A stretch of DNA of 64,000 bases from Chitinophagales bacterium (GTDB lineage: Bacteria; Bacteroidota; Bacteroidia; Chitinophagales; Saprospiraceae), in the NCBI GenBank assembly GCA_013299105.1, contig JAAFJY010000028.1, positions 1 to 64,000 of the forward strand. The letters run 5' to 3'. The stretch's first letter is position 1, and each line of letters opens with the position of its first letter. Under the pieces are notes generated by a model. It saw only the letters and a program-made list of their open reading frames with translations, was not told the DNA's origin and did not search any database. The position numbers and the translations under genes are program-made. Below, one piece after another: positions 1-64,000 of the stretch.

Positions 1-2
1 CC

Positions 3-125
3 AAATATGAGAAAATTGAAAGCCATTTTTTTCGTAAAATTTCTACCGAAACCGAAATATTTTCCATACTTCAATATTACGAAATAAATTTCAAAATTAG
101 GACTTTATTTTTCAATGACCCCTAA
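3..125 (+). CDS. possible 3' end of a gene entering from the left (partial)
   Basis: Reading frame 3 is open from the window edge to a TAA at 123-125 and gives 40 residues with a plausible composition (ends TLFFNDP). The other two plus-strand frames close earlier. No family can be named from so short a piece. It may simply be AT-rich intergenic sequence, so confidence is low. Confidence 0.3.
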   Translation, partial: KYEKIESHFFRKISTETEIFSILQYYEINFKIRTLFFNDP

Positions 126-396
126 GTCAAAAAATCGAACTTCGCAAACCCAAAACTCACCTTAGTTTAGATCAAGGCAAACGCCCAAGTCTTTTTCAAC
201 TTGAAACCCACATTGAGCCTAAAGAAAAGTAGCAGGAAAAGCGGAGTTATGCAACGCACAATGAGCATTTTTGTAACGAAGGATTGGCGAAAAGGGCCCA
301 TTTTGAACCGAGCACAAATTTTTAAACATACACTGAGACATGAAAAGCCGATGAACGGAAAATTTATGGGAAACATGTGTAGATAATTTTCACAAG
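126..396. other. intergenic stretch without recognised features
   Basis: AT-rich sequence between the possible left-hand gene end and the first foldback repeat. The short open frames here on both strands overlap each other, have no recognisable family and no convincing start context. I see no RNA gene or terminator. Confidence 0.5.
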
Positions 397-527
397 GGAG
401 CGTAAAAAAATAAGGTGGGTAGGTTTGTGTTTAATAAAAAAAGATAAACAACTGGATGAAAGGATTTGTGTTCTTTTTTTGCTAAACCTCAAAAGCAAAC
501 CTGTTTACTTTATTTTAGCTCAAATAC
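397..527 (+). repeat. foldback repeat FB1, copy 1 (forward)
   Basis: About 131 bp. It starts with GGAGCGTAAAA then ATAAGGTGG, carries AACTGGATGAAAGG in the middle, then TTCTTTTTTTGCTAAACCTC, and ends TTTTAGCTCAAATA. The same order recurs at 34508, 41662, 48565 and 57549. The two halves are imperfect inverted complements, so the unit can fold into one long hairpin. This copy lies 127 bases upstream of the glyS start. Confidence 0.85.
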
Positions 528-590
528 TTATTGCATTATTTTCTCTCAATCTGCCCACATTCTCCAATTTTTCCGCATTTTTGCACCTCG

Positions 591-638
591 ATTTTGAACA
601 AGCGCTTATCATTTTGAACGAGCTCTTATATTTTGAAC
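591..638. repeat. three phased direct repeats ATTTTGAAC upstream of glyS
   Basis: ATTTTGAAC occurs at 591-599, 611-619 and 630-638, spaced 20 and 19 bases apart, that is about two helical turns. The block ends 17 bases before the glyS start codon. Such phasing suits a protein binding one face of the helix, or repeated promoter-like boxes. The role is inferred only. Confidence 0.5.
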
Positions 639-654
639 CCAAAGTGGTATTGTC

Positions 655-2202
655 ATGACCCAAACTGATCTTTTCAAGAGAATAATCGCCCATAGCAAAG
701 AATACGGTTTCATTTTTCCTTCCAGTGAAATCTACGAGGGCCTCAGTGCCGTGTACGATTACGGCCCCTATGGTGTGGAACTGAAAAACAACATCAAAGA
801 CTATTGGTGGGCGGCAATGGTGCAAATGCATGAAAACATTGTGGGTCTCGATGCCGCTATTTTTATGCACCCCAAAACTTGGAAAGCATCAGGTCACGTT
901 GACGCTTTCAACGACCCACTCGTGGACAACAAGGACAGCAAAAAACGCTACCGTGCCGACGTGTTGATCGAGGAAGAAATTGAAAAAATCAAAGCCAAGG
1001 CCGACAAGGAAGTCGAAAAAGCCAAGAAAAAATTTGGCGATAGTTTCGACGAAGCCTTGTACCGCACAACCAACCCACGGGTGGTAGAATACAGCCAAAA
1101 GGCCACTGCCGTAGAGCAACGCCTGGGCAAAGCCATGTCCGCTGGTGACATGGCTGACCTGAAAGCCATCCTCGAAGACTTGGAAATCGCCGATCCGGAA
1201 GGCGGTACCCGCAACTGGACCGACGTGCGCCAGTTCAACCTGATGTTCAACACCCAGTTGGGCAACATTGCGGGCGAAGAAGGCAAACTTTACCTGCGCC
1301 CCGAAACTGCACAAGGTATTTTTGTAAACTTCCTGAACGTACAGAAATCGACCCGCCAGAAAGTACCTTTTGGCATCGCCCAAATCGGTAAAGCTTTCCG
1401 CAACGAGATTGTGGCGCGTCAGTTCATCTTCCGAATGCGCGAGTTCGAGCAGATGGAAATGCAGTTTTTTGTACAACCCGGCGAAGAGATGCGCTGGTAC
1501 GATTACTGGAAGCAGACCCGCATGGCGTGGCACCAAAAAATTGGTACCCCTGCCGAAAAATTGCGCTTCAAAGACCACGACAACCTGGCCCACTACGCCA
1601 ACGCAGCAGTGGACATCCAATACGAGTTCCCTTTTGGTTTCAAAGAACTGGAAGGTATTCACTCGCGCACCAACTTCGACCTGAGCAGCCACCAGGAGCT
1701 GTCGGGCAAAAAATTGCAGTATTTCGATCCCGAAATCAACGAAAGCTACACGCCTTATGTAGTGGAGACTTCGGTAGGTGCCGACCGCATGTTCCTGTCC
1801 ATCTTGAGCCAAGCTTTGCAGGAAGAAACTGTCCCTGACGCGGAAGGCAACGACTCAACCCGTACGGTGCTGAAGTTGCACCCTGCTTTGGCTCCCATCA
1901 AAGTAGCGGTGTTGCCCCTGCTCAAAAACCGCGAGGAGTTGACCAATGCAGCAACGGATGTGTTCAACAAACTAAAGTTTTCTTTCCAGTGTCAGTATGA
2001 TGAAAAAGACGCCATTGGCCGTCGTTACCGCCGCCAGGATGCCATCGGCACCCCATTCTGCGTAACCATCGACTTTGAAACGCTGGAGAACCAAACTGTG
2101 ACCATCCGCGACCGCGACACCCTCGAACAGCAACGCGTACACATTGACCAGATCGAAGGCATTGTGGGCGGAAAAGTGTCGATGAAGAGTTTGATGGTAT
2201 AG
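655..2202 (+). CDS. glyS: glycyl-tRNA synthetase (single-chain, alpha2 type)
   Basis: Charges tRNA-Gly with glycine in the cytoplasm. The 515-residue product is a class II synthetase of the eukaryote/archaeal/Bacteroidota dimeric type, not the alpha2beta2 type. Visible signatures are the N-terminal SSEIYEG and YDYGPYGVELK block, RPETAQGIFVNF near residue 220, motif 2 (FRNEIVARQFIFRMREFEQ), the glycine-site TNFDLSSH stretch, motif 3 (ETSVGADRMFLSIL) and a C-terminal anticodon-binding domain with RYRRQDAIGTPFC. An insertion rich in Lys/Glu follows the first catalytic block. The ATG at 655 precedes the conserved N-terminus directly. It is monocistronic: a repeat and phased direct repeats lie upstream and a terminator-like hairpin lies downstream. 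Confidence 0.97.
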   Translation: MTQTDLFKRIIAHSKEYGFIFPSSEIYEGLSAVYDYGPYGVELKNNIKDYWWAAMVQMHENIVGLDAAIFMHPKTWKASGHVDAFNDPLVDNKDSKKRYRADVLIEEEIEKIKAKADKEVEKAKKKFGDSFDEALYRTTNPRVVEYSQKATAVEQRLGKAMSAGDMADLKAILEDLEIADPEGGTRNWTDVRQFNLMFNTQLGNIAGEEGKLYLRPETAQGIFVNFLNVQKSTRQKVPFGIAQIGKAFRNEIVARQFIFRMREFEQMEMQFFVQPGEEMRWYDYWKQTRMAWHQKIGTPAEKLRFKDHDNLAHYANAAVDIQYEFPFGFKELEGIHSRTNFDLSSHQELSGKKLQYFDPEINESYTPYVVETSVGADRMFLSILSQALQEETVPDAEGNDSTRTVLKLHPALAPIKVAVLPLLKNREELTNAATDVFNKLKFSFQCQYDEKDAIGRRYRRQDAIGTPFCVTIDFETLENQTVTIRDRDTLEQQRVHIDQIEGIVGGKVSMKSLMV

Positions 2203-2228
2203 GAATCAACCAATTCAAAAGAACCATT

Positions 2229-2275
2229 GGGCAGGTCTTATAGTATTTTCTAGGGCCTGCCCTATTTGTTTTGTG
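2229..2275 (+). terminator. terminator-like hairpin after glyS
   Basis: GGGCAGG at 2229-2235 pairs with CCTGCCC at 2256-2262 and is followed by a T-rich run to about 2275. Its position 27 bases after the glyS stop suits an intrinsic terminator, although the 20-base loop is long. Confidence 0.6.
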
Positions 2276-2296
2276 ACCAATGTCCTAAGTTTTGTG

Positions 2297-2854
2297 ATGA
2301 TTGACCTTGCAACGCAAATTACTTTTCTGAACTTCATCGAGTTCAAAATCCCGGCTGAGGAGTTCGAGACTTATTTGTATACCAGTCAAAGTTTGGAAAA
2401 AGAACTCGGGGGCAATCTTTACAGCGATATCATGACTATAAACTACAATGGGAAAGACTGTCGAAAAGAGCTGAACGAAAAAATTCAATCCATCTTTGAT
2501 TACACCGAAATCCACAAAACCCAAATCATTGAAGTCATTGATGCAATCCTGTCAAAACAAAGCATCATCGCTGGGCTTGAAAAATTGCATTCTTGGGCAT
2601 GGAAAGGCTATTCTTTTCTGGGCCATGTTGATGTCATTGGAAATTTCGGCGAGCAGGGCAAGAGCATTATCCTACGGATCGAAGGAGAAGACACGGAAGA
2701 AGAAATTTTTGAGAAAGTGAAATTATACCAACCAGATTTAGAGGAATGCTTGTTGGATATAAAAATAAGGATGCAAAAAGGTCAAATTGTCTTAACTGGC
2801 GAAATGAAACAAGGCATCTACAGTCAGTATTTTGGATACAGAGAGTTGCCATGA
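2297..2854 (+). CDS. hypothetical protein, 185 aa
   Basis: Not recognised. The product is soluble, acidic and mixed alpha/beta in look, with no signal peptide, membrane segment or cysteine motif. Residues around YTEIHKTQIIEVIDAIL and EEIFEKVKLYQPDLEE suggest helices, and the last 30 residues look like beta strands. The frame is open from a GTG at 2273, but that GTG sits in the tail of the glyS terminator, so the ATG at 2297 (MIDLATQ) is preferred. Codon use is more AT-rich than in glyS, which may point to acquisition. It stands alone between glyS and the barrel/SH3 gene. Confidence 0.7.
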   Translation: MIDLATQITFLNFIEFKIPAEEFETYLYTSQSLEKELGGNLYSDIMTINYNGKDCRKELNEKIQSIFDYTEIHKTQIIEVIDAILSKQSIIAGLEKLHSWAWKGYSFLGHVDVIGNFGEQGKSIILRIEGEDTEEEIFEKVKLYQPDLEECLLDIKIRMQKGQIVLTGEMKQGIYSQYFGYRELP

Positions 2855-2944
2855 TTTAGGCAAAAGAGCCAAAGGTTAGCAGCTTTTTTGTTAGCAGCCT
2901 TGTTAAGGTCGGCGGCTTGTCTTTACACATCCAGTCTTTTTACT

Positions 2945-2952
2945 TACCTTTG
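2945..2952 (+). promoter_or_regulatory. candidate -7 box for the barrel/SH3 gene
   Basis: TACCTTTG matches the Bacteroidota -7 consensus TAnnTTTG. The nearest TTG (2917-2919) is 25 bases upstream, longer than the usual 19-21, so only the -7 box is well supported. It lies about 110 bases before the start at 3063. Confidence 0.45.
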
Positions 2953-3062
2953 TTGAATAGCAAGTTGTGATGTTCACCCAAACTTGCATTTTGTCATGGA
3001 AATAAGAAGGGATTTATTCCCCAAAAACCGAATACTAACAACTCCACATAATTCCATGTACT

Positions 3063-5501
3063 ATGAGAAACAATTACCCACTGTGTTGGGGGAAAAAAGC
3101 TCCAGCTTTATTTTTGATTTCCCCCCTTGTTTTTTTTATGCTGACTTGTGTTACCAATCTACAAGCGCAACGCAATTTCAGCGTATCCAGCCTTTCTTTT
3201 TTGCCGCAGGTCAATCGGGTCAATCCGGGGCACTTGCCACAAGAAACGTACCTCAACTTCCCAATCGTAGGCAATTTGAATGGTGGTTTCACCAACCAAG
3301 GATTCGGTTATCGTACCTTTGGCTTTTTCCAGCCTGGCAACAAAATAGTCAACGCAGCCACTGGCTTTTACAACTTGGATTTCGCCGATCTGTTGGGCGA
3401 AATGGGATCGGTAGAACGCTTGCAATCCCATGCCAATGCGGCATTGATCGACTTTGGCTTGCGCAAAGGCGATAATTTTTTCAGTTTTCAAGTCACTGAA
3501 AACCTTTTTGTAAGGGCTGATTGCCCCAAAGACCTGGTGCAGCTTTTTGCCAATGTGAAAAGTGGATCCTCGGTGGATCGCCAGTACGATTTGAGCGCTT
3601 TCAGCCTTGAGGGTTTACATGATCGAACTTTTAGCTTGGGTTTTTCCCGTAAAATCAATGAGCGATTTTCAGCAGGTTTGCGGGCCAAGCTGGTCAGTGG
3701 CATCGGCAGTGTTACTTTTGACAACCGCAATTTTGGCATGGCCAGTTTTTCCGATAATCCTATTTTTCAGGTGTCGGGAGATTTGTTTTTCCGCTCGGCG
3801 GGCTTTTTGGCGGGTTCTCGCTCGGCTTCTGAGTACCTGGGCGGTACTGGCAACTGGGGCTTTGGCTTCGACTTGGGTGCTGAGTATAAAGTAAACCAGG
3901 AAGTGGAGTTTTTCTTCAGTGCCCTCAACATCGGCTCGACCAACTGGCGCAAAAATGTATACATCAACAACTCACGGGGTGAAGACTGGCATTTTCAAAC
4001 CCAAAACGAAGGCCAATTTACCAACCAAACCATCCGATTTTTGGACAGCCTGGGGCAAACCTCTCCTTCCACGGAAAGCTACAAGCGCTCCTTGCCCTTG
4101 AGTGCTTACATCGGTGGGGCCTACCATTTATCTGAAAAGTCAAAAATCCAGGTGATGATCAACCCTACTTTGTTTTTAGGGGACACCGACATAGGCTTTT
4201 CGGCTGGGTACACCACTCAATTGGGCAAAAATGTACAGGCTACGATCAATTACGCCTATTTCAATGGTGCGCCACTCAATATCGGAGCAGGAATAGCTGC
4301 AAACCTTGGCCCGATCCAGGTTTTTGTCAGTTCCGACAACCTGCCTTCGGTAGTAGGCTTGAGTAAAGCACAAAACGCCCATCTGAACGGTGGCTTGAAC
4401 ATTCGCTTGGGAGGCAAAAAGAAAAACCAGCCAATCGATACCAGTCGCATTGTAAACCCTGGTACCAATGTGCACAAGGTAAACCGACCCTTGGAACAAA
4501 ACCTGGTCAATAATCCAATCCAAACGGAACCGGACACCCAATTGGTAGCTAACCCGCCCCAACCTACTCAAGAACTTCCGCAAGAAGAACCAAAACCGCA
4601 AGAAGAACCAAAACCAACGGAAGAGCCCACCAGGCCACAAGAGGAACCAAAACCAACAGAGGAGCCCAAACCAAGTGATCCACCCAAGCCACAGGAAGAG
4701 CCAAGCCCAAAACCTGTGGAGCCACAGGAAACGAAACCTGCGGATCCCAAGCCCATTGAACCTGCACCTGTAAAAGAACAAGTGCCCAATCCACCCGTGC
4801 AGGAAAGCAAACCAAAACCTGGACCTGTGGCTCCTTCTCGTGCGCCCATCATCACTGCCATTGCTTCGCAGCGTGGCAACCTGGGCGACTTGAAAAACAC
4901 CCTTTATCTCAAAGGCAAGTCGATCAACAGCAGCAGCCAAGAAGAAATGGGAGGCACCACCGCTGAGGTATTTGTGAGCAATCCAGGGGCCAAGGAATAC
5001 CTGGGTTACATCCGGGCCTTTACCACTCCAGATGTGACCTTGTTGCTCCAACGCAACCAAAACTATCGGGTGGTTTTGAAAAAGCAAGGCTATGTAAAAC
5101 TGGAATTCAGGCTTACTCCTGATGAAATGGCCGCCGCAGAGATGCTGGAGGGTACTTTCTACTTAGACCCGCAAGCCGAAGTACCCGTAGTGCCCGTAGT
5201 ACCTGCCCCACAAACGCAGCCTAAGCCAAAACAGAATACGGCTCCCGTAAACAATCCAAGCCAAACCAGTGAGAACCCAGTCAAACCCACGGTCAGCAAA
5301 GCCAAGTCTTTGGGCGTATACAAAGTGGTGGCAACCGGCAATATGAAAACTGGCGCAGGGGAGCAATTCGACAACTTGCTGATGATGCAAGTAGGCTACC
5401 GCGTGGAATTGCTCGACAAGTCGAATCCCGACTGGTGGCTGATCCGCTTCCGCGACAATGTGGGATATTTACCCGCGAAGTCGCTGCTGATTGAAGAGTA
5501 A
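3063..5501 (+). CDS. PorP/SprF-like (DUF5723-type) outer-membrane barrel with Pro/Glu linker and C-terminal SH3 domain
   Basis: 812 residues. A signal peptide (about residues 1-35, hydrophobic core then LQAQ) is followed by an all-beta region to about residue 450 resembling DUF5723/PorP-SprF barrels (FSVSSLSFLPQVNRVNPGHLP, FGLRKGDNFFSF). Next come about 110 residues built of PQEEPKP/TEEPKP units (nt 4555-4840), a compact beta domain (about 598-695), a second Pro/Gln/Val linker, and a final 65 residues resembling a bacterial SH3 domain (VYKVVATGNMKTGAG, WWLIRFRDNVGYLPA). PorP/SprF proteins serve type IX secretion and gliding, while bacterial SH3 domains often bind peptidoglycan. I infer an outer-membrane protein whose long tail reaches the cell wall. 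It is monocistronic with a strong terminator. Confidence 0.8.
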   Translation: MRNNYPLCWGKKAPALFLISPLVFFMLTCVTNLQAQRNFSVSSLSFLPQVNRVNPGHLPQETYLNFPIVGNLNGGFTNQGFGYRTFGFFQPGNKIVNAATGFYNLDFADLLGEMGSVERLQSHANAALIDFGLRKGDNFFSFQVTENLFVRADCPKDLVQLFANVKSGSSVDRQYDLSAFSLEGLHDRTFSLGFSRKINERFSAGLRAKLVSGIGSVTFDNRNFGMASFSDNPIFQVSGDLFFRSAGFLAGSRSASEYLGGTGNWGFGFDLGAEYKVNQEVEFFFSALNIGSTNWRKNVYINNSRGEDWHFQTQNEGQFTNQTIRFLDSLGQTSPSTESYKRSLPLSAYIGGAYHLSEKSKIQVMINPTLFLGDTDIGFSAGYTTQLGKNVQATINYAYFNGAPLNIGAGIAANLGPIQVFVSSDNLPSVVGLSKAQNAHLNGGLNIRLGGKKKNQPIDTSRIVNPGTNVHKVNRPLEQNLVNNPIQTEPDTQLVANPPQPTQELPQEEPKPQEEPKPTEEPTRPQEEPKPTEEPKPSDPPKPQEEPSPKPVEPQETKPADPKPIEPAPVKEQVPNPPVQESKPKPGPVAPSRAPIITAIASQRGNLGDLKNTLYLKGKSINSSSQEEMGGTTAEVFVSNPGAKEYLGYIRAFTTPDVTLLLQRNQNYRVVLKKQGYVKLEFRLTPDEMAAAEMLEGTFYLDPQAEVPVVPVVPAPQTQPKPKQNTAPVNNPSQTSENPVKPTVSKAKSLGVYKVVATGNMKTGAGEQFDNLLMMQVGYRVELLDKSNPDWWLIRFRDNVGYLPAKSLLIEE

Positions 5502-5515
5502 ATTGGTTGTGACAT

Positions 5516-5564
5516 AAAAAGCAAAAGCGTTGCCGCATGATTTGCGGCAACGCTTTTGCTTTTT
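5516..5564. terminator. strong bidirectional terminator
   Basis: A perfect 22-bp stem (5516-5537 with 5543-5564) and 5-base loop, with A-tract and T-tract ends. It lies 14 bases after the stop at 5501 and between convergent genes, so it can serve the barrel gene and block read-through either way. Confidence 0.92.
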
Positions 5565-5573
5565 AAATATCTG

Positions 5574-5748
5574 GTAATTCGTAAAAACTTAGGCTAGCGG
5601 TTTCGAGACAAAAAAGATGACGGTTTTTCGTCAGCCGAGCCTACTTTTTGTGGGGGTAGCAGGTGCTACCTTCACAAAAAGTGGCGAAGGATCACGGAAA
5701 AACGGCCTTTTTGGGCCGAAATGGGAGCAGGCTAAGCTTTTACGGTAA
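5574..5748. repeat. long imperfect foldback element
   Basis: The two halves are diverged inverted copies. CGTAAAAACTTAGGCT near 5580 matches the complement of AGGCTAAGCTTTTACG near 5730. Within this, ACTTTTTGTG (5643-5652) pairs with CACAAAAAGT (5673-5682), and GGTAGC pairs with GCTACC around a short loop. It contains no coding frame of note. It resembles a MITE or an old foldback insertion in the convergent gap. Confidence 0.65.
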
Positions 5749-5789
5749 TTCAAGTAAATGGTCAAAACTTAGGATTGAAACCTTGGCCC

Positions 5790-5824
5790 TTCTCTTCAAC
5801 ATTTCAACCCTCAACTTTTCAACC
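5790..5824. repeat. GTTGARRN-type octamer repeats (minus orientation)
   Basis: TTCAACATTTCAACCCTCAACTTTTCAACC is built of 8-base units whose complement is GTTGARRN. The same low-complexity unit recurs at 12853, 28310, 29040, 44478, 49359 and 59931. It abuts the 3' end of the T9SS gene here. Confidence 0.7.
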
Positions 5825-5830
5825 AATCCG

Positions 5831-8800
5831 CTACCGCGCCACCATCACAGGCTTCATGCTCACCTGCTTGCCATCGGTAATTTTGAACCAGTAAATCCCG
5901 CCAGGGCGAGTGCTGAGGTCAAAATTTTCGCGCAAGCGCAGGACTTTGGGCATTTTGCGGCGCTCCAGCTCGCGGCCCAGTGGGTCGTAAAGGCTGATTT
6001 GCAAATCGCGGGTATTGGGTAGTTCGAGTTCCAGGCTTACCTCAGCGTTGGTCGGATTCGGGTACAAATTGAAGTACTTGAGCTCCAAAGGCTCGGCTAC
6101 CGCAACAGTGCGCCCCACCGTGATTGGGCTGCTGCGCAGGGAGCAGTTGTTGGCATCGTACACTTCCAATACGTAATCGCCGAGGGCCAGGTTGCTGATG
6201 TTTTGGGTAGCCGCCAGCAAGTCATTGCCCCGGAACCAGCGGTAGTCATAAGGCGGCACCCCTCCCGTAATCGTTACTGCAATGGCACCCGTGTTGCCGC
6301 TCGGTGCTGGCGTGATGCGCACGCTAGCCAGTTTGATGGGGTCAGGTTGTTTGATTTCAATTTCCACGGTATCGCGGCAATTGCCTTGGTCACTGATGGT
6401 CACCCGGTAGCGGTCGGCTTTTAGGCGATTGATTGCACTACCAGTGGAGCCGTTCGACCAACTGAAATTGTAAGGCCCCAGGCCACCAGCCGCAGTCAGC
6501 GTTGCGGAGCCCGTAGCTTCGCCAAAACAGCGCACTTCCAGCAATTGAATGGAGGTAATTTCCACAGGCTCGGTACCAGTCACTGTCACGAGGTCATTGG
6601 AAGTACAGCCCGAACTGGTATTGGTGACCAGCAGATTGTAATTACCTATCTTATTAATGGTTGCAATGCGCTCGTTACGCCCGGCAGTGATGCGGCCATC
6701 GCCCCCCAGCTCAGCCCATTGGTAAGTGATGCTTGGTCCGGCGCTTGATCGGCTGCCGTCCAGGCGCAAGGTGGTGATGTTGCAATTGAGCACCAGGTCT
6801 GGTCCTGCATTGGCAATTGGTGGATCGCTGACGCCAATGTTGACCTGGTCCGTGGCCGTACAGCCATTGCGGGTCACAGTCACCGCATATTCTGCTGCCG
6901 AGGTAGGCTGCACCTGGATGCTGGCTGCGGTAGCACCAGTATTCCAACGGTAAGTTACCCCACCTGTGCCGCTTGGGATCAAGGTCAAAACCTGCCCCGA
7001 GCAAGCTGATTTATCTGGCCCTAAGTCCACCGTTGGCTTGGGTGCAACGTTTACATTGATGTCGTCAATCGAAATACAATTGCCATTGGTCACAGTGACA
7101 ATGAAATTGGCGTTGGTGCTTGGGCTAACGGTAATGCTCGACGTACTAGCGCCATTGCTCCAGCGGTAAGTGCCGGGGCCAGCGTTGGCGGTGATCGTTG
7201 GCCGGTCGCCCTCGCAAATGCTGATGTCGGGTCCCAGGGCTACGTTGGCACTTGGCGTGACATTGACAGTAGTGCGGCCGATGGCGCTACAATTGCCATT
7301 GGTCACCGTGACCAAGTACTCCTTGCTGGTAGTAGGATTGACAGAAATAGAAGCGGTGGTACGGCCATTGTCCCACAAATAAGTTGAACCGCCAGTGGCG
7401 AATAAAGTCACGGATTGCCCAGCACAAATGTTTTGGGCTGGCGTGATGCTGACCGTCGGAGCTTGGTCGATACCCACTACAATGGCATCGGTGCCTGAGC
7501 ATCCGTCCTTGGTCACGGTTACCGAATAAGTAGTACGTTGGGTAGGCCGGATGTTTACATTGGCCGTTGTAGCACCCGTGCTCCAGCGGTAAGAATCGCC
7601 TCCAGTGGCTACAAACACAATGCCATCGCCAGCGCAAAGGCCCAAGTCTGGACCAAGATCGACCACTGGAATGTCTTTGACATTGATGTTCACTTCATCC
7701 ACTCCCGTACAGCCATTTTGGGTCACGGTTACGCTGTAGGTGGCATTTACTTGCGGGCTTACTGAAATGCTGTTGGTAGTTTGGCCACCGCTCCAACGGA
7801 AACTGGCTCCGGCTACAGTGGCGCTGATTTGGACTTGATCGCCCCTGCAAATACTGCGGTCTGCTCCCAGGTCCACACTTATCGCAGCGCAGGCTGTTTT
7901 GGCTTGTTCCACCACCACTTTTTGCAACTCGTTGTCACTACCAATGATGTATAAGGTGTCGGCCCGGTCGTTGTTGCTGTTGTTGGGATCAATTTCTACC
8001 CGCAGTACTTCGTTGGCAAAGCCCTGGCTACTTGGCAACTTGATCCAGGAAGCCTGGGCTCTTTTTCGCACCCTCCAGTTCATGTTGGCCGCTACTTTTA
8101 CTTCAAAAGAACCACCCTGTCCAGGCACTTTGCGGGCCGCAGGCGATACCCGCAAACTGTGTGGAATGCCATCTGCCCGCAATTCAGTGATCAAGCTGGC
8201 TCCTCCAGCGGCAAAGCCAGCTCCAGCAGTCACAGTGCCGCCATCAACAGGTTGAAAAACCGGAATAGCGTCGTATATGGCGTTGTTTTTGTTGATTTTC
8301 ACCACCAACAACTCGTTATTGGTAAAGCCACATTTGGTAGTGTCACCCGTTGCATCTTCGGCCAAGGGGATGCGGATTTCGCTGTTGTTCCAGTTGCCGT
8401 TTGCAGCCAACAGTTGTCCCAAGCTGTTTTTGGTATGAAAAAATAGGATTTGGTCGCGCTCGTTGAGGCGCTGGCCATTAAAACGGCTGTTGCGCAGGGT
8501 ACGCAAGGTCACGTTGTGGCGTGCCGAACCGCTTTGTGCACAAGTACCGACCCCATCTTGCAAGAAAAGGGGGTCTGATGCATTGACGCAGTTCACATTG
8601 AGGGTGAAATTGCCATTGCCGCCTGCTTGAGCCTGATCGACAATCACGTAATATACCCCAGGGTCGAGCAGCAAGGTATCGGAGCGCACGGTCCCTCCAG
8701 CGTCGGGTATTTCGGCAAAGGCAATACAGTTTTTACCACACAAGAAGTCGTACAAAAAGGCCCCTGCCCCTGCTTGCGCTTGCAAACTGAGGTGGATGCG

Positions 8801-11449
8801 AGCGGGTTGGTCTAATCGGAATTGGTATTCCCGTTCAGCTCCGTTGAAAGTGCGCGTGCCAGTGTAGCAATTTTTGTAGGCATTGCCACCGATGTTGGTC
8901 GCATAGCGGTTGTCGCCACTCAGGGTTCCATTCACTGCTACATTGCACTGGATCGGCGTGGGGTTGGCCCGACAAGTGCCTTCTGGCAATACCGAAAAGG
9001 CATAAGTCGTATTCGGCCGGGTTGCCATCACTAGGATGTAATAATAGCCTTTTTGGGTAAAGGTTTCTCCATCGCGGCCAATGCAGCGGAAGCGATCCAA
9101 GGTACTGCTTTGCCCCCCCTGCGGACAGCGGTAAATGAAGGCACGTACTCCATTGGTGCCGGTCAAGCTGATGTTGAAAGGCTTGGCCTCGTCGTTGTAA
9201 AACACGTAAGTATGCCCCAAAAGGGTGTCCAATGGCCGCTGGGTGAAGGTCGTGGTCACACAAGTATCCTGCCAGCTCAAACTTGGTGCTTGGTCGCTCA
9301 AGCCAATCGTACCCGAAAAACGATCCGCCCGGTGAATCATGGTGCCCCCCAAGTCACATACCGATACACATGGCCCCAATTCCGCAGCAGTATAGAGGTC
9401 ACAACGCGCCAGGCCCTCATTGCGGTAGCTGCGGCCATTGGCCAGGCACACGGGCGCATTAGGGCCAGTAGCACAAGCCACATCTTTAGCCCACATGCAG
9501 ATGTTGTCGATAAAAAAGTCATTGTTGGCTGCGGCGTAGAAATTCAAGGCACCCAGCACTTTGGAACTGACGGGGTTGCCGATGCTGAAACGCCAGCTGT
9601 GTACCATTTGGTTGTTCATCCACAATTCTGCTACATCGCGGTCAAGGTCAATGATCTGGGTCACTTTAAACCAAGTACCAGGGCTGTAGAAGAAGGTCCC
9701 CACGACGGTGCTGCTAAAAGCCAAGCGCGCCTGACCTGAGCTTAAAAACGACACCTGATAGGCCCAGTTGGGATTGGCCCCCCCCGCATCGGTGTGTTGG
9801 ATGTTGTAGTAAGCCGCTTGGCCCCTGGTCACGAACATGCTCCAGGACAAACGGTAGCGGCCCGTGGTGCGATTGCCCAGTGAAATGAGCACATCAGATT
9901 GGGTCGTGCTGTTGCCCGTCAGGCGCATCACCTTGCCAGCGGCTCCGCTGGTGGTGGTGATTTGGGCATCAGCCGCAGCAGCGTCCCAGCGCTTCCAGCG
10001 GTTGGTTTGGGCGGCTAAGGCACCATTATTATATACATCAAAGTTTTCGCAGAGCACATTGGGGCCATTGGGCATGTCTGAACCTTCAGCACAGCTGCAT
10101 CCACAACTCAGGGTCAGGTTGAAATTGCCGGAGGCTCCGGCTTGCAAGGCATCCACGACCAGGAAATAAGTGCCCGGTTCCAGGAATACGCTGAAGCTTT
10201 CCTCGCGGCTGCTCAAATTGTTGTTGGTGCTTGAGGCTATGCAATAAGCGCATTCTGGCTGGCTGGTGGTAGCGAATGGATAGGTCAAGCAGCTCGACAA
10301 GAGAAACATGTCCAGGTTCACTGCGGGATCAAGGATGTTCATGGTGGCTTGCAAGTTGCTGGGCTCAGTTACCACAATGCGGTAAATCTTGTCGTTGCCG
10401 CCGTAAGCATTTTGGGTAGCCACGCAAGAAGAGAAGTCTTTGGAACTGAAACTATTTTTAGCAGTAATGCCGCCCGTCGTTTGGTTGCTAAGGGTTTGCC
10501 CACAGGTGATGGCCACCGCGTCGACACAAGCGCTCACGCCAGGGTTGCAAGCTCCCGCAAAAGCTTCTTCGCCCTCCACATAGCCGTCGAAGGCTGGCAA
10601 ACCACAAGCATTGGTGGGTTGATAAGGGATGGCCCCGCCCAAACAATAAGAAGCGGCTGGTGTGCCTGGGCAATTGCCCCCTGAAAATACAGGAGCCCGT
10701 TGCCAGCAGATTTTGTCGATGTAGTATTCAAAACCGTCCCGCGCATAAAAGTCGATCGCGCCTAGTTTTTTGTCCAAAACCCGTTGATCACCCTGGCCAT
10801 CGTTGTTGAGGTCCACCAGGCCAGGGCTGAAACGCCAGCGTGCCACCAAGCGGTTGTTGAGAAAAAAGTGCACGCTGTCCTTGTCGAGGTTGATCACCTG
10901 GGTCACTTTCAGCCAGCAATCGGGGCGGAAAGAAGCGATACGGGTGCGCGCTTCGGCGGCAACGCGCACTGACACTTGGCCATCAGGGGTGAAAAACACC
11001 TGATAAGCCCAGTTCGGCTGCCCACGCATGAGGCGGCGAAAATCGTGTTGGATGTTGAAGTACCCCGTTTTGCCAGCAGGCACGTACATTTTCCACGACA
11101 AGCGGTGGATGCCGGTGGTGTTGTCACCCAAGTCTTTGACTACATCGGGTGCAGCCCCGTTGGCGTCGGGGCGCATCAAAAGAGCGCGCTGGCCTTCATA
11201 CCGGCGACTACTGACCAGGTTGGCTGGTACATAATCATCGGCGGTGATGGCCGTACCCGGCCAGGTCCACCATTTCGTGAAACAGCGGTTGTTGAGGGTG
11301 TCGCAGTTGCTGCGCACAAAAGTTTCGCAATTGTCTTCGCCCAGGCATTGCCCTCCCAGGTTCTCACCTGCACAACAAGTAGTTTGGGCTTCCGCAAAGG
11401 CGGTAAATAGGAAAAAGCACAATAGCGTAAAAAGTACCGGTTTTCTCAT
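5831..11449 (-). CDS. giant T9SS-secreted multidomain surface protein (lectin-like, BACON-like, Ig/PKD-like, SprB repeat)
   Basis: 1872 residues. A signal peptide (1-21) leads to a Cys-rich start and a concanavalin-like beta-sandwich (about 35-250, STCCAG/NIQHDF/WRFSPG region). A pre-peptidase-type domain follows, then a second copy of the sandwich (about 455-650; NIQHTD, WRFSIG) and two more pre-peptidase-type domains. A BACON-like domain (about 1115-1190) precedes five tandem repeats starting VDLGPD or similar (about 1190-1590, each with YRWSTGATT-like and YSVTVTxxGC motifs), a PKD-like domain, a SprB-type repeat (about 1640-1710) and a T9SS sorting domain (YPNPTNAEVSLELE). I infer a cell-surface adhesin or polysaccharide-binding protein. 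No catalytic residues were identified. Convergent with the barrel gene. Confidence 0.88.
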   Translation of the reverse strand: MRKPVLFTLLCFFLFTAFAEAQTTCCAGENLGGQCLGEDNCETFVRSNCDTLNNRCFTKWWTWPGTAITADDYVPANLVSSRRYEGQRALLMRPDANGAAPDVVKDLGDNTTGIHRLSWKMYVPAGKTGYFNIQHDFRRLMRGQPNWAYQVFFTPDGQVSVRVAAEARTRIASFRPDCWLKVTQVINLDKDSVHFFLNNRLVARWRFSPGLVDLNNDGQGDQRVLDKKLGAIDFYARDGFEYYIDKICWQRAPVFSGGNCPGTPAASYCLGGAIPYQPTNACGLPAFDGYVEGEEAFAGACNPGVSACVDAVAITCGQTLSNQTTGGITAKNSFSSKDFSSCVATQNAYGGNDKIYRIVVTEPSNLQATMNILDPAVNLDMFLLSSCLTYPFATTSQPECAYCIASSTNNNLSSREESFSVFLEPGTYFLVVDALQAGASGNFNLTLSCGCSCAEGSDMPNGPNVLCENFDVYNNGALAAQTNRWKRWDAAAADAQITTTSGAAGKVMRLTGNSTTQSDVLISLGNRTTGRYRLSWSMFVTRGQAAYYNIQHTDAGGANPNWAYQVSFLSSGQARLAFSSTVVGTFFYSPGTWFKVTQIIDLDRDVAELWMNNQMVHSWRFSIGNPVSSKVLGALNFYAAANNDFFIDNICMWAKDVACATGPNAPVCLANGRSYRNEGLARCDLYTAAELGPCVSVCDLGGTMIHRADRFSGTIGLSDQAPSLSWQDTCVTTTFTQRPLDTLLGHTYVFYNDEAKPFNISLTGTNGVRAFIYRCPQGGQSSTLDRFRCIGRDGETFTQKGYYYILVMATRPNTTYAFSVLPEGTCRANPTPIQCNVAVNGTLSGDNRYATNIGGNAYKNCYTGTRTFNGAEREYQFRLDQPARIHLSLQAQAGAGAFLYDFLCGKNCIAFAEIPDAGGTVRSDTLLLDPGVYYVIVDQAQAGGNGNFTLNVNCVNASDPLFLQDGVGTCAQSGSARHNVTLRTLRNSRFNGQRLNERDQILFFHTKNSLGQLLAANGNWNNSEIRIPLAEDATGDTTKCGFTNNELLVVKINKNNAIYDAIPVFQPVDGGTVTAGAGFAAGGASLITELRADGIPHSLRVSPAARKVPGQGGSFEVKVAANMNWRVRKRAQASWIKLPSSQGFANEVLRVEIDPNNSNNDRADTLYIIGSDNELQKVVVEQAKTACAAISVDLGADRSICRGDQVQISATVAGASFRWSGGQTTNSISVSPQVNATYSVTVTQNGCTGVDEVNINVKDIPVVDLGPDLGLCAGDGIVFVATGGDSYRWSTGATTANVNIRPTQRTTYSVTVTKDGCSGTDAIVVGIDQAPTVSITPAQNICAGQSVTLFATGGSTYLWDNGRTTASISVNPTTSKEYLVTVTNGNCSAIGRTTVNVTPSANVALGPDISICEGDRPTITANAGPGTYRWSNGASTSSITVSPSTNANFIVTVTNGNCISIDDINVNVAPKPTVDLGPDKSACSGQVLTLIPSGTGGVTYRWNTGATAASIQVQPTSAAEYAVTVTRNGCTATDQVNIGVSDPPIANAGPDLVLNCNITTLRLDGSRSSAGPSITYQWAELGGDGRITAGRNERIATINKIGNYNLLVTNTSSGCTSNDLVTVTGTEPVEITSIQLLEVRCFGEATGSATLTAAGGLGPYNFSWSNGSTGSAINRLKADRYRVTISDQGNCRDTVEIEIKQPDPIKLASVRITPAPSGNTGAIAVTITGGVPPYDYRWFRGNDLLAATQNISNLALGDYVLEVYDANNCSLRSSPITVGRTVAVAEPLELKYFNLYPNPTNAEVSLELELPNTRDLQISLYDPLGRELERRKMPKVLRLRENFDLSTRPGGIYWFKITDGKQVSMKPVMVAR

Positions 11450-11538
11450 TGTATCAGTTGGATATGCTTGGGAATGCCTAGCGTGTATTTGGACTGGCCA
11501 AGGCAGCGCTGGTCACATGTAATGGAACGCAGAAAGCA

Positions 11539-11569
11539 GCAAATTACCATGTATCAAATACATCGGCAA
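11539..11569 (-). promoter_or_regulatory. candidate promoter of the giant surface gene, with embedded palindrome
   Basis: On the minus strand TTG (11567-11569) lies 20 bases before TAATTTGC (11539-11546), a partial match to TAnnTTTG. Between the boxes is the perfect palindrome ATGTAT-caa-ATACAT (11549-11563), a plausible operator. Start codon at 11449. Confidence 0.35.
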
Positions 11570-11862
11570 CATCGGCACCTTCTTACGGTCGATTGAGTGA
11601 AAAAATGTGATTTGTTTAGCGTGAAATTAAAACCGGGAAAAAGGACTTGAATGCCTCATTTTGCTAGCTGTAGATAAGGATTGAGTGCTTGTCTAAGGAC
11701 TTTTATGATCAACAAAAAGTGTCGAATACTAAAAGGTTTTAACCGCCATTGAATTTGTTGACGCACTTACAAAGCAAGTCCACATTCATATGGTGCTGCA
11801 AGATAAGCCTTTGCCTTTTGAAATACAATAGAAGTTTTATTTTAAAAATTGTGTCAAAAAAT

Positions 11863-11892
11863 TTGTTTATTAACACAAAACGTGTATCTTTG
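11863..11892 (+). promoter_or_regulatory. consensus Bacteroidota promoter for the AntA/AntB-like gene
   Basis: TTG at 11863-11865, a 19-base spacer, then TATCTTTG at 11885-11892, matching TTG-N19-TAnnTTTG. Transcription should start near 11899. Confidence 0.8.
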
Positions 11893-12054
11893 TAGTGTTG
11901 ATGTACAAAAGGGCTTGAAAAACACTGGTTTTTAAAACAAAAAAAGCTGCTTTTGGTACTTAAAACAGCAATCAAAAGGCTCCAATTCTTCAGCTTGTGA
12001 CCAAAAAATTACAGAAAGAAGTGGAGTTTTCTAAGCTTTTAAAACAAAAAAAAC

Positions 12055-12849
12055 ATGGACATCGCAGTTTACACGAGCAAAAAAGGCACCAAAGTGGTTA
12101 CTGCCATGGATATTCACCAGGCTTTGGATTTGGGCGCTCATCATTATGGGGTGAATGTACGTCGCTGGCTAAAAGACGTGTTTCAATTCAATGACGGCAT
12201 CCGTCGACCCATCGTAAACAAAGACTATGCCCCGCGCAAACAAAAAGAAGGACAACTTTTAGAAGACTATTTTCTATCCCTTGAGTTGGCCAAGTTGATC
12301 GTACTGCAATCGCGCAGCAAGTTCAAAATGAAGTACGCTCGCATCTTGAGTGAGATGGAAAGCGCTGAAGGCAACAATGCTCCGATCAGCAAAGCTGAAA
12401 TGCAGGACTTGCTCGAATTGGCCAAAGCCATGAGCCTGCAAAGCAACCAGGAAAAAGCCGAACGCCAGCACCTAGAGCTTTACACCTCCCGCAACGGCAA
12501 CTCAACGGGCAATTGGTGGCCTTTCCGCGCCAACCTGCTCAATTACAGCGCTGAGGACCTGCGCATGAAAATGGAAGCCAAGGGCCTCAACCCAAAAAAT
12601 AAAACCCAACGCCAAATGCTACAATTGCTCGATCCCGCTGAAACCATCCGCGTAGGTGTAATCGACTACTACATGGCACAAGGCAAAACCGCTGTTTTTG
12701 CCCGCAACCTGGGCGATGTAGCCAAATTATTAGCTGAAAAACTACAATTGGGCGTATTTGAAGACCGACTCGCTGGCAACATGTTCGCACCAGAATTCAA
12801 TGCGGCAGTACTGCGGCCAGTGTTGCCTATGGTGAGAGAGCGAGCCTAG
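12055..12849 (+). CDS. AntA/AntB-type antirepressor domain protein, 264 aa
   Basis: The N-terminal 110 residues resemble the AntA/AntB antirepressor fold: VVTAMDIHQALDLG then VRRWLKDVFQF parallels the family's ARDLHEFLGV-x-WIKDRIxxYGF, and EDYFLSLELAKLIVLQSRS parallels its DYxLTLDMAKELxMVxRTxKG. Residues 115-150 look like a coiled coil (SKAEMQDLLELAKAM). The C-terminal 110 residues (NWWPFRANLLNYSAEDLRMKM onward) are unknown. Such domains usually belong to phage antirepressors, but no phage gene is nearby and the gene has its own consensus promoter, so it may be a domesticated regulator. The family call is by motif memory and moderate. The start ATG follows an A-rich stretch. Confidence 0.6.
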   Translation: MDIAVYTSKKGTKVVTAMDIHQALDLGAHHYGVNVRRWLKDVFQFNDGIRRPIVNKDYAPRKQKEGQLLEDYFLSLELAKLIVLQSRSKFKMKYARILSEMESAEGNNAPISKAEMQDLLELAKAMSLQSNQEKAERQHLELYTSRNGNSTGNWWPFRANLLNYSAEDLRMKMEAKGLNPKNKTQRQMLQLLDPAETIRVGVIDYYMAQGKTAVFARNLGDVAKLLAEKLQLGVFEDRLAGNMFAPEFNAAVLRPVLPMVRERA

Positions 12850-13274
12850 TTTTAGTTGAAAGGTTGAAAAGAAAGGGCTTCGATTAGTGTCTCTAGTGGT
12901 ACGAATGACAAATACCCCCTAGGTTGCAGGTAGGCTATTTGGGTTTGTAGCAAAGCGAGAGGAGGGAAGATAGTGGACTATTTGACCGCCGAACAACGCA
13001 GCTACGGAGACAAAGAGCCCGTGGAACTTGGGGCAGATTTATAATTTGGACCTAGTGCGTTGAGATCGAAATACCTATTATTGCTAGTCCCACGTCTCCT
13101 GACGGGGATTGCCCTGATGCGCGTCACCTGACGCATTGGCGAGCTAGGATCATACATTAACGCACTTTAAATGGGCGATTATTTCGTTCCCGGACCAACT
13201 AGGTTTCAATTCTCACACGCTTCTACTTTCAACAAAAATCCACTCCACCCCTAGACAAATTCAAAAATACTTTG
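12850..13274. other. intergenic region with nested hairpins
   Basis: Holds two GTTGAAAR octamers at 12853-12871 and, at 13056-13165, a nested foldback. GTGCGTT near 13056 pairs with AACGCAC near 13159. Inside are CGTCtcctGACG and ATGCGcGTCAccTGACGCAT. The core CGTCTCCTGAC is shared with the hairpins at 31528-31702. No gene is evident. Confidence 0.5.
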
Positions 13275-13282
13275 TACATTTG
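13275..13282 (+). promoter_or_regulatory. -7 box of the rimP-nusA operon
   Basis: TACATTTG matches TAnnTTTG. No TTG sits at the expected upstream distance. A TTG codon at 13280 that would extend the rimP frame lies inside this box, so it cannot be the true start. Confidence 0.6.
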
Positions 13283-13308
13283 CAGCCAAGACTGAAAACA
13301 CCCATCGA

Positions 13309-13343
13309 AAGAGGGAGCCAATCAAACCTGGTTCCCTCTTTTG
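13309..13343 (+). promoter_or_regulatory. rimP leader hairpin (attenuator-like)
   Basis: AAAGAGGGA (about 13309) pairs with TCCCTCTTT (about 13334) around a loop containing CCA and TGG, giving a strong hairpin followed by TTTTG. It lies between the promoter and the rimP start, so it is in the 5' leader, and looks like an attenuator or a stabilising leader. The function is inferred. Confidence 0.6.
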
Positions 13344-13357
13344 TTTGTGGTAAAAAC

Positions 13358-13855
13358 GTGGTAAAAACTGTTGCTGTCGTGATCGAGGAGAAAATCGAGG
13401 CTTTATTGAACGAAAAATTCCAGGAGGAAGAATTTGCCGATTGTTTTTTGATCGAAATCAAAATGAACAAGGGCAACTGGCTAGAGGTATTTGTGGACAG
13501 CGACAGCGGCATGGATTTTACAAAATGCCAACGCCTAAGTCGCTACTTGGAGCAATTCATTGACGAAAACAACTGGCTGGGGGAAAAATATACCCTTGAA
13601 GTGTCTTCGCCAGGTATTGGACGGCCCCTGGTTTTTGCCCGTCAATATCCGCGCAACCTGGGTCGTACCCTCGAAGTCACGCTCCAGGATGGCAGCCTCA
13701 AAGAAGGCGTGCTGAAAACGGTGAACCCTGAATCCATTATCCTGGAGTGGGAACACAAGTACAAAGAAGGCAAAAAAACCATCAAGGAAATGGTCCAAGC
13801 GGTCATTCCTTATGCACATATTCAAAAAGCAGTGGTTAAAATCAGCTTCAACTGA
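13358..13855 (+). CDS. rimP: ribosome maturation factor RimP
   Basis: Assists late maturation of the 30S subunit. The product matches RimP in order: an N-terminal alpha/beta domain with EIKMNKGNWLEVFVDSDSGM and CQRLSRYLEQFIDE, the conserved YTLEVSSPGIGRPL motif, then a C-terminal small beta-barrel (LEVTLQDGSLKEGVLKTV). The GTG at 13358 gives 165 residues. A GTG at 13379 would give 158, also within the family range. Longer readings run into the promoter and leader hairpin. It is first in rimP-nusA(-infB), the common bacterial order. Confidence 0.93.
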   Translation: MVKTVAVVIEEKIEALLNEKFQEEEFADCFLIEIKMNKGNWLEVFVDSDSGMDFTKCQRLSRYLEQFIDENNWLGEKYTLEVSSPGIGRPLVFARQYPRNLGRTLEVTLQDGSLKEGVLKTVNPESIILEWEHKYKEGKKTIKEMVQAVIPYAHIQKAVVKISFN

Positions 13856-13926
13856 TCAACCTCGATGCTAATTTTTCAACGGGGCAAAAAATTGCTCCGG
13901 GTTTGATAACCCAAATTTGACCAGTT

Positions 13927-15180
13927 ATGAACTTGGCAGGTATCTTCTCCGATTTTAAGGACGGCAAAAAAATTGACCGCCCTACCATGGTCCGTGTGTT
14001 GGAAGATGTATTCCGTACATTGATCAAGAAAAAATTCGGATCGGATGAAAACTTCGACGTCATCGTCAACACCCAAAAAGGGGACCTCGAATTGTGGCGG
14101 GTACGTGAAATCGTATCCGATGGTGAAGTGACCGATGATCGCAGTCAAATCTCCATATCAGAAGCCTTGGCCATTGACGAAGATTACGAAATCGGTCAGG
14201 AATGCTATGAGCAATTGTTTCTCGAAGATTTTGGTCGCAGGGCCGTACAAGCTGCTCGCCAAACCCTTTTGTCGCGGGTGCAGGAATTGGAAAAAGATGA
14301 AATCTTCAGCACTTACTCTGAGCGCATTGGCGAGGTGGTCACTGGCGAAATCCAACAAATCCTGAAAAAAGAATTCCTGGTAAAGGTAGAAGACCAAGAC
14401 AAAAAAGCCACTGAGCTGATCCTTCAGCGTACTGATACCATCCGGGGTGATTTTTTCCGCAAAGGCGATTACGTCAAAGGCATCATATACAAGGTGGAAA
14501 CGCGCAATAATGCCCCAGCGGTATTCATGTCGCGTACCAGCAACCTGTTCCTGGAAAAACTACTGGAAGCCGAAGTACCTGAAATCCAGGAAGACCTGAT
14601 CACCGTCAAGCGCATTGTACGTATGCCTGGTGAAAGGGCTAAGATTGCGGTAGAATCACACGATGAACGCATCGACCCAGTTGGTGCTTGTGTAGGGATG
14701 AAAGGTACCCGTATTCATGGGATTGTACGTGAATTGAACAACGAGAATATTGACATTGTTAATTATACGAACAATGCCAGCCTTTTCATCCAGCGTTCGC
14801 TCACGCCTGCGAAGGTGACCAGCATTGACCTTGATCTCGATCGCAAACACGCCAATGTATTCCTGGATCCCGATCAGGTTTCACTGGCCATTGGCAAAAG
14901 TGGTACCAATATTAAACTGGCTAGCCAATTGACGGGCTTTGAAATCGACGTATTCCGCAATAACCAAGAATACGAAATCGATGACGTAAACCTCAACGAA
15001 TTTAGCGATGAAATTGAAGCTTGGGTCATTGAGGCATTCAAAGCGATCGGTTGCGATACCGCGCGCAGTGTACTCAGCTTGAGCAAAGAAGAATTGTTGC
15101 GCCGTACGGACCTAGAAGAAGAGACCATCGACGAAGTTGTGGCGATCTTGGCCGCAGAATTCGAGGACAACAACAATTGA
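13927..15180 (+). CDS. nusA: transcription termination/antitermination factor NusA
   Basis: Binds RNA polymerase and nascent RNA and modulates pausing, termination and antitermination. The 417 residues show the N-terminal polymerase-binding domain (about 1-125), an S1 domain (about 130-200, IGEVVTGEIQQILKK), and tandem KH domains with RMPGERAKIAVESHD, GACVGMKGTRI and DPDQVSLAIGKSGTNIKLAS. A short helix-hairpin-helix-like tail (ARSVLSLSKEELLRRTDL) follows. It is shorter than E. coli NusA because only one such C-terminal unit is present. It follows rimP by 71 bases and ends in a strong hairpin. Confidence 0.96.
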   Translation: MNLAGIFSDFKDGKKIDRPTMVRVLEDVFRTLIKKKFGSDENFDVIVNTQKGDLELWRVREIVSDGEVTDDRSQISISEALAIDEDYEIGQECYEQLFLEDFGRRAVQAARQTLLSRVQELEKDEIFSTYSERIGEVVTGEIQQILKKEFLVKVEDQDKKATELILQRTDTIRGDFFRKGDYVKGIIYKVETRNNAPAVFMSRTSNLFLEKLLEAEVPEIQEDLITVKRIVRMPGERAKIAVESHDERIDPVGACVGMKGTRIHGIVRELNNENIDIVNYTNNASLFIQRSLTPAKVTSIDLDLDRKHANVFLDPDQVSLAIGKSGTNIKLASQLTGFEIDVFRNNQEYEIDDVNLNEFSDEIEAWVIEAFKAIGCDTARSVLSLSKEELLRRTDLEEETIDEVVAILAAEFEDNNN

Positions 15181-15189
15181 TAAACGAAC

Positions 15190-15235
15190 TCAGGGCTCAA
15201 AGTGCATTTTCAACAATGAGCCCTGACTTGTGTTA
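15190..15235 (+). terminator. terminator-like hairpin after nusA
   Basis: TCAGGGCTCA (15190-15199) pairs perfectly with TGAGCCCTGA (15217-15226), followed by a T-rich stretch. It lies 10 bases after the nusA stop and suggests that infB is at least partly transcribed from its own promoter. Confidence 0.65.
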
Positions 15236-15592
15236 CTTTTAGGAGTGTGATTTCGTCTCATGTGTTCAAGGTTTGTAAAACCCCAACTCAGATCAGTCGA
15301 ATACGCAGCGTTGGTCCCAGGTCAAACGTTGTGTAGAAGTAAACACTTCATTCCCTCTGTATCCATTTGGACATCGTGCAGGTGGCAAAAACAAAAAAGA
15401 AAAACCTCTTAAGAGATTGGAATTTCTATACTTTCAATCTTGTTTTCCTTTATCTTTGCACTGAATTTCAGATAGGAAGGCATTTTATGCGTTTATTTCG
15501 CCTTGCTGCTGGCTAAACAAGTGCTTTTTCAAGGCAGAATTGAGCCTTTATTGTTGAAACTTGTCGCGTACAAGTCTGACTAAAAACATTGC
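15227..15592. other. nusA-infB intergenic region
   Basis: About 365 bases with no gene seen. Its right part has the -7 box at 15451-15458, leaving an infB leader of roughly 125 bases. Confidence 0.5.
15451..15458 (+). promoter_or_regulatory. candidate -7 box for infB
   Basis: TATCTTTG followed by C matches the TAnnTTTG consensus. No TTG lies at the ideal upstream distance. Confidence 0.5.
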
Positions 15593-18500
15593 ATGTCAAG
15601 ATTCTTAGTAAAAATTGCGGGTGAATTGAGTGTCGGTACGGCAACATTGGTTGAATTCCTCAATAAAAAGGGGTATGAAATCGAAAATAAACCAAATGCC
15701 AAGGTAACTGACGATATGTACTCTGAACTCACGAAAGAGTTCCAGAAGTCTATTGAGATTAAGGATGCTTCCCGACAAGTCAATATTGGTGTCGCTCGCC
15801 CAAAAAACGAGCCAGAACCCGCTGCCCCAGTTAAAAAAGATCCAGAAACAGCGAGCAACCAGGAAGTTGATTTCAGGGTAAAGCTCCAGCAACCAAAAAT
15901 TGTAGGCAAAATCGACTTGTCTGGCTCTTTGAAACCAAAAGCTGAACAAGCCCAGCCCAATCCAGAGCCTGTTGCGCCAGTTAAAAAAGAAACTCCTTCG
16001 GCACCTGTCGAAGCACCCATCGCGCAAACGCCTCCAGTGCAAGTCCAGCCAGTTGCATCAACTCCATCAGTACCAGTTGAGCACGCTAAACCTAAAGTCG
16101 AAGCGACTACACCAAGCGTTGAACAAACCGAAGGTGAAGTAGAGGAGGACAAGAATTACCGGGCTGAAACGCCAGAATTGCGCGGCCTCAAGATCATGGG
16201 TAAGATCAATATCGACTCCTTTGATCGCTCTGGTAAAAAGAAAGACAAGCCCAAAGAGCCGAATAGAGATCGTCGACCCAACCAAGGTGGGCAACAAGGT
16301 GGACAAGGTGGCCCTAACCAAGGCCAGCCTCGCCAAGATCGTCCCGACCGCCAAGGTGGGCAAGGTGGTGGAAATCCCAATAGCCAGGACCGCAGGCCAC
16401 AAGGACAAGGCGGACAAGGTGGTGGCCAAGATCGCAGACCTCAAGGACAAGGCGGTCAAGGCCAGCAAGGTGGCGGTCAAGACCGCAGGCCCCAAGGCCA
16501 AGGTGGCGGACAGGGCAACCAAGGTGGCGGCCAAGGTCAAAACAACAACAACAACGAAGGTCGCAATAAGCGTAAACGCGTCATCGTGAGCGCTGCCAAC
16601 GGCCAGCCAAGCAATAATACGCAAGGTGGTGGCAACCAGGGCGCACGCCAAGGTGGTGGGCAAGGTGGCGGCGGTAACATGCAAAACCGCCGACCATTTC
16701 CAGGCGGCAACCAACAAGGGGGCAATCGAGGGCCACAAAACCGTGGAGGCAACGACCAACAGGAAGTTTCTCAACGCGAGATTGATGAAAAACTGAAAGC
16801 AACCCTGGCACGCCTCACTGGCGGCGGGGGCAAGAAAAAACGCCAAAAACTGCAACGCGACAAGCGCGAGCGCTTCCGTGAAAAGCAAGAAATCATCGAC
16901 CAAGAGGCAATGGGCGGAAAGCTCCAGGTGACTGAATTCATTTCGGTATCGGAGTTGGCCAGCATCATGGACGTAGCCGTGACTGAAGTCATCATGGCTT
17001 GTATGAGCTTGGGCGTTATGGTATCGATTAACCAGCGCCTCGACGCCGAAATCATCGAATTGGTAGCAGGGGAATTCGGGCACGAAGTAGAATTCATCTC
17101 TGTGGACGACCAGGTAGATGATGAAAATGAAGTTGAAGATGCCGAAGAAGACCTGAGCCACCGTGCGCCGATCGTAACCGTAATGGGGCACGTTGACCAC
17201 GGTAAAACTTCTTTGCTCGACTATGTCCGCAAAACCAACGTCGTTAAGGGCGAAGCCGGGGGGATCACCCAGCACATCGGTGCCTATGAAGTGCGCCTGG
17301 ACGGTGGCCGCAAAATCACCTTCTTGGATACTCCTGGCCACGAAGCCTTTACCGCGATGCGTGCCCGTGGTGCCAAAGTGACCGATATCGCGATCATTAT
17401 CATCGCTGCGGACGACAGCATCATGCCTCAAACCCGTGAAGCCATCAGCCACGCACAAGCAGCTGGTGTACCCATGGTGTTTGCCATCAACAAGGTGGAC
17501 AAAGCTGGCGCACAACCCGAAAAAATCAAACAAGAATTGGCCAGCATGAACTTGCTGGTGGAAGACTGGGGGGGCAAGTACCAATCCCAGGATATTTCGG
17601 CCAAATCGGGCTTGGGTATTCCAGAGCTGATGGAAAAAATCCTGCTTGAAGCCGAATTACTTGAGCTCAAAGCCAACCCAGACCGCCAGGCCACTGGTAC
17701 CGTTTTGGAAGCTACACTCGACAAAGGCCGGGGCTATGTGACCAAAATGCTGGTTCAAAATGGCAGCTTGAACGTAGGCGACATCATCGTAGCCGGTGAA
17801 TTCTCAGGCCGTGTACGCGCCATGCTCAACGACCAGGGTGTCCGGGTCGACAAAGCTGGACCTGCCACGCCCGTGATGGTACTGGGCTTGAGTGGTGCAC
17901 CTCAAGCTGGTGACTTGTTTAAAGTTTACGACAATGAGCAAGATGCCCGCCAAATTGCTTCTAAGCGCTCGCAAATCAGCCGCGAACAGGCCAACCGCGC
18001 CACCAAGCGTATTTCGCTCGACGAAATTGGCCGCCGCCTTGCTTTGGGCAATTTCAAGGAGTTGAACCTGATTGTAAAATGCGACGTGGATGGTTCGGTA
18101 GAAGCCTTGTCGGATTCTTTGATGAAGTTGTCGATCGAAAAAGTACAAGTGAACGTCATCCACCGCGGTGTAGGTCAGATCAACGAATCTGACGTATTGC
18201 TCGCTTCTACTTCCGACGCCATCATCATCGGCTTCCAGGTGCGCCCATCCTCAAACGCCCGCAAAGTAGCCGAGAAGGAAGGAGTAGAAATCAAGACTTA
18301 CTCGGTTATCTACGACGCCATCGAAGAGGTGAAAGCCGCTATCGAAGGTATGTTGGAGCCTACCAAAGAAGAAAAAATTACTGGCTTGGTAGAAATCCGC
18401 GTAGTATATCGCATCAGCAAGGTAGGCACCGTTGCCGGTTGCCAAGTGGTAGAAGGCAGGATTATGCGCAATAACCACATCCGGGTCGTGCGCGATGGTA

Positions 18501-18688
18501 TCGTAGTCTTCCCAACCCGCGAAGGTGCCCACGGCGAGGTCGCTTCACTCAAGCGTATAAAAGAAGACGTTCGCGAAGTGAAAAATGGCCTGGAGTGCGG
18601 TGTTTCGATCAAAAACTTCAACGACATCCAAGAAGGCGATATCATCGAAGCCTACGAGATCACCGAGATCAAGCAACGATTGGATTAA
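15593..18688 (+). CDS. infB: translation initiation factor IF-2 with a long Gly/Gln-rich N-terminal region
   Basis: GTPase that places initiator tRNA on the 30S subunit. 1031 residues: an IF2-N-type start ([22 protein letters not shown]), a Pro/Glu-rich linker, then about 150 residues dominated by GGQ/QGG and DRRPQGQ units (nt 16280-16750), a basic helix ([20 protein letters not shown]), and a second IF2-N subdomain ([15 protein letters not shown]). The G domain follows with [32 protein letters not shown] and NKVDKAGA, then domains II-IV. The core is canonical. The Gly/Gln/Arg region is predicted to be disordered and is the unusual part. It is the third gene of the rimP-nusA-infB set but has its own promoter box. 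Confidence 0.97.
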
Positions 18689-18711
18689 TGTACTTTATGT
18701 ACAATCAACTA

Positions 18712-18773
18712 GATCAAGCGCCCCTTGATCAGTAAATAAAAAAGCCCGCCAGAGAGATTTGACGGGCTTTTTT
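18712..18773. terminator. bidirectional terminator between infB and cysS
   Basis: AAAAAAGCCCG (18738-18748) pairs with CGGGCTTTTTT (18763-18773). An additional small hairpin GATCAAG/CTTGATC lies at 18712-18730. The genes converge here, so the main hairpin can serve both. Confidence 0.9.
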
Positions 18774-18796
18774 CGTTGAAGTTTGAATCTGCTTGT

Positions 18797-20302
18797 TTAC
18801 TCCATCGTCCACGCAGTACCCTCCTTGCCATCCTTAAGTTGGATGCTCAGTTCTTTGAGCGTATCGCGGATCTTGTCCGAAGCGGGCCAATCCTTGCGGG
18901 TACGGGCGTCTTGGCGCATGTCGATCACCAATTGCATCAGCCCATCGAGGGTTTTAAAATGATTGTCGCCAGCAGCAGCTTCGTCTTTGAGGCCAAAAAT
19001 ATCAAACAAGAAAGTCTGAAAAAGGTCCTTCAATGCGCTTAAAGTGCTTTCGCCCAAACCTGCCATACTTTGGTGGCCATCTTTCCACGAGTTGATTTTG
19101 CTCACGGCTTCAAACAACAGGGCCAGGGCCTTGGGCGTGTTGAAGTCATCGTCCATTTCGGCTTTTACTCCCTTGATCAAAGCAGCAACTTCGCCATCTT
19201 GTTCGCTTCTTTGGCCATCGCCAGTTAAAGTCATTTTTTGCAAACTTGCATAAGCCTCCATCAGGCGGCGATAGCCTTTTTCGGCAGCTTGCAAGGCTTC
19301 ATCGGTCAGGTCCAGGGTGCTGCGATAGTGGGTTTGTAGCATGAAAAAGCGGATCACCATCGGGCTGTAACCCTTGCTGATGTGCGCGCTATTGCCCGTA
19401 AACAGCTCTTCCGGCATGATCGAGTTGCCATCAGACTTGGACATTTTTTTGCCATTCAGCAGCAGCATATTACCGTGCATCCAAGTACGGGCTGGGTTGC
19501 AATTACAAGCACCAAAATTTTGTGCCACCTCGTTTTCGTGGTGTGGGAACTTGAGGTCACCGCCACCGCCATGAATGTCGAATTGGGTACCAAGGTATTT
19601 GGTGCTCATCGCCGAACACTCCAGGTGCCAGCCAGGAAAACCCAGTGACCAAGGTGAGTTCCAGCGCATCAGGTGCTCGGGGTCGGCCTTGATCCAAATT
19701 GCAAAATCGGAAGGGTGGCGTTTTTCGTCCTGTTTTTTGAGGTTGTCGCGCGACTCCGCCATCAAGTCTTCAATCTTACGCCCCGACAGTTTGCCATACA
19801 TTCCACTGCTCTCTGCAAACTTGATGGTGTCGAAATACACCGAGCCATTGGCCTCGTAGCCATAACCATTGTTGATGATGGTCTGCACCATTTCGATTTG
19901 CTCAGGAATGTGGCCGGTAGCGCGAGGTTCGATATTGGGAGGTAAGGTGTTGAAAATTTTCATCATGTCATGGAAGCCCACCGTGTATTTTTGGGCCACT
20001 TCCATGGGTTCCAACTGCTCCAAGCGCGCCATTTTACCCAGTTTGTCTTCTGCCCCGGTATCGTGATCGCCTTCCAGGTGGCCTACATCGGTGATGTTGC
20101 GCACATAGCGTACTTTATAGCCCAGGTGAAGTAGGTACCTGTAGATGATGTCAAAACTTACAAAAGTCCGGCAATTGCCCAGGTGAACGTTGTTGTAAAC
20201 TGTTGGTCCACATACATACATGCCTACCCGGCCAGGGATCAATGGGGTGAATACTTCCTTGTCTTTGCTCAGGCTGTTGTAAATTTTCAATTGGCTGTCC
20301 AT
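18797..20302 (-). CDS. cysS: cysteinyl-tRNA synthetase
   Basis: Charges tRNA-Cys. This is a class I synthetase of 501 residues with the zinc-site cysteine in [15 protein letters not shown] (HIGH-like motif), [10 protein letters not shown] with further zinc ligands, [14 protein letters not shown], and [10 protein letters not shown] helical anticodon-binding region forms the C-terminus. The frame is open further upstream, but a consensus promoter lies at 20321-20350, inside that extension, so the ATG at 20302 (MDSQLKIYN) is chosen. It is monocistronic. Confidence 0.96.
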
Positions 20303-20320
20303 GCGATTTGTTTTGCGGCA

Positions 20321-20350
20321 CAAAAATAGGGGAAAAGGTGTGATTTGCAA
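20321..20350 (-). promoter_or_regulatory. consensus promoter of cysS
   Basis: Minus strand: TTG (20348-20350), a 19-base spacer, TATTTTTG (20321-20328). This is a full match to the Bacteroidota consensus and fixes the cysS start downstream at 20302. Confidence 0.85.
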
Positions 20351-20432
20351 GTTTGACGGGCCTAGCCAGTATTTTTGATTACCTATCAAAGGGTTTTGGG
20401 ATTTGAAAGGTTCCTACACCACGGAATCACAG

Positions 20433-21479
20433 CTACATTTCCAAGATCACCTTTACACAGCCATCCAGTTTGTTGGCAAAAATGTCATATGCCTTTACCC
20501 CATCGCGTAGTGCATAGCGGTGGGTAAACACCGAACACAACAAAGCTGCATCATCCTGCGCTGCTTGCAGCAATTTTTCGAGGTAAAAACGCGCCGGGCA
20601 ACGGCCAATTTTATAAGTCAGGTTTTTGTTGTAAGCTTCTACAGGTGTAAAAACGGTGTGCTCGTGCGTGCAAACGCCCACTGCCGAAAAAATACCCCCG
20701 GGCCGCAGCAAATCAAAGGCCAGTCGATTGGATTTTTCCTGGCCCACGGCTTCTAAAACGGCATCCGCGCCACGCCCCTCAGTCATTTCACGGATGAATT
20801 GAATGGCATCGGTTTGAGCAAAATTGATCGACTTGGCCCCCCAACGCTCGGCTTCCGCTAGTCGTTCTGGTACCTGGTCGATGGCGTAGAGGTGTCCAGC
20901 CCCCAATTTTCGCGCAGCCCAGATCGTCATCAAACCCACCGGGCCACAACCCAGCACCACTTGGGTTTCATCGGGGCGAATACCCGCCTGGTCGGCGCAG
21001 AAATAACCCGTAGAAAGAATGTCCCCCAGCAACAAGGCTAATTCATCGGGCATGCCCTCCGGTATTTTAACCAAAGTACCAGCGGCCAAAGGCACCCGAA
21101 CGTACTCAGCCTGTCCACCGTGCAAGCCTTCGCCTTTTTCGACCCAACCAAACAATTGCCCCTGCTCGCAGCGGCAAGTCAGGCCCTTGCGGCAATAAAA
21201 ACACTGCCCACAGGAGCTGGTGAAGGGGCTCATCACCCGGTCGCCTTTTTTCAAATTTTTGACGGCCCTCCCTACTTCCACCACCTCGCCACAAAATTCG
21301 TGGCCCATTGCCGTACCGCTGTCCAAACCTTGCTCGTGGGCGTGGTACACATGCAAATCCGAGCCACAAATGGCACAATGAGATACCTTCACAATGGCAT
21401 CATCGGGCTTCAGGATAGCGGGATCGGGGATGGATTCGTAGTGGAGCTCGTGCTTGTTGTGGAAGGTTAGTGCTTGCAT
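20433..21479 (-). CDS. zinc-dependent alcohol dehydrogenase (MDR family, Tdh/formaldehyde dehydrogenase-like)
   Basis: 348-residue NAD(P)-dependent medium-chain dehydrogenase. Catalytic zinc ligands sit in CAICGSDLHVYH and GHEFCGEVVEVG. Structural-zinc cysteines lie in SSCGQCFYCRKGLTCRCEQG. The nucleotide fold has LGCGPVGLMTIWAARKLGA followed by the acidic residue in YAIDQVPERL. The substrate cannot be told: it most resembles threonine dehydrogenase/sorbitol dehydrogenase and glutathione-independent formaldehyde dehydrogenase-like branches. It lies 18 bases after the TOPRIM-like gene on the same strand, so it may be read from that operon, but no functional tie is visible. Confidence 0.88.
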   Translation of the reverse strand: MQALTFHNKHELHYESIPDPAILKPDDAIVKVSHCAICGSDLHVYHAHEQGLDSGTAMGHEFCGEVVEVGRAVKNLKKGDRVMSPFTSSCGQCFYCRKGLTCRCEQGQLFGWVEKGEGLHGGQAEYVRVPLAAGTLVKIPEGMPDELALLLGDILSTGYFCADQAGIRPDETQVVLGCGPVGLMTIWAARKLGAGHLYAIDQVPERLAEAERWGAKSINFAQTDAIQFIREMTEGRGADAVLEAVGQEKSNRLAFDLLRPGGIFSAVGVCTHEHTVFTPVEAYNKNLTYKIGRCPARFYLEKLLQAAQDDAALLCSVFTHRYALRDGVKAYDIFANKLDGCVKVILEM

Positions 21480-21497
21480 GGGTTGGGTATGTCAAGG

Positions 21498-22166
21498 CTA
21501 ATCAATAAGGTTCATCGCTTTGAACGTTTTTTTCACTGCTTCTTCAAATGTTTGAAAAGAGGATAGTTTTCGCAGGCCATCCAGCTTGATTTTTTGGCCT
21601 AAAATGCCATACAAATCAGTAATATTCAACTCTCTCCGTCTTCTTCTGTTAAGGCCACTTCTCGCTTGCACAATTGCTTTGCTGATGACTTGTTTGGGAT
21701 CGCTATAGGATTCCGGAGGTTGATTCAAGCCCAAATCGCTTGAGCTCAAATTGGTACCGATCTCCTCCAATAAAAGAGCCAAATCAGCCAATATCCAAGC
21801 CTCACTCATCTGCACAGGTACAATGGGAACTAGGTATTCGATATGACCGACCTTCAGTTCACTCACTGCCTTGAAAGCCGGATTAATTTTATTTGCAAAG
21901 CTATTGCTGGAATCCGGTTGGTCTGCATCGGTATGAACACACAGTAGCGTCAGTCCGTATTCTTCGTATCCATTGATGGCAGCTTCACAAACCTGGTCAA
22001 TAAAACGATTAGACTGTCCTTTGGGAATGATCCGCACTTCTCGTATTTCCATTTCAGTTTTTGCCAAAAAATCAACCTCGTGTAAAGTTCTTTCAATGAT
22101 GCTGGACAAAAATCGATGGTCTGTGCTACCTTCTGCCAATAATCCTACAAAAATCTGGTAAGCCAT
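21498..22166 (-). CDS. DUF4276-like TOPRIM-fold protein paired with an ATPase
   Basis: 222 residues. The N-terminus has the TOPRIM-type acidic motif LLAEGSTDH (E12) and later LCVHTDADQ (D80, D82). PVQMSEAWILADL (E122, W124) matches the E-x-W-x-L-A-D signature I associate with DUF4276/DUF3226. TOPRIM domains bind metal and act as nucleases or in nucleotidyl transfer in OLD-type proteins. No fused ATPase is present: the ATPase is the separate gene 3 bases upstream. The C-terminus is basic (RSGLNRRRRREL). I infer the nuclease or effector half of a two-gene defence-type module. This is not demonstrated. Confidence 0.75.
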   Translation of the reverse strand: MAYQIFVGLLAEGSTDHRFLSSIIERTLHEVDFLAKTEMEIREVRIIPKGQSNRFIDQVCEAAINGYEEYGLTLLCVHTDADQPDSSNSFANKINPAFKAVSELKVGHIEYLVPIVPVQMSEAWILADLALLLEEIGTNLSSSDLGLNQPPESYSDPKQVISKAIVQARSGLNRRRRRELNITDLYGILGQKIKLDGLRKLSSFQTFEEAVKKTFKAMNLID

Positions 22167-22169
22167 AAT

Positions 22170-23537
22170 TTAGACTACTTCTTCAGCTTGAAGATAATGT
22201 TCAACGGTTTTCAAGGTCATTTTTCGCTCTGATTCGTTGAGCGGCAAAGCCAATTGAATGTTAGCTTCTTTCAAAACGGGAGTGATTTTGGAAATTTCGT
22301 ATTTCAGTTGGCGTTTTTCATCAATTATGGTGGACATTTCAGCATAATAAACAGCTACCTGCAAATCTTCAGCCCATACTTGCATCTGATTAACCAATTT
22401 AGGCGAATGGGTATTGACCACCACTTGCCTCAATGCATCATCAGGATAAGAAAAATCAGCGGACAAATCCCTAAGCAAGGAGGCCATTGCAGAAATGCGG
22501 AACGGATTGATTCCATTTTCAGGCTCTTCAAAACAGAGCAAGCTGGCATGTTTTTCATCCTGTTCAAGAATACACAAGGTCAATATTCGGAGGGTTCCTT
22601 CCGAAAGTACCCTTGAGGAAAATTCACGACCATCCTCTCCGTATAGCTTAATGATGTACTGTTGAGTCGATTTGTCATCTAGCACATCAACCTTGACGAA
22701 ATTGGGTAAAAACTTGTTCAGTTTACGCGATATTTCCGTCAAAGCATAGAGATCATGTGACTTAATGCGATGTAGTGCTGCTGCTAGGTTTTTGCCTGAA
22801 ACACTGATGGTATCGCGCATGCCTGGTTCTTTGAGCGTGGGTTCCCGCAAATCGGCAGGGTTTAGATGCAAGAACTGCCAGGAGCGCATGTCTTCTTTTA
22901 CCGCAAAAACGTGTGGAAAATCAACGTTGTTTACCCCACCCAATACCGTTTGTGAGATGCTGTCCGCAGGCGTAGCTCTGCCGCCTTGTCGGCCATCTTG
23001 TCTTATTTTGATAGCAGTTTTATTGCCTTCAGTTTCCGTTTTAATGAATGGCAAACTGGTTCCTCCACTACGTAAACTTTTACTCAATACTCTGGCTTGT
23101 GGATGGCGTTTTACCCAGGCATCATCCTCGATACGAATGCGTTCCAGGCTTTCTTTGATCACATACAAATCCTCGAATCCTAGCTCGTTCTGCTTGCGTT
23201 CGAGGTGCAGTTCATATTTTAGGCGGGTATGGTTGAGCGTTACTTCCCCGCCCCAATTGTCTCTTATTTGACGATTCAATAAGAGTTCGATTTCAAAGGA
23301 CATACTTTGGGCAAAGTCTTGGTCACTAAACTGGGTAAACAACTCACTGGGATTTCCCCTCTGTTCGGCAAAAGCGGTACGCAAATCGACCTCTGCCAAC
23401 CTTGCCAAAAGTTTCAAAGCATCAAAAAGGTTGCTCTTGCCCGAAGCATTGGCTCCTGCGATGACTGTCAATGGTGCAAACTCCATGTGAAAGTCCTGAA
23501 AAGATTTGAACCCGCTGATTTTGATGCTGGTGAGCAT
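22170..23537 (-). CDS. AAA15/AAA21-type (OLD/RecF-like) ABC-family ATPase
   Basis: 455 residues. Walker A GANASGKS (residues 28-35) follows ISGFKSFQDF, typical of RecF/OLD-like ATPases. An ABC-signature-like LSEGT (about 311), Walker B LLCFEEPENGI (about 333-343) and the H-loop VNTHSP (H377) complete the fold. The inserted middle (about 90-290) is family-specific. The next gene begins 3 bases downstream and encodes a TOPRIM-like protein, so the pair mirrors, as separate chains, the fused OLD/GajA arrangement and other ATPase-plus-toprim defence pairs such as AbiL or PARIS. The ATG at 23537 is preferred over a TTG at 23579 that lies within the promoter region. Confidence 0.88.
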   Translation of the reverse strand: MLTSIKISGFKSFQDFHMEFAPLTVIAGANASGKSNLFDALKLLARLAEVDLRTAFAEQRGNPSELFTQFSDQDFAQSMSFEIELLLNRQIRDNWGGEVTLNHTRLKYELHLERKQNELGFEDLYVIKESLERIRIEDDAWVKRHPQARVLSKSLRSGGTSLPFIKTETEGNKTAIKIRQDGRQGGRATPADSISQTVLGGVNNVDFPHVFAVKEDMRSWQFLHLNPADLREPTLKEPGMRDTISVSGKNLAAALHRIKSHDLYALTEISRKLNKFLPNFVKVDVLDDKSTQQYIIKLYGEDGREFSSRVLSEGTLRILTLCILEQDEKHASLLCFEEPENGINPFRISAMASLLRDLSADFSYPDDALRQVVVNTHSPKLVNQMQVWAEDLQVAVYYAEMSTIIDEKRQLKYEISKITPVLKEANIQLALPLNESERKMTLKTVEHYLQAEEVV

Positions 23538-23556
23538 ATGATATGGTAGTGTTGAC

Positions 23557-23587
23557 CAAAGATCGGGAAAAAACAGCAACTATGCAA
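23557..23587 (-). promoter_or_regulatory. candidate promoter of the ATPase-TOPRIM operon
   Basis: Minus strand: TTG (23585-23587), a 20-base spacer, GATCTTTG (23557-23564), one mismatch to TAnnTTTG. It is 20 bases before the ATPase start. Confidence 0.5.
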
Positions 23588-23616
23588 ATTTGAGTAGAAG
23601 GAAGCCTGTTTGCACC

Positions 23617-23654
23617 AAAAAAGCCTCCCCACTAAACAAGCAGGAAGGCTTTTC
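23617..23654 (-). terminator. terminator of the GIN-domain gene
   Basis: On the minus strand AAAAGCCTTCC pairs with GGGAGGCTTTTTT around an 11-14-base loop and ends in a T-run. It lies 22 bases after the stop of the gene at 23676, separating it from the ATPase operon. Confidence 0.8.
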
Positions 23655-23675
23655 TTGATCTTTTTCATAGGGCTC

Positions 23676-24365
23676 TTACTTCATCCGCCGCACATCGCCA
23701 CCCAGGAATGACTTGTGTTGAATGGAAGAAGGTTCTTCACGGTAGCGGATTTCGCCGCCCAGGCTGGCTGAAGCCCTTAGGGTGCCACGAGTGTTTACTT
23801 CTACTCTTCCACCCGTCCCAGCGCGGGCTTCGGCTTCGCCAGCTTCGACTTCGCTGCACTTGCATACGCCACCAGTGCTGCCGTTGAAGTCAGCTTTCTG
23901 GGCGTAGCCGTACATTTTTAAGACACCGCCCTCGCTGGCACTGCCTTCCAGTTTTTGCACATTGACCGAGGCTTTGAGTTGGCCTCCACTGGTGACGCTG
24001 GCGATGAGCAATTCGCCTTTGAGCGTGTCTTTGCATACCACTTCAGCACCAGCGTTTGCCCTTACGCCCCGCAGCGATTTGTAAGTCACGTATGCTTTAA
24101 TGATCTCATTGCGGTACATAAAGGCATTCAGGATTTGAATGCGCAGCACTCCTCTGTTTACGCGCACTTCTACATCTTTTTCGGGAATACCGTCGATGTA
24201 CAGCACTACTTTTTCCTCGTTTCCAGCAATCATTTCTACTTTTACTGAGCCGATGGCGCTGAATTCATCAAAATGATCAACCATCACTTCTTTTTGCGCC
24301 GACAAAGAAGTTTGCCATAAAAAAAGCAAAGGAAGCGCAACGCGAATCAAATTTTTACTGGCCAT
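23676..24365 (-). CDS. GIN-domain (DUF2807) envelope protein
   Basis: 229 residues with a signal peptide (about 1-23, ending LSAQ). FDEFSAIGSVKVEMIAG is the typical start of the DUF2807/GIN domain, known as a putative auto-transporter adhesin head with a beta-helix-like repeat pattern. The repeating GG/GEVEAGEAEARAGTGG segments fit this. It is exported, probably periplasmic or surface-attached; function unknown. It ends in basic residues (GGDVRRMK) and has no T9SS tail. Divergent from the SRAP gene. Confidence 0.82.
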   Translation of the reverse strand: MASKNLIRVALPLLFLWQTSLSAQKEVMVDHFDEFSAIGSVKVEMIAGNEEKVVLYIDGIPEKDVEVRVNRGVLRIQILNAFMYRNEIIKAYVTYKSLRGVRANAGAEVVCKDTLKGELLIASVTSGGQLKASVNVQKLEGSASEGGVLKMYGYAQKADFNGSTGGVCKCSEVEAGEAEARAGTGGRVEVNTRGTLRASASLGGEIRYREEPSSIQHKSFLGGDVRRMK

Positions 24366-24442
24366 AGCTGAATATTTTTGTGTAAAACGTACTGCAATAA
24401 GATGTAGTATTCACCCTTTCACCCCCATCCAAGAAGGTAAAA

Positions 24443-24473
24443 TTGCAAAAATGACGATTTGGGACTACCTTTC
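24443..24473 (+). promoter_or_regulatory. candidate promoter of the SRAP gene
   Basis: TTG (24443-24445), a 20-base spacer, TACCTTTC (24466-24473), one mismatch to TAnnTTTG. The start codon follows at 24494. Confidence 0.5.
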
Positions 24474-24493
24474 GGGAGTACAAATCTATCCCA

Positions 24494-25171
24494 ATGTGTG
24501 GCCGCTATTCTTTTTCTAAAAATAAAAAGCAGGTAAAAACCGAGTTTCCTGAGTTGGAAGTACCCGCTGAGTTGGAGCACAATTACAATCTGGCCCCCAC
24601 CCAGCAAGCCTATGTGATCAGCAATGAAGATCCCTCCTGTTTGATCCAAATGCAGTGGGGCTTGATCCCCAACTGGGCGCAAGACCCCAAGATGGGTGCC
24701 AATCTCATCAATGCCCGGGTCGAAACTTTGACCGAAAAGCCCAGCTTTAGCGAAGCGCTGGAGCAGAGGCGTTGTCTGGTATTGGCCGATGGCTTTTATG
24801 AATGGCAAAAAATGGGCAAGCAACGCAAGCCTTATTTCATTTACCCCCAAAATGGACAAATGCTGGTGATGGCGGGGTTGTGGGACTTTTGGCAAAACGA
24901 CTCCCAAAGTATCCTCAGCTTCAGCATCATTACCACTGCTCCCAACCTTGAGATGAGCCCCATCCATGACCGCATGCCTTTGGTGCTGCAAAACCAAGCA
25001 GAACAAACGGCCTGGCTCAAGAAGGAGAACAGTACAATTTTCAAGGATTTGCTGCGTACCCCAGCCGATGGCTTACTCAAAATGCACGTGGTGAGTCCCT
25101 TAGTCAACGCAGTGCGCAACAATGGCCCGCAACTGCACGCCAAGGACCCGCAAATCAGTTTGTTTGAGTAA
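24494..25171 (+). CDS. SOS response-associated peptidase family protein (SRAP; YedK/HMCES-like)
   Basis: 225 residues. SRAP proteins crosslink to abasic sites in single-stranded DNA through Cys2, exposed after removal of Met1. The start MCGRYS shows that Cys2. Further active-site positions are visible: N in NYNLAPTQ, E in ADGFYEWQK and H in SPIHDRMPLVL. The length is normal for the family, and the ATG is certain because Cys2 must follow it. This is DNA-damage protection. It is monocistronic, divergent from the GIN gene. Confidence 0.95.
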   Translation: MCGRYSFSKNKKQVKTEFPELEVPAELEHNYNLAPTQQAYVISNEDPSCLIQMQWGLIPNWAQDPKMGANLINARVETLTEKPSFSEALEQRRCLVLADGFYEWQKMGKQRKPYFIYPQNGQMLVMAGLWDFWQNDSQSILSFSIITTAPNLEMSPIHDRMPLVLQNQAEQTAWLKKENSTIFKDLLRTPADGLLKMHVVSPLVNAVRNNGPQLHAKDPQISLFE

Positions 25172-25227
25172 AATATTGCCAAATTCCACATTTCCGCCGC
25201 CTCATCATACTTTTTCTACCTTCTTCG

Positions 25228-25235
25228 TACCTTTG
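25228..25235 (+). promoter_or_regulatory. candidate -7 box for the barrel-yjbQ genes
   Basis: TACCTTTG followed by C matches TAnnTTTG. No TTG at the ideal distance. The preferred start is 25349. Confidence 0.45.
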
Positions 25236-25348
25236 CGCTGCTTTTTTCCGTTTAGGAACATGGAAAAGTGAACAGTAAGATTTTCTGGCACAATTTTCTG
25301 AGCAAAAATTTAGAAAAGGGCAGCACTTGGCTGCAAAGAAGGTACCTC

Positions 25349-26185
25349 ATGAAGCTGATCGGGAATTTGATTTTTGGAGCGGGTATGGTCCTGTGTTTGT
25401 TTTTTACGGCCCCCAAAGCCTTTGCTCAAAGGGGTTGGGAACTGGGGGGCTGGCTGGGCACTGCCTACTATTTTGGCGACCTCAACACCAGTTATTACCT
25501 GGGTACTCCCAATTTGGGTGGTGGTTTGATCGGTCGTTTCAACTTCAACAGCCGCGTTTGCCTCAAAATGGGAGCCAATTACGGCGTAGTGTCGGCCAGT
25601 GATGCCAATTCTAAAAACCCCTTTGAAAGGGCCCGTAACCTGAGTTTTCAGTCGCAAATTTATGATGGTTCCATGCAAATTGAGATCAACTTCCTCAACT
25701 ATGTGCACGGCAGCCGCAGCGAGTTTTTCACCCCGTATCTCTTCGGTGGTTTTTCGGCTTTTTCCTACAATCCAACAGCTGAATTGAATGGTCAGCGTTA
25801 TTTTCTGCGTGAAATGGGTACCGAAGGCCAGTTTCAGGGGGATGAATATTACAGTATTTCGGGAGCTTTTGTGTATGGCGGAGGTTTGAAGTTCGACATC
25901 AGCCGCACTTGGAGTATCAACTTGGAAGCTACCGCCCGCGCAGCTTTCACCGATTACATCGACGATGTGAGCACGGTTTATCCCGATAAAAAAGACTTGC
26001 TGCGCACCCGTGGGCCAGTCGCCGTGTCGCTTTCGGATCGTTCCATTCCAATTGATGGGGTAGATGGCAGCCAGTTGGGTCGCAAAGGCACCCAGCGTGG
26101 CAATAGCAATAACCGCGACAACCTCGTTTTCCTACAAATCGGCATCGTGCGTTACTTCGGCAACCTCAATTGCCCACGCCCATGA
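25349..26185 (+). CDS. DUF6089-like outer-membrane beta-barrel protein
   Basis: 278 residues. A signal peptide (about 1-26, ending AFAQ) is followed by WELGGWLGTAYYFGDLNTSY, the typical start of small Bacteroidota barrel proteins (DUF6089), then alternating aromatic strands and a final strand ending IGIVRYFGNLNCPRP. The role is unknown. The frame is open from a GTG at 25268, but the signal peptide places the start at ATG 25349. Its stop overlaps the yjbQ start as ATGA, so the two are translationally coupled. Confidence 0.82.
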   Translation: MKLIGNLIFGAGMVLCLFFTAPKAFAQRGWELGGWLGTAYYFGDLNTSYYLGTPNLGGGLIGRFNFNSRVCLKMGANYGVVSASDANSKNPFERARNLSFQSQIYDGSMQIEINFLNYVHGSRSEFFTPYLFGGFSAFSYNPTAELNGQRYFLREMGTEGQFQGDEYYSISGAFVYGGGLKFDISRTWSINLEATARAAFTDYIDDVSTVYPDKKDLLRTRGPVAVSLSDRSIPIDGVDGSQLGRKGTQRGNSNNRDNLVFLQIGIVRYFGNLNCPRP

Positions 26186-26592
26186 TCATTCAGCAGGAGT
26201 TTCGATTGCCTGCTTATTCCAGGGGTTTTCACCTGATTACGCAGGAGGTATTGAAGGCTTTGCCCAAATTACCCGAACAGGGGCTCCTGCACCTTTTTAT
26301 CAAGCATACCTCGGCAGGTTTGGCCATCAATGAAAATGCCGACCCTTCGGTATTAGCCGACTTTGAGTCGATTTTTAACCACCTTGTCCCCGAAAATATG
26401 CCTTTCCTGACGCATACGCTGGAGGGACCAGATGACATGCCCGCGCACATCAAGTCGGTCTTAGCAGGCTCATTCGTCACCATTCCTATCAGCCAGCATC
26501 GGCTCAATCTTGGCACCTGGCAAGGCATTTATCTTTGCGAATTTCGCAATCGAGGAGGAAATCGAGGCTTGGTAGCAACAATATACAGCTGA
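26182..26592 (+). CDS. yjbQ: YjbQ family protein (UPF0047, secondary thiamine-phosphate synthase-like)
   Basis: 136 residues matching UPF0047/YjbQ: GLLHLFIKHTSAGLAINENADPSV is the family core with conserved H and N-E-D residues, followed by HTLEGPDDMPAHIKSVL, SFVTIPI and LGTWQGIYLCEFR. A weak thiamine-phosphate synthase activity is reported for the family, but its real role is unsettled. The ATG overlaps the stop of the barrel gene by 4 bases (ATGA). An upstream in-frame GTG-type extension is not needed. Confidence 0.93.
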   Translation: MIIQQEFRLPAYSRGFHLITQEVLKALPKLPEQGLLHLFIKHTSAGLAINENADPSVLADFESIFNHLVPENMPFLTHTLEGPDDMPAHIKSVLAGSFVTIPISQHRLNLGTWQGIYLCEFRNRGGNRGLVATIYS

Positions 26593-26599
26593 TGTAGGT

Positions 26600-26637
26600 C
26601 CTTATTTACTGATAAATCAGCGATCAAATAAGGGTGT
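26600..26637. other. hairpin downstream of yjbQ
   Basis: CCTTATTT pairs with AAATAAGG, with an inner CTGAT/ATCAG stem. The structure has no long T-run, so it may be an mRNA end structure or a leader element of the next gene. Confidence 0.5.
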
Positions 26638-26695
26638 AGGTCTAATTCCCGCATCAGTCCTTGATGAATCCCTTTCTTTAGATATAAGGATTCCG

Positions 26696-26703
26696 TATTT
26701 TTG
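26696..26703 (+). promoter_or_regulatory. -7 box for the GH3 gene
   Basis: TATTTTTG followed by C matches TAnnTTTG perfectly. It lies 18 bases before the ATG at 26722, so the leader is very short, as also inferred for cysS. Confidence 0.55.
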
Positions 26704-26721
26704 CCGATCAACTTGTAAGGC

Positions 26722-28305
26722 ATGCCATCAACTCCCACAAAATCAGTACAAATGGCCATACTCGGCACCTTGATCAAACAAGGAGCGAGCCTAGGGCGGG
26801 TCCTGGACAGCCAACGCTCGCAACGCATCAAGCCTATTCAACACCAAATTCGCACCCTGCGATGGCTGTTGCGCCAAGCGGAGGATACCATGTTTGGCGA
26901 GTACTATCAATTTTCCGATATTCAGGCATCCGACAACCTGGTCCAAAGTTTTAAAAGCACCGTTCCTACATTTGATTACAATACCCTTGAAGATCGCTGG
27001 TGGCGCATGACCCGTGAGCAGGAAAAAGATGTCACCTGGCCAGGTCGGGTAAAATTCTTTGCCCTTAGTTCCGGTACTTCTGGATCACCTAGCAAGCATA
27101 TCCCGATCACCAACGACATGTTTAGGTTCAATAGTCGGGCGGGCTTGCGCATGTTTTTTGCCCTCTCTCAGTTCAATCTCGACCCCAACGTTTTTACCAA
27201 ACAAATGATGATGTTGGGGGGCTCCAGCGACTTGGAGCAAGGCAACGGCTACTTTGCCGGCGACCTGAGTGGAATCAATGCCAGTCGACCACCGTTTTGG
27301 TTGCGTTCCTACTATAAACCAGGAAACAACATTGCCCGGATCAAAAGTTGGGATGATCGCATCATCGAAATTGCCAAAAATGCCCCCAATTGGGACATTG
27401 GGTTCATCGTTGGCATCCCCTCCTGGTTGCAATTGATGATGGAAAAAATCATCGAATATCACCAGGTTGAAACCATACATGACATTTGGCCCAACCTGAG
27501 CGTATGCGTGCACGGAGGTATTCACTTCGAACCTTACCGCAAGTCTTTTGAAAAATTGTTGGCCCATCCACTTTATTACCTCGATACTTACCTGGCCTCA
27601 GAGGGTTTTTTTGCCATCCAGGACCGGGGCGATTCCAAAGGCATGAGACTTTTGGTCGACAATGGAGTTTTTTACGAGTTTGTGCCATTCAATGAGCAAA
27701 ATTTTGACGATGAGGGCAACCTTCTACCCAATGCCCAAACCCTGAACATCGACGAAGTAAACGAGCACGAGGATTATGCCATGCTCATCAGCACCAGCTC
27801 AGGTGCCTGGCGCTATCTCATTGGCGATACCGTTCGTTTTACCGATTTACGTCGCCCGGAGATCATCATTTCGGGCCGGACCAAGCATTACCTGAGCATT
27901 TGTGGCGAGCACCTTTCTGTCGACAACATGAACCAGGGCATTCAACATGTGCAGGCTGAAATGAACCTCAGTATGCCCGAATACACCGTTGCTGCCGTAA
28001 AATCTGGCAATTTTTACGCCCACCGTTGGTTCGTTGGATGTAATGATCAAGTGAATACCGAACAACTCAAAACTTTGCTTGACGTCAAGCTTTGTGAAAT
28101 CAATGACGATTATCGGGTAGAACGCAAATCTGTATTGCGCGATATCGAAATCCAGGTTGTGCCCGTAGAACTGTTCTACAAATGGCACTCTATTCAAGGG
28201 AAAATGGGCGGCCAGCACAAGTTTCCAAGGGTTTTGAAAAAAGAACGTTTCCGCGATTGGGAAGAGTTTTTGCGGAAAAACGGGATTGTGTTGAGCAATG
28301 CCTGA
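26722..28305 (+). CDS. GH3-family acyl-adenylating enzyme
   Basis: 527 residues of the GH3 family, known from plant auxin/jasmonate-amino acid synthetases and widespread in Bacteroidota. Visible landmarks are the ATP-binding SSGTSGSPSKHIPIT, YLASEGFFAI, the acidic YAMLISTSSGAWRYLIGDTVRF stretch and the hinge with SGRTKHYLSICGEHLSVDNM. The final KFPRVLKK with a Lys is the usual catalytic-lysine context. The substrate in bacteria is unknown. The start ATG is at 26722; an internal ATG at 26752 is possible. It is monocistronic, followed by a repeat-rich gap. Confidence 0.93.
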   Translation: MPSTPTKSVQMAILGTLIKQGASLGRVLDSQRSQRIKPIQHQIRTLRWLLRQAEDTMFGEYYQFSDIQASDNLVQSFKSTVPTFDYNTLEDRWWRMTREQEKDVTWPGRVKFFALSSGTSGSPSKHIPITNDMFRFNSRAGLRMFFALSQFNLDPNVFTKQMMMLGGSSDLEQGNGYFAGDLSGINASRPPFWLRSYYKPGNNIARIKSWDDRIIEIAKNAPNWDIGFIVGIPSWLQLMMEKIIEYHQVETIHDIWPNLSVCVHGGIHFEPYRKSFEKLLAHPLYYLDTYLASEGFFAIQDRGDSKGMRLLVDNGVFYEFVPFNEQNFDDEGNLLPNAQTLNIDEVNEHEDYAMLISTSSGAWRYLIGDTVRFTDLRRPEIIISGRTKHYLSICGEHLSVDNMNQGIQHVQAEMNLSMPEYTVAAVKSGNFYAHRWFVGCNDQVNTEQLKTLLDVKLCEINDDYRVERKSVLRDIEIQVVPVELFYKWHSIQGKMGGQHKFPRVLKKERFRDWEEFLRKNGIVLSNA

Positions 28306-28309
28306 GATT

Positions 28310-28402
28310 AGTTGAGAGGTTGAGGAGTTGAGAAGTTGAGGAGAGCAGAAAGACCTGGAAAGTTGAAATGTTGAAGGGTTGAAATGTTGAAATGTTGAAA
28401 AG
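28310..28402. repeat. tandem octamer repeats GTTGARRN
   Basis: About a dozen units. First GTTGAGAG/GTTGAGGA/GTTGAGAA-type, then after a short break GTTGAAAT/GTTGAAGG-type, each 8 bases. Purine-rich on the plus strand. Located right after the GH3 stop. Confidence 0.85.
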
Positions 28403-29039
28403 AGGGTGCCTGAATGATGCTAAGTCACTATGAATATGGGTATTTTGTTTTTGGCTCAAGTTGGGTTTTAAGTTGAAAATAGATTTGGGTTGTGCCTACA
28501 TCAAAGTTAAGTCTCTTAGCCTTAGGTTAGACTTGGTCTATGGTCCTTTTTTTGAGTGACGACTTACGAGTGACGACTTACGAGTGACGACTTACGACTT
28601 ACGAAGTAGGGGCTCGCTGGCAAGATCTTAGGGTGCTTAGTACCCCATTTTCACGTTTGGTGTTTTTGAGTTAGCCTCTATTTTGATCTGATGATAAGGT
28701 TTTGAAAAACAATGATTTACAAACAGAGTTCAAGTCCATTAAGGATGCATGAATTTTACTCGGTTTTGATTGAGAAAACTTGAATCGTAAAAACGATGAT
28801 TTGATGAACCACAAATTTTCAATCGAAGCCCTACTTCGTAAGTTGTAAGTCGTCATTCGTAAGTCGTCACTCAAAAAAAGTCTTTGTGGCTTCATGACCA
28901 GCACAAACTCGTTTTGAATCACCACTTGAAACCCAATAAGAGCCTTATTTTCTATTTTACCCCTTCTTTTTCCGACTAAACCTTCAATATTTGCGCACGC
29001 TTTAATCGACATAACACCTCAAATTTTTGCTTACCCCAT
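28403..29039. other. GH3-lysE intergenic region
   Basis: Apart from the flanking octamer arrays and the heptamer-ended element at 28547-28880, no gene is seen in this gap of nearly 800 bases. The short minus-strand frames here are translated repeats. Confidence 0.5.
28547..28880. repeat. 334-bp element with heptamer-built inverted termini
   Basis: The left end (28547-28612) reads T7 then GAGTGAC-GACTTAC three times, GACTTAC, GAAGTAGGG. The right end (28828-28879) is its inverted complement with one repeat unit fewer: CTACTTC-GTAAGTT-GTAAGTC-GTCATTC-GTAAGTC-GTCACTC then A7. The 215-bp interior has no coding frame. This looks like a non-autonomous inverted-repeat element (MITE-like) whose ends are heptamer arrays. 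Confidence 0.75.
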
Positions 29040-29079
29040 CTTCTAAACTCCTAAACTTCTCAACCCCTCAACTTTTCAG
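29040..29079. repeat. octamer repeats just before lysE
   Basis: CTAAACTTCTCAACCCCTCAACTTTTCA is the minus-strand form of the GTTGARRN unit. It ends about 3 bases before the lysE start codon, so it would be the translation initiation region of that mRNA. Confidence 0.75.
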
Positions 29080-29081
29080 CA

Positions 29082-29714
29082 ATGGATTTACTGTTAGAAG
29101 GAATAAAATTTGGCCTGATCTTGACCATCCTGATCGGCCCGATCTTTTTTAGCCTCATTCAAGTGGGGGTTGAGGAAGGTTTGGGTGCGGGAGTCATGGT
29201 GGGGCTAGGCGTGTGGGTCAGCGATGCGCTTTACATTATGGGGGTGTATTTCGGCTTGTCTCAACTGCGCGCTGCCATCGAATCACCCAATTTTGCCCTT
29301 AACATGGGCATTGGCGGCAGCATTTTGCTCACCATTTTTGGACTCAGCACTATTTTTTCCAAGCCTAAAATTCCTTTTGAACAACAAACGGCAGAAGCCC
29401 AACGCAGTTCTTCGTTTTGGTCCCTTTTCGCCAAAGGTTTTTTGGTCAACTCGGTCAATCCCTTTACCGTTTTTTTCTGGAGCAGCCTGATGGGCACTTA
29501 TCTGGCCAAGAGCAATTTCAGTGGGCAGGATGCCATGATTGTGTTTGGTGGGGTGGTGGGTACCATCGTTGTGACCGATACGTTGAAAGTAGTTTTGGCC
29601 AAAAAAATCCGGCGTTTTCTTCGCCCGGTTCACCTCATTTGGCTGAGGCGTTCATCGGGTTTGGCTTTGATCGGCTTCGCAGTCCTACTTTTGATCCGCG
29701 TTTTATGGCGCTGA
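29082..29714 (+). CDS. LysE family translocator
   Basis: 210-residue inner-membrane exporter of the LysE/RhtB superfamily. Residues 1-45 (GIKFGLILTILIGPIFFSLIQVGVEEG) show the conserved GP-motif helix; about six hydrophobic segments are predicted. NSVNPFTVFFW is the conserved N-P motif in the middle. It probably exports amino acids or similar small molecules; the substrate is unknown. The ATG at 29082 follows octamer repeats. The 3' end overlaps the convergent LRR gene by 12 bases. Confidence 0.9.
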   Translation: MDLLLEGIKFGLILTILIGPIFFSLIQVGVEEGLGAGVMVGLGVWVSDALYIMGVYFGLSQLRAAIESPNFALNMGIGGSILLTIFGLSTIFSKPKIPFEQQTAEAQRSSSFWSLFAKGFLVNSVNPFTVFFWSSLMGTYLAKSNFSGQDAMIVFGGVVGTIVVTDTLKVVLAKKIRRFLRPVHLIWLRRSSGLALIGFAVLLLIRVLWR

Positions 29715-31481
29715 CCAATCCATCTCCAAGTCAGCAAACCATTTTTGCACCTGTGTTTTAAATTCCGCTGATTGGAAATCAAGAGGCCAGTCGATTTTTT
29801 GCCTCAATATGGCTTGTTTTTCCAAAGGCCAGTAGCGGTCCAGTAGTTTTTTCATCACTGCCGCAAGGCTTGGGTCTTGGTTTTTTTTCCAGGCGACCAG
29901 CAAGTGGGGCAGTAGTTCATTGTCCAAGCCCTTGGCATTGATCAAACTGAGGGCCAGGCGCAAATTATCAGGATCAGCTTGCCAGAGCATGCGTTTCAGG
30001 CGAGCAGTTTGGGCGGGATTGGAATTGTTAGGCAGTAGTTTTTTGACTTGTTTTTCCAGTGTGTTTTCATCCAAAAAATACCCTTCTTTCGCTGGTAACT
30101 CATTTGGAAAATCTTTTTTACCCAAAACCCAATAAGTCGCGCTTTTCCAGGTCCCGATTTTCACATTGGTGGCTTGTAGTTTTTGCTGCCATTTTTGCAA
30201 ATCCTGGCTGGGCTTGCCCAAAAAAGTGATGATAGACCCTGCCATCAAATCAGGTATCTCAGCTTGGTCCTTCAATAAAATCCGCCTGATCGCTTCTTGC
30301 AACAAGGGCATACCCGCGTTGAGTCCCTGCATCAGATCCACGATTTTGGGAGCCTTGATTTTTTCGTTTTGACCTGATAAAAGGTGGAAAAAAAGCAGGC
30401 TTTGTTCAGCAGTAAGCGATTTGCGTCGCTTCAAGTTGAGCACTTGTAACAGCGCTTTTTGTTCTGCCCCCGGTCGCCAGCCCGGCACAGCCTTCAACTC
30501 AGGGATTTTTAAAAGTTGGATTTCCCCATGTGGAGGATTGCAGTTTTTGAGCTGTATTTTTTCGAGTCGCGGCCAGGTAAGCAACCACTCTGGAAAAGCT
30601 TGCAGTGGATTGCCACTGAGGTCAATTTCTTCGATCTCTTGCAAAATGCTCATTTCTGCTGGTAAATTCTGCCAAGCCAATTTTGCCAGCGATAGCACCC
30701 GGAGCTTTGGCGGCCAAGCTTTCAGGGTTTCGAGTGGGTTTTGGGCCAAGTCCAGGTTTTCAAGACGGCTTAGGTTTTTCAGCCAATCGGGCAAAAATTG
30801 CAATTGGTTTTGGGCCAAAACGAGGGTTTGCAGCCAGGAACATTGTTGCCAGGTGTCAGGCAGGCTTTTTAGCTTGTTTTGACTCAAAAACAAGCGCCGC
30901 AAATAGGGGAAATGGCCACTCTGCATGCCCACCAAGCGATTTTTGCTCAGGTCTATATGGGCCAATTTTTCCCAAAGTCCCTTCAATTCCAGGTGTTGGA
31001 GACCATTGTTTTGCAAGTTGAGTTTGTCGAGTTTCGGAAATTGCCTGGCTTCCCATTCCAGGGTTTTGAGGCGATTTTTTTGCAAATCCAGGGCCTGCAA
31101 TTGGGGCAAATGCAGGTTTTTAGGCGAAGTTCCCAGCTGGTTGTGTCCCAGTTTCAGGGTTTGCAAAGCCGATAAACCAAGGATTGCTTTGGGAAAACGC
31201 TGGAAAAGATTGTGCCCCAGGTCGAGTTCCAATAAGCCATTGGGCATTCGATCGGGTAGGCTACTCAGTTGGTTATGAGAAAGGCGCAAGCGCTTCAAGG
31301 CGGGTAAATCGACCAAAAAAGCGGGCCATTCCTGCAATAGGTTTCCACTCAGGTCCAAGACCTTTAACTGTACGCACTCGGCGACCCATTCGGGTACTTC
31401 TTGTAAGTTCCGTTGATGAAGGTACAATTCTAGCACTTGCCCAGCGTTGGCCTGGGCCGTGTGTGGATCATAGCAGCGCAT
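29703..31481 (-). CDS. leucine-rich repeat protein, 592 aa
   Basis: Residues about 15-335 are bacterial-type LRRs (LxxLxLxxNxL; LKVLDLSGN, LKRLRLSHNQL, LENLDLAQNPL), about 14 units. The C-terminal 250 residues (KRRKSLTAEQSLLFFHLLSGQN onward) are helical with no recognised domain, and include HLLVAWKKNQDPSLAAVMKKLL. No signal peptide or sorting domain, so it is probably cytoplasmic and mediates protein contacts. The ATG at 31481 (MRCYDPH) is preferred to a TTG at 31490. Convergent overlap with lysE. Confidence 0.85.
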   Translation of the reverse strand: MRCYDPHTAQANAGQVLELYLHQRNLQEVPEWVAECVQLKVLDLSGNLLQEWPAFLVDLPALKRLRLSHNQLSSLPDRMPNGLLELDLGHNLFQRFPKAILGLSALQTLKLGHNQLGTSPKNLHLPQLQALDLQKNRLKTLEWEARQFPKLDKLNLQNNGLQHLELKGLWEKLAHIDLSKNRLVGMQSGHFPYLRRLFLSQNKLKSLPDTWQQCSWLQTLVLAQNQLQFLPDWLKNLSRLENLDLAQNPLETLKAWPPKLRVLSLAKLAWQNLPAEMSILQEIEEIDLSGNPLQAFPEWLLTWPRLEKIQLKNCNPPHGEIQLLKIPELKAVPGWRPGAEQKALLQVLNLKRRKSLTAEQSLLFFHLLSGQNEKIKAPKIVDLMQGLNAGMPLLQEAIRRILLKDQAEIPDLMAGSIITFLGKPSQDLQKWQQKLQATNVKIGTWKSATYWVLGKKDFPNELPAKEGYFLDENTLEKQVKKLLPNNSNPAQTARLKRMLWQADPDNLRLALSLINAKGLDNELLPHLLVAWKKNQDPSLAAVMKKLLDRYWPLEKQAILRQKIDWPLDFQSAEFKTQVQKWFADLEMDWSAP

Positions 31482-31898
31482 ACTGCGCAAGGTAAGGTTT
31501 TATGCTCGTTTTGAGCAGGTTTGCCGATGCGCGTTACAAACACGAAAAGCTGGTGTACGGTCTCCTGACCGACACCGGACTTCTACACGTTTGTAACGTG
31601 CGTCCGAGATTTTGAGAAATGACAAGCAGCGTCGTTGAGTGGAGCTTGTAGATACGCGTTGCAAACGCGAGTAAGATGGTTCCGGTCAGAGACCGTGAAC
31701 CAGCGTTTTGCTCAATGGACGGTACTTAGGGATGGTAAAAGAATAAGTTATGAAAATTGGCAGGACAAATTTTGAGTTAAGTGGGGTCAACGTCATGCTG
31801 GCAATCCGTGTAAATCCGCTTAATCCGTTTCATCCGTATTCCCATCCCGCGAAGCGGGGCAAAGCACCAATTCTTACAAGTTATTTTTTCTGTGGCAC
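31482..31898. other. intergenic region between CotH-like and LRR genes
   Basis: Over 400 bases. It contains the paired REP-like hairpins (31528-31702). The remainder, to the end of the CotH-like gene, shows no gene, terminator or clear promoter. Confidence 0.5.
31528..31702. repeat. two tandem REP-like hairpin units
   Basis: Unit A (about 31528-31603): CGCGTTACAAAC pairs with GTTTGTAACG around the nested hairpin GGTGT-ac-GGTC-tcct-GACC-g-ACACC. Unit B (about 31653-31712): CGCGTTgcaAACGCG, then GGTTC-c-GGTC-aga-GACC-gt-GAACC, then AGCGTTTTGC. The inner hairpin of B is the inverted version of that in A. A diverged relative seems to lie at 13056-13165. Confidence 0.65.
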
Positions 31899-34250
31899 TT
31901 ACCGCATGATCAACAACTTCTTGCCCGTTTCACCAATCCTCAAAAAGTAGGCTCCGCTGGGCCAATCATTGGTGTTGATGGTATTGCGGGTCTCGGCGAT
32001 TTGGCGGGCTACCAGCCGGCCCTGGCTATTGAAAACGCTGATGATTTTTCCTTGGAGAAGTGCATCTGCTTCTACTATGACCTGTTCGCGGGCTGGGTTT
32101 GGGTACATGTTGAAAGTGGCGATTTCCACTTCGCGGGTGGGCGTAGAGACTTGGTTACTGCGGTTAAAGCTCGATTTTTGCACTACGAAAGCCCCCATGC
32201 CATCGGGTACACGGGCAAACCCCATGTCGTCTTGCTGGGCACCAAATTCAGCGCGATCGAGTTGCTTGCCACTGGGGTCACTCAAAATGATCAGCTCTCC
32301 AGATTTGGCAATTTTGAAATTGACGTGCAGGGGTCCCTGGCTGCCATCCTCATCGGCCCAAACAGTGAGAAAGCCCTTGGGTTCAATGAATGTATTTTTG
32401 GGGAAAGCCCATTTTTGGGGCAAAGTCAGGTTGTCACTCAGGAAATAACCACTCAGGTCGATGCGGCTATTGGTGGTATTGTAGAGTTCAATCCAGTCTT
32501 CGGTTTGTTTGTTTTCGTCCAGGTCTTTGGTATTCGAGGCCAGTACTTCGTTGATCACCACAGTAAGGTTGGAAGTAGGTGGCGGTTGCACCTGGTAAAA
32601 ATATACATCGTGCTCCGCGCCCACAGGGTCGTATTGCACTGTAGCTACACTATTGGACGAGACGGCTTCGATGTAGTACCTGACGTAGGAGTAGGCATCA
32701 AAACCCGGAATGTTGGCCCCAAAAGTGCCGTCGTTGGCTGCCAGGTCATTGCTTTTGCCGTCGTCCCTCATTTCAATTTTGCTGAAAGTGCCCGTCAGGT
32801 TATTGGCAAAATACAGCCACACTTTAGAGATACCTTCGCTGTTGATCACTTTGCTGCGTACTTGCACCACTTGTTTGGCTTGCGGCAGTTTCCCCTCTAC
32901 ATTGTCCACCCAATGGGCGGTACCGTTGAACTTGGGCACTGTTTTGTTCACCTCTGCATGGTTCTTGATGAATGCGTAGCGATCGGTGAAGTACTTGCGC
33001 AGGTTTGGTACCTCAGTTCCGAAACGGGTATAACCATAAATGGCTTCTGGATCCGTTTTAGCCAATGGATCAATTTTTTTAGCCAAACGATCCAAGTGGA
33101 TGTGTGAAACCGCAGGGTTAATGCTTTCTTCGTTCACCGCCCGCATGTGGGCCAAAAAACGCTGTCGCCAAGCCGGAACGGCCAACATGCGGTTGAGCAA
33201 AGGGTAATTCACATTGGTTTCGTTGTAAAATGGGCTCCAGGTGGTGTGACCACTGAGCATGGCGCTGTTGCCATCCACTTCGATCGGGGTCAGGCGTTTG
33301 GTTTCAGGGTCCCAATAAAGGTAGTAGTCCATTTCACCTTTGAACACGTAGCTGTCATCATCACCGAAGGCAATTTCGCAAGCCAGGTACCAGAGCGTGC
33401 GGTCCACATCAAGGTATTGCGGCAGTACTTTCTCCAAATCTGCAATTGGCGTTTGATTGAGGGCTTTAGCCGTTGCGGCCAGTTTACCCCATGGATCTTC
33501 CTGCTCGGAGCGTTTTAGGGTATAATAAGTTTGGTAGGCACTTCCAGCATCGCCCAGAAAGTTGATGGCAGCTTTGCCTTTCCCCCAGCCAGGGCCGCCT
33601 CCGCCACCAGGGCCGCCAGTTCCGGTAGGTGAATCAGCTCTCCAGCGTACGCCGTCATTGCTGAACCACCATTCGCGGATGAATTCGCCATTTACTTGTT
33701 GTACGTTGGGGTAGACGCCAAAGTCCTGGTTGTTGATGTACAGGTGGATGAAATTGGTGCGTACCGTTGGCATGTGTTTACGGGCCAAAATGCCATAAAG
33801 TACCTCGTGCAAATACGAGGGGTCATCGAAAGCGTTGTTGAAATTGAGCGCTTCGTAGCCTTCCACGTTCTGACCCGAGCGTACAAACTCCAGGTTGACG
33901 GTAAATGATTTTTTCTTGGTGGCACTGTTGCGGCGGTACGAAGTTTGACCCTTGAAAGCAATGCCTACACTGTCGTAGGTTTTGCCTTCGTACACCATTT
34001 TGCCCAGAAGGTCTTTGTTGCTGTTGTAATTGCTCTCCAGTTGGGCCCAATAATCAGGCTGACTCATGAACAAACGCACTTCTTTGATGCTAGCGGTATC
34101 ATAAAAGCCTTTGACTCGTTCACTGCCAAAAACCAACCTTTTCCCGTCGGCGCTAACATTGAGGCCAGAGGGCAATTTTTGGGCCAAAACGGCATGAAAA
34201 GAGAGTTGAAAAAGGCAGAATACGCATAAATGAAGCAAAAATTTTCCCAT
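31899..34250 (-). CDS. CotH kinase-like protein with lamin-tail domain and T9SS sorting signal
   Basis: 783 residues. Signal peptide (about 1-23, ending AVLAQ). A CotH-like kinase domain (about 50-400): GIAFKGQTSYRRNSATKKKS, NNQDFGVYPNVQQVNGEF and FGDDDSYVFKGEMDYYLYWD with IEVDGNSAM. A Gly-rich loop (TGGPGGGGGPGWGKG) interrupts it. Next an Ig-like segment, a lamin-tail domain (VVINEVLASNTKD, DWIELYNTT) and a T9SS type-A-like tail (FNMYPNPAREQVIVEAD...). CotH proteins are atypical protein kinases in spore coats. In Bacteroidota the exported versions have unknown substrates. Minus strand, monocistronic. Confidence 0.9.
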   Translation of the reverse strand: MGKFLLHLCVFCLFQLSFHAVLAQKLPSGLNVSADGKRLVFGSERVKGFYDTASIKEVRLFMSQPDYWAQLESNYNSNKDLLGKMVYEGKTYDSVGIAFKGQTSYRRNSATKKKSFTVNLEFVRSGQNVEGYEALNFNNAFDDPSYLHEVLYGILARKHMPTVRTNFIHLYINNQDFGVYPNVQQVNGEFIREWWFSNDGVRWRADSPTGTGGPGGGGGPGWGKGKAAINFLGDAGSAYQTYYTLKRSEQEDPWGKLAATAKALNQTPIADLEKVLPQYLDVDRTLWYLACEIAFGDDDSYVFKGEMDYYLYWDPETKRLTPIEVDGNSAMLSGHTTWSPFYNETNVNYPLLNRMLAVPAWRQRFLAHMRAVNEESINPAVSHIHLDRLAKKIDPLAKTDPEAIYGYTRFGTEVPNLRKYFTDRYAFIKNHAEVNKTVPKFNGTAHWVDNVEGKLPQAKQVVQVRSKVINSEGISKVWLYFANNLTGTFSKIEMRDDGKSNDLAANDGTFGANIPGFDAYSYVRYYIEAVSSNSVATVQYDPVGAEHDVYFYQVQPPPTSNLTVVINEVLASNTKDLDENKQTEDWIELYNTTNSRIDLSGYFLSDNLTLPQKWAFPKNTFIEPKGFLTVWADEDGSQGPLHVNFKIAKSGELIILSDPSGKQLDRAEFGAQQDDMGFARVPDGMGAFVVQKSSFNRSNQVSTPTREVEIATFNMYPNPAREQVIVEADALLQGKIISVFNSQGRLVARQIAETRNTINTNDWPSGAYFLRIGETGKKLLIMR

Positions 34251-34507
34251 GACAACCTAAATTTGTGCACACATGCTGAATAAATGGGTTTGGTAGCTTT
34301 GAGCAATTGAATAAGGCAAGTTAGCTATTTTTGTACTCATAGACGAGAAAAAATCATAAAACCAGCGGCGATCTTGCAGGAAAGTACTTCTAACTTCAAA
34401 ACACCATTTCGCAGCAAGCAAGTTGAACTTTGACAGATCTTTCTGATGAACTTGTTGGTCAGAGCTGCGATTTTTTTGTAAAACATACTGCTCAAAATGC
34501 TATTTTG
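34251..34507. other. divergent intergenic region, left part
   Basis: The gap between CotH (minus) and MFS (plus) is 483 bases. TATTTTTG at 34326-34333 could be a plus-strand -7 box, with TTG spacings of 16 or 24 that are not ideal. Foldback copy 2 follows. A stretch with ACTTCTAACTT and CAGATCTTT near 34390-34440 is echoed near 41310-41330. Confidence 0.4.
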
Positions 34508-34638
34508 TATTTGAGCTAAAATAAACTGGGCATATTTGCTTTTGAGGTTTAGCAAAAAAGAACACAAATTCTTTCATCCAGCTGTTTTTATTTTTTTCAC
34601 CAAACCCAAATCCGGCCACCTTATTATTTTACGCTCCC
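34508..34638 (-). repeat. foldback repeat FB1, copy 2 (reverse)
   Basis: Reverse orientation: begins TATTTGAGCTAAAATAAAC and ends TTACGCTCC. The inner block CATCCAGCTG and the arms GGTTTAGC and CCAAACCC match the other copies. It ends about 95 bases upstream of the MFS start. Confidence 0.85.
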
Positions 34639-34733
34639 TTTGCTGTTCAACCAATCGCATAACGTGGGTTTTACCAGCAAAAAAACCACAAGCGCGTACA
34701 CCACTGTGCCCAAATCCTTCAATTATTGTTGTC

Positions 34734-35867
34734 ATGAAAACCCAACGCATTGCTGTAGCCGCTTTCTTCTTTGCCAATGGCTTTTTGTATTCCAACTGGA
34801 CGGCGCGTTTGCCAGAATTTCAGGAAAACCTGGGCGTGAACGACGCCGTATTGGGCTCTTTGCTTTTTCTGATTGCCTTGGGTGCGATCATTGCCATGCC
34901 TTTTTCGGGCTGGCTCACCACTCGCCTCGGCAGTCGGCGGCCTAGCATCATCATGGGCTTGTTGTTTTGTTTGGTTTTGGCCTTGGTACCCATTTTTCAA
35001 GAAGCTTGGCTGGTCAGCTTGGTTTTCGTTGCGTTGGGCATCAGCACGGGCTCGATGGACGTGGCCATGAATGGGCAAGCGATTCTGGTGGAGCGCTTGT
35101 TTCAAAGGCCCATCAACGCTTCTTTTCACGCCACTTTTAGCATTGGCATGGCCTTGGGGGCTGGTTCGGGGGCTTTGATTTCTCGTTTTGGCATTCCGCT
35201 TCAGCTCCATTTGCCCCTGATCAGCGGCTTGGTCATTTTGTTGTTGATCCGGGCTTCCACCCAATTGGTACGCGACGAACCCGAACCCAGCGAAGGCGAC
35301 GAAGGCCATTTTCGCTGGCCTAGTCGGGCCATTTTGCCCTTGGGCCTGATTGCTTTTTGCTGCATGTGCGGCGAGGGCTCGATGGTCGATTGGTCGGCGC
35401 AATACATGAACAAGGTGGTTGGCAAAAGTGAGGATTTTTCGGCCCTGGCCTTCGCTTGTTTCGGCATTGCCATGACCATTGGGCGCATTTTTGGGGATTA
35501 CAGCACCCAAAAATTGGGGCCTCGCCAGCTTCTGCTCATTGACAGCGCGCTGACCATCCTGGGTTTGAGCCTGGCGTTGGGCTTCCCCAGTGTTTTGACC
35601 ACTTTTGTCGGTTTTTTCCTGGCGGGTTTGGGTTTTTCGACCATCATTCCCCTGGTTTTCAGCCGGGCGGGCAACATGCGTGATGACAATCCCGCAGCGG
35701 GTATCGCGATGGCCAGCACGGTCGGTTATGCTGGTTTTTTTGTAGGGCCGCCCAGCATTGGGTACTTGTCGGAGTTGTTTGGTTTGAGGGTGGGTTTGTG
35801 TTTTACCTTGGGGCTTTGTGTGGTGATGATGGGGATTGTGTTGGCTACTTTTTCGAAGAAATCATAA
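34734..35867 (+). CDS. MFS transporter (YbjJ/fucose permease-like)
   Basis: 377 residues, about 12 hydrophobic segments. The N-terminus RIAVAAFFFANGFLYSNWTARLPEFQENLGV and PFSGWLTTRLGSRRPS (motif A-like) fit MFS members related to inner-membrane protein YbjJ. The substrate is unknown. The frame is open from 34536, but this extension runs through the foldback repeat, so the ATG at 34734 (MKTQRIA) is the start. The VOC gene follows after 12 bases, probably in one operon. Confidence 0.88.
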   Translation: MKTQRIAVAAFFFANGFLYSNWTARLPEFQENLGVNDAVLGSLLFLIALGAIIAMPFSGWLTTRLGSRRPSIIMGLLFCLVLALVPIFQEAWLVSLVFVALGISTGSMDVAMNGQAILVERLFQRPINASFHATFSIGMALGAGSGALISRFGIPLQLHLPLISGLVILLLIRASTQLVRDEPEPSEGDEGHFRWPSRAILPLGLIAFCCMCGEGSMVDWSAQYMNKVVGKSEDFSALAFACFGIAMTIGRIFGDYSTQKLGPRQLLLIDSALTILGLSLALGFPSVLTTFVGFFLAGLGFSTIIPLVFSRAGNMRDDNPAAGIAMASTVGYAGFFVGPPSIGYLSELFGLRVGLCFTLGLCVVMMGIVLATFSKKS

Positions 35868-35879
35868 AAAAATTATCGC

Positions 35880-36284
35880 ATGACCTTAGAACACGTGGCC
35901 CTCTGGACCACCGATCTCGAAAAGTCGAAAGACTTCTATGTAAAATACTTTGCTGGCGTCCCGAATGAGCGCTACTTCAACTCCAACAAGCAATTTGAGA
36001 GTTATTTTCTCACTTTTGCTGGTGGCGCTCGTTTGGAAATTATGAAAATGCCCAATATTCCGGCCAATCAAAACGACACCATTCAAGCCCAGTACCTGGG
36101 CCTGATCCACCTGGCTTTTGGCGTAGACAGCATGGCTGAAGTAGATGCCAAGGCAGCCGAATTGAAGGCCGCTGGCTTTCCCATCCTCAGTGGCCCGCGC
36201 AAAACGGGTGATGGGTACTATGAGTTTGAGACTTTGGATCCCGATCAAAATCGACTGGAAGTGACTGCGCTGTGGCGAGGGTAG
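35880..36284 (+). CDS. VOC family protein (glyoxalase/bleomycin resistance-like)
   Basis: 134 residues with two beta-alpha-beta-beta-beta halves: LEHVALWTTDLEKSKDFYVKYF starts the first and GLIHLAFGVDSMAEVDAKAAEL the second. Metal ligands are probably His in LEHVALW and LIHLAF and Glu in LEIMK and NRLEVT. Reactions in this superfamily vary (lactoylglutathione lyase, antibiotic binding, dioxygenases), so no substrate is assigned. Immediately downstream of the MFS gene. Confidence 0.9.
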   Translation: MTLEHVALWTTDLEKSKDFYVKYFAGVPNERYFNSNKQFESYFLTFAGGARLEIMKMPNIPANQNDTIQAQYLGLIHLAFGVDSMAEVDAKAAELKAAGFPILSGPRKTGDGYYEFETLDPDQNRLEVTALWRG

Positions 36285-36291
36285 GGGAGAA

Positions 36292-37236
36292 TCACGCTGG
36301 AATCAGCTCGAACTTGTCAATCAAATCCAAGTGTAAGGTAATGTGCCCATCCTCTTCAAAGTACATGGGTGAAAACTTGGCGTTACAAATCAAGTCTTTG
36401 GCGGCGTAAGAGCCGTTGGTGTGAACGTTTTGGGCAAAAGTTTCGTCGTATCCGCTAATTAGGATTACGATTTCGGGTTGCATGTTGGTAAGGTCCGGGC
36501 CTTCTTTTTGGTAGAGGGGGCTGCTTTCGTCGATCGGGTGTACAACGGTCCAATTCAAAGGAAACAAAACTACTTTGTCTCTTTCCAGGGTGAGTGGTGC
36601 AAATTTGCGGGTTTTCACACCATTCACGAGCTCAATCCAGGCCATTGTAATCCGTACTTCTAGGTTGATCAAGTTGTTGTTGCGCAGGTTGGCGATGCGA
36701 AACATCAGGGCTTTGCCATCTTTGTAAGGACTGATCAAGGCGTTTTTGCTGAAAGCGATTTTTGCCTTTGGCCTGGAAAAACGGGCAAACAAAAGCCCCG
36801 TGGCCAGGGCAAATACCATCAATCCCAACAAGGCCTCAATCGAAGCTACCGCGTTGGCAGACATGCCTTTGGGGCTGAGGAACCCATAGCCAACAGTCGT
36901 CAAAGTCTGGGCGCTGAAAAAGAAGAGGTCAAAAAATGAGCTCATGCCCGTTTCCGCATTTACCCCATTGAATTGATCGGCACCAATCAGGTAAAAAACC
37001 GTAGCAAAAAGCAAATTGACCACAAAATAGAAAGTAAAAACCAGGGCGAAAAACTGTCCCCAACTCATCTCCACCAAGTTTTGATAGGGGGTCCAGATGG
37101 CGTGGCCTTTGCGCACAACGTTGTAGCTGCCGTCGCTATTGATCAGGCGCTCACTTCCAGTAGCTTTGTTTCCAAAGCCCAGATCATTTGGTTCTTCGGG
37201 TTTGCCTTTTTTGGGCCTGAATGTGGATATTCTCAT
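36292..37236 (-). CDS. inward-rectifier potassium channel (KirBac family)
   Basis: 314 residues. Two membrane helices (about 65-88 and 135-155) flank the pore loop with the selectivity filter TLTTVGYGFLSP. A slide-helix region precedes them. The cytoplasmic IRK-like beta domain forms the C-terminus (ALMFRIANLRNNNLINLEVRI, DKVVLFPLNWTVVHPIDESSPL). The frame is open to 37278, but that part is repeat-derived (DVHHPYKH), so the ATG at 37236 is chosen. Convergent with the VOC gene. Confidence 0.93.
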   Translation of the reverse strand: MRISTFRPKKGKPEEPNDLGFGNKATGSERLINSDGSYNVVRKGHAIWTPYQNLVEMSWGQFFALVFTFYFVVNLLFATVFYLIGADQFNGVNAETGMSSFFDLFFFSAQTLTTVGYGFLSPKGMSANAVASIEALLGLMVFALATGLLFARFSRPKAKIAFSKNALISPYKDGKALMFRIANLRNNNLINLEVRITMAWIELVNGVKTRKFAPLTLERDKVVLFPLNWTVVHPIDESSPLYQKEGPDLTNMQPEIVILISGYDETFAQNVHTNGSYAAKDLICNAKFSPMYFEEDGHITLHLDLIDKFELIPA

Positions 37237-37240
37237 GTGT

Positions 37241-37330
37241 TTATATGGGTGGTGGACATCCCGATGGGCTGTGCCCATCTACGACGGGCGGTGTCCATCG
37301 CTGACATATTTCGCCCTTTCAGGGCTTGTT
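37241..37330. repeat. REP-like hairpin cluster
   Basis: Contains GATGGGC-tgt-GCCCATC, a following GACGGGCGGTGTCCATCG and GCCCT-ttc-AGGGC in about 90 bases, between the start of the KirBac gene and the end of the M16 gene. It looks like a REP/RAYT-associated repeat. No transposase gene is present nearby. Confidence 0.55.
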
Positions 37331-38639
37331 AGTTGAAATAAAAAAGGTCTCCCTCTTCATCGTCGTCTTCTTCTGCGCCTACAAATGAACCTACGTGCTC
37401 TGGGCCCATGCTTTTGTAAATCAATCGATTGCAGCGATTTTTTTGCAAAAGAGTCGCTGCTAAACGTTGGACATCTGCGGCGCTGACTTGGGCGTAGTTT
37501 TCAGGTTCTTCGTTCAGCATATTGGCGTCTCCGAGCAATTCGTAGATGGCCAGGCTCATGGCCTTGCTGAGGATGCTCAGTTCGGAAAAAATCAAGGCGC
37601 TTTCGGCGCGGTTTTTGCATTTTTGCAACTCCATTTCGCCAACGCCATTGTCAATCAAATCCTGGATTTCAGCCCAGATGGCGGCTTCTGCGTCTTCCAT
37701 ACTGATGCCTTCCGCAGGTTTGCCTTCGATGATGAATAGGCCTGGATCCAAGGTGCCGCTGTGGTAACAATCAATGGAAGAAAAGAGTTGTTTTTCTTTC
37801 AATAAACGCCTGAACAACCTGGAACTTGAGCCATTGCACAGTACATCCGAGAGCAAATCCATTGCGTAATAATCAGGGCTCAGGCGCTCAGGGCAAGGAA
37901 AGGCCAGGTACAAAGCATCCAAGGGTACGGGGCTGTCTAAGCTCAGTTCTCTGAATTCAGTTTGCATGGGTTCAACCGCTAATTTTCGCTCAGGTACTGG
38001 CCCAGCTGGAATGTCTCCAAACCATTTTTCAGCCAAAACCTTTACTTCCTCCGTTTTGACTTTCCCTGCTACGACCAAGATTGCGTTATTGGGACGGTAA
38101 TGGTTGAAAAAGAATTTTTTGACATCGTTCAAAGTAGCCGCTTCTACATGCTCAGGCACCAAGCCGATTACTGGCCAGCGGTAGGGATGCTGTTGGTAAG
38201 CGAGCTTGGACAAGTGGTGCCACATGTCGCCATAAGGCTGATTGAGGCAGGTTTCTTTGAACTCTTCAACTACCACCTTGCGCTGCACCTCCAAAGATTT
38301 TTTGCTGAAATTCAAGCTCAACATGCGATCTGATTCCAGCCAAAAGGCCGTTTCCAGGTTTTGTGCGGGCAATACTTCGTAAAAATTGGTATAGTCTGTA
38401 TTGGTAAAGGCGTTGTTTTCGCCACCAGCCATCTGTAAAGGGGCGTCGAAGTCAGGAATATTGGCCGAACCGCCAAACATGAGGTGTTCAAACAAGTGTG
38501 CAAACCCTGTACGGTCAGGGCTTTCATCACGGGACCCTACATTGTACAATACATTCAGTGCAGCCATCGGCGTATCGTGATCCTCGTGCACCAACACCTT
38601 CAGCCCATTGGCCAGTTCAAAACGTTCAAATTGAATCAC
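37329..38639 (-). CDS. M16 family metallopeptidase (insulinase/mitochondrial processing peptidase-like)
   Basis: 436 residues with the inverted zinc motif HxxEH in TGFAHLFEHLMFGG (about residues 49-53) and the distal Glu in the second helix (RKVVVEEFKETCLNQPYG). A complete single M16 unit (active N half, inactive C half). It probably degrades short peptides in the periplasm or cytoplasm. No signal peptide is visible, so it is likely cytoplasmic. The start is a GTG at 38639. The last residues are acidic (EEDDDEEGD). Divergent from the POTRA/barrel gene. Confidence 0.94.
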   Translation of the reverse strand: MIQFERFELANGLKVLVHEDHDTPMAALNVLYNVGSRDESPDRTGFAHLFEHLMFGGSANIPDFDAPLQMAGGENNAFTNTDYTNFYEVLPAQNLETAFWLESDRMLSLNFSKKSLEVQRKVVVEEFKETCLNQPYGDMWHHLSKLAYQQHPYRWPVIGLVPEHVEAATLNDVKKFFFNHYRPNNAILVVAGKVKTEEVKVLAEKWFGDIPAGPVPERKLAVEPMQTEFRELSLDSPVPLDALYLAFPCPERLSPDYYAMDLLSDVLCNGSSSRLFRRLLKEKQLFSSIDCYHSGTLDPGLFIIEGKPAEGISMEDAEAAIWAEIQDLIDNGVGEMELQKCKNRAESALIFSELSILSKAMSLAIYELLGDANMLNEEPENYAQVSAADVQRLAATLLQKNRCNRLIYKSMGPEHVGSFVGAEEDDDEEGDLFYFN

Positions 38640-38849
38640 GGTTGATTATTTTTCAGGTGAAAGATCATTCTTGTTTTCACCCATTTCGTACATCAACAAA
38701 AGAAAGGCATTTTTGGATGAAAAAGATGTTTTTTTAGGAAAAAAGAGCAGCAACAATTTTAAAAATCAGCCTGCCATGTGTCAAAGTGAACATTTTTCTC
38801 CTAACACTTTCCTGATTTGTAGTAAATTACAGCTTCCAAAGCAACCCTG

Positions 38850-40316
38850 ATGAAGTCCAAGCTGCTGCTTATTTGTCATCCCAATCGGATGCGCCACTCT
38901 CTTTTGTTGGCGCTAGGCTTGCTTTTTATGACATTTACAGGTCAAGAAATTTGGGCTGCCGAAACCGATCCACCCACCTACATCATCGTCGACAGCATCA
39001 GTATTGAGGGCAACCGCAAAACCTTGGACAATGTCATTTTGCGCGAGTTGCCGTTTCGCCAGGGCGATACCATTTCATTAGACAAGCTGGCCGAAACCCT
39101 GCAATGGGCCAAGGAGCAGGTGCAAAACACGGGCATGTTTCGCGAGGCCGACATCGTTTACCAAAACTGGGAAGGAGAGTCGAATCGGGTCCATTTGCAG
39201 GTTCAGGTCAAGGAAAGCTGGTACCTTTATCCCATCCCTTACATGGAATTGGCCGACCGCAATTTCAACGTTTGGTGGGTGGACCACAATGGCTCCCTCG
39301 AGCGCCTGATTTATGGCCTGGATTTTACCCACCGCAATTTTACAGGCAACCGCGATCGCTTTCAGCTCAAATTCAACCTGGGCTATACCCGCCGTTTTGC
39401 TTTTTCTTATGAGCTGCCTTTTTTTGATCGACAAAAAATATTTGGGCTGAGCTTCAAAACTGAAATGGCCAGCAACCGCGAGCTCAACTACCTCACCAAG
39501 TCCGACAAGCAAGAGTTTTTCAAAGACGAGGAAAGCTTTGTTTACCGCCGTTTTCGCACCACCCTGGGCCTGAGTTGTAGGCCAGGCTTGCGCATCACCC
39601 ACCGCTTGTGGTTCAGCTACCAACACAACCAAATCGCTGATATTGTGGCCCAGGAGCTCAATCCAGATTTTTTCCTGGAGGGTCGCAGCCAGCAGCGCTA
39701 CTTGAGCCTTTCGTACAACTATGCCTACGATACCCGCGACCAAAGGCCCTATCCGCTCAAGGGAGAGTTGATCACCTTCAATGCTGAAAAAGATGGCTTG
39801 GGCTTGGTTTCAAAAGACCGTAACGCCCTGACTTTTCATGCGCGGGTAGCCAAGTTTTGGCCCATCGGCGAACGCTGGAATGTGGCCGCAGCGCTGCGTG
39901 GCAAATATTCTGCCATCCGTACACCACAACCTTACAACGATAACCGTGCCTTGGGTTTTGGAGACAACACCATGAAAGGTTACGAATACTACATCATTGA
40001 TGGCCTTGACATGGGCATGCTCAGTACTAGTATGCGTTTCAAGGTGTTGCAAAAACGCATCAATTTTGGTAAAATAATTCCGGTAGAGCGGTGGCGTGAA
40101 CTGCCTTTTAGGATATATTTGGGTCTTAATGGCGATGCGGGCTACGTCAACAATCCATTCGACCGAAACTGGAATACCTTTAGCAATCGGATGCTTTGGG
40201 GCGGAGGGGTGAGCCTGGATGCCGTGTTTTTCTTCGACAAGGTGTTTAAATTCGAATACAGCTTCAACCACCTCGGAGAGGGGGGACTTTTCCTTCATTT
40301 CAACATGAATATTTGA
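38850..40316 (+). CDS. one-POTRA outer-membrane protein (BamA/TamA-like, Omp85 superfamily)
   Basis: 488 residues. Signal peptide within about 1-35 (ends GQEIWAAE). A single POTRA domain follows (about 40-120: YIIVDSISIEGNRKTLDNVILRELPF, then VQNTGMFREADIVYQN). The rest is a 16-strand-like barrel with FNLGYTRRFAFSYELPFFDR and a C-terminal GVSLDAVFFFDKVFKFEYSFNHLGEGGLF. BamA has five POTRAs and about 800 residues, so this is a short Omp85 homologue, possibly for a dedicated export or assembly job. It overlaps the nadK start by one base (TGATG). Confidence 0.85.
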   Translation: MKSKLLLICHPNRMRHSLLLALGLLFMTFTGQEIWAAETDPPTYIIVDSISIEGNRKTLDNVILRELPFRQGDTISLDKLAETLQWAKEQVQNTGMFREADIVYQNWEGESNRVHLQVQVKESWYLYPIPYMELADRNFNVWWVDHNGSLERLIYGLDFTHRNFTGNRDRFQLKFNLGYTRRFAFSYELPFFDRQKIFGLSFKTEMASNRELNYLTKSDKQEFFKDEESFVYRRFRTTLGLSCRPGLRITHRLWFSYQHNQIADIVAQELNPDFFLEGRSQQRYLSLSYNYAYDTRDQRPYPLKGELITFNAEKDGLGLVSKDRNALTFHARVAKFWPIGERWNVAAALRGKYSAIRTPQPYNDNRALGFGDNTMKGYEYYIIDGLDMGMLSTSMRFKVLQKRINFGKIIPVERWRELPFRIYLGLNGDAGYVNNPFDRNWNTFSNRMLWGGGVSLDAVFFFDKVFKFEYSFNHLGEGGLFLHFNMNI

Positions 40317-41197
40317 TGCAGGTCGTTGTTTACGCCTATACCCTGAAAGAGCCGGATTTGTCCCATATCCAACGCCTGTTCGACGCCTTGCACGAAGAAG
40401 GAGCCACCGTTTACGTGTATGCCCCCTATCTGGAGTTGATCAAGGGCAAGATCAAATTCCAAAAAGATGTAGGCAAGTTTGAAGGCTATCTTGATTTCGG
40501 CCTCAAAAAATTCGACTTCGTGATCGCCTTGGGTGGAGACGGCACCATCCTCAGCGCTGTGACCCATGTGCGCGAAACCCAAATCCCCATTTTGGGCATC
40601 AACCTGGGGCGTTTGGGCTTTTTGGCCAGTGTAGAAAAAAAACGGATTCGCGAAGCGGTTCAACTTCTACGGCGAGGCAGTTACAACATCGAGCCTCGTG
40701 GCTTGATTTACCTCGAATCCAATCATCCTCTTTTTGGCGATGCCCGTTTTGCGCTCAATGACTTTACGATCTTGAAGCGTGATACGTCCTCAATGATCAT
40801 CATCCATACTTATATCAATGGTGCTTATCTCAATTCGTATTGGGCCGATGGCATTATTGTAGCCACCCCGACAGGCTCAACAGGGTATTCTTTGAGTTGT
40901 GGTGGGCCAATCATTTTCCCCAATTCGGGTAATTTTGTGATCACACCAGTAGCGCCGCATAACCTCAATGTACGCCCCGTTGTCATCTCTGACGATTCCG
41001 TGATTTCTTTTGAAGTAGAAGGTAGGGCCGAAAATTTCCTTTGCACCTTGGATTCTCGCTTTGAAACCATCACCGCTGCTCACCAATTAGCGGTACGCAA
41101 AAACGATTTCAGCATCAACCTGGTGCAGTTGCAGGATTATGGTTTTATGGACACCATGCGTGGAAAATTGTTTTGGGGGCAGGATTCAAGGAATTAG
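40316..41197 (+). CDS. nadK: NAD kinase
   Basis: Phosphorylates NAD to NADP. 293 residues with the GGDGT motif (VIALGGDGTILSA), the second motif NDFTILKRD and IVATPTGSTGYSLSCGGPI. The ATG at 40316 overlaps the stop of the Omp85-like gene by one base, so translation is probably coupled; a TTG one codon earlier is less likely. No related pathway gene is nearby. Confidence 0.96.
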   Translation: MQVVVYAYTLKEPDLSHIQRLFDALHEEGATVYVYAPYLELIKGKIKFQKDVGKFEGYLDFGLKKFDFVIALGGDGTILSAVTHVRETQIPILGINLGRLGFLASVEKKRIREAVQLLRRGSYNIEPRGLIYLESNHPLFGDARFALNDFTILKRDTSSMIIIHTYINGAYLNSYWADGIIVATPTGSTGYSLSCGGPIIFPNSGNFVITPVAPHNLNVRPVVISDDSVISFEVEGRAENFLCTLDSRFETITAAHQLAVRKNDFSINLVQLQDYGFMDTMRGKLFWGQDSRN

Positions 41198-41544
41198 CAA
41201 GGGTATGTATTCTCGGTTAAACATACTTTATAGTAGGCTTTATGAACCCGTTATTTTTTTTGAATAAACACCCACCTGGTTCTAAGATTTCAGTTGCCAA
41301 AGTGTTGCGACTTCTAACTTTTGCAGATCTTTGTTGACTTTGGTGTAGCATAGATGGAATACCTTGTGCCGCTACTGATTGATACTTTGCTCTCCACAAC
41401 AGTTGTTAGAAAAACGCTTTTTCAAAACACTTCAAAAAATTGAATTTTTTGATCCTTAGTACAGCGTTTTTGAGTTCTTGTAAGGTGGTTTGTTTACTTT
41501 AATTGAGCACAAATACTCATCAGAAAACCCGTTGTTCAAAAATA
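41198..41544. other. long 3' region after nadK
   Basis: Over 340 bases without a gene. It includes a nested hairpin 41410-41471 (AAAAACGCT/AGCGTTTTT outside, TCAAAAAAT/ATTTTTTGA inside). A stretch at about 41483-41520 (TTGTTTACTTTAATTGAGC and following) resembles the right arm of foldback repeat FB1, and may be a decayed remnant. Confidence 0.4.
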
Positions 41545-41584
41545 AAAATCCCCCTTTCAACACTACGATCGAAAGGGGGATTTT
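41545..41584. terminator. strong bidirectional terminator
   Basis: AAAATCCCCCTTTC (41545-41558) pairs perfectly with GAAAGGGGGATTTT (41571-41584), a 14-bp stem with 12-base loop and A/T tails. It can end nadK (plus) and the coiled-coil gene (minus). Confidence 0.9.
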
Positions 41585-41661
41585 GGCAGATGCTTGAAAA
41601 GTTGAAAATTTACCTTGCTGCCATTTAGGGCCGCCAAAGGCCGGTTTTAAATGATGCTGAG

Positions 41662-41800
41662 GGAGCGAAAAAAAAGGTGGACGGATTTGGGTTTAGCGAA
41701 AAAAGAGCACTACCAGTTTAAGCAACTGGATGAAAGGAAGTTGTGTTCTTTTTTTGCTGAACCTCAAAAGCAAATATGTCCATCTTTTTTAGCTCAAATA
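41662..41800 (+). repeat. foldback repeat FB1, copy 3 (forward)
   Basis: Starts GGAGCGAAAAAAAAGGTGGACGG, contains CCAGTTTAAGCAACTGG, an extra block shared with copy 5, and ends TTAGCTCAAATA. GGTTTAG (41690-41696) faces CTGAACC (41757-41763), a G-T wobble in the stem. It lies at the 3' side of the coiled-coil gene, unlike the others. Confidence 0.85.
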
Positions 41801-41821
41801 CTAAATTTTTCAAAAGAAGGA

Positions 41822-43351
41822 TTACGCATCTTTTTTATCATCAGCATTTTCCTGCTCGCTTGCTTCAGTTGCATCATCAGCGGGAGCCTCGGCTACCGGA
41901 GCATCTTCAGTGGGCGTTTCGGCTTCAGGTGTTTCCACTGTAGGTTCAGCAGTAGTTGCTTTTTCGAAGGCTTCTTTGACTTCTTCCAAGAAATCAGCGA
42001 CTTTTTCGCCTACCACTTCACTTACCGCTTTAGCCGTGTCGATTGCGTCTTCCAATGACTCGCCAACGATGTTTGTTACCGCTTCGATCAGGCTATCGCC
42101 TGGTTTTTCATCGGTTTTCTCTTCGTTTTTGGCTCCCAGCTGCTCGGCGGCTTTTTTCAGCTTCTCATCGTCATCCTTGCGGGATTCGCTGGCTTTTTTG
42201 ATGTCTTCAGCAATTTTCTGCTCGGCCGCTTTTTTAGCTTCGCCTATTTTTTCGCGGCGGGCTTCTTTTTCGCGGATCGACTCCAGTTTTTTATCCAGTT
42301 CGGCCTGGGTTTGGGTCATTTCGTTGAGCTTTTCCTGCTTGGAGCGCAGGCGCTCTTCGATCATGATGATTTTGGCTTGGCGAATCTGGGCTTCAAGCTG
42401 CCCATCGGTAGTGGCCACTTTGCGCTTTTGAAACTCCAAGTCGTCCTCATCGCGTTGGATGGATTGGCGCATTTTGCCGATAGCCTGCAACAAACCTTCG
42501 TAACGGCGGCCCAATCGCTCACTGCCCGATCCTTCTTCACCACCTTTGCCTTCTGTACCAGCACTGTAGGCAGCATTGGCATCACTGCCGCCGCCGCCGC
42601 GCTTACCCTTGACCAATTTGAAAGCAGCATCCAGGCGATCCCAGATTTTGTTGCGGTGGTCTTTGGTGAATTTTGCATCGCGGATTTTGCGCTGCATTTC
42701 ACGCAACTCGTCGAACAAAGGTGCCAAACGGAAGCCATCGGCTACCTTTTTCTCCAATTCTTCTAGTAAGGTGGTGAATTGTTCGAAGTTATTTTTAGAC
42801 AAAGTATCGAACTCGGCATCCAGTCGATTGCGCAGGTTCTTCATCTGGCCAAAGAGCTGGTTAGTACCTTCGCGCAAAGCATCCGCGTGCTCGCGGAAGA
42901 GGTTGCGTTCGCGCACCTGATTTTGCACTTTTTCCCAGAAGTTTTTCAACTCATCCCAGGTACTGCCTTCAAATTTGATGGCTTTTTCGATTCGATCGCC
43001 GAATTCAGCCAGTTCAGACTTGTAAGATTGGTACAATTTGGTCGAAAGTACGATGAATTGCCATTCGGTTTGGGCGCGTTGCACCACATCATCGCGTTCG
43101 GCTTTCAGGTTGTCTGGCAAAAGCGAGCCACTCATGGTCAGGTCGCGTTCTTCTACTGAAAAACCATCTGGAAATTCAACAGCGTTTCCGTCACGCCATT
43201 CCTTCATCATGAGTTGACTAAAATCTTCGGTAGCGATGTGCTCAGGAAAAGTGAACACTTTGACTTTGTTTTCGTCTACCAGCAATTCCAGGGCAATGAG
43301 CAATCGTTCGTTCTGCGCGTTAGATCCCCAAAGTACGAGCTTGGTCTTCAT
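41822..43351 (-). CDS. coiled-coil protein with acidic Ala/Glu tail, 509 aa
   Basis: Not assigned. The N-terminal 60 residues (MKTKLVLWGSNAQNERLLIALEL, VKVFTFPEHIATEDF) form a small alpha/beta domain. Residues about 80-230 and 290-400 are long charged helices, probable coiled coils (SERLGRRYEGLLQAIGKMRQ, EEKLRSKQEKL-type). A Gly/Ser insert (GKRGGGGSDANAAYSAG) separates them. The last 60 residues are low-complexity Ala/Glu/Pro/Asp. No signal peptide. The ATG at 43351 is preferred over a GTG at 43360. It is on the same strand as asd, 74 bases after it. A structural role is inferred. Confidence 0.7.
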   Translation of the reverse strand: MKTKLVLWGSNAQNERLLIALELLVDENKVKVFTFPEHIATEDFSQLMMKEWRDGNAVEFPDGFSVEERDLTMSGSLLPDNLKAERDDVVQRAQTEWQFIVLSTKLYQSYKSELAEFGDRIEKAIKFEGSTWDELKNFWEKVQNQVRERNLFREHADALREGTNQLFGQMKNLRNRLDAEFDTLSKNNFEQFTTLLEELEKKVADGFRLAPLFDELREMQRKIRDAKFTKDHRNKIWDRLDAAFKLVKGKRGGGGSDANAAYSAGTEGKGGEEGSGSERLGRRYEGLLQAIGKMRQSIQRDEDDLEFQKRKVATTDGQLEAQIRQAKIIMIEERLRSKQEKLNEMTQTQAELDKKLESIREKEARREKIGEAKKAAEQKIAEDIKKASESRKDDDEKLKKAAEQLGAKNEEKTDEKPGDSLIEAVTNIVGESLEDAIDTAKAVSEVVGEKVADFLEEVKEAFEKATTAEPTVETPEAETPTEDAPVAEAPADDATEASEQENADDKKDA

Positions 43352-43425
43352 AGTTGTCACAAATTAGGCAGCTTGGGTTTTGGTTTTGCCCCTGCTGCTC
43401 GGCTAAGTAGAGTATGGTGCTGGGT

Positions 43426-44442
43426 TTAAGCCAGCACTTCTTGACCCACCAGTTTGTTGGCCAGCAGGTACGATGCAATCTGTACGGCATTGGTAGCAGC
43501 ACCCTTGCGCAGGTTGTCTGCCACAATCCATAGGTTCAAACCATTGGCAATAGATTCATCGCGGCGAATCCGGCCAACAAAAACTTCGTCCTTGTCTTTG
43601 GCAAGTAGAGGCATGGGGTACTCGTTTTTGCTTGGATTGTCCAAAACGATTACGCCAGGCGTTTCTGCCAAGATTTTCTTTACATCCGCTACTTCAAAAG
43701 GCCGTTCGAATTCGATGTTTACCGATTCAGAGTGGCCACCATCGACAGGCACCCGCACCGTGGTGGAGGTGATGGCAATGCTTTGGTCGCCCAAAATTTT
43801 GCGCGTTTCGTTCACCAGTTTCATTTCTTCCTTGGTGTAATCATTTTCCAGGAAAGAATCGCAGTGCGGAATACAGTTTTCAAAAATCTGGTAGAAATAG
43901 GCCATTTCCTCCGCTTTGGGATCAAAACCTTTTTTCTCCAGGTTGTATTGTTTTACGGCCTTCATGCCCGTGCCCGTGATCGATTGGTAAGTCGAAATCA
44001 CCAGGCGCTTGATGCCGTATTTTTTGTGCAAAGGGGCCAAGGCCACCACCATCTGGATGGTAGAGCAGTTGGGGTTGGCGATAATTTTGTCCTCCTTGGT
44101 CAATGTATCAGCATTGATTTCAGGAACCACAAGTCTTTTGCTAGGATCCATGCGCCAAGCCGAGGAGTTGTCTATAACCGTAGTGCCAACTTCCGCAAAC
44201 TTAGGGGCCCATTCCAACGAAGTGCTGCCACCTGCTGAAAAAATGGCAATATCCGGAGCCATTGCCACTGCATCATCCATGCTGACAATGGTGTATTTTT
44301 TGCCAGCATACTCTACCTGGTTACCTACCGAACGCTCGGAAGCCACCGGGATGAATTCACTGATCGGAAACTTGTGCTCTTCCAGCACCTTGCACATCAC
44401 CTGGCCTACCATGCCAGTTACGCCAACAACTGCTACTTTCAT
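43426..44442 (-). CDS. asd: aspartate-semialdehyde dehydrogenase
   Basis: Reduces beta-aspartyl phosphate to aspartate semialdehyde for lysine/diaminopimelate, threonine and methionine synthesis. 338 residues: MKVAVVGVTGMVGQVMCKVLEE is the NADP-binding start, the active-site Cys is in IANPNCSTIQMVVALAPL, the substrate-binding TRKILGDQSIAITSTTVRVPVDGGHSESV contains the catalytic His. The frame is open to 44628, but the extension is repeat-derived (FQHFTFQHF), so ATG 44442 is the start. A -7 box lies at 44614-44621 and the octamer array in the leader. Confidence 0.96.
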   Translation of the reverse strand: MKVAVVGVTGMVGQVMCKVLEEHKFPISEFIPVASERSVGNQVEYAGKKYTIVSMDDAVAMAPDIAIFSAGGSTSLEWAPKFAEVGTTVIDNSSAWRMDPSKRLVVPEINADTLTKEDKIIANPNCSTIQMVVALAPLHKKYGIKRLVISTYQSITGTGMKAVKQYNLEKKGFDPKAEEMAYFYQIFENCIPHCDSFLENDYTKEEMKLVNETRKILGDQSIAITSTTVRVPVDGGHSESVNIEFERPFEVADVKKILAETPGVIVLDNPSKNEYPMPLLAKDKDEVFVGRIRRDESIANGLNLWIVADNLRKGAATNAVQIASYLLANKLVGQEVLA

Positions 44443-44477
44443 CGAAAAGGTAGTTTTTACATTAAAGACCCGCTGTA

Positions 44478-44511
44478 AGTTGAAGTGTTGAAAAGTGAAG
44501 TGTTGAAAAGA
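44478..44511. repeat. octamer repeats in the asd leader
   Basis: GTTGAAGTGTTGAAAAGTGAAGTGTTGAAAAG, four GTTGA/GTGAA units in plus orientation. They lie between the asd -7 box (44614) and its ATG (44442), so would be transcribed (as the complement) in the asd leader. Confidence 0.7.
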
Positions 44512-44613
44512 AGCCACCTCTGCAATCAATTGCTTCTTACTTAGCGCGGTCTTTTGGGTGTGTTTGTGTTTATTTATTGGGCAACAATGGGTTAAAACCC
44601 CAAGTTTAGCCGA

Positions 44614-44621
44614 CAAATATA
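44614..44621 (-). promoter_or_regulatory. candidate -7 box of asd
   Basis: Minus strand TATATTTG matches TAnnTTTG. No TTG at 19-20 bases upstream. It would give a leader of about 165 bases. Confidence 0.45.
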
Positions 44622-44737
44622 CATCCAATCTACATTCATTGCTAGCCTTTTAAGCCAAAAATGGCCTCTTGTTTGAAACACAAATGTTGACTGTAAGACA
44701 AATTACAGTCTTTTGTTAAAAATTAAATAGTGTTCTG

Positions 44738-45688
44738 TTATTTTTTAAACGAATAAAGTTGTGCGGGGTTGTCATAAAAAATGGCTTGCCAGAGGTTTTT
44801 CAGCCCAAATTGGGCCAAAACCCCTGGGATTGTTTCCAATAAAAAGCACAAACCGGGCTTGCCGCCATAGTGTTTCCAGTAGCTGCTACGCGCCATGTCC
44901 ATGCCCAGGGTGACTTGGTTGGGGTACGTTGGCAGGATTTTTTCCAGCAGTACATAAGTCCAGTTTTCTTCCCCATTTTTCCAGCGAAAAGCACTGTCGT
45001 ATTCTACCCGCACCCCAGTTTGCATCAGGTCGTGGTGGTAGGCCAGGTCCTTGTTGCGGTCCACGTGCGAGAGCACTACATGGCTCAGGTCGGCGCCCAA
45101 TTTGGCAAACAACTCTGCTTGGACCAGGGCGTGGTGGCCAAAATTGGTATGGGTCAAAATGGGCGCTCCAGTACGCAAGTGGGCTTGTACCACTGCCCCG
45201 AAAATTTTTTCCTGATGGGATGTGATTGCCTCGTCGCCAGTTGCGAGCTTGATCATGCCCGCCCGATGCGCAGTCCGCTCCACGATGGGACAACCGTAAT
45301 CGTGGCGATCGATACCAATTTCAAGGTCGTCCACAAAAAGTTGGGCCATTTGGTCTTCGCTCAAGCGGTAGCGCCAGTGGTCAACGGGGTAATATTTTTC
45401 GAGGTGGATACCCGTGGGGGCTACGATATTGACCTGGCTGCGGCGCGATACTTCGGCCAGTTTTTCGGCGTTGCGGCCACAATCGGCAGGCATGGTGTCG
45501 ATCATGGTGCGGCCGCCTTGGGCATAAAAATCACTGAGCTCGGCGCTGATTTTATCCAAGTCATTCAGGATGAAATCGGGATTCTCAAGGGTCGAGTAGC
45601 CCTCGTCGATGATGATGTGCTCGTGAGAATAAGTCAGTCCCAGTTCAGTAGCTGGCACATCGCCCAACACGGTTCTGATAAAAGTCAT
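44738..45688 (-). CDS. phosphotriesterase-family metal hydrolase
   Basis: 316 residues of the amidohydrolase superfamily, PTE branch. TYSHEHIIIDEG carries the HxH metal ligands, later HTNFGHHALVQ and LSHVDRNKD carry further His residues, and LGMDMARSSYW carries the Asp. The PTE-typical bridging carbamylated lysine may be K in GMIKLATGDEAITSHQEKIF. Enzymes of this branch are mostly lactonases; the substrate is unknown. The ATG at 45688 (MTFIRTVLGD) is preferred to an upstream in-frame ATG at 45736. Divergent from dps. Confidence 0.85.
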   Translation of the reverse strand: MTFIRTVLGDVPATELGLTYSHEHIIIDEGYSTLENPDFILNDLDKISAELSDFYAQGGRTMIDTMPADCGRNAEKLAEVSRRSQVNIVAPTGIHLEKYYPVDHWRYRLSEDQMAQLFVDDLEIGIDRHDYGCPIVERTAHRAGMIKLATGDEAITSHQEKIFGAVVQAHLRTGAPILTHTNFGHHALVQAELFAKLGADLSHVVLSHVDRNKDLAYHHDLMQTGVRVEYDSAFRWKNGEENWTYVLLEKILPTYPNQVTLGMDMARSSYWKHYGGKPGLCFLLETIPGVLAQFGLKNLWQAIFYDNPAQLYSFKK

Positions 45689-45807
45689 GGTTGTTGTGAT
45701 GATAAGTCCTTGAAATCCTGGTCCGAAATCTGGCATTTTGTACCAATAATTCCAACCCTGGGCTACTGTATTTTGTTTTTACCAAAAACGATTCAAAAAG
45801 ATCACAG

Positions 45808-46281
45808 ATGAAACCTGCCATCGGCATCACGGATGCCAATCTTCAAGCCGTTGCCCAAGCCTTGAGCAAATTATTGGCCGACGAGTACCTACTCTACACC
45901 AAAACCCGCAACGCCCATTGGAACGTGGAAGGGCCAGATTTTTATGCCCAGCACAAGTTTTTTGAAACCCAATACGAGCAAATCGACGAGTTCATCGACG
46001 AAATTGCCGAACGCATTCGCGCTTTGGGACATTATGCACCGGGCTCACTGAAATCCATGTTGCAATTGACCAGCCTGACTGAAGACAGCCGCAGTGACAA
46101 TGACAGCAAAGGCTTCATAACCGAGTTGTTGCACGACCACGAGAGCATCATCATGGAACTGCGGGGCCTCGTCAGCACTTTTGCCAATCAATACCAAGAC
46201 CTCGGCACCAGTGATTATGTGACGGGTTTGATGGAGGAACATGAAAAAATGGCTTGGTTTTTGAGGGCGCATTTGCGTTAG
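45808..46281 (+). CDS. dps: Dps-family ferritin-like protein
   Basis: 157 residues. DNA-binding protein from starved cells: stores iron using H2O2 and protects DNA. The ferroxidase centre ligands are visible in RNAHWNVEGPDFYAQHKFFETQYEQIDEFIDEIAERIR (His, Asp and Glu), and the four-helix pattern is complete. The N-terminal tail is short (MKPAIGITDANLQ), lacking a long Lys-rich DNA-binding extension. Monocistronic, divergent from the PTE-like gene. Confidence 0.93.
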   Translation: MKPAIGITDANLQAVAQALSKLLADEYLLYTKTRNAHWNVEGPDFYAQHKFFETQYEQIDEFIDEIAERIRALGHYAPGSLKSMLQLTSLTEDSRSDNDSKGFITELLHDHESIIMELRGLVSTFANQYQDLGTSDYVTGLMEEHEKMAWFLRAHLR

Positions 46282-46631
46282 TAACAAGCCACGAATAAAC
46301 CTTTCCAAATCGCAACTGCGTACTTTATAGATTATGTCCTCGCTGTGCGAGGCCATTTTTGGAACACGGATAAAATTGGGTTTGGGTGTGTTTATTTGGG
46401 TGTGAGTGTGAGAAAGCCCCGTTTTCAAGCGATCGGAGACAAAAGTTAAAGCTCGAAGCTCCCACACACGAACTCACACTTACACACTCCACACCCATTC
46501 TTGCGGATTTGCCAGCATGACGTTGACATTCACTGCGATTAGCTTTCATCAAAATTGCTCATGTCTATTTCCAACGCTTTGAGAAAGTAGCAATCAATTT
46601 GTGCTTAATAAGTCTGCCATTCTTGTTTTTA
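46282..46631. other. dps-xisI intergenic region
   Basis: No gene seen. It has a GT-rich stretch (46376-46412, GGGTGTG and GTGTGAG units) facing an AC-rich one (46462-46500, CTCACAC and ACACCC units), an imperfect foldback with an unpaired middle. Its role is unknown. Confidence 0.4.
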
Positions 46632-46661
46632 TAGGCTTGCAGTTGTTATTTTACAAGCCTA
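46632..46661 (+). promoter_or_regulatory. hairpin just upstream of xisI
   Basis: TAGGCTTG (46632-46639) pairs with CAAGCCTA (46654-46661), 24 bases before the xisI start. It could be an mRNA leader stem affecting translation, or an operator. Confidence 0.45.
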
Positions 46662-46684
46662 TTTCAACAAAAAAGCACATTATT

Positions 46685-47023
46685 ATGGATAAATTGACCA
46701 ATTACGCTCAAATCATCATGGCTGTGCTGACTGATTATGTTGAGAGTCGGAATGCGTCTCCAAACAATGCAGAAATGATCACCATTTTTGATCGTGAAAA
46801 ACACCATTACCAGGTTTTGGCCATGGACTGGAGAAAAAGCCAACGCATTTTCCTGGTTATTTTTCACTTTGACATCAAGGATAGAAAAATATGGGTCCAA
46901 CAAAATGCATCAGATTATGACATCATTGGCGACATTGAGGATCGAGGAGTCCCAAAATCTGATATTGTCTTGGCCTTTCATTCGCCAAACATGCGGCCAT
47001 ACACCGATTATGCGGTGGCCTAA
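46685..47023 (+). CDS. XisI family protein (orphan, without XisH)
   Basis: 112 residues. The start MDKLTNYAQIIMAVLTDYVES and the end DRGVPKSDIVLAFHSPNMRPYTDYAVA are diagnostic of XisI, named for excision of the fdxN element in heterocystous cyanobacteria, where XisI is paired with XisH. Here no XisH-like gene is adjacent and no element boundary is visible. XisI-like proteins are mobile among cyanobacteria and other phyla, so transfer is likely. The ATG at 46685 is chosen over an in-frame upstream TTG at 46601. Convergent with the FAD oxidoreductase (5-base gap). Confidence 0.9.
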   Translation: MDKLTNYAQIIMAVLTDYVESRNASPNNAEMITIFDREKHHYQVLAMDWRKSQRIFLVIFHFDIKDRKIWVQQNASDYDIIGDIEDRGVPKSDIVLAFHSPNMRPYTDYAVA

Positions 47024-47027
47024 ACTA

Positions 47028-48401
47028 TCAGCGATTATTCTTCCTCCACCCATTGCGGCTGGTATCTGCCACTTGCTCAGGCATGGCAAGGATCGCACCG
47101 ATGGCCAGTAGTGCATCCTGCAATTGAGGGACATTCAATCCGCTGGCAGATTCATCTTTTTGCAAAGACTGCACCGCAGCCAAGCCCGCCGCTTGGCCCA
47201 TCGACATTGTTTGTGCCATTGAGCGACAAGAGGCGTGGGCGTCGTGGGTCGCCGAAAAACAGCGGCCTACCACCCAATGCCGTTCACTGGCGCGGGGCAC
47301 AATGGTGCCGTAGGGAACGCCGTAAGCGCCAAAATTGGGCACGTACTGCCAGTAAGTTTCGTCTTCGCCACTGGCCCCCTTGCGGTGGTCTTCGATGGGC
47401 GCTCCGCACAACAAGATGGTATCGGTGGGCACCACGCCCGACATGCATTCTTCCTTGCTCAGGCGGCTGTTGCCATACACCCGACGGGTTTCTCGCACGC
47501 CAATTTGGTGCGAAAGGCCAATGATGTTCGATTCTTCGTAACCAGGCACTTCTTGTTGAAAAAAGCGCTCAAAAATAAAAGCCTGCCTGCGCCCTTCGAT
47601 CTCGGCAGCGGTCAGTTCTTCGATGTTCAGGGCGCGCAAATCGCCTACTTTTACGGCCACCGTCGAAATACATTTTTGGGCGTTCATCTCATGGGCGGAA
47701 CCCTCTTTGCGGGGCAAAGGATGGCGGCCCGTCTCAACCGATTCTTTCATTTTTTGCATCAGCATTTTTTTGCCCCCACTTGCCTCGTACTTGGGCAAGT
47801 CCACATTGCTCATGCGAAAAGTGGTGGTCATGCTTTGCGCGGGCTCGTTTTCACCCGCTAGCTCGTAAGCATGGCCCGCCAAGTGGCAAAAATCGGCATC
47901 ACCCGAGGCGTCGATCACCCGGCGGGCGATGATGCGGTAAAAGCCCGACTTGTTCCAAAATACACAAGTAGTTTGCTCCCGGCCCACTTCGGCCACATCG
48001 ACCAGGGTGGTGTGCAGCAAAAGCTTGACCCCGGCCTGCAAGAGCAATTGCTCCCATACGTTTTTCAGGCGCTCAGGGTTGTAATTGACCCCCGTGCCTG
48101 CGCCGTAAGTATTGGGGCGGAGGAACACTTCGCCCAAGGCATCCAAAGTATCCACGATCAAATCAGGAATGCCTCCAGCCACTTTTTTGGGCGCATCGCC
48201 AGGGGTGAAAAAGCCGTAAAAGGTATCCAGCATTTGGGTAGAAGAGCCTCCAGGAAAGCCGTAGCGCTCAACAAGCATCACGGAATAATTGGAGCGAGCC
48301 GCAGCCAAAGCCGCAGTAGAGCCCGCAGAACCGGACCCGATGACCAAAATATCTACTTCGGCCAGCACGGGAATTTGTGCAGCGTTGAGAAAGGTGTACA
48401 C
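47028..48401 (-). CDS. FAD-dependent oxidoreductase (FAD_oxidored family)
   Basis: 457 residues. The dinucleotide motif VDILVIGSGSAGSTAALAAARSN (about 17-39), followed by VMLVERYGFPGGSSTQMLDTFYGFF, and a second motif ARRVIDASGDADFCHLAGH (about 165). DAHASCRSMAQTMSMGQAAGLAAV near the C-terminus is the FAD-binding end typical of this family. Substrate unknown. The start is GTG at 48401, with no ATG before the FAD motif. Divergent from msrB with FB1 copy 4 between. Confidence 0.92.
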   Translation of the reverse strand: MYTFLNAAQIPVLAEVDILVIGSGSAGSTAALAAARSNYSVMLVERYGFPGGSSTQMLDTFYGFFTPGDAPKKVAGGIPDLIVDTLDALGEVFLRPNTYGAGTGVNYNPERLKNVWEQLLLQAGVKLLLHTTLVDVAEVGREQTTCVFWNKSGFYRIIARRVIDASGDADFCHLAGHAYELAGENEPAQSMTTTFRMSNVDLPKYEASGGKKMLMQKMKESVETGRHPLPRKEGSAHEMNAQKCISTVAVKVGDLRALNIEELTAAEIEGRRQAFIFERFFQQEVPGYEESNIIGLSHQIGVRETRRVYGNSRLSKEECMSGVVPTDTILLCGAPIEDHRKGASGEDETYWQYVPNFGAYGVPYGTIVPRASERHWVVGRCFSATHDAHASCRSMAQTMSMGQAAGLAAVQSLQKDESASGLNVPQLQDALLAIGAILAMPEQVADTSRNGWRKNNR

Positions 48402-48564
48402 GTTTTTGTTTGTTTATCTTGGGTAAAAAAACACTGCCGATTTATTTCGGCTAAAAAAAGGCAAGTTCGGCAATTCCGAGGCTAGTTGCTGCAAAAAACG
48501 CCAGGTTTAGGTGGGATTTACCCATTTTTTTGTCCAACTTTTGCCCGATTCACTTGTTTTTATG

Positions 48565-48696
48565 TATTTGAGCTAAAATAAGGTGGCCATATTTGCTTTT
48601 GAGGTTTAGCAAAAAAAGAACACAACTTCCTTTCATCCAGTTGCTTTTCTTTTTTCACTAAACCCAAATCCGTCCACCTTATTTTTTTACGCTCCT
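48565..48696 (-). repeat. foldback repeat FB1, copy 4 (reverse, abuts msrB)
   Basis: ATAAGGTGG (48578-48586) pairs perfectly with CCACCTTAT (48674-48682), GGTTTAG (48603-48609) with CTAAACC (48658-48664), and CAACT with AGTTG around the centre. It ends GCTCC only 2 bases before the msrB ATG. This is the best-paired copy. Confidence 0.9.
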
Positions 48697-48697
48697 C

Positions 48698-49081
48698 ATG
48701 ACAAAACAACCAAATATGCCATACAATCCACTGAGTGCAGAGGAAGAATACGTAATCGTCAACAAAGGAACTGAATATCCATTTTCGGGGGAGTACTGGG
48801 ACCACAAAGCCGCTGGAACCTACGTGTGCCGCCGTTGCGATGCCCCTTTGTATCAATCCAGTGACAAGTTTGATTCGGGCTGCGGATGGCCGAGCTTCGA
48901 CGACGAAGTGCCCGGAGCCGTGCGCCGAGAGACCGATGCAGACGGTCGCCGCACCGAGATTTTGTGCAACAATTGCGGCGGACACCTGGGCCACGTTTTC
49001 TTGGGTGAGCGCTTTACCAAAAAGAACACCCGGCACTGTGTAAACTCGCTTTCGATCCGTTTTATCCCCGAAGTCAAATAA
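48698..49081 (+). CDS. msrB: peptide-methionine (R)-S-oxide reductase
   Basis: Reduces R-methionine sulfoxide. 127 residues. Zinc-binding CxxC pairs ([20 protein letters not shown]), GCGWPSFD, and the catalytic Cys in [13 protein letters not shown]. The N-terminus [28 protein letters not shown] is typical. The ATG at 48698 directly follows foldback copy 4. Convergent, overlapping the next minus-strand gene by 8 bases. Confidence 0.97.
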
Positions 49082-49355
49082 GGCGAGGAAACTCGTCTTC
49101 TTCCGCTTTTTGCAGGTTGCGGCCCAGGGCTTCGCTGCGCAGCTTGTGCATGTGCTCGAATTGAGCCAAAACCGCTTGCTGGAAGGAGTGATCGACTACT
49201 TTTTCCACGTCCTCCAGCGTTTCTACGCCTTCGCCGCTGCGAAATTTATAGGTCTGTTCGTATTGCCCTGTTTCCAATTTTACAGAGAGGCGGTTGTCCA
49301 TTTTAAAAACGGTGATTTTTAGCACGGGGTGCTCGATGTAGCCGATGATGCGCAT
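49074..49355 (-). CDS. conserved-looking hypothetical protein, 93 aa
   Basis: Not recognised. [30 protein letters not shown] followed by [23 protein letters not shown] looks like a small alpha/beta fold: beta hairpin, then a helix ([21 protein letters not shown]). No signal peptide. It lies 57 bases after the DUF2520 gene on the same strand, so is likely the last gene of the ccmE-ccmF-DUF2520 run. An octamer-repeat block lies in that gap. Confidence 0.7.
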
Positions 49356-49358
49356 GTT

Positions 49359-49402
49359 CGTTGAGGAGTTGAGTGGTTGAGGAGTTTAGAAGTTGAGGAG
49401 TA
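49359..49402. repeat. octamer repeats GTTGARRN
   Basis: GTTGAGGAGTTGAGTGGTTGAGG, then AGTTGAGGAG, in the 56-base gap between the 93-aa gene and the DUF2520 gene. Confidence 0.75.
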
Positions 49403-49411
49403 GGGCTTCGC

Positions 49412-50212
49412 TCAAGGCCCCGTACCATAATCTTGGGCGATGAGGCGGCTCATCAGCTCATAAATCAGTTGCCAGCGGGCATCTTTATCCAGGAATTTCA
49501 GTTGTTTTTGCTGGATTTCCAAGTCGCCACGCCGGGCGGGGCCCGTTTGCATGTCAAAAGGGGACTGGTTTTGCACTTTCGCAGCTGTTTCCTGGATCAG
49601 GGGCAAAAGGAGCTCGAAGGGCAGGTCCTTTTCTTGGAGCAAATCCTCGGCAACAGCGTAGAGTTTGTTCACAAAGTTGTTGACAAAAACTGCCCCTAGA
49701 TGCAGGGTAAATCTCTGCTCACTGTTGACCAAAGCGGCCTGTTGACTCAACTTTTTAGCCAAATCCAGGAGCAAGGGCTCGTCTGCTGGTGCTGTTGCTT
49801 CCACACAAAGGGGCACTTGATGGAAAAAATCGAGGGTCCGATTTTTGGAAAAACTTTGCAGGGGATAAAAAACCCCACAACGTTGGAAATGTTTTTGCAA
49901 AACCGCCAGATCGGTGGCCCCAGAGCCATGACAAACCAAAGCGCTGGCGGGTAAAATTTCCTTCAGTTTTGAGGCTACCTCATCAATGGCATCGTCTTTG
50001 ACCAGCAGCACAAACAAATCGGCACGGGGGTCGATTTGTTCCAGTGTAGAGATGGCTTCAGCGCCTATTTTTTGGGCCAAAACCGATGCTTTTTCAAGTT
50101 CTCGGCTGAAAATCTGGGTCAGCTCCAAACCTTGGGCATAGGCGTGCTGCGCCAGATGCCAGGCCACATTGCCGGAACCGATGAGGCAGATTTTTTGGAT
50201 GCCGCCGCTCAC
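49412..50212 (-). CDS. Rossmann-like and DUF2520 domain-containing protein
   Basis: 266 residues. KICLIGSGNVAWHLAQHAYAQGLEL is the N-terminal Rossmann nucleotide-binding motif, and the C-terminal half (VFYPLQSFSKNRTLDF, HLGAVFVNNFVNKLYAVAEDLL) matches DUF2520. The family resembles F420-dependent and ketopantoate-type reductases, but no substrate is known. The start is GTG at 50212, just 2 bases after the ccmF stop, so it is read in the cytochrome c maturation operon. Confidence 0.9.
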   Translation of the reverse strand: MSGGIQKICLIGSGNVAWHLAQHAYAQGLELTQIFSRELEKASVLAQKIGAEAISTLEQIDPRADLFVLLVKDDAIDEVASKLKEILPASALVCHGSGATDLAVLQKHFQRCGVFYPLQSFSKNRTLDFFHQVPLCVEATAPADEPLLLDLAKKLSQQAALVNSEQRFTLHLGAVFVNNFVNKLYAVAEDLLQEKDLPFELLLPLIQETAAKVQNQSPFDMQTGPARRGDLEIQQKQLKFLDKDARWQLIYELMSRLIAQDYGTGP

Positions 50213-50214
50213 TT

Positions 50215-53097
50215 TTATGCGTTTTTCAGCGCGCCCCCTCTGCCTGTAGTCATGCGGTACCAGATCGCGAAGCCCAAGCCAAACATCATCAAGAAGCCAC
50301 CCAACCAGAAGATGTTGATCCCCGGAAACTCAATGGCCTGGAGCACGATGTAGTTGGAAGGAATCGAACGAGTAGCCAACTCAATTGGCAGATCCGCTCC
50401 GGTAGGTTGCGCTTGGGCTACTTGCAACAAGATGTTCTTTTTCTCAGGATTGACGATGGGGAAGCGCACATGCAAACCCAGTTCGGGCACCTCCACTTTT
50501 AAGGTAAGCGGTTTTTGATCGCGCAACAAAAACACGGGCTGGGCCTGGTAGATTTTGCCATCAGGAGCTTTGATCTCCAGATTGGCCCCTACGGCCACGT
50601 CCTTGTCCAAAGCTTGGTATTCGGGGTGTTGTGGATTTTGCTCAATACTTTTGAAGGTGATTTGGTACCCCTGGAACGCCTTGGTTTCATTTTGGGCGAT
50701 CTCCATATCGTTGTAATTCAACTGATTGTCAAACACGAACACTTTCTCCAAAGCTTCTTGCCCCAAACGTACTTTGGCGCTCAGGTCGTCAATTTGTTCT
50801 GGAAAAAAATAGATCACCTGTCCGCGTAGGACTACCCCAGGATTGACTACATAGGTGCTATCGATATCACTGCGTTGTACCGCGATTTTGGCGCTGAAAG
50901 CCAGGTCGCCGGCCTCGGGTTTGTAGTCGTGGTGCTGCACTTTGCGCTCAGTTGACAACAAGCGGAATTGGAACTGCCGGGTAAAGGTACTGTCCACATT
51001 GCTCACATCAAGGGTATCGGTAAGGGTCATGACTTGGCCTTGGCGCACTATGCTACGTTTGTATTTCAGCGCCTCTTCTTGCTCGCGTTTGAGCTTGAAG
51101 TTTTGCTCTACCACTGGCAAAGAGCTGATGTGGGTAAAAATATCCTTGGTCAGGTAATGCCTGGTATTTGGATTGGAGCTGGCGATTTTTTCAAAAGAAC
51201 GGTCGTAAAGGATGTTGGGGTGCAAGTCAAAATCTTCGACGACTTTGCCCTGCGCATCGCGTCTTTTGAAATTCACAGTGTAGGTACGCGTAAAATGCAC
51301 CAGGGTGTCCTTGGTCCAGGTCAAGTCATAGCCCGCCATGGTTTGGGGAATGTTGCGGAACAAGAGGATGTTTTCGCGGGCCAGTTTTTCGTCGCCACCC
51401 TGGATCAAACCCTCGATCAGGAAGGGATCACTTTCGGAGATGATTTTTTTATTGACGCCAGAGGCCATGATGCCCACGATCATCAGGCCGAAACCCAGAT
51501 GCGAGAGGGTAGAGGAAGCCAGTTTGAGCTGGCTTTTCAGGAAGAAAACCAAATAATCCACATTGGCCACGATGGTGTACCAACCACTGAACAAAAGCAC
51601 CCAATACTGCCAGGCTGGCAATTTGAGCCACAAGGCACACAGGCCTGTAAAAGCCCCTGCGATGAGCATAGTGACGCCAAAACGGGTCCAAAATTTACTT
51701 TTTTGGGCCGCCCAGTTGAGCCCCTGGTAGCGCAAATACTGCGCAAAACCCGAAAACATGCCCATGAAAAGACCAATCCACAACATATAGCGGTTGAAAT
51801 GCGCCTTGGGGTCGAGGATGGACCTTTCTTCAAAAACGGGGTTGAAAGCCTTGGCTATCTTGTTGAAAACGGGTAGCGAAGTGGAACCCGTGATGATGAT
51901 GCTGGCAAAAAGCAAGACCAAAGCCCCCAGGAACATCCAAAACTCTCGAGAAGAAGTAGGCTCTTCGGTTTTGGGGCCAGGTATTTCGCGCCAGCGCCAA
52001 ATCAAGGGCACCAATGCCAGGAGGGCAAAAATACTGACGAAAATCATCAACTGGGTTTCCAGGCCCATTTCGGTGAAGGAGTGCACCGAGGTTTGCCCCA
52101 AAATGCCACTGCGGGTCAGGAAAGTCGAATAAATGACCAAAACCAGGCCTGACAAGTAAAAAGCATAGGTGCTGCGGACCGAATGGCCAGTGCTGCGCGC
52201 CACGAGGTTGGTGTGGATACCAGCCACAACCAGCAACCAGGGTACCAGCGAAGTATTTTCGACGGGGTCCCAAGCCCAATACCCCCCGAAGTTGAGTGCT
52301 TCGTAAGCCCAGGCCGCACCCATCAGGATGCCCGTACCCAGGAGCGCACCCGAAAACAAGGCCCAAGGCAAGGCTGCTTTCAACCAGTCTTGGTGGCGGC
52401 GGGTCCAAAGTCCTGCGACTGCAAAAGCAAAAGGTACGGCAGCCGAAGCAAAACCCAGGAATAAAGTGGGTGGGTGGATGGTCATCCAATAATTTTGCAA
52501 GGCTTCATTAAGGCCATTGCCTTGGATGAGTTTGACGTAATCTGCTTTGGCAAAAATAGGCGCGTCCATCACTTGGCGCAAGAGCAACATGGGGTTGCTA
52601 CCCAGCTTAGTAGGGTCGTCGCCGAAGCCCACGTAGACGCCCAAGATCATGCTGGCGATCACCGTTTGTAAGAGTGCCATCACGCTCATCACGGGGCTTT
52701 CCCATTGCTTGGCCCAACGAATCAATAGGAGCCCCAAAACGGCGTGCCAAAACATCCAGAGCAAAAAGCTGCCTTCCTGTCCTTCCCACAAGGCCGAGAA
52801 GATGTACTTCATGGGCAGCTCGTCCGAAACGTGATTTTGCACGTATTGGTACTCGTAATATTGGTTGACCATGACGTAAATCAAAGTGCCAATGGTCACG
52901 AATACTCCAGCGCTGTGACCGAAGAAAGCCAGGCGGGCAATTTTTTGCCAACCCGCGCCATCTTCATGGTCACGGCGTTGGGTAGCAAAAAAATAGGCGG
53001 TGGCCGCCAGAAGTGCGGCCACAAAAGTGAGCGTAACCCCCGTTTGACCGATGTATCCCGGCCATAGGCGTTCGCCAATGTATTCGATGTTGTTCAT
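50215..53097 (-). CDS. ccmF: cytochrome c heme lyase CcmF, enlarged
   Basis: Integral membrane subunit that ligates heme to apocytochrome c. 960 residues, against about 650 in E. coli. The N-terminal half has about 14 helices. The heme-handling WWD-type motif is visible in GGYWAWDPVENTSLVPWL, and conserved His residues in GQEGSFLLWMFWHAV and SVHSFTEMG. The residues after about 590 form a large periplasmic domain rich in beta strands (DLHPNILYDRSFEKIASSNPNTRH). A final helix ends INIFWLGGFLMMFGLGFAIWYRM. It follows ccmE by 41 bases. Confidence 0.95.
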   Translation of the reverse strand: MNNIEYIGERLWPGYIGQTGVTLTFVAALLAATAYFFATQRRDHEDGAGWQKIARLAFFGHSAGVFVTIGTLIYVMVNQYYEYQYVQNHVSDELPMKYIFSALWEGQEGSFLLWMFWHAVLGLLLIRWAKQWESPVMSVMALLQTVIASMILGVYVGFGDDPTKLGSNPMLLLRQVMDAPIFAKADYVKLIQGNGLNEALQNYWMTIHPPTLFLGFASAAVPFAFAVAGLWTRRHQDWLKAALPWALFSGALLGTGILMGAAWAYEALNFGGYWAWDPVENTSLVPWLLVVAGIHTNLVARSTGHSVRSTYAFYLSGLVLVIYSTFLTRSGILGQTSVHSFTEMGLETQLMIFVSIFALLALVPLIWRWREIPGPKTEEPTSSREFWMFLGALVLLFASIIITGSTSLPVFNKIAKAFNPVFEERSILDPKAHFNRYMLWIGLFMGMFSGFAQYLRYQGLNWAAQKSKFWTRFGVTMLIAGAFTGLCALWLKLPAWQYWVLLFSGWYTIVANVDYLVFFLKSQLKLASSTLSHLGFGLMIVGIMASGVNKKIISESDPFLIEGLIQGGDEKLARENILLFRNIPQTMAGYDLTWTKDTLVHFTRTYTVNFKRRDAQGKVVEDFDLHPNILYDRSFEKIASSNPNTRHYLTKDIFTHISSLPVVEQNFKLKREQEEALKYKRSIVRQGQVMTLTDTLDVSNVDSTFTRQFQFRLLSTERKVQHHDYKPEAGDLAFSAKIAVQRSDIDSTYVVNPGVVLRGQVIYFFPEQIDDLSAKVRLGQEALEKVFVFDNQLNYNDMEIAQNETKAFQGYQITFKSIEQNPQHPEYQALDKDVAVGANLEIKAPDGKIYQAQPVFLLRDQKPLTLKVEVPELGLHVRFPIVNPEKKNILLQVAQAQPTGADLPIELATRSIPSNYIVLQAIEFPGINIFWLGGFLMMFGLGFAIWYRMTTGRGGALKNA

Positions 53098-53138
53098 AAA
53101 ACTCGGTAGGACAGATCAAGGACTGTACAATTCACTGC

Positions 53139-53534
53139 TTACCCCTGCTTGTTGCGGATGGCGATTTCTTCGTCTTTGTACTTGGATGGACACTTGAGCA
53201 ACATGTCTTTGGCCAAAAATTCGCCATTGTTCATTTGGCCAGTGACCACGATCTGCTCAGACAATTCAAAGTCCTGGGGTTTGCTTTTCAACAAAACCAC
53301 TTTTTGCTCTTTGCCATCGGTGTCTTTGATGTAAAAGCTGAAATAGTTGGGATCTTTGATCGGGTCATACACCATTGGTTTGTCTTTGACCAATTGACCA
53401 GCGATTTTCACGGTGCGGTTTTTGCTTTCCGCTTGGGCAAAAGTGGAATAGGTGCCCATGTCCTTGGCTGAGTTCATCAGCAGGGCGATGGCTGCGGCCA
53501 ACATCAGGCCAGCAATGATATAGATGCGTTTCAT
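53139..53534 (-). CDS. ccmE: heme chaperone CcmE, CxxxY variant
   Basis: Periplasmic OB-fold chaperone carrying heme to CcmF. 131 residues: an N-terminal anchor (RIYIIAGLMLAAAIALLM) then the OB-fold. The heme-binding His of the usual HxxxY motif is a Cys here: LLKCPSKYKDE reads CxxxY, as in the CcmE variants described in some archaea and Desulfovibrio. Hence heme attachment would be through Cys. It is first in the ccmE-ccmF operon. No ccmA, B, C or D lies next to it in this window. Confidence 0.93.
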   Translation of the reverse strand: MKRIYIIAGLMLAAAIALLMNSAKDMGTYSTFAQAESKNRTVKIAGQLVKDKPMVYDPIKDPNYFSFYIKDTDGKEQKVVLLKSKPQDFELSEQIVVTGQMNNGEFLAKDMLLKCPSKYKDEEIAIRNKQG

Positions 53535-53670
53535 CCTACAAGCATTTGAGAGTTAGCACAAATAAAGCAGTGCTTTTTCAGTGGACAAATTTACGCCGCT
53601 TTTGTTGGCAATGCGCGGCAAGTTTCGGCATTTTTGGCGGATAAAGGCAGATTTTGACTGATTCTAAATA

Positions 53671-53705
53671 AAAAAGATCGATTGATGAGCCCAACCGATC
53701 TTTTT
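53671..53705 (-). terminator. terminator of the pseudo-peptidase/barrel gene
   Basis: AAAAAGATCG (53671-53680) pairs with CGATCTTTTT (53696-53705). It is 26 bases after the stop of the gene at 53731 (minus). Confidence 0.85.
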
Positions 53706-53730
53706 ACAAGACTTCTACAAGGCTTGTTTA

Positions 53731-56700
53731 TCAAAAATCCATGCCTAAACTCAGGTACAATTTCGGTTTTTGAACCCGCCGAGTATCAATGCCCCAAGCA
53801 TAGTCTGCCCTCAAGAAATACCCAAATAAGGTGGTTCGAGCCCCAATACCATAGCCAGCTACCAATGGATCCCGGAAATAGTTGATGGTGGTAGTAATGA
53901 AAGGTCCGCTTTTGAACCGGGTGGTATTGATTGGGTTGTCGTCGCGATAGGGCGAGAATCCTTCCCAGGCTGTTCCCATGTCAAAAAAGCCGATGACCTG
54001 GAAGTTTTTCAGCAGTGGAGATTGCACCCGGCGAGAAATATACCGAATCAAGGGTACCCTTAATTCGGTATTCAGCAGTGCAAAGGAGTTGCCATTGCGG
54101 ATATTAATTGGGAAGCCGCGCAAATTGGCCACCAAAGTTTGGAACGCAAAATTGCCACGCGGCACTGGAATATCGTTGTTTTGTTGTGCGAACAACCACT
54201 GGTCCATGCCCCCCAGAAAATAAAGTACCCGTTCGGAACCAAAGGAAGTACCACCAGTTAACCTTGCTGCCAAAACGGACAAGCGCAGCACCCGTTGGTA
54301 ATGCCGCACATCCATGTTGAGTACCGTCATAAAACCCTTATTGAAATTCACATCCAATCCTGACTCATTGTTGACGGAGAATTTTTTCTGCATTTCAACA
54401 AAAAAACGATAACGGGTGCCTCTGCGTAGGTTTACAGCGAGGTCAACGGTATTGTCAAAAACATACTCTAGGCGCAAGCCAATGCGCTGGTCAGCTTGGT
54501 CGAGGGGGCTACGCTGGTCAATTTGAGAATTGATATCGGTCAGCAAGCGCGTGGTGCGGTCGCGACGCAAAGTCCCAGTGGCTTGAATGCGCCTGAATAC
54601 ATCCAATGGGTAGCGCACCCCAAATTGCCCCATTAAAATATTGTACTCATCGCGGATCGGGGTAGTCCGGCTTTCGCGGTTGAGGCGGGTATTGCGGGTA
54701 TAAATGGAGTAAAATTTATCCAGGCGTTTTTTGCGGTTGTTGAAAGTCAAGTAATATTCGGTACCATTAAAGGAAGTAGGCACGCGAATTCCTCCCTCAA
54801 ACTCATAATCCTCAAACAAGTCCTTGACATTGGCTTTGAGCAGCATGCCAGGAGGAGGAGGTTGAAAACCATCCGGGTTGGCGGCAATGGATTCCATGCC
54901 TTCAAACAACAAGGAGTTGTCGACTTGAGTGGTCATAAAGTCGGAACGGAACTGCAAACGGTAAGGAATGGCCTTGGTGGGGCTGAGCATATACAACTTC
55001 TTCTGGGTGTTGAACAAGGGGAATGAGGCCGTGGTTTCGGAATTCAAAGGCTTGGGCGTTTCAAGCGGCTTGGGTAATTCAGGCGTCTTGGTATTAGGTT
55101 TATACGTTCCAGGCGTGGTGTATTCTCGCTGGAGTTCGGGGGTTTGCTCTCTGGGGCTTTCCGCTGCCTTGTTTGTCTTTTTTACAGGCATGGGCAAGGC
55201 AAACTCACTTTGAAACAGATAGGGCTCGTCTTCTTCTACTTTTGGAAGGCTATCCACCACCAGTGGGTTTGGAGGGGTAATGAGCAGGTTGACTTCTTGT
55301 TTGGGCAGCGTATCCAATTTAGTTGGCGAGGGAGGTGCAGGAAGATTGGCATTCACTGCGGGCAAGCTGTGCAGCAACACACTGTCTCTTTGAGCTTGCT
55401 TGCTTAGGCTTTGCAGCTCTTTTCTGCGAAAAAAAGTACCTGCGCCTTGTCGCACCTGTGCCGGATTGTGCTTGCTGATGTAAAAAGTACGCCGGCCCAA
55501 AGCTGTAAATGTCTCTACCATTTTGTTGCTGTTGGCTGCCACGTGGTGCATGGCCAAATGAAAGGGGTAATCCGTTTGGCTGTGGGTGATAGAGCGTTGC
55601 CTGATTTCGGGTAAAACCCGCACGGAGTCGATTTGGGTGCTGTCAAGGCTGCGCATGGTCGAATCCATCGGCCAGTTTAGTTCAGTGCCGTCTTTGAGGT
55701 ACACATGCTGGCGGTATTCGCGGATGTAATCCTCTAGTCGGGCCGATTCGCGGTTGTGAATCCCATCTCGGTCGCTGATGTAAGTAAAGTAGGTGGTGTC
55801 GATGGCCACAGGCATGCGTTCATTCGCCAGTGGGGTATGGGTTACCCGTACAAACTCGCGGATGGGACTTTGCAGGTCGTAGTAAAAAAGATCGAAGGTA
55901 CCGATCGGCAGAATGCTATCTGGGCGTGCGGTTTTGAAAAAAATACTTTCCCGATTTGAGCTAAAAACGATGCCTCTCCGGTTGCGAACTTTGACCGCCA
56001 CCGCGTCCAAATCGTCGTAAATATCATTGGTGATCCTGGTGCTTTGGCGGGTCCTGACAGCATAGGTGAAAATATCAGATTGCCCACTGACTTCGGCGGA
56101 AAGCAATAGGTTGAAATTGTCGAGGTAATCCAGGCTGTACACCCGTTGGTACTGCTCCGAGAATAATTCAGTAGTGGTTTTGTCTTTGGAAATATCGTAA
56201 GTGGATAGTTTCAGGTTGTCGCGCCTTTCGTACAAAATGGCGATTTGTTGCCCGCTGGGGCTCCAGGCAATGAGCGGGTAATTGTAGTCGGTGGATTGCA
56301 GCGCATTGCGGAAGCCCTCTTTGAAGATGCGCTTTTTCTTCTTTTGCTGGAGGTCGTATAAGTAAATTTTGGTGCGTCCCTGGTCATTGAGCACATAGGC
56401 CAAGCGGGTGCCATCGGGGCTGAGTTTGAGTTGGGTAACTGGCAGGCGGTCGCGTTTGCGAAAAGTGATGAGTTGATCGGCTTGTGGTATTTGTCGGCCT
56501 TTCAAGTCGCTTTCATACCGAGCGCGGAAAAAAGCATCCCACTCCTTGGTCGTGGCCTGAAAAGACTGGTCGAGCACGTACAAAAAGCCACTTTCCACGC
56601 TGCGGTTGATGCGGGTAAGGTAGAGCAGGCTCGATACCGAAGGCCGCCCATATTTTTCACTGATAAAATACCACATTGACTGGCCCGCCAAGCGAGGAAA

Positions 56701-57339
56701 ATCATCGGCAAAGCGCTCGAATTTTTTGTACTTGCGCGACATCAGGATGTTGCGCAATTGGTTGTCCTGTTCCACGTTCCAGGCTTCGCCTGCGTAGGCG
56801 ACCAGGCCTTCTTTGAACCAATTGGGTAAGTTCAACAATACTGCATTTTGCACAATTTCTTGGATATTGGCCCCAAACAACATGGTGTTGAGGTACACCG
56901 CAGCGATGCCCTCTCGCACCTGCGCCCTTAGGTTGAGGTGATTTCCATCAAAATAGACAAAGATGGTATTACCAGATACTTTGGTTTGACCATTGGCATT
57001 GACAAAAAGTTCTTCCGAACCAATGTTGCTCTGCTTCACATCGGTTACGTCAGAGTACACGATGATTTGCAGTTTTTCGTTCATGCGGTGCTCCAACAAG
57101 GTCTGGATCTCATCAAAATCGTATTCTGCCATTTGCACCACCTTCTGTGCAGCGGTGCGCGATTTTCCGTAATAGTAAACGAAGAAATTGTCGCTCTCAT
57201 ACTGCGACCAATCCTGAAAATCATCGTGGTACTGCACCCGGTTTTTGCCAAATTTTACTTGCGTTCCGCCTTGTGCCAAGAGCTGAACGGGGATTGAAAA
57301 AAGCAAGACCAAACGAAAAATGTAGTTGATTCTCAACAT
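53731..57339 (-). CDS. fusion: degenerate MA-type peptidase domain, PD40 propeller, Pro linker and Omp85-like barrel
   Basis: 1202 residues. Signal peptide about 1-22 (ends QLLAQ). Residues 35-260 resemble gluzincin-like Peptidase_MA domains: FFVYYYGKSRTAAQKVV, then LPNWFKEGLVAYAGEAW, but where HExxH is expected there is REGIAAVYLN, so it is probably inactive. Residues about 290-550 form TolB-type PD40 blades (LSPDGTRLAYVLNDQGR, WSPSGQQIAILY, SNRESIF). A Pro/Thr-rich linker (about 660-820) leads to a C-terminal beta-barrel (LLRADYAWGIDTRR-type end, LSLGMDF), like Omp85 C-termini. The start at ATG 57339 is fixed by the signal peptide. No family name is known to me for this architecture. Confidence 0.82.
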   Translation of the reverse strand: MLRINYIFRLVLLFSIPVQLLAQGGTQVKFGKNRVQYHDDFQDWSQYESDNFFVYYYGKSRTAAQKVVQMAEYDFDEIQTLLEHRMNEKLQIIVYSDVTDVKQSNIGSEELFVNANGQTKVSGNTIFVYFDGNHLNLRAQVREGIAAVYLNTMLFGANIQEIVQNAVLLNLPNWFKEGLVAYAGEAWNVEQDNQLRNILMSRKYKKFERFADDFPRLAGQSMWYFISEKYGRPSVSSLLYLTRINRSVESGFLYVLDQSFQATTKEWDAFFRARYESDLKGRQIPQADQLITFRKRDRLPVTQLKLSPDGTRLAYVLNDQGRTKIYLYDLQQKKKKRIFKEGFRNALQSTDYNYPLIAWSPSGQQIAILYERRDNLKLSTYDISKDKTTTELFSEQYQRVYSLDYLDNFNLLLSAEVSGQSDIFTYAVRTRQSTRITNDIYDDLDAVAVKVRNRRGIVFSSNRESIFFKTARPDSILPIGTFDLFYYDLQSPIREFVRVTHTPLANERMPVAIDTTYFTYISDRDGIHNRESARLEDYIREYRQHVYLKDGTELNWPMDSTMRSLDSTQIDSVRVLPEIRQRSITHSQTDYPFHLAMHHVAANSNKMVETFTALGRRTFYISKHNPAQVRQGAGTFFRRKELQSLSKQAQRDSVLLHSLPAVNANLPAPPSPTKLDTLPKQEVNLLITPPNPLVVDSLPKVEEDEPYLFQSEFALPMPVKKTNKAAESPREQTPELQREYTTPGTYKPNTKTPELPKPLETPKPLNSETTASFPLFNTQKKLYMLSPTKAIPYRLQFRSDFMTTQVDNSLLFEGMESIAANPDGFQPPPPGMLLKANVKDLFEDYEFEGGIRVPTSFNGTEYYLTFNNRKKRLDKFYSIYTRNTRLNRESRTTPIRDEYNILMGQFGVRYPLDVFRRIQATGTLRRDRTTRLLTDINSQIDQRSPLDQADQRIGLRLEYVFDNTVDLAVNLRRGTRYRFFVEMQKKFSVNNESGLDVNFNKGFMTVLNMDVRHYQRVLRLSVLAARLTGGTSFGSERVLYFLGGMDQWLFAQQNNDIPVPRGNFAFQTLVANLRGFPINIRNGNSFALLNTELRVPLIRYISRRVQSPLLKNFQVIGFFDMGTAWEGFSPYRDDNPINTTRFKSGPFITTTINYFRDPLVAGYGIGARTTLFGYFLRADYAWGIDTRRVQKPKLYLSLGMDF

Positions 57340-57469
57340 ATGGGTGCTGTTTTTTGTAATGCGAACAGTCAGAATTTTTGTTGGGCGGAGTTTGAGTTTC
57401 AGGGGTCGGAAATAAAAAAACGCTCTAATCAATAGACAGTTGTAAGCGCAATTGGTTTTGGATTTAGCA

Positions 57470-57507
57470 AGTTTTGGCCAAGAAAATAGGGATCATTGGC
57501 CAAAACT
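57470..57507. promoter_or_regulatory. perfect 12-bp inverted repeat
   Basis: AGTTTTGGCCAA (57470-57481) and TTGGCCAAAACT (57496-57507) form a perfect palindrome with a 14-base spacer, in the divergent gap before the barrel gene and foldback copy 5. It could be an operator or hairpin. Confidence 0.5.
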
Positions 57508-57548
57508 GCCAATAATTTAGGCATTTTTGCACTTCTGCACAAGCAAAC

Positions 57549-57692
57549 GGAGCGTAAAAAAATAAGGTAACCGGATTTGGGATTAGTGAAAAAGGAGAAC
57601 TACCAGTTTAAGCAACTGGATGAAAGGAAGTTGTGTTCTTTTTTTGCTAATCCTCAATAGCAAATTTGGGGGCCTTATTTTAGCTCAAATAT
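57549..57692 (+). repeat. foldback repeat FB1, copy 5 (forward)
   Basis: GGAGCGTAAAAAAATAAGG at the left and CCTTATTTTAGCTCAAATA at the right. Here the paired bases read GGATTAG (57580-57586) and CTAATCC (57647-57653), while other copies have GGTTTAG and CTAAACC: both arms changed together. It ends 15 bases before the MBL start. Confidence 0.88.
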
Positions 57693-57707
57693 AAAAGAAG
57701 TTTTATC

Positions 57708-58352
57708 ATGACAAATGTTGTCCAGCTTACCTTTAATCCCTTTTCTGAAAACACTTTTTTGGTGTATGACGATACTGGCGAATGCGCCATTTTTGACCCT
57801 GGTTGCTTCTCTGGCGAAGAAAAAGAAGAGCTGATCGGTGCCATTGAGCGCCTACGCCTCAAACCCGTTTTGCTGATCAACACCCATTGCCACATCGACC
57901 ACGTTTTTGGCAATGCGATGGTGGCGAATACTTACCAACTCGAATTGGCCGCTCACCGAGGCGAAATACCCGTATTGGAAATGGCTCCAGTAGCTGCCAA
58001 TCGCTGGGGAATCCCCTATCCAGAGCCTTCTCCGCCGATCACGCGGTTCATTGAAGACAAAGAATTGATTCATTTTGGCGAAACGACCCTTGAAGCGCGC
58101 TTTACACCCGGCCATTCGCCAGCCAGCCTTTGTTTTTATTGTGAAAAGGATGCTTTTGTGATCGGTGGCGATGTGTTGTTCAAAGACAGCATTGGGCGCT
58201 ACGACCTGCCTGGCGGCAACCTACAAACCCTCATGGCCAGCATTGAACGCGAGCTGATGAACCTGCCCGATGAAGTGAAGGTGTATTCAGGTCATGGCCC
58301 TGCTACAACCATTGGGCGGGAAAGGGTTCACAATCCGTTTTTGCAGGGATGA
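57708..58352 (+). CDS. MBL-fold metallo-hydrolase (glyoxalase II/YcbL-like)
   Basis: 214 residues. The metal-binding motif is INTHCHIDHVFGN (HxHxDH), then FTPGHSPAS, VIGGDVLFKDSIGRYD and YSGHGPATTIGRE, matching the small glyoxalase II-like family (YcbL). It would hydrolyse thioesters. The ATG follows foldback copy 5 by 15 bases. Its stop overlaps the kinase start as ATGA, so the two are translationally coupled. Confidence 0.95.
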   Translation: MTNVVQLTFNPFSENTFLVYDDTGECAIFDPGCFSGEEKEELIGAIERLRLKPVLLINTHCHIDHVFGNAMVANTYQLELAAHRGEIPVLEMAPVAANRWGIPYPEPSPPITRFIEDKELIHFGETTLEARFTPGHSPASLCFYCEKDAFVIGGDVLFKDSIGRYDLPGGNLQTLMASIERELMNLPDEVKVYSGHGPATTIGRERVHNPFLQG

Positions 58353-59164
58353 TTTTTTCAATGGACTTAAGGAATCCTCAAATACCCGAACGATTTTTGG
58401 CTGGCTTGAAAGAACAATTGGGCCCGTTTGAATATTATGAGTTCCCTGATGGTGCTTCAAAGGCTGATGTTTTTCAATTGGTAACGGAAAAAGAGCGTGT
58501 CTTTTTTGTAAAGGTTGCAGGCATCAAAGACCAAAACAACAACATAGATAACGAAAGAAAAGCATGCCATTGGCTATTGAGGAAAATGCCTGTTCCAAAA
58601 GTAATTCATTTCCAAAAGCACAAGAAATGGGCCGCTATCTGTACTCCTCAATTGCTTGGAGAAAGCCTTGCCAATGCTCTGGACCAACTCCCCCCAGAAA
58701 CAGCCGTAAAAATCTACGCCCAAACCCTGAAACAACTCCACGACCTGCCCATCGACGACTGCCCCTTGCGCTTCAGCTTAGGCGATCGCATCGCCCTGGC
58801 CCGTAAATGGGTAGAAAAAGGCGAGCTTTACAACTCCGAGTTTGAGCCCGAAAACCAGCGCTACACGCCTGATGCACTTTTTGAAAAACTGCTCCAGCTA
58901 GTCCCCCACGAGCAACACCTTGTATTCACCCACGGCGATTATTGCATGGACAATATCTTCGTCAACAATGGCGAACTCAGTGGCCTGATCGACCTGGGCC
59001 GTGCTGGCATCGCAGATATGTACCAAGACATTGCCTTGGCTATTCGCAGTATTCGCCACGAATTGGGCATGGAGTATGAAGCCCTGTTTTGTCAGGAATA
59101 CGGATTGGATAACCTGGACCAGGACAAGGTGGACTTTTATATATTGTTGGATGAGTTTTTTTGA
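58349..59164 (+). CDS. APH(3')-like small-molecule kinase
   Basis: 271 residues of the aminoglycoside 3'-phosphotransferase fold. HGDYCMDNIFVNNG is the catalytic loop (HGDxxxxN), LIDLGRAGIADMYQDIALAIRS the D-L-G-R metal motif with the typical APH(3') extension. FVKVAG supplies the ATP Lys. It may phosphorylate an aminoglycoside, another sugar-like compound or a metabolite; this is unknown. Unlike acquired resistance genes it is in a chromosomal two-gene unit, overlapping the MBL gene by 4 bases. ATG 58349 or 58361. Confidence 0.85.
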   Translation: MIFSMDLRNPQIPERFLAGLKEQLGPFEYYEFPDGASKADVFQLVTEKERVFFVKVAGIKDQNNNIDNERKACHWLLRKMPVPKVIHFQKHKKWAAICTPQLLGESLANALDQLPPETAVKIYAQTLKQLHDLPIDDCPLRFSLGDRIALARKWVEKGELYNSEFEPENQRYTPDALFEKLLQLVPHEQHLVFTHGDYCMDNIFVNNGELSGLIDLGRAGIADMYQDIALAIRSIRHELGMEYEALFCQEYGLDNLDQDKVDFYILLDEFF

Positions 59165-59203
59165 GGTGAAAAGTAAAACCACCAGCCAAATTTTCACTCA
59201 ATC

Positions 59204-59875
59204 CTAAGGCAAATTGACAGTGATGGTCTTGGAATACAGCTCCGCCACCAGGTGTACATTGACATTCCTTACTTTTTGGTAGCTACTCAAGCGCTTGACC
59301 AGGTACAAGTCAGCTTTCCCCTTTTCCAGGGCACCGAAACTGGGGAAGGGGACGATTAGATCGCCTTGGCGGGTAGGCCCCTGCACAATTACTGATGCGC
59401 TCTGACCTTTGGCGTCGGTGAGGAGCACAACGAGCTCTTCTTCTTTGCTCAAGATGCTGTTTTGGACTTTGATGAGCAGGTTGCCGTCTGGATCATTGGG
59501 CATCTCGATGCTGAATTCGCCGATTGGCCTGAGTTTGGGGGAGATTTTTTGTTTGTTGCCTTGCTGGTCGGCAAAAGAAAACCCGGCGCTGGCTTGATAC
59601 GGGCCATCAAAACTGCCTTCGTGGCGAATGAAATCTTCGTTCAGGGTTCGAGCAGGCAAGTTTTGCTGGGCAAAACTCACGCCTTCGGGAAAAGCCTTGC
59701 TTTTGGCTAAGATAGAGTCACCTTCCAACCATACAGCTTCGGCACGATAAGATTGCTCAGGCTCTAGGTAGCGCACAAAGAGCTCTAGGGATTGTTTTTT
59801 TTCCTGCGTATTCAGGGCCTGGTTGGTACAGGCGCAAATGGGCAAAAAGGCGAGAAGAACTAAAAATTTCCACAT
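59204..59875 (-). CDS. hypothetical lipoprotein, 223 aa
   Basis: The start MWKFLVLLAFLPICACTNQ has a hydrophobic segment and a lipobox-like ICAC, so it is probably a lipoprotein. The rest is a beta-rich domain (LELFVRYLEPEQSYRAEAVWLEG, GSFDGPYQASAGFSF, KTITVNLP), unknown. The frame is open to 60013, but this part is repeat-derived (LQHFNPSTFQQ), so ATG 59875 is the start. Convergent with the APH-like gene. Confidence 0.72.
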   Translation of the reverse strand: MWKFLVLLAFLPICACTNQALNTQEKKQSLELFVRYLEPEQSYRAEAVWLEGDSILAKSKAFPEGVSFAQQNLPARTLNEDFIRHEGSFDGPYQASAGFSFADQQGNKQKISPKLRPIGEFSIEMPNDPDGNLLIKVQNSILSKEEELVVLLTDAKGQSASVIVQGPTRQGDLIVPFPSFGALEKGKADLYLVKRLSSYQKVRNVNVHLVAELYSKTITVNLP

Positions 59876-60243
59876 GGTTTGATGATCCAGAGTTTTGAAA
59901 TCGAATTTCAAAGGTAACAAATGGAGGCTTTGTTGAAAGGTGGAAGGGTTGAAATGTTGAAGAGAGGGCACGTTTTCAGGGCTTTGGCGGCCAGGAACAG
60001 GTGCCTGCAACAATTTTTTCTGGATTTGTCGGCTGCTAACGAATATTACAGGGATTAATGTCTTATTTTTAGGCCCAACTATCCGTCTACTTCGATCAAT
60101 TCAAGCTGGCAAGTATGTTTTTTGCCAAGCTTATTGGGTATGAGTTCGATCTTCAATTGATTGGTCTATTGATTATTGCGTAGTAAGTTTTTGGGAAAGC
60201 CGACTGTTTCCTCGATCCCAAAACTTTGAAAAATCACCTAGGT
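59876..60243. other. divergent intergenic region before the TonB receptor
   Basis: Contains octamer repeats at 59931-59967 and an imperfect hairpin AAGCTGGCAA/TTGCCAAGCTT at 60103-60132. No clear TAnnTTTG promoter was found for the receptor gene. The in-frame TTG at 60226 is not preferred. Confidence 0.5.
59931..59967. repeat. octamer repeats GTTGARRN
   Basis: GTTGAAAGGTGGAAGGGTTGAAATGTTGAAGA, four units in plus orientation, upstream of the lipoprotein gene start. Confidence 0.7.
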
Positions 60244-63200
60244 ATGAAGCGAAATTTACTTTGGAGTTTTTTGGTCATTTGCACTTTTCTTCCCTTTCTA
60301 AGCAATGCCCAGACCTCTTTGAATGGCAAAATTACCGACAAGGACAGCAAAGAGGTCGTAGGCTTTGCCTCGGTATCCCTATTTCGCAACGGGGTACTGG
60401 CCACCGGAACTGATTCTGACATCAATGGGGTTTACAATTTTGCAGACATTGACCCTGGTGTGTACGACATTGAGTTCAGTTTCTTGGGTTATCAACCCCT
60501 TCGCATCACTGGTGTCAAAGTACTGGCGGGTAAAGCGAACAAAGCTGATGCGGTGATAGAGTCCAGTGGCGGTATCGTGCTGAATGAATTCGTGGTCACC
60601 ACATATAAAGTGCCCTTGATCGAGCAGGACAATACCACATCGGGAGCGGTCATTACCAGCGACCAGATTCGCAACTTGCCCACCCGAAACATCAATGCCA
60701 TCGCGGCCACCGCCGCAGGCCTGGCCAGCGCTGACGAAGGCCGTTCGATCAACGTACGGGGTTCACGCAGCAACAACACCGATTATTACCAAGATGGAAT
60801 CCGCATCCAGGGCAACCTGATTCCAGAAACGGAGATCGAACAGTTACAAGTCATCACTGGGGGCATCGAAGCCCAATATGGCGACGTGACCGGGGGGATC
60901 ATTTCGATCACCACCAAAGGCCCGGCCAACAAGTTTATGGGGGGCGCAGAAGTAGAGACTTCTCGTTTTCTGGACGCTTACAACAACTCTTTGGCTGGCA
61001 TCAACTTCAGTGGCCCGATCCTCAAGAAAAGCAATGGCCAATCCCTGTTGGGTTATCGGGTGTCTGGGCGTTACACTTACCGTTTGGATGATGACCCAAC
61101 GGCCGTTCCGGTATACAAGGTCAAACCCGATAAGCTCAAAGAACTGGAAGAAAACCCCATCATCCAACGCCAGGGTTCATTCTTGGTAAATGCCGACTAC
61201 CTGGGTTTTGATGATGCAGATGCCCTCAAGGCTCGCCCCAATGAATCCAGTCAGCGCATTGACCTGACCGCCAAACTAGAGGCAAAGCCGACCAAAAACC
61301 TGGATTTTTCTTTCACTGGCGCTTTTACTGATAATCAAAATCAGTTCACGCCCGGCGGCTGGCGCTTGCTCAATAGCGACAACAACCCCACGGCTTTTGG
61401 CAATACTTATCGGGGGATTTTTCGGGTTCGCCACCGTTTGGGAGGCTTCAACGCCGAAAATGGGCCACAGACCAAAAATGCCTTGATCCAAAACGCCTCT
61501 TATACGCTGATTTTTAGCTACGAAAAAACGAATGGAGAGGATTATGATGCCCGCCACAAGTTGAATTATTTTGACTATGGTTATGTAGGTAAATTCGACA
61601 TCGAGTGGGTGCCCACTTTTGGCTTTGAGTTTGACCCTACCAGCCAACAATCGGTGCTCAAGCATACCGACTACCGCCAAGTATTGCGTCGTTATACACC
61701 AGCTGAACAAAACCCGGTTTTGGCCAACTACAACAAAGTTTTTGGCTTGAATCCCAATGAAACACTCAATTCTGGTATTGGTCGGACCTTCATTCCGGGC
61801 ATCCAAGACCCCGGAACCGTTTTGTCCGCAGATAACTTCATCGTACCCAATGGTTTCATCTCCAATATCTACACCAATTCCTGGGGTTTTCACTCCAACG
61901 TAGGTTCGGTTTACAACAATGCCGGATTCAGCAACAACGACCTCTATACCTTTAATGGTCGTTTGAACTTTGACTTGGTCCCCGACAAATCGGGCAAAAG
62001 CCGCCACAACATCCAGTTGGGCCTCATTTACGAGCAAAGGGCTGATCGCGCTTATTCAGTAGCCCCACAAACTTTGTGGAACATCGCTCGTCAACAAGCC
62101 AACAACCATATATTAGGCATTACGCCTCAATCGACCAAGGTCGGCACGATTACCGATACCATTGGCGGCCAAGCCGTGACTTTGGATCTGCTCAGTCTGG
62201 CGACTTCTCAAAACCAGGAAAACAGATTTTATCGGGCAGTGCGTCAAAAAAATAACATTCCACTTACCTCTTATGTGAATGTGGACGGAATGGACCCCGA
62301 TGAGTTGAGTCTGGACATGTTTTCGGCCAAAGAATTGAATGACCAGGGTGTGTTGAGCTATTTTGGCTACGATTACTTGGGCAACAAGTTCAACGGTACC
62401 TTCAACGATTTCTTCACCGCCACCGATGCCGATGGGGTACGCACTTTTCCCATCGCTCCCAACCGCCCAATTTATTCGGCTTTTTACCTCCAGGATAAGT
62501 TTACGTTCAAGGACATCATCTTCCGATTGGGTGTGCGCGTGGACCGCTACGACGCCAACACCAAGGTTTTGAAAGATCCATATTCTTTGTACGACATCAT
62601 GGGAGCAAGCGAGTACCACGAAAAATTTGGCGGCCAACGCCCCGGCAACATTGGCGACGACTATAAGGTCTACCTCAACGATGCAGGTACTCGGGTGGAG
62701 GCCTATCGCCAAGGCGATCAGTGGTACCGTGCCAACGGTGCGCCAGTGAACAGCCCGGTGGAAATTTTCTCAGGGGGCTTGGTTTTCCCAAAATACCAAG
62801 ATGAAAATGCAACGCGAATTCCCAACTACATCAAGTCGCGTGAGTTCAACACCGAGGCTTCTTTCCGCGATTACGAGGCCCAGGTGAATGTCATGCCACG
62901 TTTGGCTTTCTCTTTTCCCATTTCGGAAGATGCCAACTTCTTTGCGCACTACGACATACTGGTGCAGCGCCCCGCGAGTAACACCTTGGCCACTGCTGCC
63001 GATTATTTCTACTTCACCGACAACCCTGGGGCGATCAAAAACAACCCTGACCTGAAGCCAGAACGGACCATCGACTACGAGGTAGGTTTCCAACAAAGAC
63101 TAACGGCCAGTTCCAAGCTGAAAACGTCGGCTTATTACAAGGAAATTCGCAACTGGGTTCAGATTCGGACCTATTTCCCGGTACCGATTATCAGCCAGTA

Positions 63201-63900
63201 CACCACCTATGACAACATCGACTTCGGTACGGTCAAGGGCTTTTTGTTTGAATATGAATTGCGCCGCACGGCCAACGCGACCTTGAATGCAAATTACACT
63301 TTGCAATTTGCAGATGGAACAGGCTCGGACGCCAACTCCCAGCGGGGCCTGACCAGCCGGGGCAACCTGCGTACCTTGTTTCCGCTCAACTACGACGAGC
63401 GCCACCGCATCAACCTCAATTTTGACTACCGCATCGACCCCACCACCTGGAAAGGGCCAGCGTTTATGAAAGAAATAGGCTTAAACCTGCAAGGAATCAT
63501 GGTTTCCGGGCGGCCTTACACCGCACGCCAAACCCCACTGGAATTGGGAGGAACCCAGACCATTGGTTCGATCAACGGCGCTCGCAAGCCTTGGAATTTC
63601 ACCCTGAACTTGCGCATCGACAAGACGGTACAACTCAGCAAGGGCAGTGATGTGAATATTTATTGCCGTATTTCCAATGTACTGGATCGACGCAATGTGA
63701 TCAACGTGTATCCTGCTACGGGATCACCAAGCGACGACGGCTTCTTGGCTTCCTCGCAAGGGCAAGACAAGTTGCGCAATATCCAGAATTCGGCTCGCTT
63801 GGTCGATTCTTACCTGGCATCTTACCAGTGGGTGTTGCTGAACCCGAATTTCTTTTCCTTGCCACGCAGGATTTTTGTAGGAGCGACTTACCAATTTTAA
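60244..63900 (+). CDS. TonB-dependent receptor, SusC/CarboxypepD-plug type
   Basis: 1218 residues, outer-membrane active transporter. Signal peptide about 1-22 (ends SNAQ). A carboxypeptidase-regulatory-like domain follows (about 25-110: LNGKITDKDSKEVVGFASVSLF, YDIEFSFLGYQPL). Next a plug (LNEFVVTTYKVPLIEQDNTTSG, NVRGSRSNNTDYYQDGIRIQG, ITGGIEAQYGDVTGGIISITTKG) and a long barrel ending FSLPRRIFVGATYQF. The ATG at 60244 fits the signal peptide; the TTG at 60226 does not. Ligand unknown. It is followed 24 bases later by another exported gene. Confidence 0.93.
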   Translation: MKRNLLWSFLVICTFLPFLSNAQTSLNGKITDKDSKEVVGFASVSLFRNGVLATGTDSDINGVYNFADIDPGVYDIEFSFLGYQPLRITGVKVLAGKANKADAVIESSGGIVLNEFVVTTYKVPLIEQDNTTSGAVITSDQIRNLPTRNINAIAATAAGLASADEGRSINVRGSRSNNTDYYQDGIRIQGNLIPETEIEQLQVITGGIEAQYGDVTGGIISITTKGPANKFMGGAEVETSRFLDAYNNSLAGINFSGPILKKSNGQSLLGYRVSGRYTYRLDDDPTAVPVYKVKPDKLKELEENPIIQRQGSFLVNADYLGFDDADALKARPNESSQRIDLTAKLEAKPTKNLDFSFTGAFTDNQNQFTPGGWRLLNSDNNPTAFGNTYRGIFRVRHRLGGFNAENGPQTKNALIQNASYTLIFSYEKTNGEDYDARHKLNYFDYGYVGKFDIEWVPTFGFEFDPTSQQSVLKHTDYRQVLRRYTPAEQNPVLANYNKVFGLNPNETLNSGIGRTFIPGIQDPGTVLSADNFIVPNGFISNIYTNSWGFHSNVGSVYNNAGFSNNDLYTFNGRLNFDLVPDKSGKSRHNIQLGLIYEQRADRAYSVAPQTLWNIARQQANNHILGITPQSTKVGTITDTIGGQAVTLDLLSLATSQNQENRFYRAVRQKNNIPLTSYVNVDGMDPDELSLDMFSAKELNDQGVLSYFGYDYLGNKFNGTFNDFFTATDADGVRTFPIAPNRPIYSAFYLQDKFTFKDIIFRLGVRVDRYDANTKVLKDPYSLYDIMGASEYHEKFGGQRPGNIGDDYKVYLNDAGTRVEAYRQGDQWYRANGAPVNSPVEIFSGGLVFPKYQDENATRIPNYIKSREFNTEASFRDYEAQVNVMPRLAFSFPISEDANFFAHYDILVQRPASNTLATAADYFYFTDNPGAIKNNPDLKPERTIDYEVGFQQRLTASSKLKTSAYYKEIRNWVQIRTYFPVPIISQYTTYDNIDFGTVKGFLFEYELRRTANATLNANYTLQFADGTGSDANSQRGLTSRGNLRTLFPLNYDERHRINLNFDYRIDPTTWKGPAFMKEIGLNLQGIMVSGRPYTARQTPLELGGTQTIGSINGARKPWNFTLNLRIDKTVQLSKGSDVNIYCRISNVLDRRNVINVYPATGSPSDDGFLASSQGQDKLRNIQNSARLVDSYLASYQWVLLNPNFFSLPRRIFVGATYQF

Positions 63901-63951
63901 TTTTCCCGACACCCATCGATTCTTATGCTTTTATTGAAAAAAAACATAGCC

Positions 63952-64000
63952 ATGAGGCAATTCAAAACCTGGCTTTTGACCATCATGGGCCTGGTCTTGT
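63952..64000 (+). CDS. start of an exported protein (partial, cut at window end)
   Basis: ATG at 63952 (alternative in-frame ATG at 63925) opens MRQFKTWLLTIMGLVL, a signal-peptide-like start. It follows the TonB receptor closely, so it is likely co-transcribed. No family can be given. Confidence 0.6.
   Translation, partial: MRQFKTWLLTIMGLVL

Follow-up and report, generated by a model that had tools for sequence, protein, structure and literature searches.

The window, a stretch of 64,000 nucleotides from a Saprospiraceae genome, contains five copies of a foldback element, FB1, in both orientations and at the sites named by an earlier sequence-only reading. Each copy is matched by our covariance model R2, with E-values from 1e-39 to 1.1e-27; R2 was built from 17 sequences, three of which are window copies. 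Copy 1 (396..527, + strand) is a full element running from G to C, flanked by the unequal trinucleotides CAA (393-395) and TTA (528-530). Copy 2 (34507..34638, − strand), also full, has an exact 3-bp repeat, AAA, on both sides. Copy 3 (41661..41801, + strand), a long-loop form with the inexact repeat TGA/TAA, lies between converging genes. Copy 4 (48564..48696, − strand) has the top R2 score among the window copies; its left end adjoins the msrB start codon, and its flanks, ATG and ATA, are inexact in the standard register. Copy 5 (57548..57692, + strand) is again a long-loop form, with the exact repeat AAA. The genes downstream of copies 1, 2, 4, and 5 are a class II aminoacyl-tRNA synthetase gene, an MFS gene, msrB/SelR, and a metallo-hydrolase gene, respectively.

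Copy 1 shows the parts of the element, all on the + strand. The conserved 5′ end (396..415) comprises the unpaired bases, the GAGC foot stem, the 5′ internal loop, and the start of the long stem. The tip stem-loop (445..471) is the part best kept between genera, the one-sided bulge (488..495, about CTCAAAAG) has counterparts in other genera, and the conserved 3′ end (509..527) reads TTTATTTTAGCTCAAATAC. Fold z-scores for copies 1 to 5 are −5.1, −1.7, −9.0, −7.6, and −5.9; the fold of copy 2 is weak, and 9 of 200 shuffled sequences fold as well. The pairing changes reported earlier were both confirmed, with GGATTAG/CTAATCC as a double change in copy 5 and a G-T wobble in copy 3. A remnant taken as a hint of decay (41483..41520, + strand) does resemble a right end in its letters and may be a decayed short one, but its model score is not significant: the best value in the region is 8.4 bits (E 0.075, over 41467-41571 on the − strand), and the + strand at 41484-41515 gives 3.8 bits (E 1.5).

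FB1 corresponds to no named family in Rfam (window, gathering score, no matches) or in the literature searched, as the first reading had supposed. When eight loci were compared with Rfam at E up to 1, only MIR8562 was hit at the position of an element, with E 0.1 and 29.1 bits against 211. An exact 23-mer was absent from GTDB contigs and from IMG/VR, which may omit the element's own genome. A 19-mer scan gave at least seven stretches in unrelated taxa, and model R3 found nothing in the five of these seven in which it was run. Copy 4 had no match among plasmids and phages, nor did the 122-nt element of the congeners among plasmids.

The observation was correct, and the family is larger than first noted, with hundreds of ends in the genome. 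The Haliscomenobacter genome has 226 exact left ends, GGAGCGTAAAA, against 2 for a reversed control pattern, and 334 right ends with at most two mismatches, against 3 for the control. Duplication statistics on 102 copies move both ends of the element one base outward from the boundaries given earlier, to G|GGAGCG and CAAATAC, so that its length is about 133 nt. The first base deviates in copy 4 (A) and copy 5 (C), and the last base of copy 5 is T. The outermost bases are unpaired, and they are followed by a 4-bp foot and then an unequal internal loop. A target-site duplication is present: it is 3 bp long and exact in 88 of 139 fetched copies (shuffled mean, 26.2; maximum, 43). Insertion is mostly at TTA/TAA-like trinucleotides; among the 55 copies with a left trinucleotide other than TTA or TAA, the duplication is exact in 29. 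In other genomes it is exact in 24 of 38 copies against 8.3 after shuffling (maximum, 16), a count from which 2 of 40 rows were removed by an orientation filter and in which two loci were counted in 3 and 2 sister genomes. Forms of 44 to 47 and about 70 bp have lost most of the hairpin and retain both ends and the 3-bp repeat, and longer end-bearing copies carry unrelated inserts. One copy contains a second small element, whose repeat is TTA and whose ends are unlike those of FB1.

FB1 behaves as a non-autonomous mobile element. The earlier MITE-like reading is supported because the copies are numerous, lie in both orientations, are flanked by the 3-bp duplication, and because copy 5 is missing from the orthologous spacer in four congeners (G001-G004). 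The alternative proposal, that the copies are leader RNAs or hairpins regulating the genes they precede, is not supported by the placement: the 94 copies that have called genes to either side comprise 31 divergent, 45 tandem, and 18 convergent sites, and this resembles an ordinary intergenic distribution with no special pre-gene position, as judged without a formal null. Removing 137 copies joined open reading frames in 10 cases, and the pieces, by eye, were unconvincing as broken genes. Among the copies listed for genome G072, 40 of 60 share an orientation relative to replication (P = 0.019); FB1's own genome shows no such bias (P = 0.73; within contigs, P = 0.47).

R2 matches occur in 15 of 398 Saprospiraceae genomes and 10 of 112 genera, FB1's own genus included, and R3 matches occur in 18 of 19 chosen genomes, with 4 to 97 per genome. 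Two matches of the first model, from G007 and G004, are apparently unrelated hairpins. The fold consists of the foot stem, a long arm stem with the 5′ internal loop, a one-sided bulge mostly of 6 to 8 nt, a second stem, and a tip hairpin of six pairs. The tip loop has 11 nt; in 7 of the 10 representatives of genera, GA stands at both its start and its end. Most diverged family members fold alike when folded singly; the structure that RNAalifold produced from a MAFFT alignment was inferior to those obtained by folding single copies, and we did not use it. Across genera, the arms change yet still pair, and the tip hairpin, the bulge, and the ends are better kept (identity among the 10 genus representatives is 0.69 for the tip and 0.37 to 0.38 for arm A). 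The 5′ ends of the families are, for example, GGG, GAG, or GTG, and the 3′ ends are CTAC or ATAC. Covariation is present in this wider set: when 29 members are aligned by a fit to the fold, both sides have changed in 45 of the 48 pairs, in 331 cells against 94.2 after shuffling.

The proposal that selection acts on the fold holds for the family, across genera and among variants that have multiplied, but not for resident copies, in which pairing is not maintained. Private changes number 0.70 per stem column versus 0.62 per loop column, and they keep pairing in 20 cells and break it in 45. The 20 kept pairs exceed a neutral simulation that rests on 23 loop changes (9.4, SD 2.6). Variants present in four or more copies keep pairing in 63% of cells, and 11 of 20 rare double changes pair. 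Private pair variants include 11 G-T wobbles versus 16 A-C mismatches, and variants in 2 to 5 copies include 16 versus 18. Variants in more than 5 copies comprise 9 wobbles and no A-C mismatch (P = 0.004), a small count of variants that are possibly not independent. Between genera, 39 wobble and 17 A-C types were counted in the alignment fitted to the fold (P = 0.005). These data suggest that when copies multiply it matters how one strand folds, be it single-stranded DNA or RNA; the wobble versus A-C comparison is also the basis for our choice of the folding strand.

We looked for an enzyme and a parent element. DDE_Tnp_1, the one transposase family searched for genome-wide, gave 8 hits, and in no case was a hit bracketed by FB1 ends. 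One hit lies near a lone left-type end; its second end is missing, and we rejected it as the parent. No common neighbor gene resembling a mover was seen around the copies examined, and ten neighboring proteins in other genomes comprised 7 from unrelated Pfam families and 3 with no Pfam family. A scan of the fetched DNA for HUH-like motifs gave only loose matches, which we judged spurious, and no linked tyrosine transposase was seen there. Two pairs of distant ends were also discarded: the stretch at C2:79367-81316 holds ordinary genes, and C1:311682-314844 holds separate or interrupted copies. A 1.72-kb element in G072 is an FB1 relative interrupted by a gene for a 480-amino-acid transposase, an insert that has a 10-bp duplication as well as inverted ends of its own. 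Atypical ends (L184-L193) yielded no parent element.

We consider it probable that FB1 is a non-coding, non-autonomous mobile element moved in trans, with its folded top strand as the substrate at some step. A putative enzyme would act on the top strand (starting GGGAGCG), folded as single-stranded DNA or RNA, and would insert the element of about 133 nt mostly at TTA/TAA-like trinucleotides, duplicating 3 bp; a protein would read the fold as a single strand. A duplication of this length is typical of DDE enzymes working on duplex ends, and this counts against the preferred explanation. FB1 could instead be a MITE of the ordinary kind, belonging to a DDE insertion sequence, its arms being long terminal inverted repeats read as duplex and its hairpin incidental. 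The duplication at TWA-like sites agrees with this; certain groups of the IS5 type duplicate 3-bp TNA targets. The 44- to 47-bp and 70-bp forms agree too, since the fold would not be needed if they moved as such, as does the small TTA-flanked element within one copy. We nevertheless hold this reading to be unlikely: between genera the arms change more than the tip hairpin and bulge, duplex recognition would not be expected to favor wobbles over A-C in widely copied variants, and the genome has no DDE_Tnp_1 gene bracketed by such ends. Another possibility is a regulatory hairpin or leader RNA, kept by selection at each gene. Some copies lie near a start codon (of 120 called 5′ neighbors, 23 are within 20 bp), but private changes are equally dense in stems and loops and mostly break pairs, convergent sites are also occupied, and copy 5 is missing from its orthologous spacer, which makes this reading scarcely credible.

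Movement as single-stranded DNA by a Y1 HUH enzyme (TnpAREP, perhaps of Bacteroidetes subclass 2.6), in the manner of REP/RAYT, seems rather improbable. It would account for the high copy number, the mostly intergenic sites, the single-strand fold, and the orientation bias in G072, and several families end in CTAC, the complement of GTAG. HUH enzymes are not expected to produce the 3-bp duplication of FB1, the tetranucleotide is at the 3′ end of the wobble-favored strand, FB1 has about 133 nt rather than 21 to 65, the HUH-like matches in the fetched DNA were loose and judged spurious, and FB1's own genome lacks the bias. Bacteroidetes TnpAREP genes are reported to have, on their flanks, atypical secondary structures that recur at other places in the genome, which favors this route, and those of subclass 2.6 are termed weaker, which does not (PMC6006769). 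We give little credence to an RNA intermediate, in which FB1 would be transcribed, folded, reverse transcribed, and inserted. The G-U tolerance, the GA-framed tip loop, and the one-sided bulge look RNA-like; the constant 3-bp duplication argues against this. The ends are intact in the fetched copies, which says little because these were chosen for high score. It is very improbable that mutation, by template switching in the hairpin, rather than selection keeps the arms complementary: this would yield paired double changes like that of copy 5, and 11 of the 20 rare ones pair, but private changes mostly break pairs, and wobbles would not be favored among common variants.

A stronger form of our preferred explanation, movement as a folded top strand, is possible but tentative. 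FB1 may be a new class of mobile element, so far found only in Saprospiraceae: a whole-element hairpin that would multiply only when single-stranded, as RNA or lagging-strand DNA, and folded correctly, be read via the conserved GA-framed tip hairpin and the one-sided bulge, and be inserted with a 3-bp duplication. Such a combination of single-strand hairpin and 3-bp duplication is outside both the REP/RAYT and the DDE MITE systems. If the single-strand reading is true, this bacterial family holds an unrecognized mobility system with its own enzyme. FB1 is also an experiment, replicated in nature, on the requirements of a mobile hairpin, in which private changes report what residents tolerate and common variants what the mover demands. 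It is a warning as well that compensatory changes in repeats need not signal a regulatory RNA.

Like the bacterial MITEs RUP, NEMIS, ERIC, and Nezha (PMC3733652), FB1 falls within 70 to 300 bp, is non-coding, mostly intergenic, foldable, and flanked by a duplication, and is present in many copies. Unlike theirs, its ends do not look like a simple terminal inverted repeat, with a 4-bp foot followed by unequal loops; its tip hairpin is better kept between genera than its arms; and no parent insertion sequence was found for it, DDE_Tnp_1 having been searched for genome-wide. FB1 is like the REPs and REPINs of RAYT (TnpAREP) in being an abundant hairpin between genes, in genome-specific families and with a single-strand fold. 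REPs and REPINs have a hairpin of 20 to 65 nt and are not known to make a target duplication, whereas FB1 has about 133 nt and a 3-bp duplication, its folding strand has no 5′ GTAG, and no linked tyrosine transposase was seen in the fetched DNA. The "atypical secondary structures" of TnpAREP subclass 2.6 are similar in phylum, Bacteroidetes, and in being hairpins copied elsewhere in the genome; by description, they are weaker structures (PMC6006769). With the ends of IS200/IS605 and their non-autonomous derivatives, FB1 would share the use of one strand's hairpins as substrate, and lagging-strand targeting of the IS200/IS605 kind would fit the bias in G072. No duplication is expected of IS200/IS605, and their small subterminal hairpins of 20 to 25 nt at both ends differ from FB1, in which the whole element is one hairpin.

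The five copies of FB1, a dispersed foldback repeat of about 133 nt that starts with GGGAGCG and ends with CAAATAC, were checked in the sequence and lie where the sequence-only reading had placed them (model matches at 396-527, 41661-41801 and 57548-57692 on the plus strand; 34507-34638 and 48564-48696 on the minus strand). That reading also held that the halves of each copy pair, which is true of the fold of copies 1, 3, 4 and 5 but only weakly of copy 2. In the Haliscomenobacter genome containing the window (G000; 7.67 Mb, 77 contigs; the window is C21:1-64000), the exact left end, GGAGCGTAAAA, occurs 226 times, versus 2 for the reversed control pattern, and the right end, TTTTAGCTCAAATACTWA, with up to 2 mismatches, 334 times, versus 3. 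The genome-wide model search that had been proposed returned at least 150 matches; with the first model, all 150 scored candidates were positive. Mean likeness among copies is 89%, with a nearest-neighbor median of 97%, and some copies carry inserts resembling other small elements. On contig C45, one FB1 copy (L192) harbors a small element of another kind, GAGCGTGTTTAAA...TTTAAACATGCTC, flanked left and right by TTA, and two near-identical atypical right ends lie 2.2 kb apart in a duplicated stretch (positions 165370 and 167603; L186 and L187).

FB1 is a mobile element. In 102 clean-ended copies, the 3 bases before G|GGAGCG, compared position by position with the 3 after CAAATAC, agree in 90, 85, and 87% of cases, versus 56, 45, and 78% expected. 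Target-site duplications, which the earlier reading had suggested looking for, are present: an exact 3-bp repeat flanks 88 of the 139 full-length fetched copies (26.2 on average after shuffling; maximum, 43). With left trinucleotides TTA and TAA set aside, 29 of the remaining 55 copies still show it. In the window, the repeat is exact at copies 2 and 5 but, in the standard register, not at copies 1, 3 and 4. The search for an empty site in relatives succeeded in part: the copy 5 element is absent from the orthologous spacer of four congeners (G001-G004), but the site is not base-exact because the spacer has diverged. In another genus, g105, sister genomes (G340, G304, and G244) share insertions at the same flanks (L212, L228, and L230; L216 and L227); these are older copies and could date fold decay after insertion.

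Related elements occur in other genera. FB1-like right ends number 16 and 2 in two genomes of genus g69 (G072 and G226), where full copies start with GTGAGCGTATAAAAATAAG and end with AATAC; 4 of 5 have an exact 3-bp repeat, and three share the FB1 fold (z, -9.4 to -11.5). A structure model of the FB1 and g69 copies together, R2, was positive in 15 of 398 Saprospiraceae genomes and 10 of 112 genera under strict filters, with 8 candidates scored per genome. A wider model, R3, was positive in 18 of 19 chosen genomes, 14 of them picked since R2 had matched them. Its figures are matches rather than copies, since strong copies may be matched on both strands and weak matches may be other long hairpins: 54, 22, 78, and 97 in G001 to G004, 83 in G072, 37 in G226, 19 in G164, 9 in G269, 10 in G340, 15 in G304, 20 in G244, 9 in G131, 39 in G160, 47 in G173, 6 in G301, 4 in G133, 57 in G047, 25 in G195, and 0 in G007. 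Across 395 phylum-wide genomes, R3 was positive in G000 alone, a soft absence given the strict filters and 8 candidates per genome. The congeners have a 122-nt family, GGGGCGATAAAAA...TTTTTGCCCCACTAC, with the same layout and without the FB1 tip motif.

The fold is a trait of the whole family. By our count, a 3′-side bulge of 4 to 10 nt is present in 24 of 26 singly folded members (the exceptions are L221 and L040), most of which also have a foot stem, a 5′ internal loop, two long stems, and a six-pair tip hairpin. Among 10 representatives, identity is 0.69 at the tip, 0.65 at the bulge, and 0.60 at each end, with 0.37 to 0.38 in arm A and 0.50 to 0.53 in arm B. The tip loop begins and ends with GA in 7 of the 10, which would form tandem G-A pairs. 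In an alignment of 29 members, 93.9% of cells pair, both sides change at 45 of 48 pairs, and 331 cells covary, versus 94.2 shuffled and at most 94 in a slid control; these covariation counts are flattered by the fitting of the alignment to the model, and the single folds are independent of it.

Within FB1, the sequence-only reading had proposed selection on the fold, citing compensatory stem changes. The double change in copy 5 does pair; it is one of 20 rare double changes, 11 of them paired and 9 unpaired. Covariation exceeds shuffling (96 cells versus 21.3; MAFFT alignment of 139 copies), but private changes mostly break their pair (45 of 65) and are not rarer in stems than in loops (66 over 94 columns versus 23 over 37). 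Variants in two or three copies break it in 59 of 90 cells; pairing survives in 63% of cells for the two classes of commoner variants. Private pair-keeping is above a neutral simulation based on only 23 loop changes (20 versus 9.4; standard deviation, 2.6). Among variants off the commonest pair, G-T wobbles and A-C mismatches number 11 and 16 when private, 16 and 18 in two to five copies, and 9 and 0 in more than five (P = 0.004); across genera, in the alignment fitted to the model, the pair types number 39 and 17 (P = 0.005). Read on the opposite strand, the same wobbles are A-C mismatches. The family thus seems to have passed through a filter on the fold of a single strand during multiplication.

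Short forms that keep both ends and the 3-bp repeat speak against a requirement for the fold. Such forms, with the hairpin mostly missing, measure 44 to 47 bp in g69 (L178:514-559 in G072, TAA; L180:539-582, TAA, and L181:3488-3534, TAT, in G226) and about 70 bp in G000 (L132, about 709-778; TTA). They may have arisen through later deletion, or they may be minimal forms able to move, in which case they would count against the requirement. The folded strand may be DNA or RNA. Use of single-stranded DNA at the fork would predict an orientation that tracks replication. Among the 60 places listed for G072 (of 83 matches), copies are 22 plus and 11 minus where GC skew is positive and 9 plus and 18 minus where it is negative (P = 0.019), and the best two-arc split, 1.995 to 5.997 Mb, coincides with the skew switches (permutation P = 0.02). 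No orientation bias is seen in G000, either against contig skew, a poorly estimated quantity there (P = 0.73), or by within-contig agreement (P = 0.47).

The suggested placement before genes is not supported by plain counts from crude ORF calls: of 127 copies, 94 had neighbors called on both sides, 31 divergent, 45 tandem, and 18 convergent. Relative to tandem neighbors, 27 copies are in the same and 23 in the opposite orientation. We also considered gene disruption; removal joined ORFs for 10 of 137 copies, with no convincing broken gene among them. Near copy 3, a terminator-like 17-pair hairpin, AAAATCCCCC...GGGGGATTTT (window 41545-41584), lies between it and a possible remnant, with a T-rich stretch next on the minus strand. 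Minisatellite runs of the GTTGAAAT/AGTTGAGG type lie at 28310-28414, 49359-49404, and 59931-59976; the second has many short matches in congeners (query about 9354-9417).

At gathering score, Rfam has no match within the window; a looser search of 8 loci (E up to 1) gave a single match over an element, far below its gathering score. Directly upstream of one copy, a tRNA is followed by a Y-RNA-like YrlA match (L010:1258-1469, contig C18; 40.8 bits versus a gathering score of 69). As for the mover, none of the 8 DDE_Tnp_1 matches in G000 lies between two FB1 ends; one is accompanied by a single left-type end. In G072, a 1.72-kb FB1-type element (L170:494-2216) is interrupted by a 480-amino-acid transposase gene that has inverted ends of its own (CTAATCTTTATACACA) as well as a 10-bp duplication; it belongs to a separate insertion sequence, one that inserted into the loop of the hairpin. 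Genes common beside copies in at least three genera looked host-like, with no mover candidate, and a HUH-like motif scan of fetched DNA gave loose matches alone, judged spurious. Searches of a mostly non-subscription literature for such elements in Saprospiraceae or Bacteroidetes, for hairpin MITEs with 3-bp duplications, and for RAYT in Bacteroidetes brought up no paper recognized as describing FB1. Published work sorts REPs of 20 to 40 bp by GTAG and CGTC tags (PMC3733652) and reports atypical structures, also copied elsewhere in the genome, on the flanks of Bacteroidetes TnpAREP genes; these structures are described as weaker and lack GT[AG]G (PMC6006769). This TnpAREP system of Bacteroidetes is our best lead for the mover of FB1.
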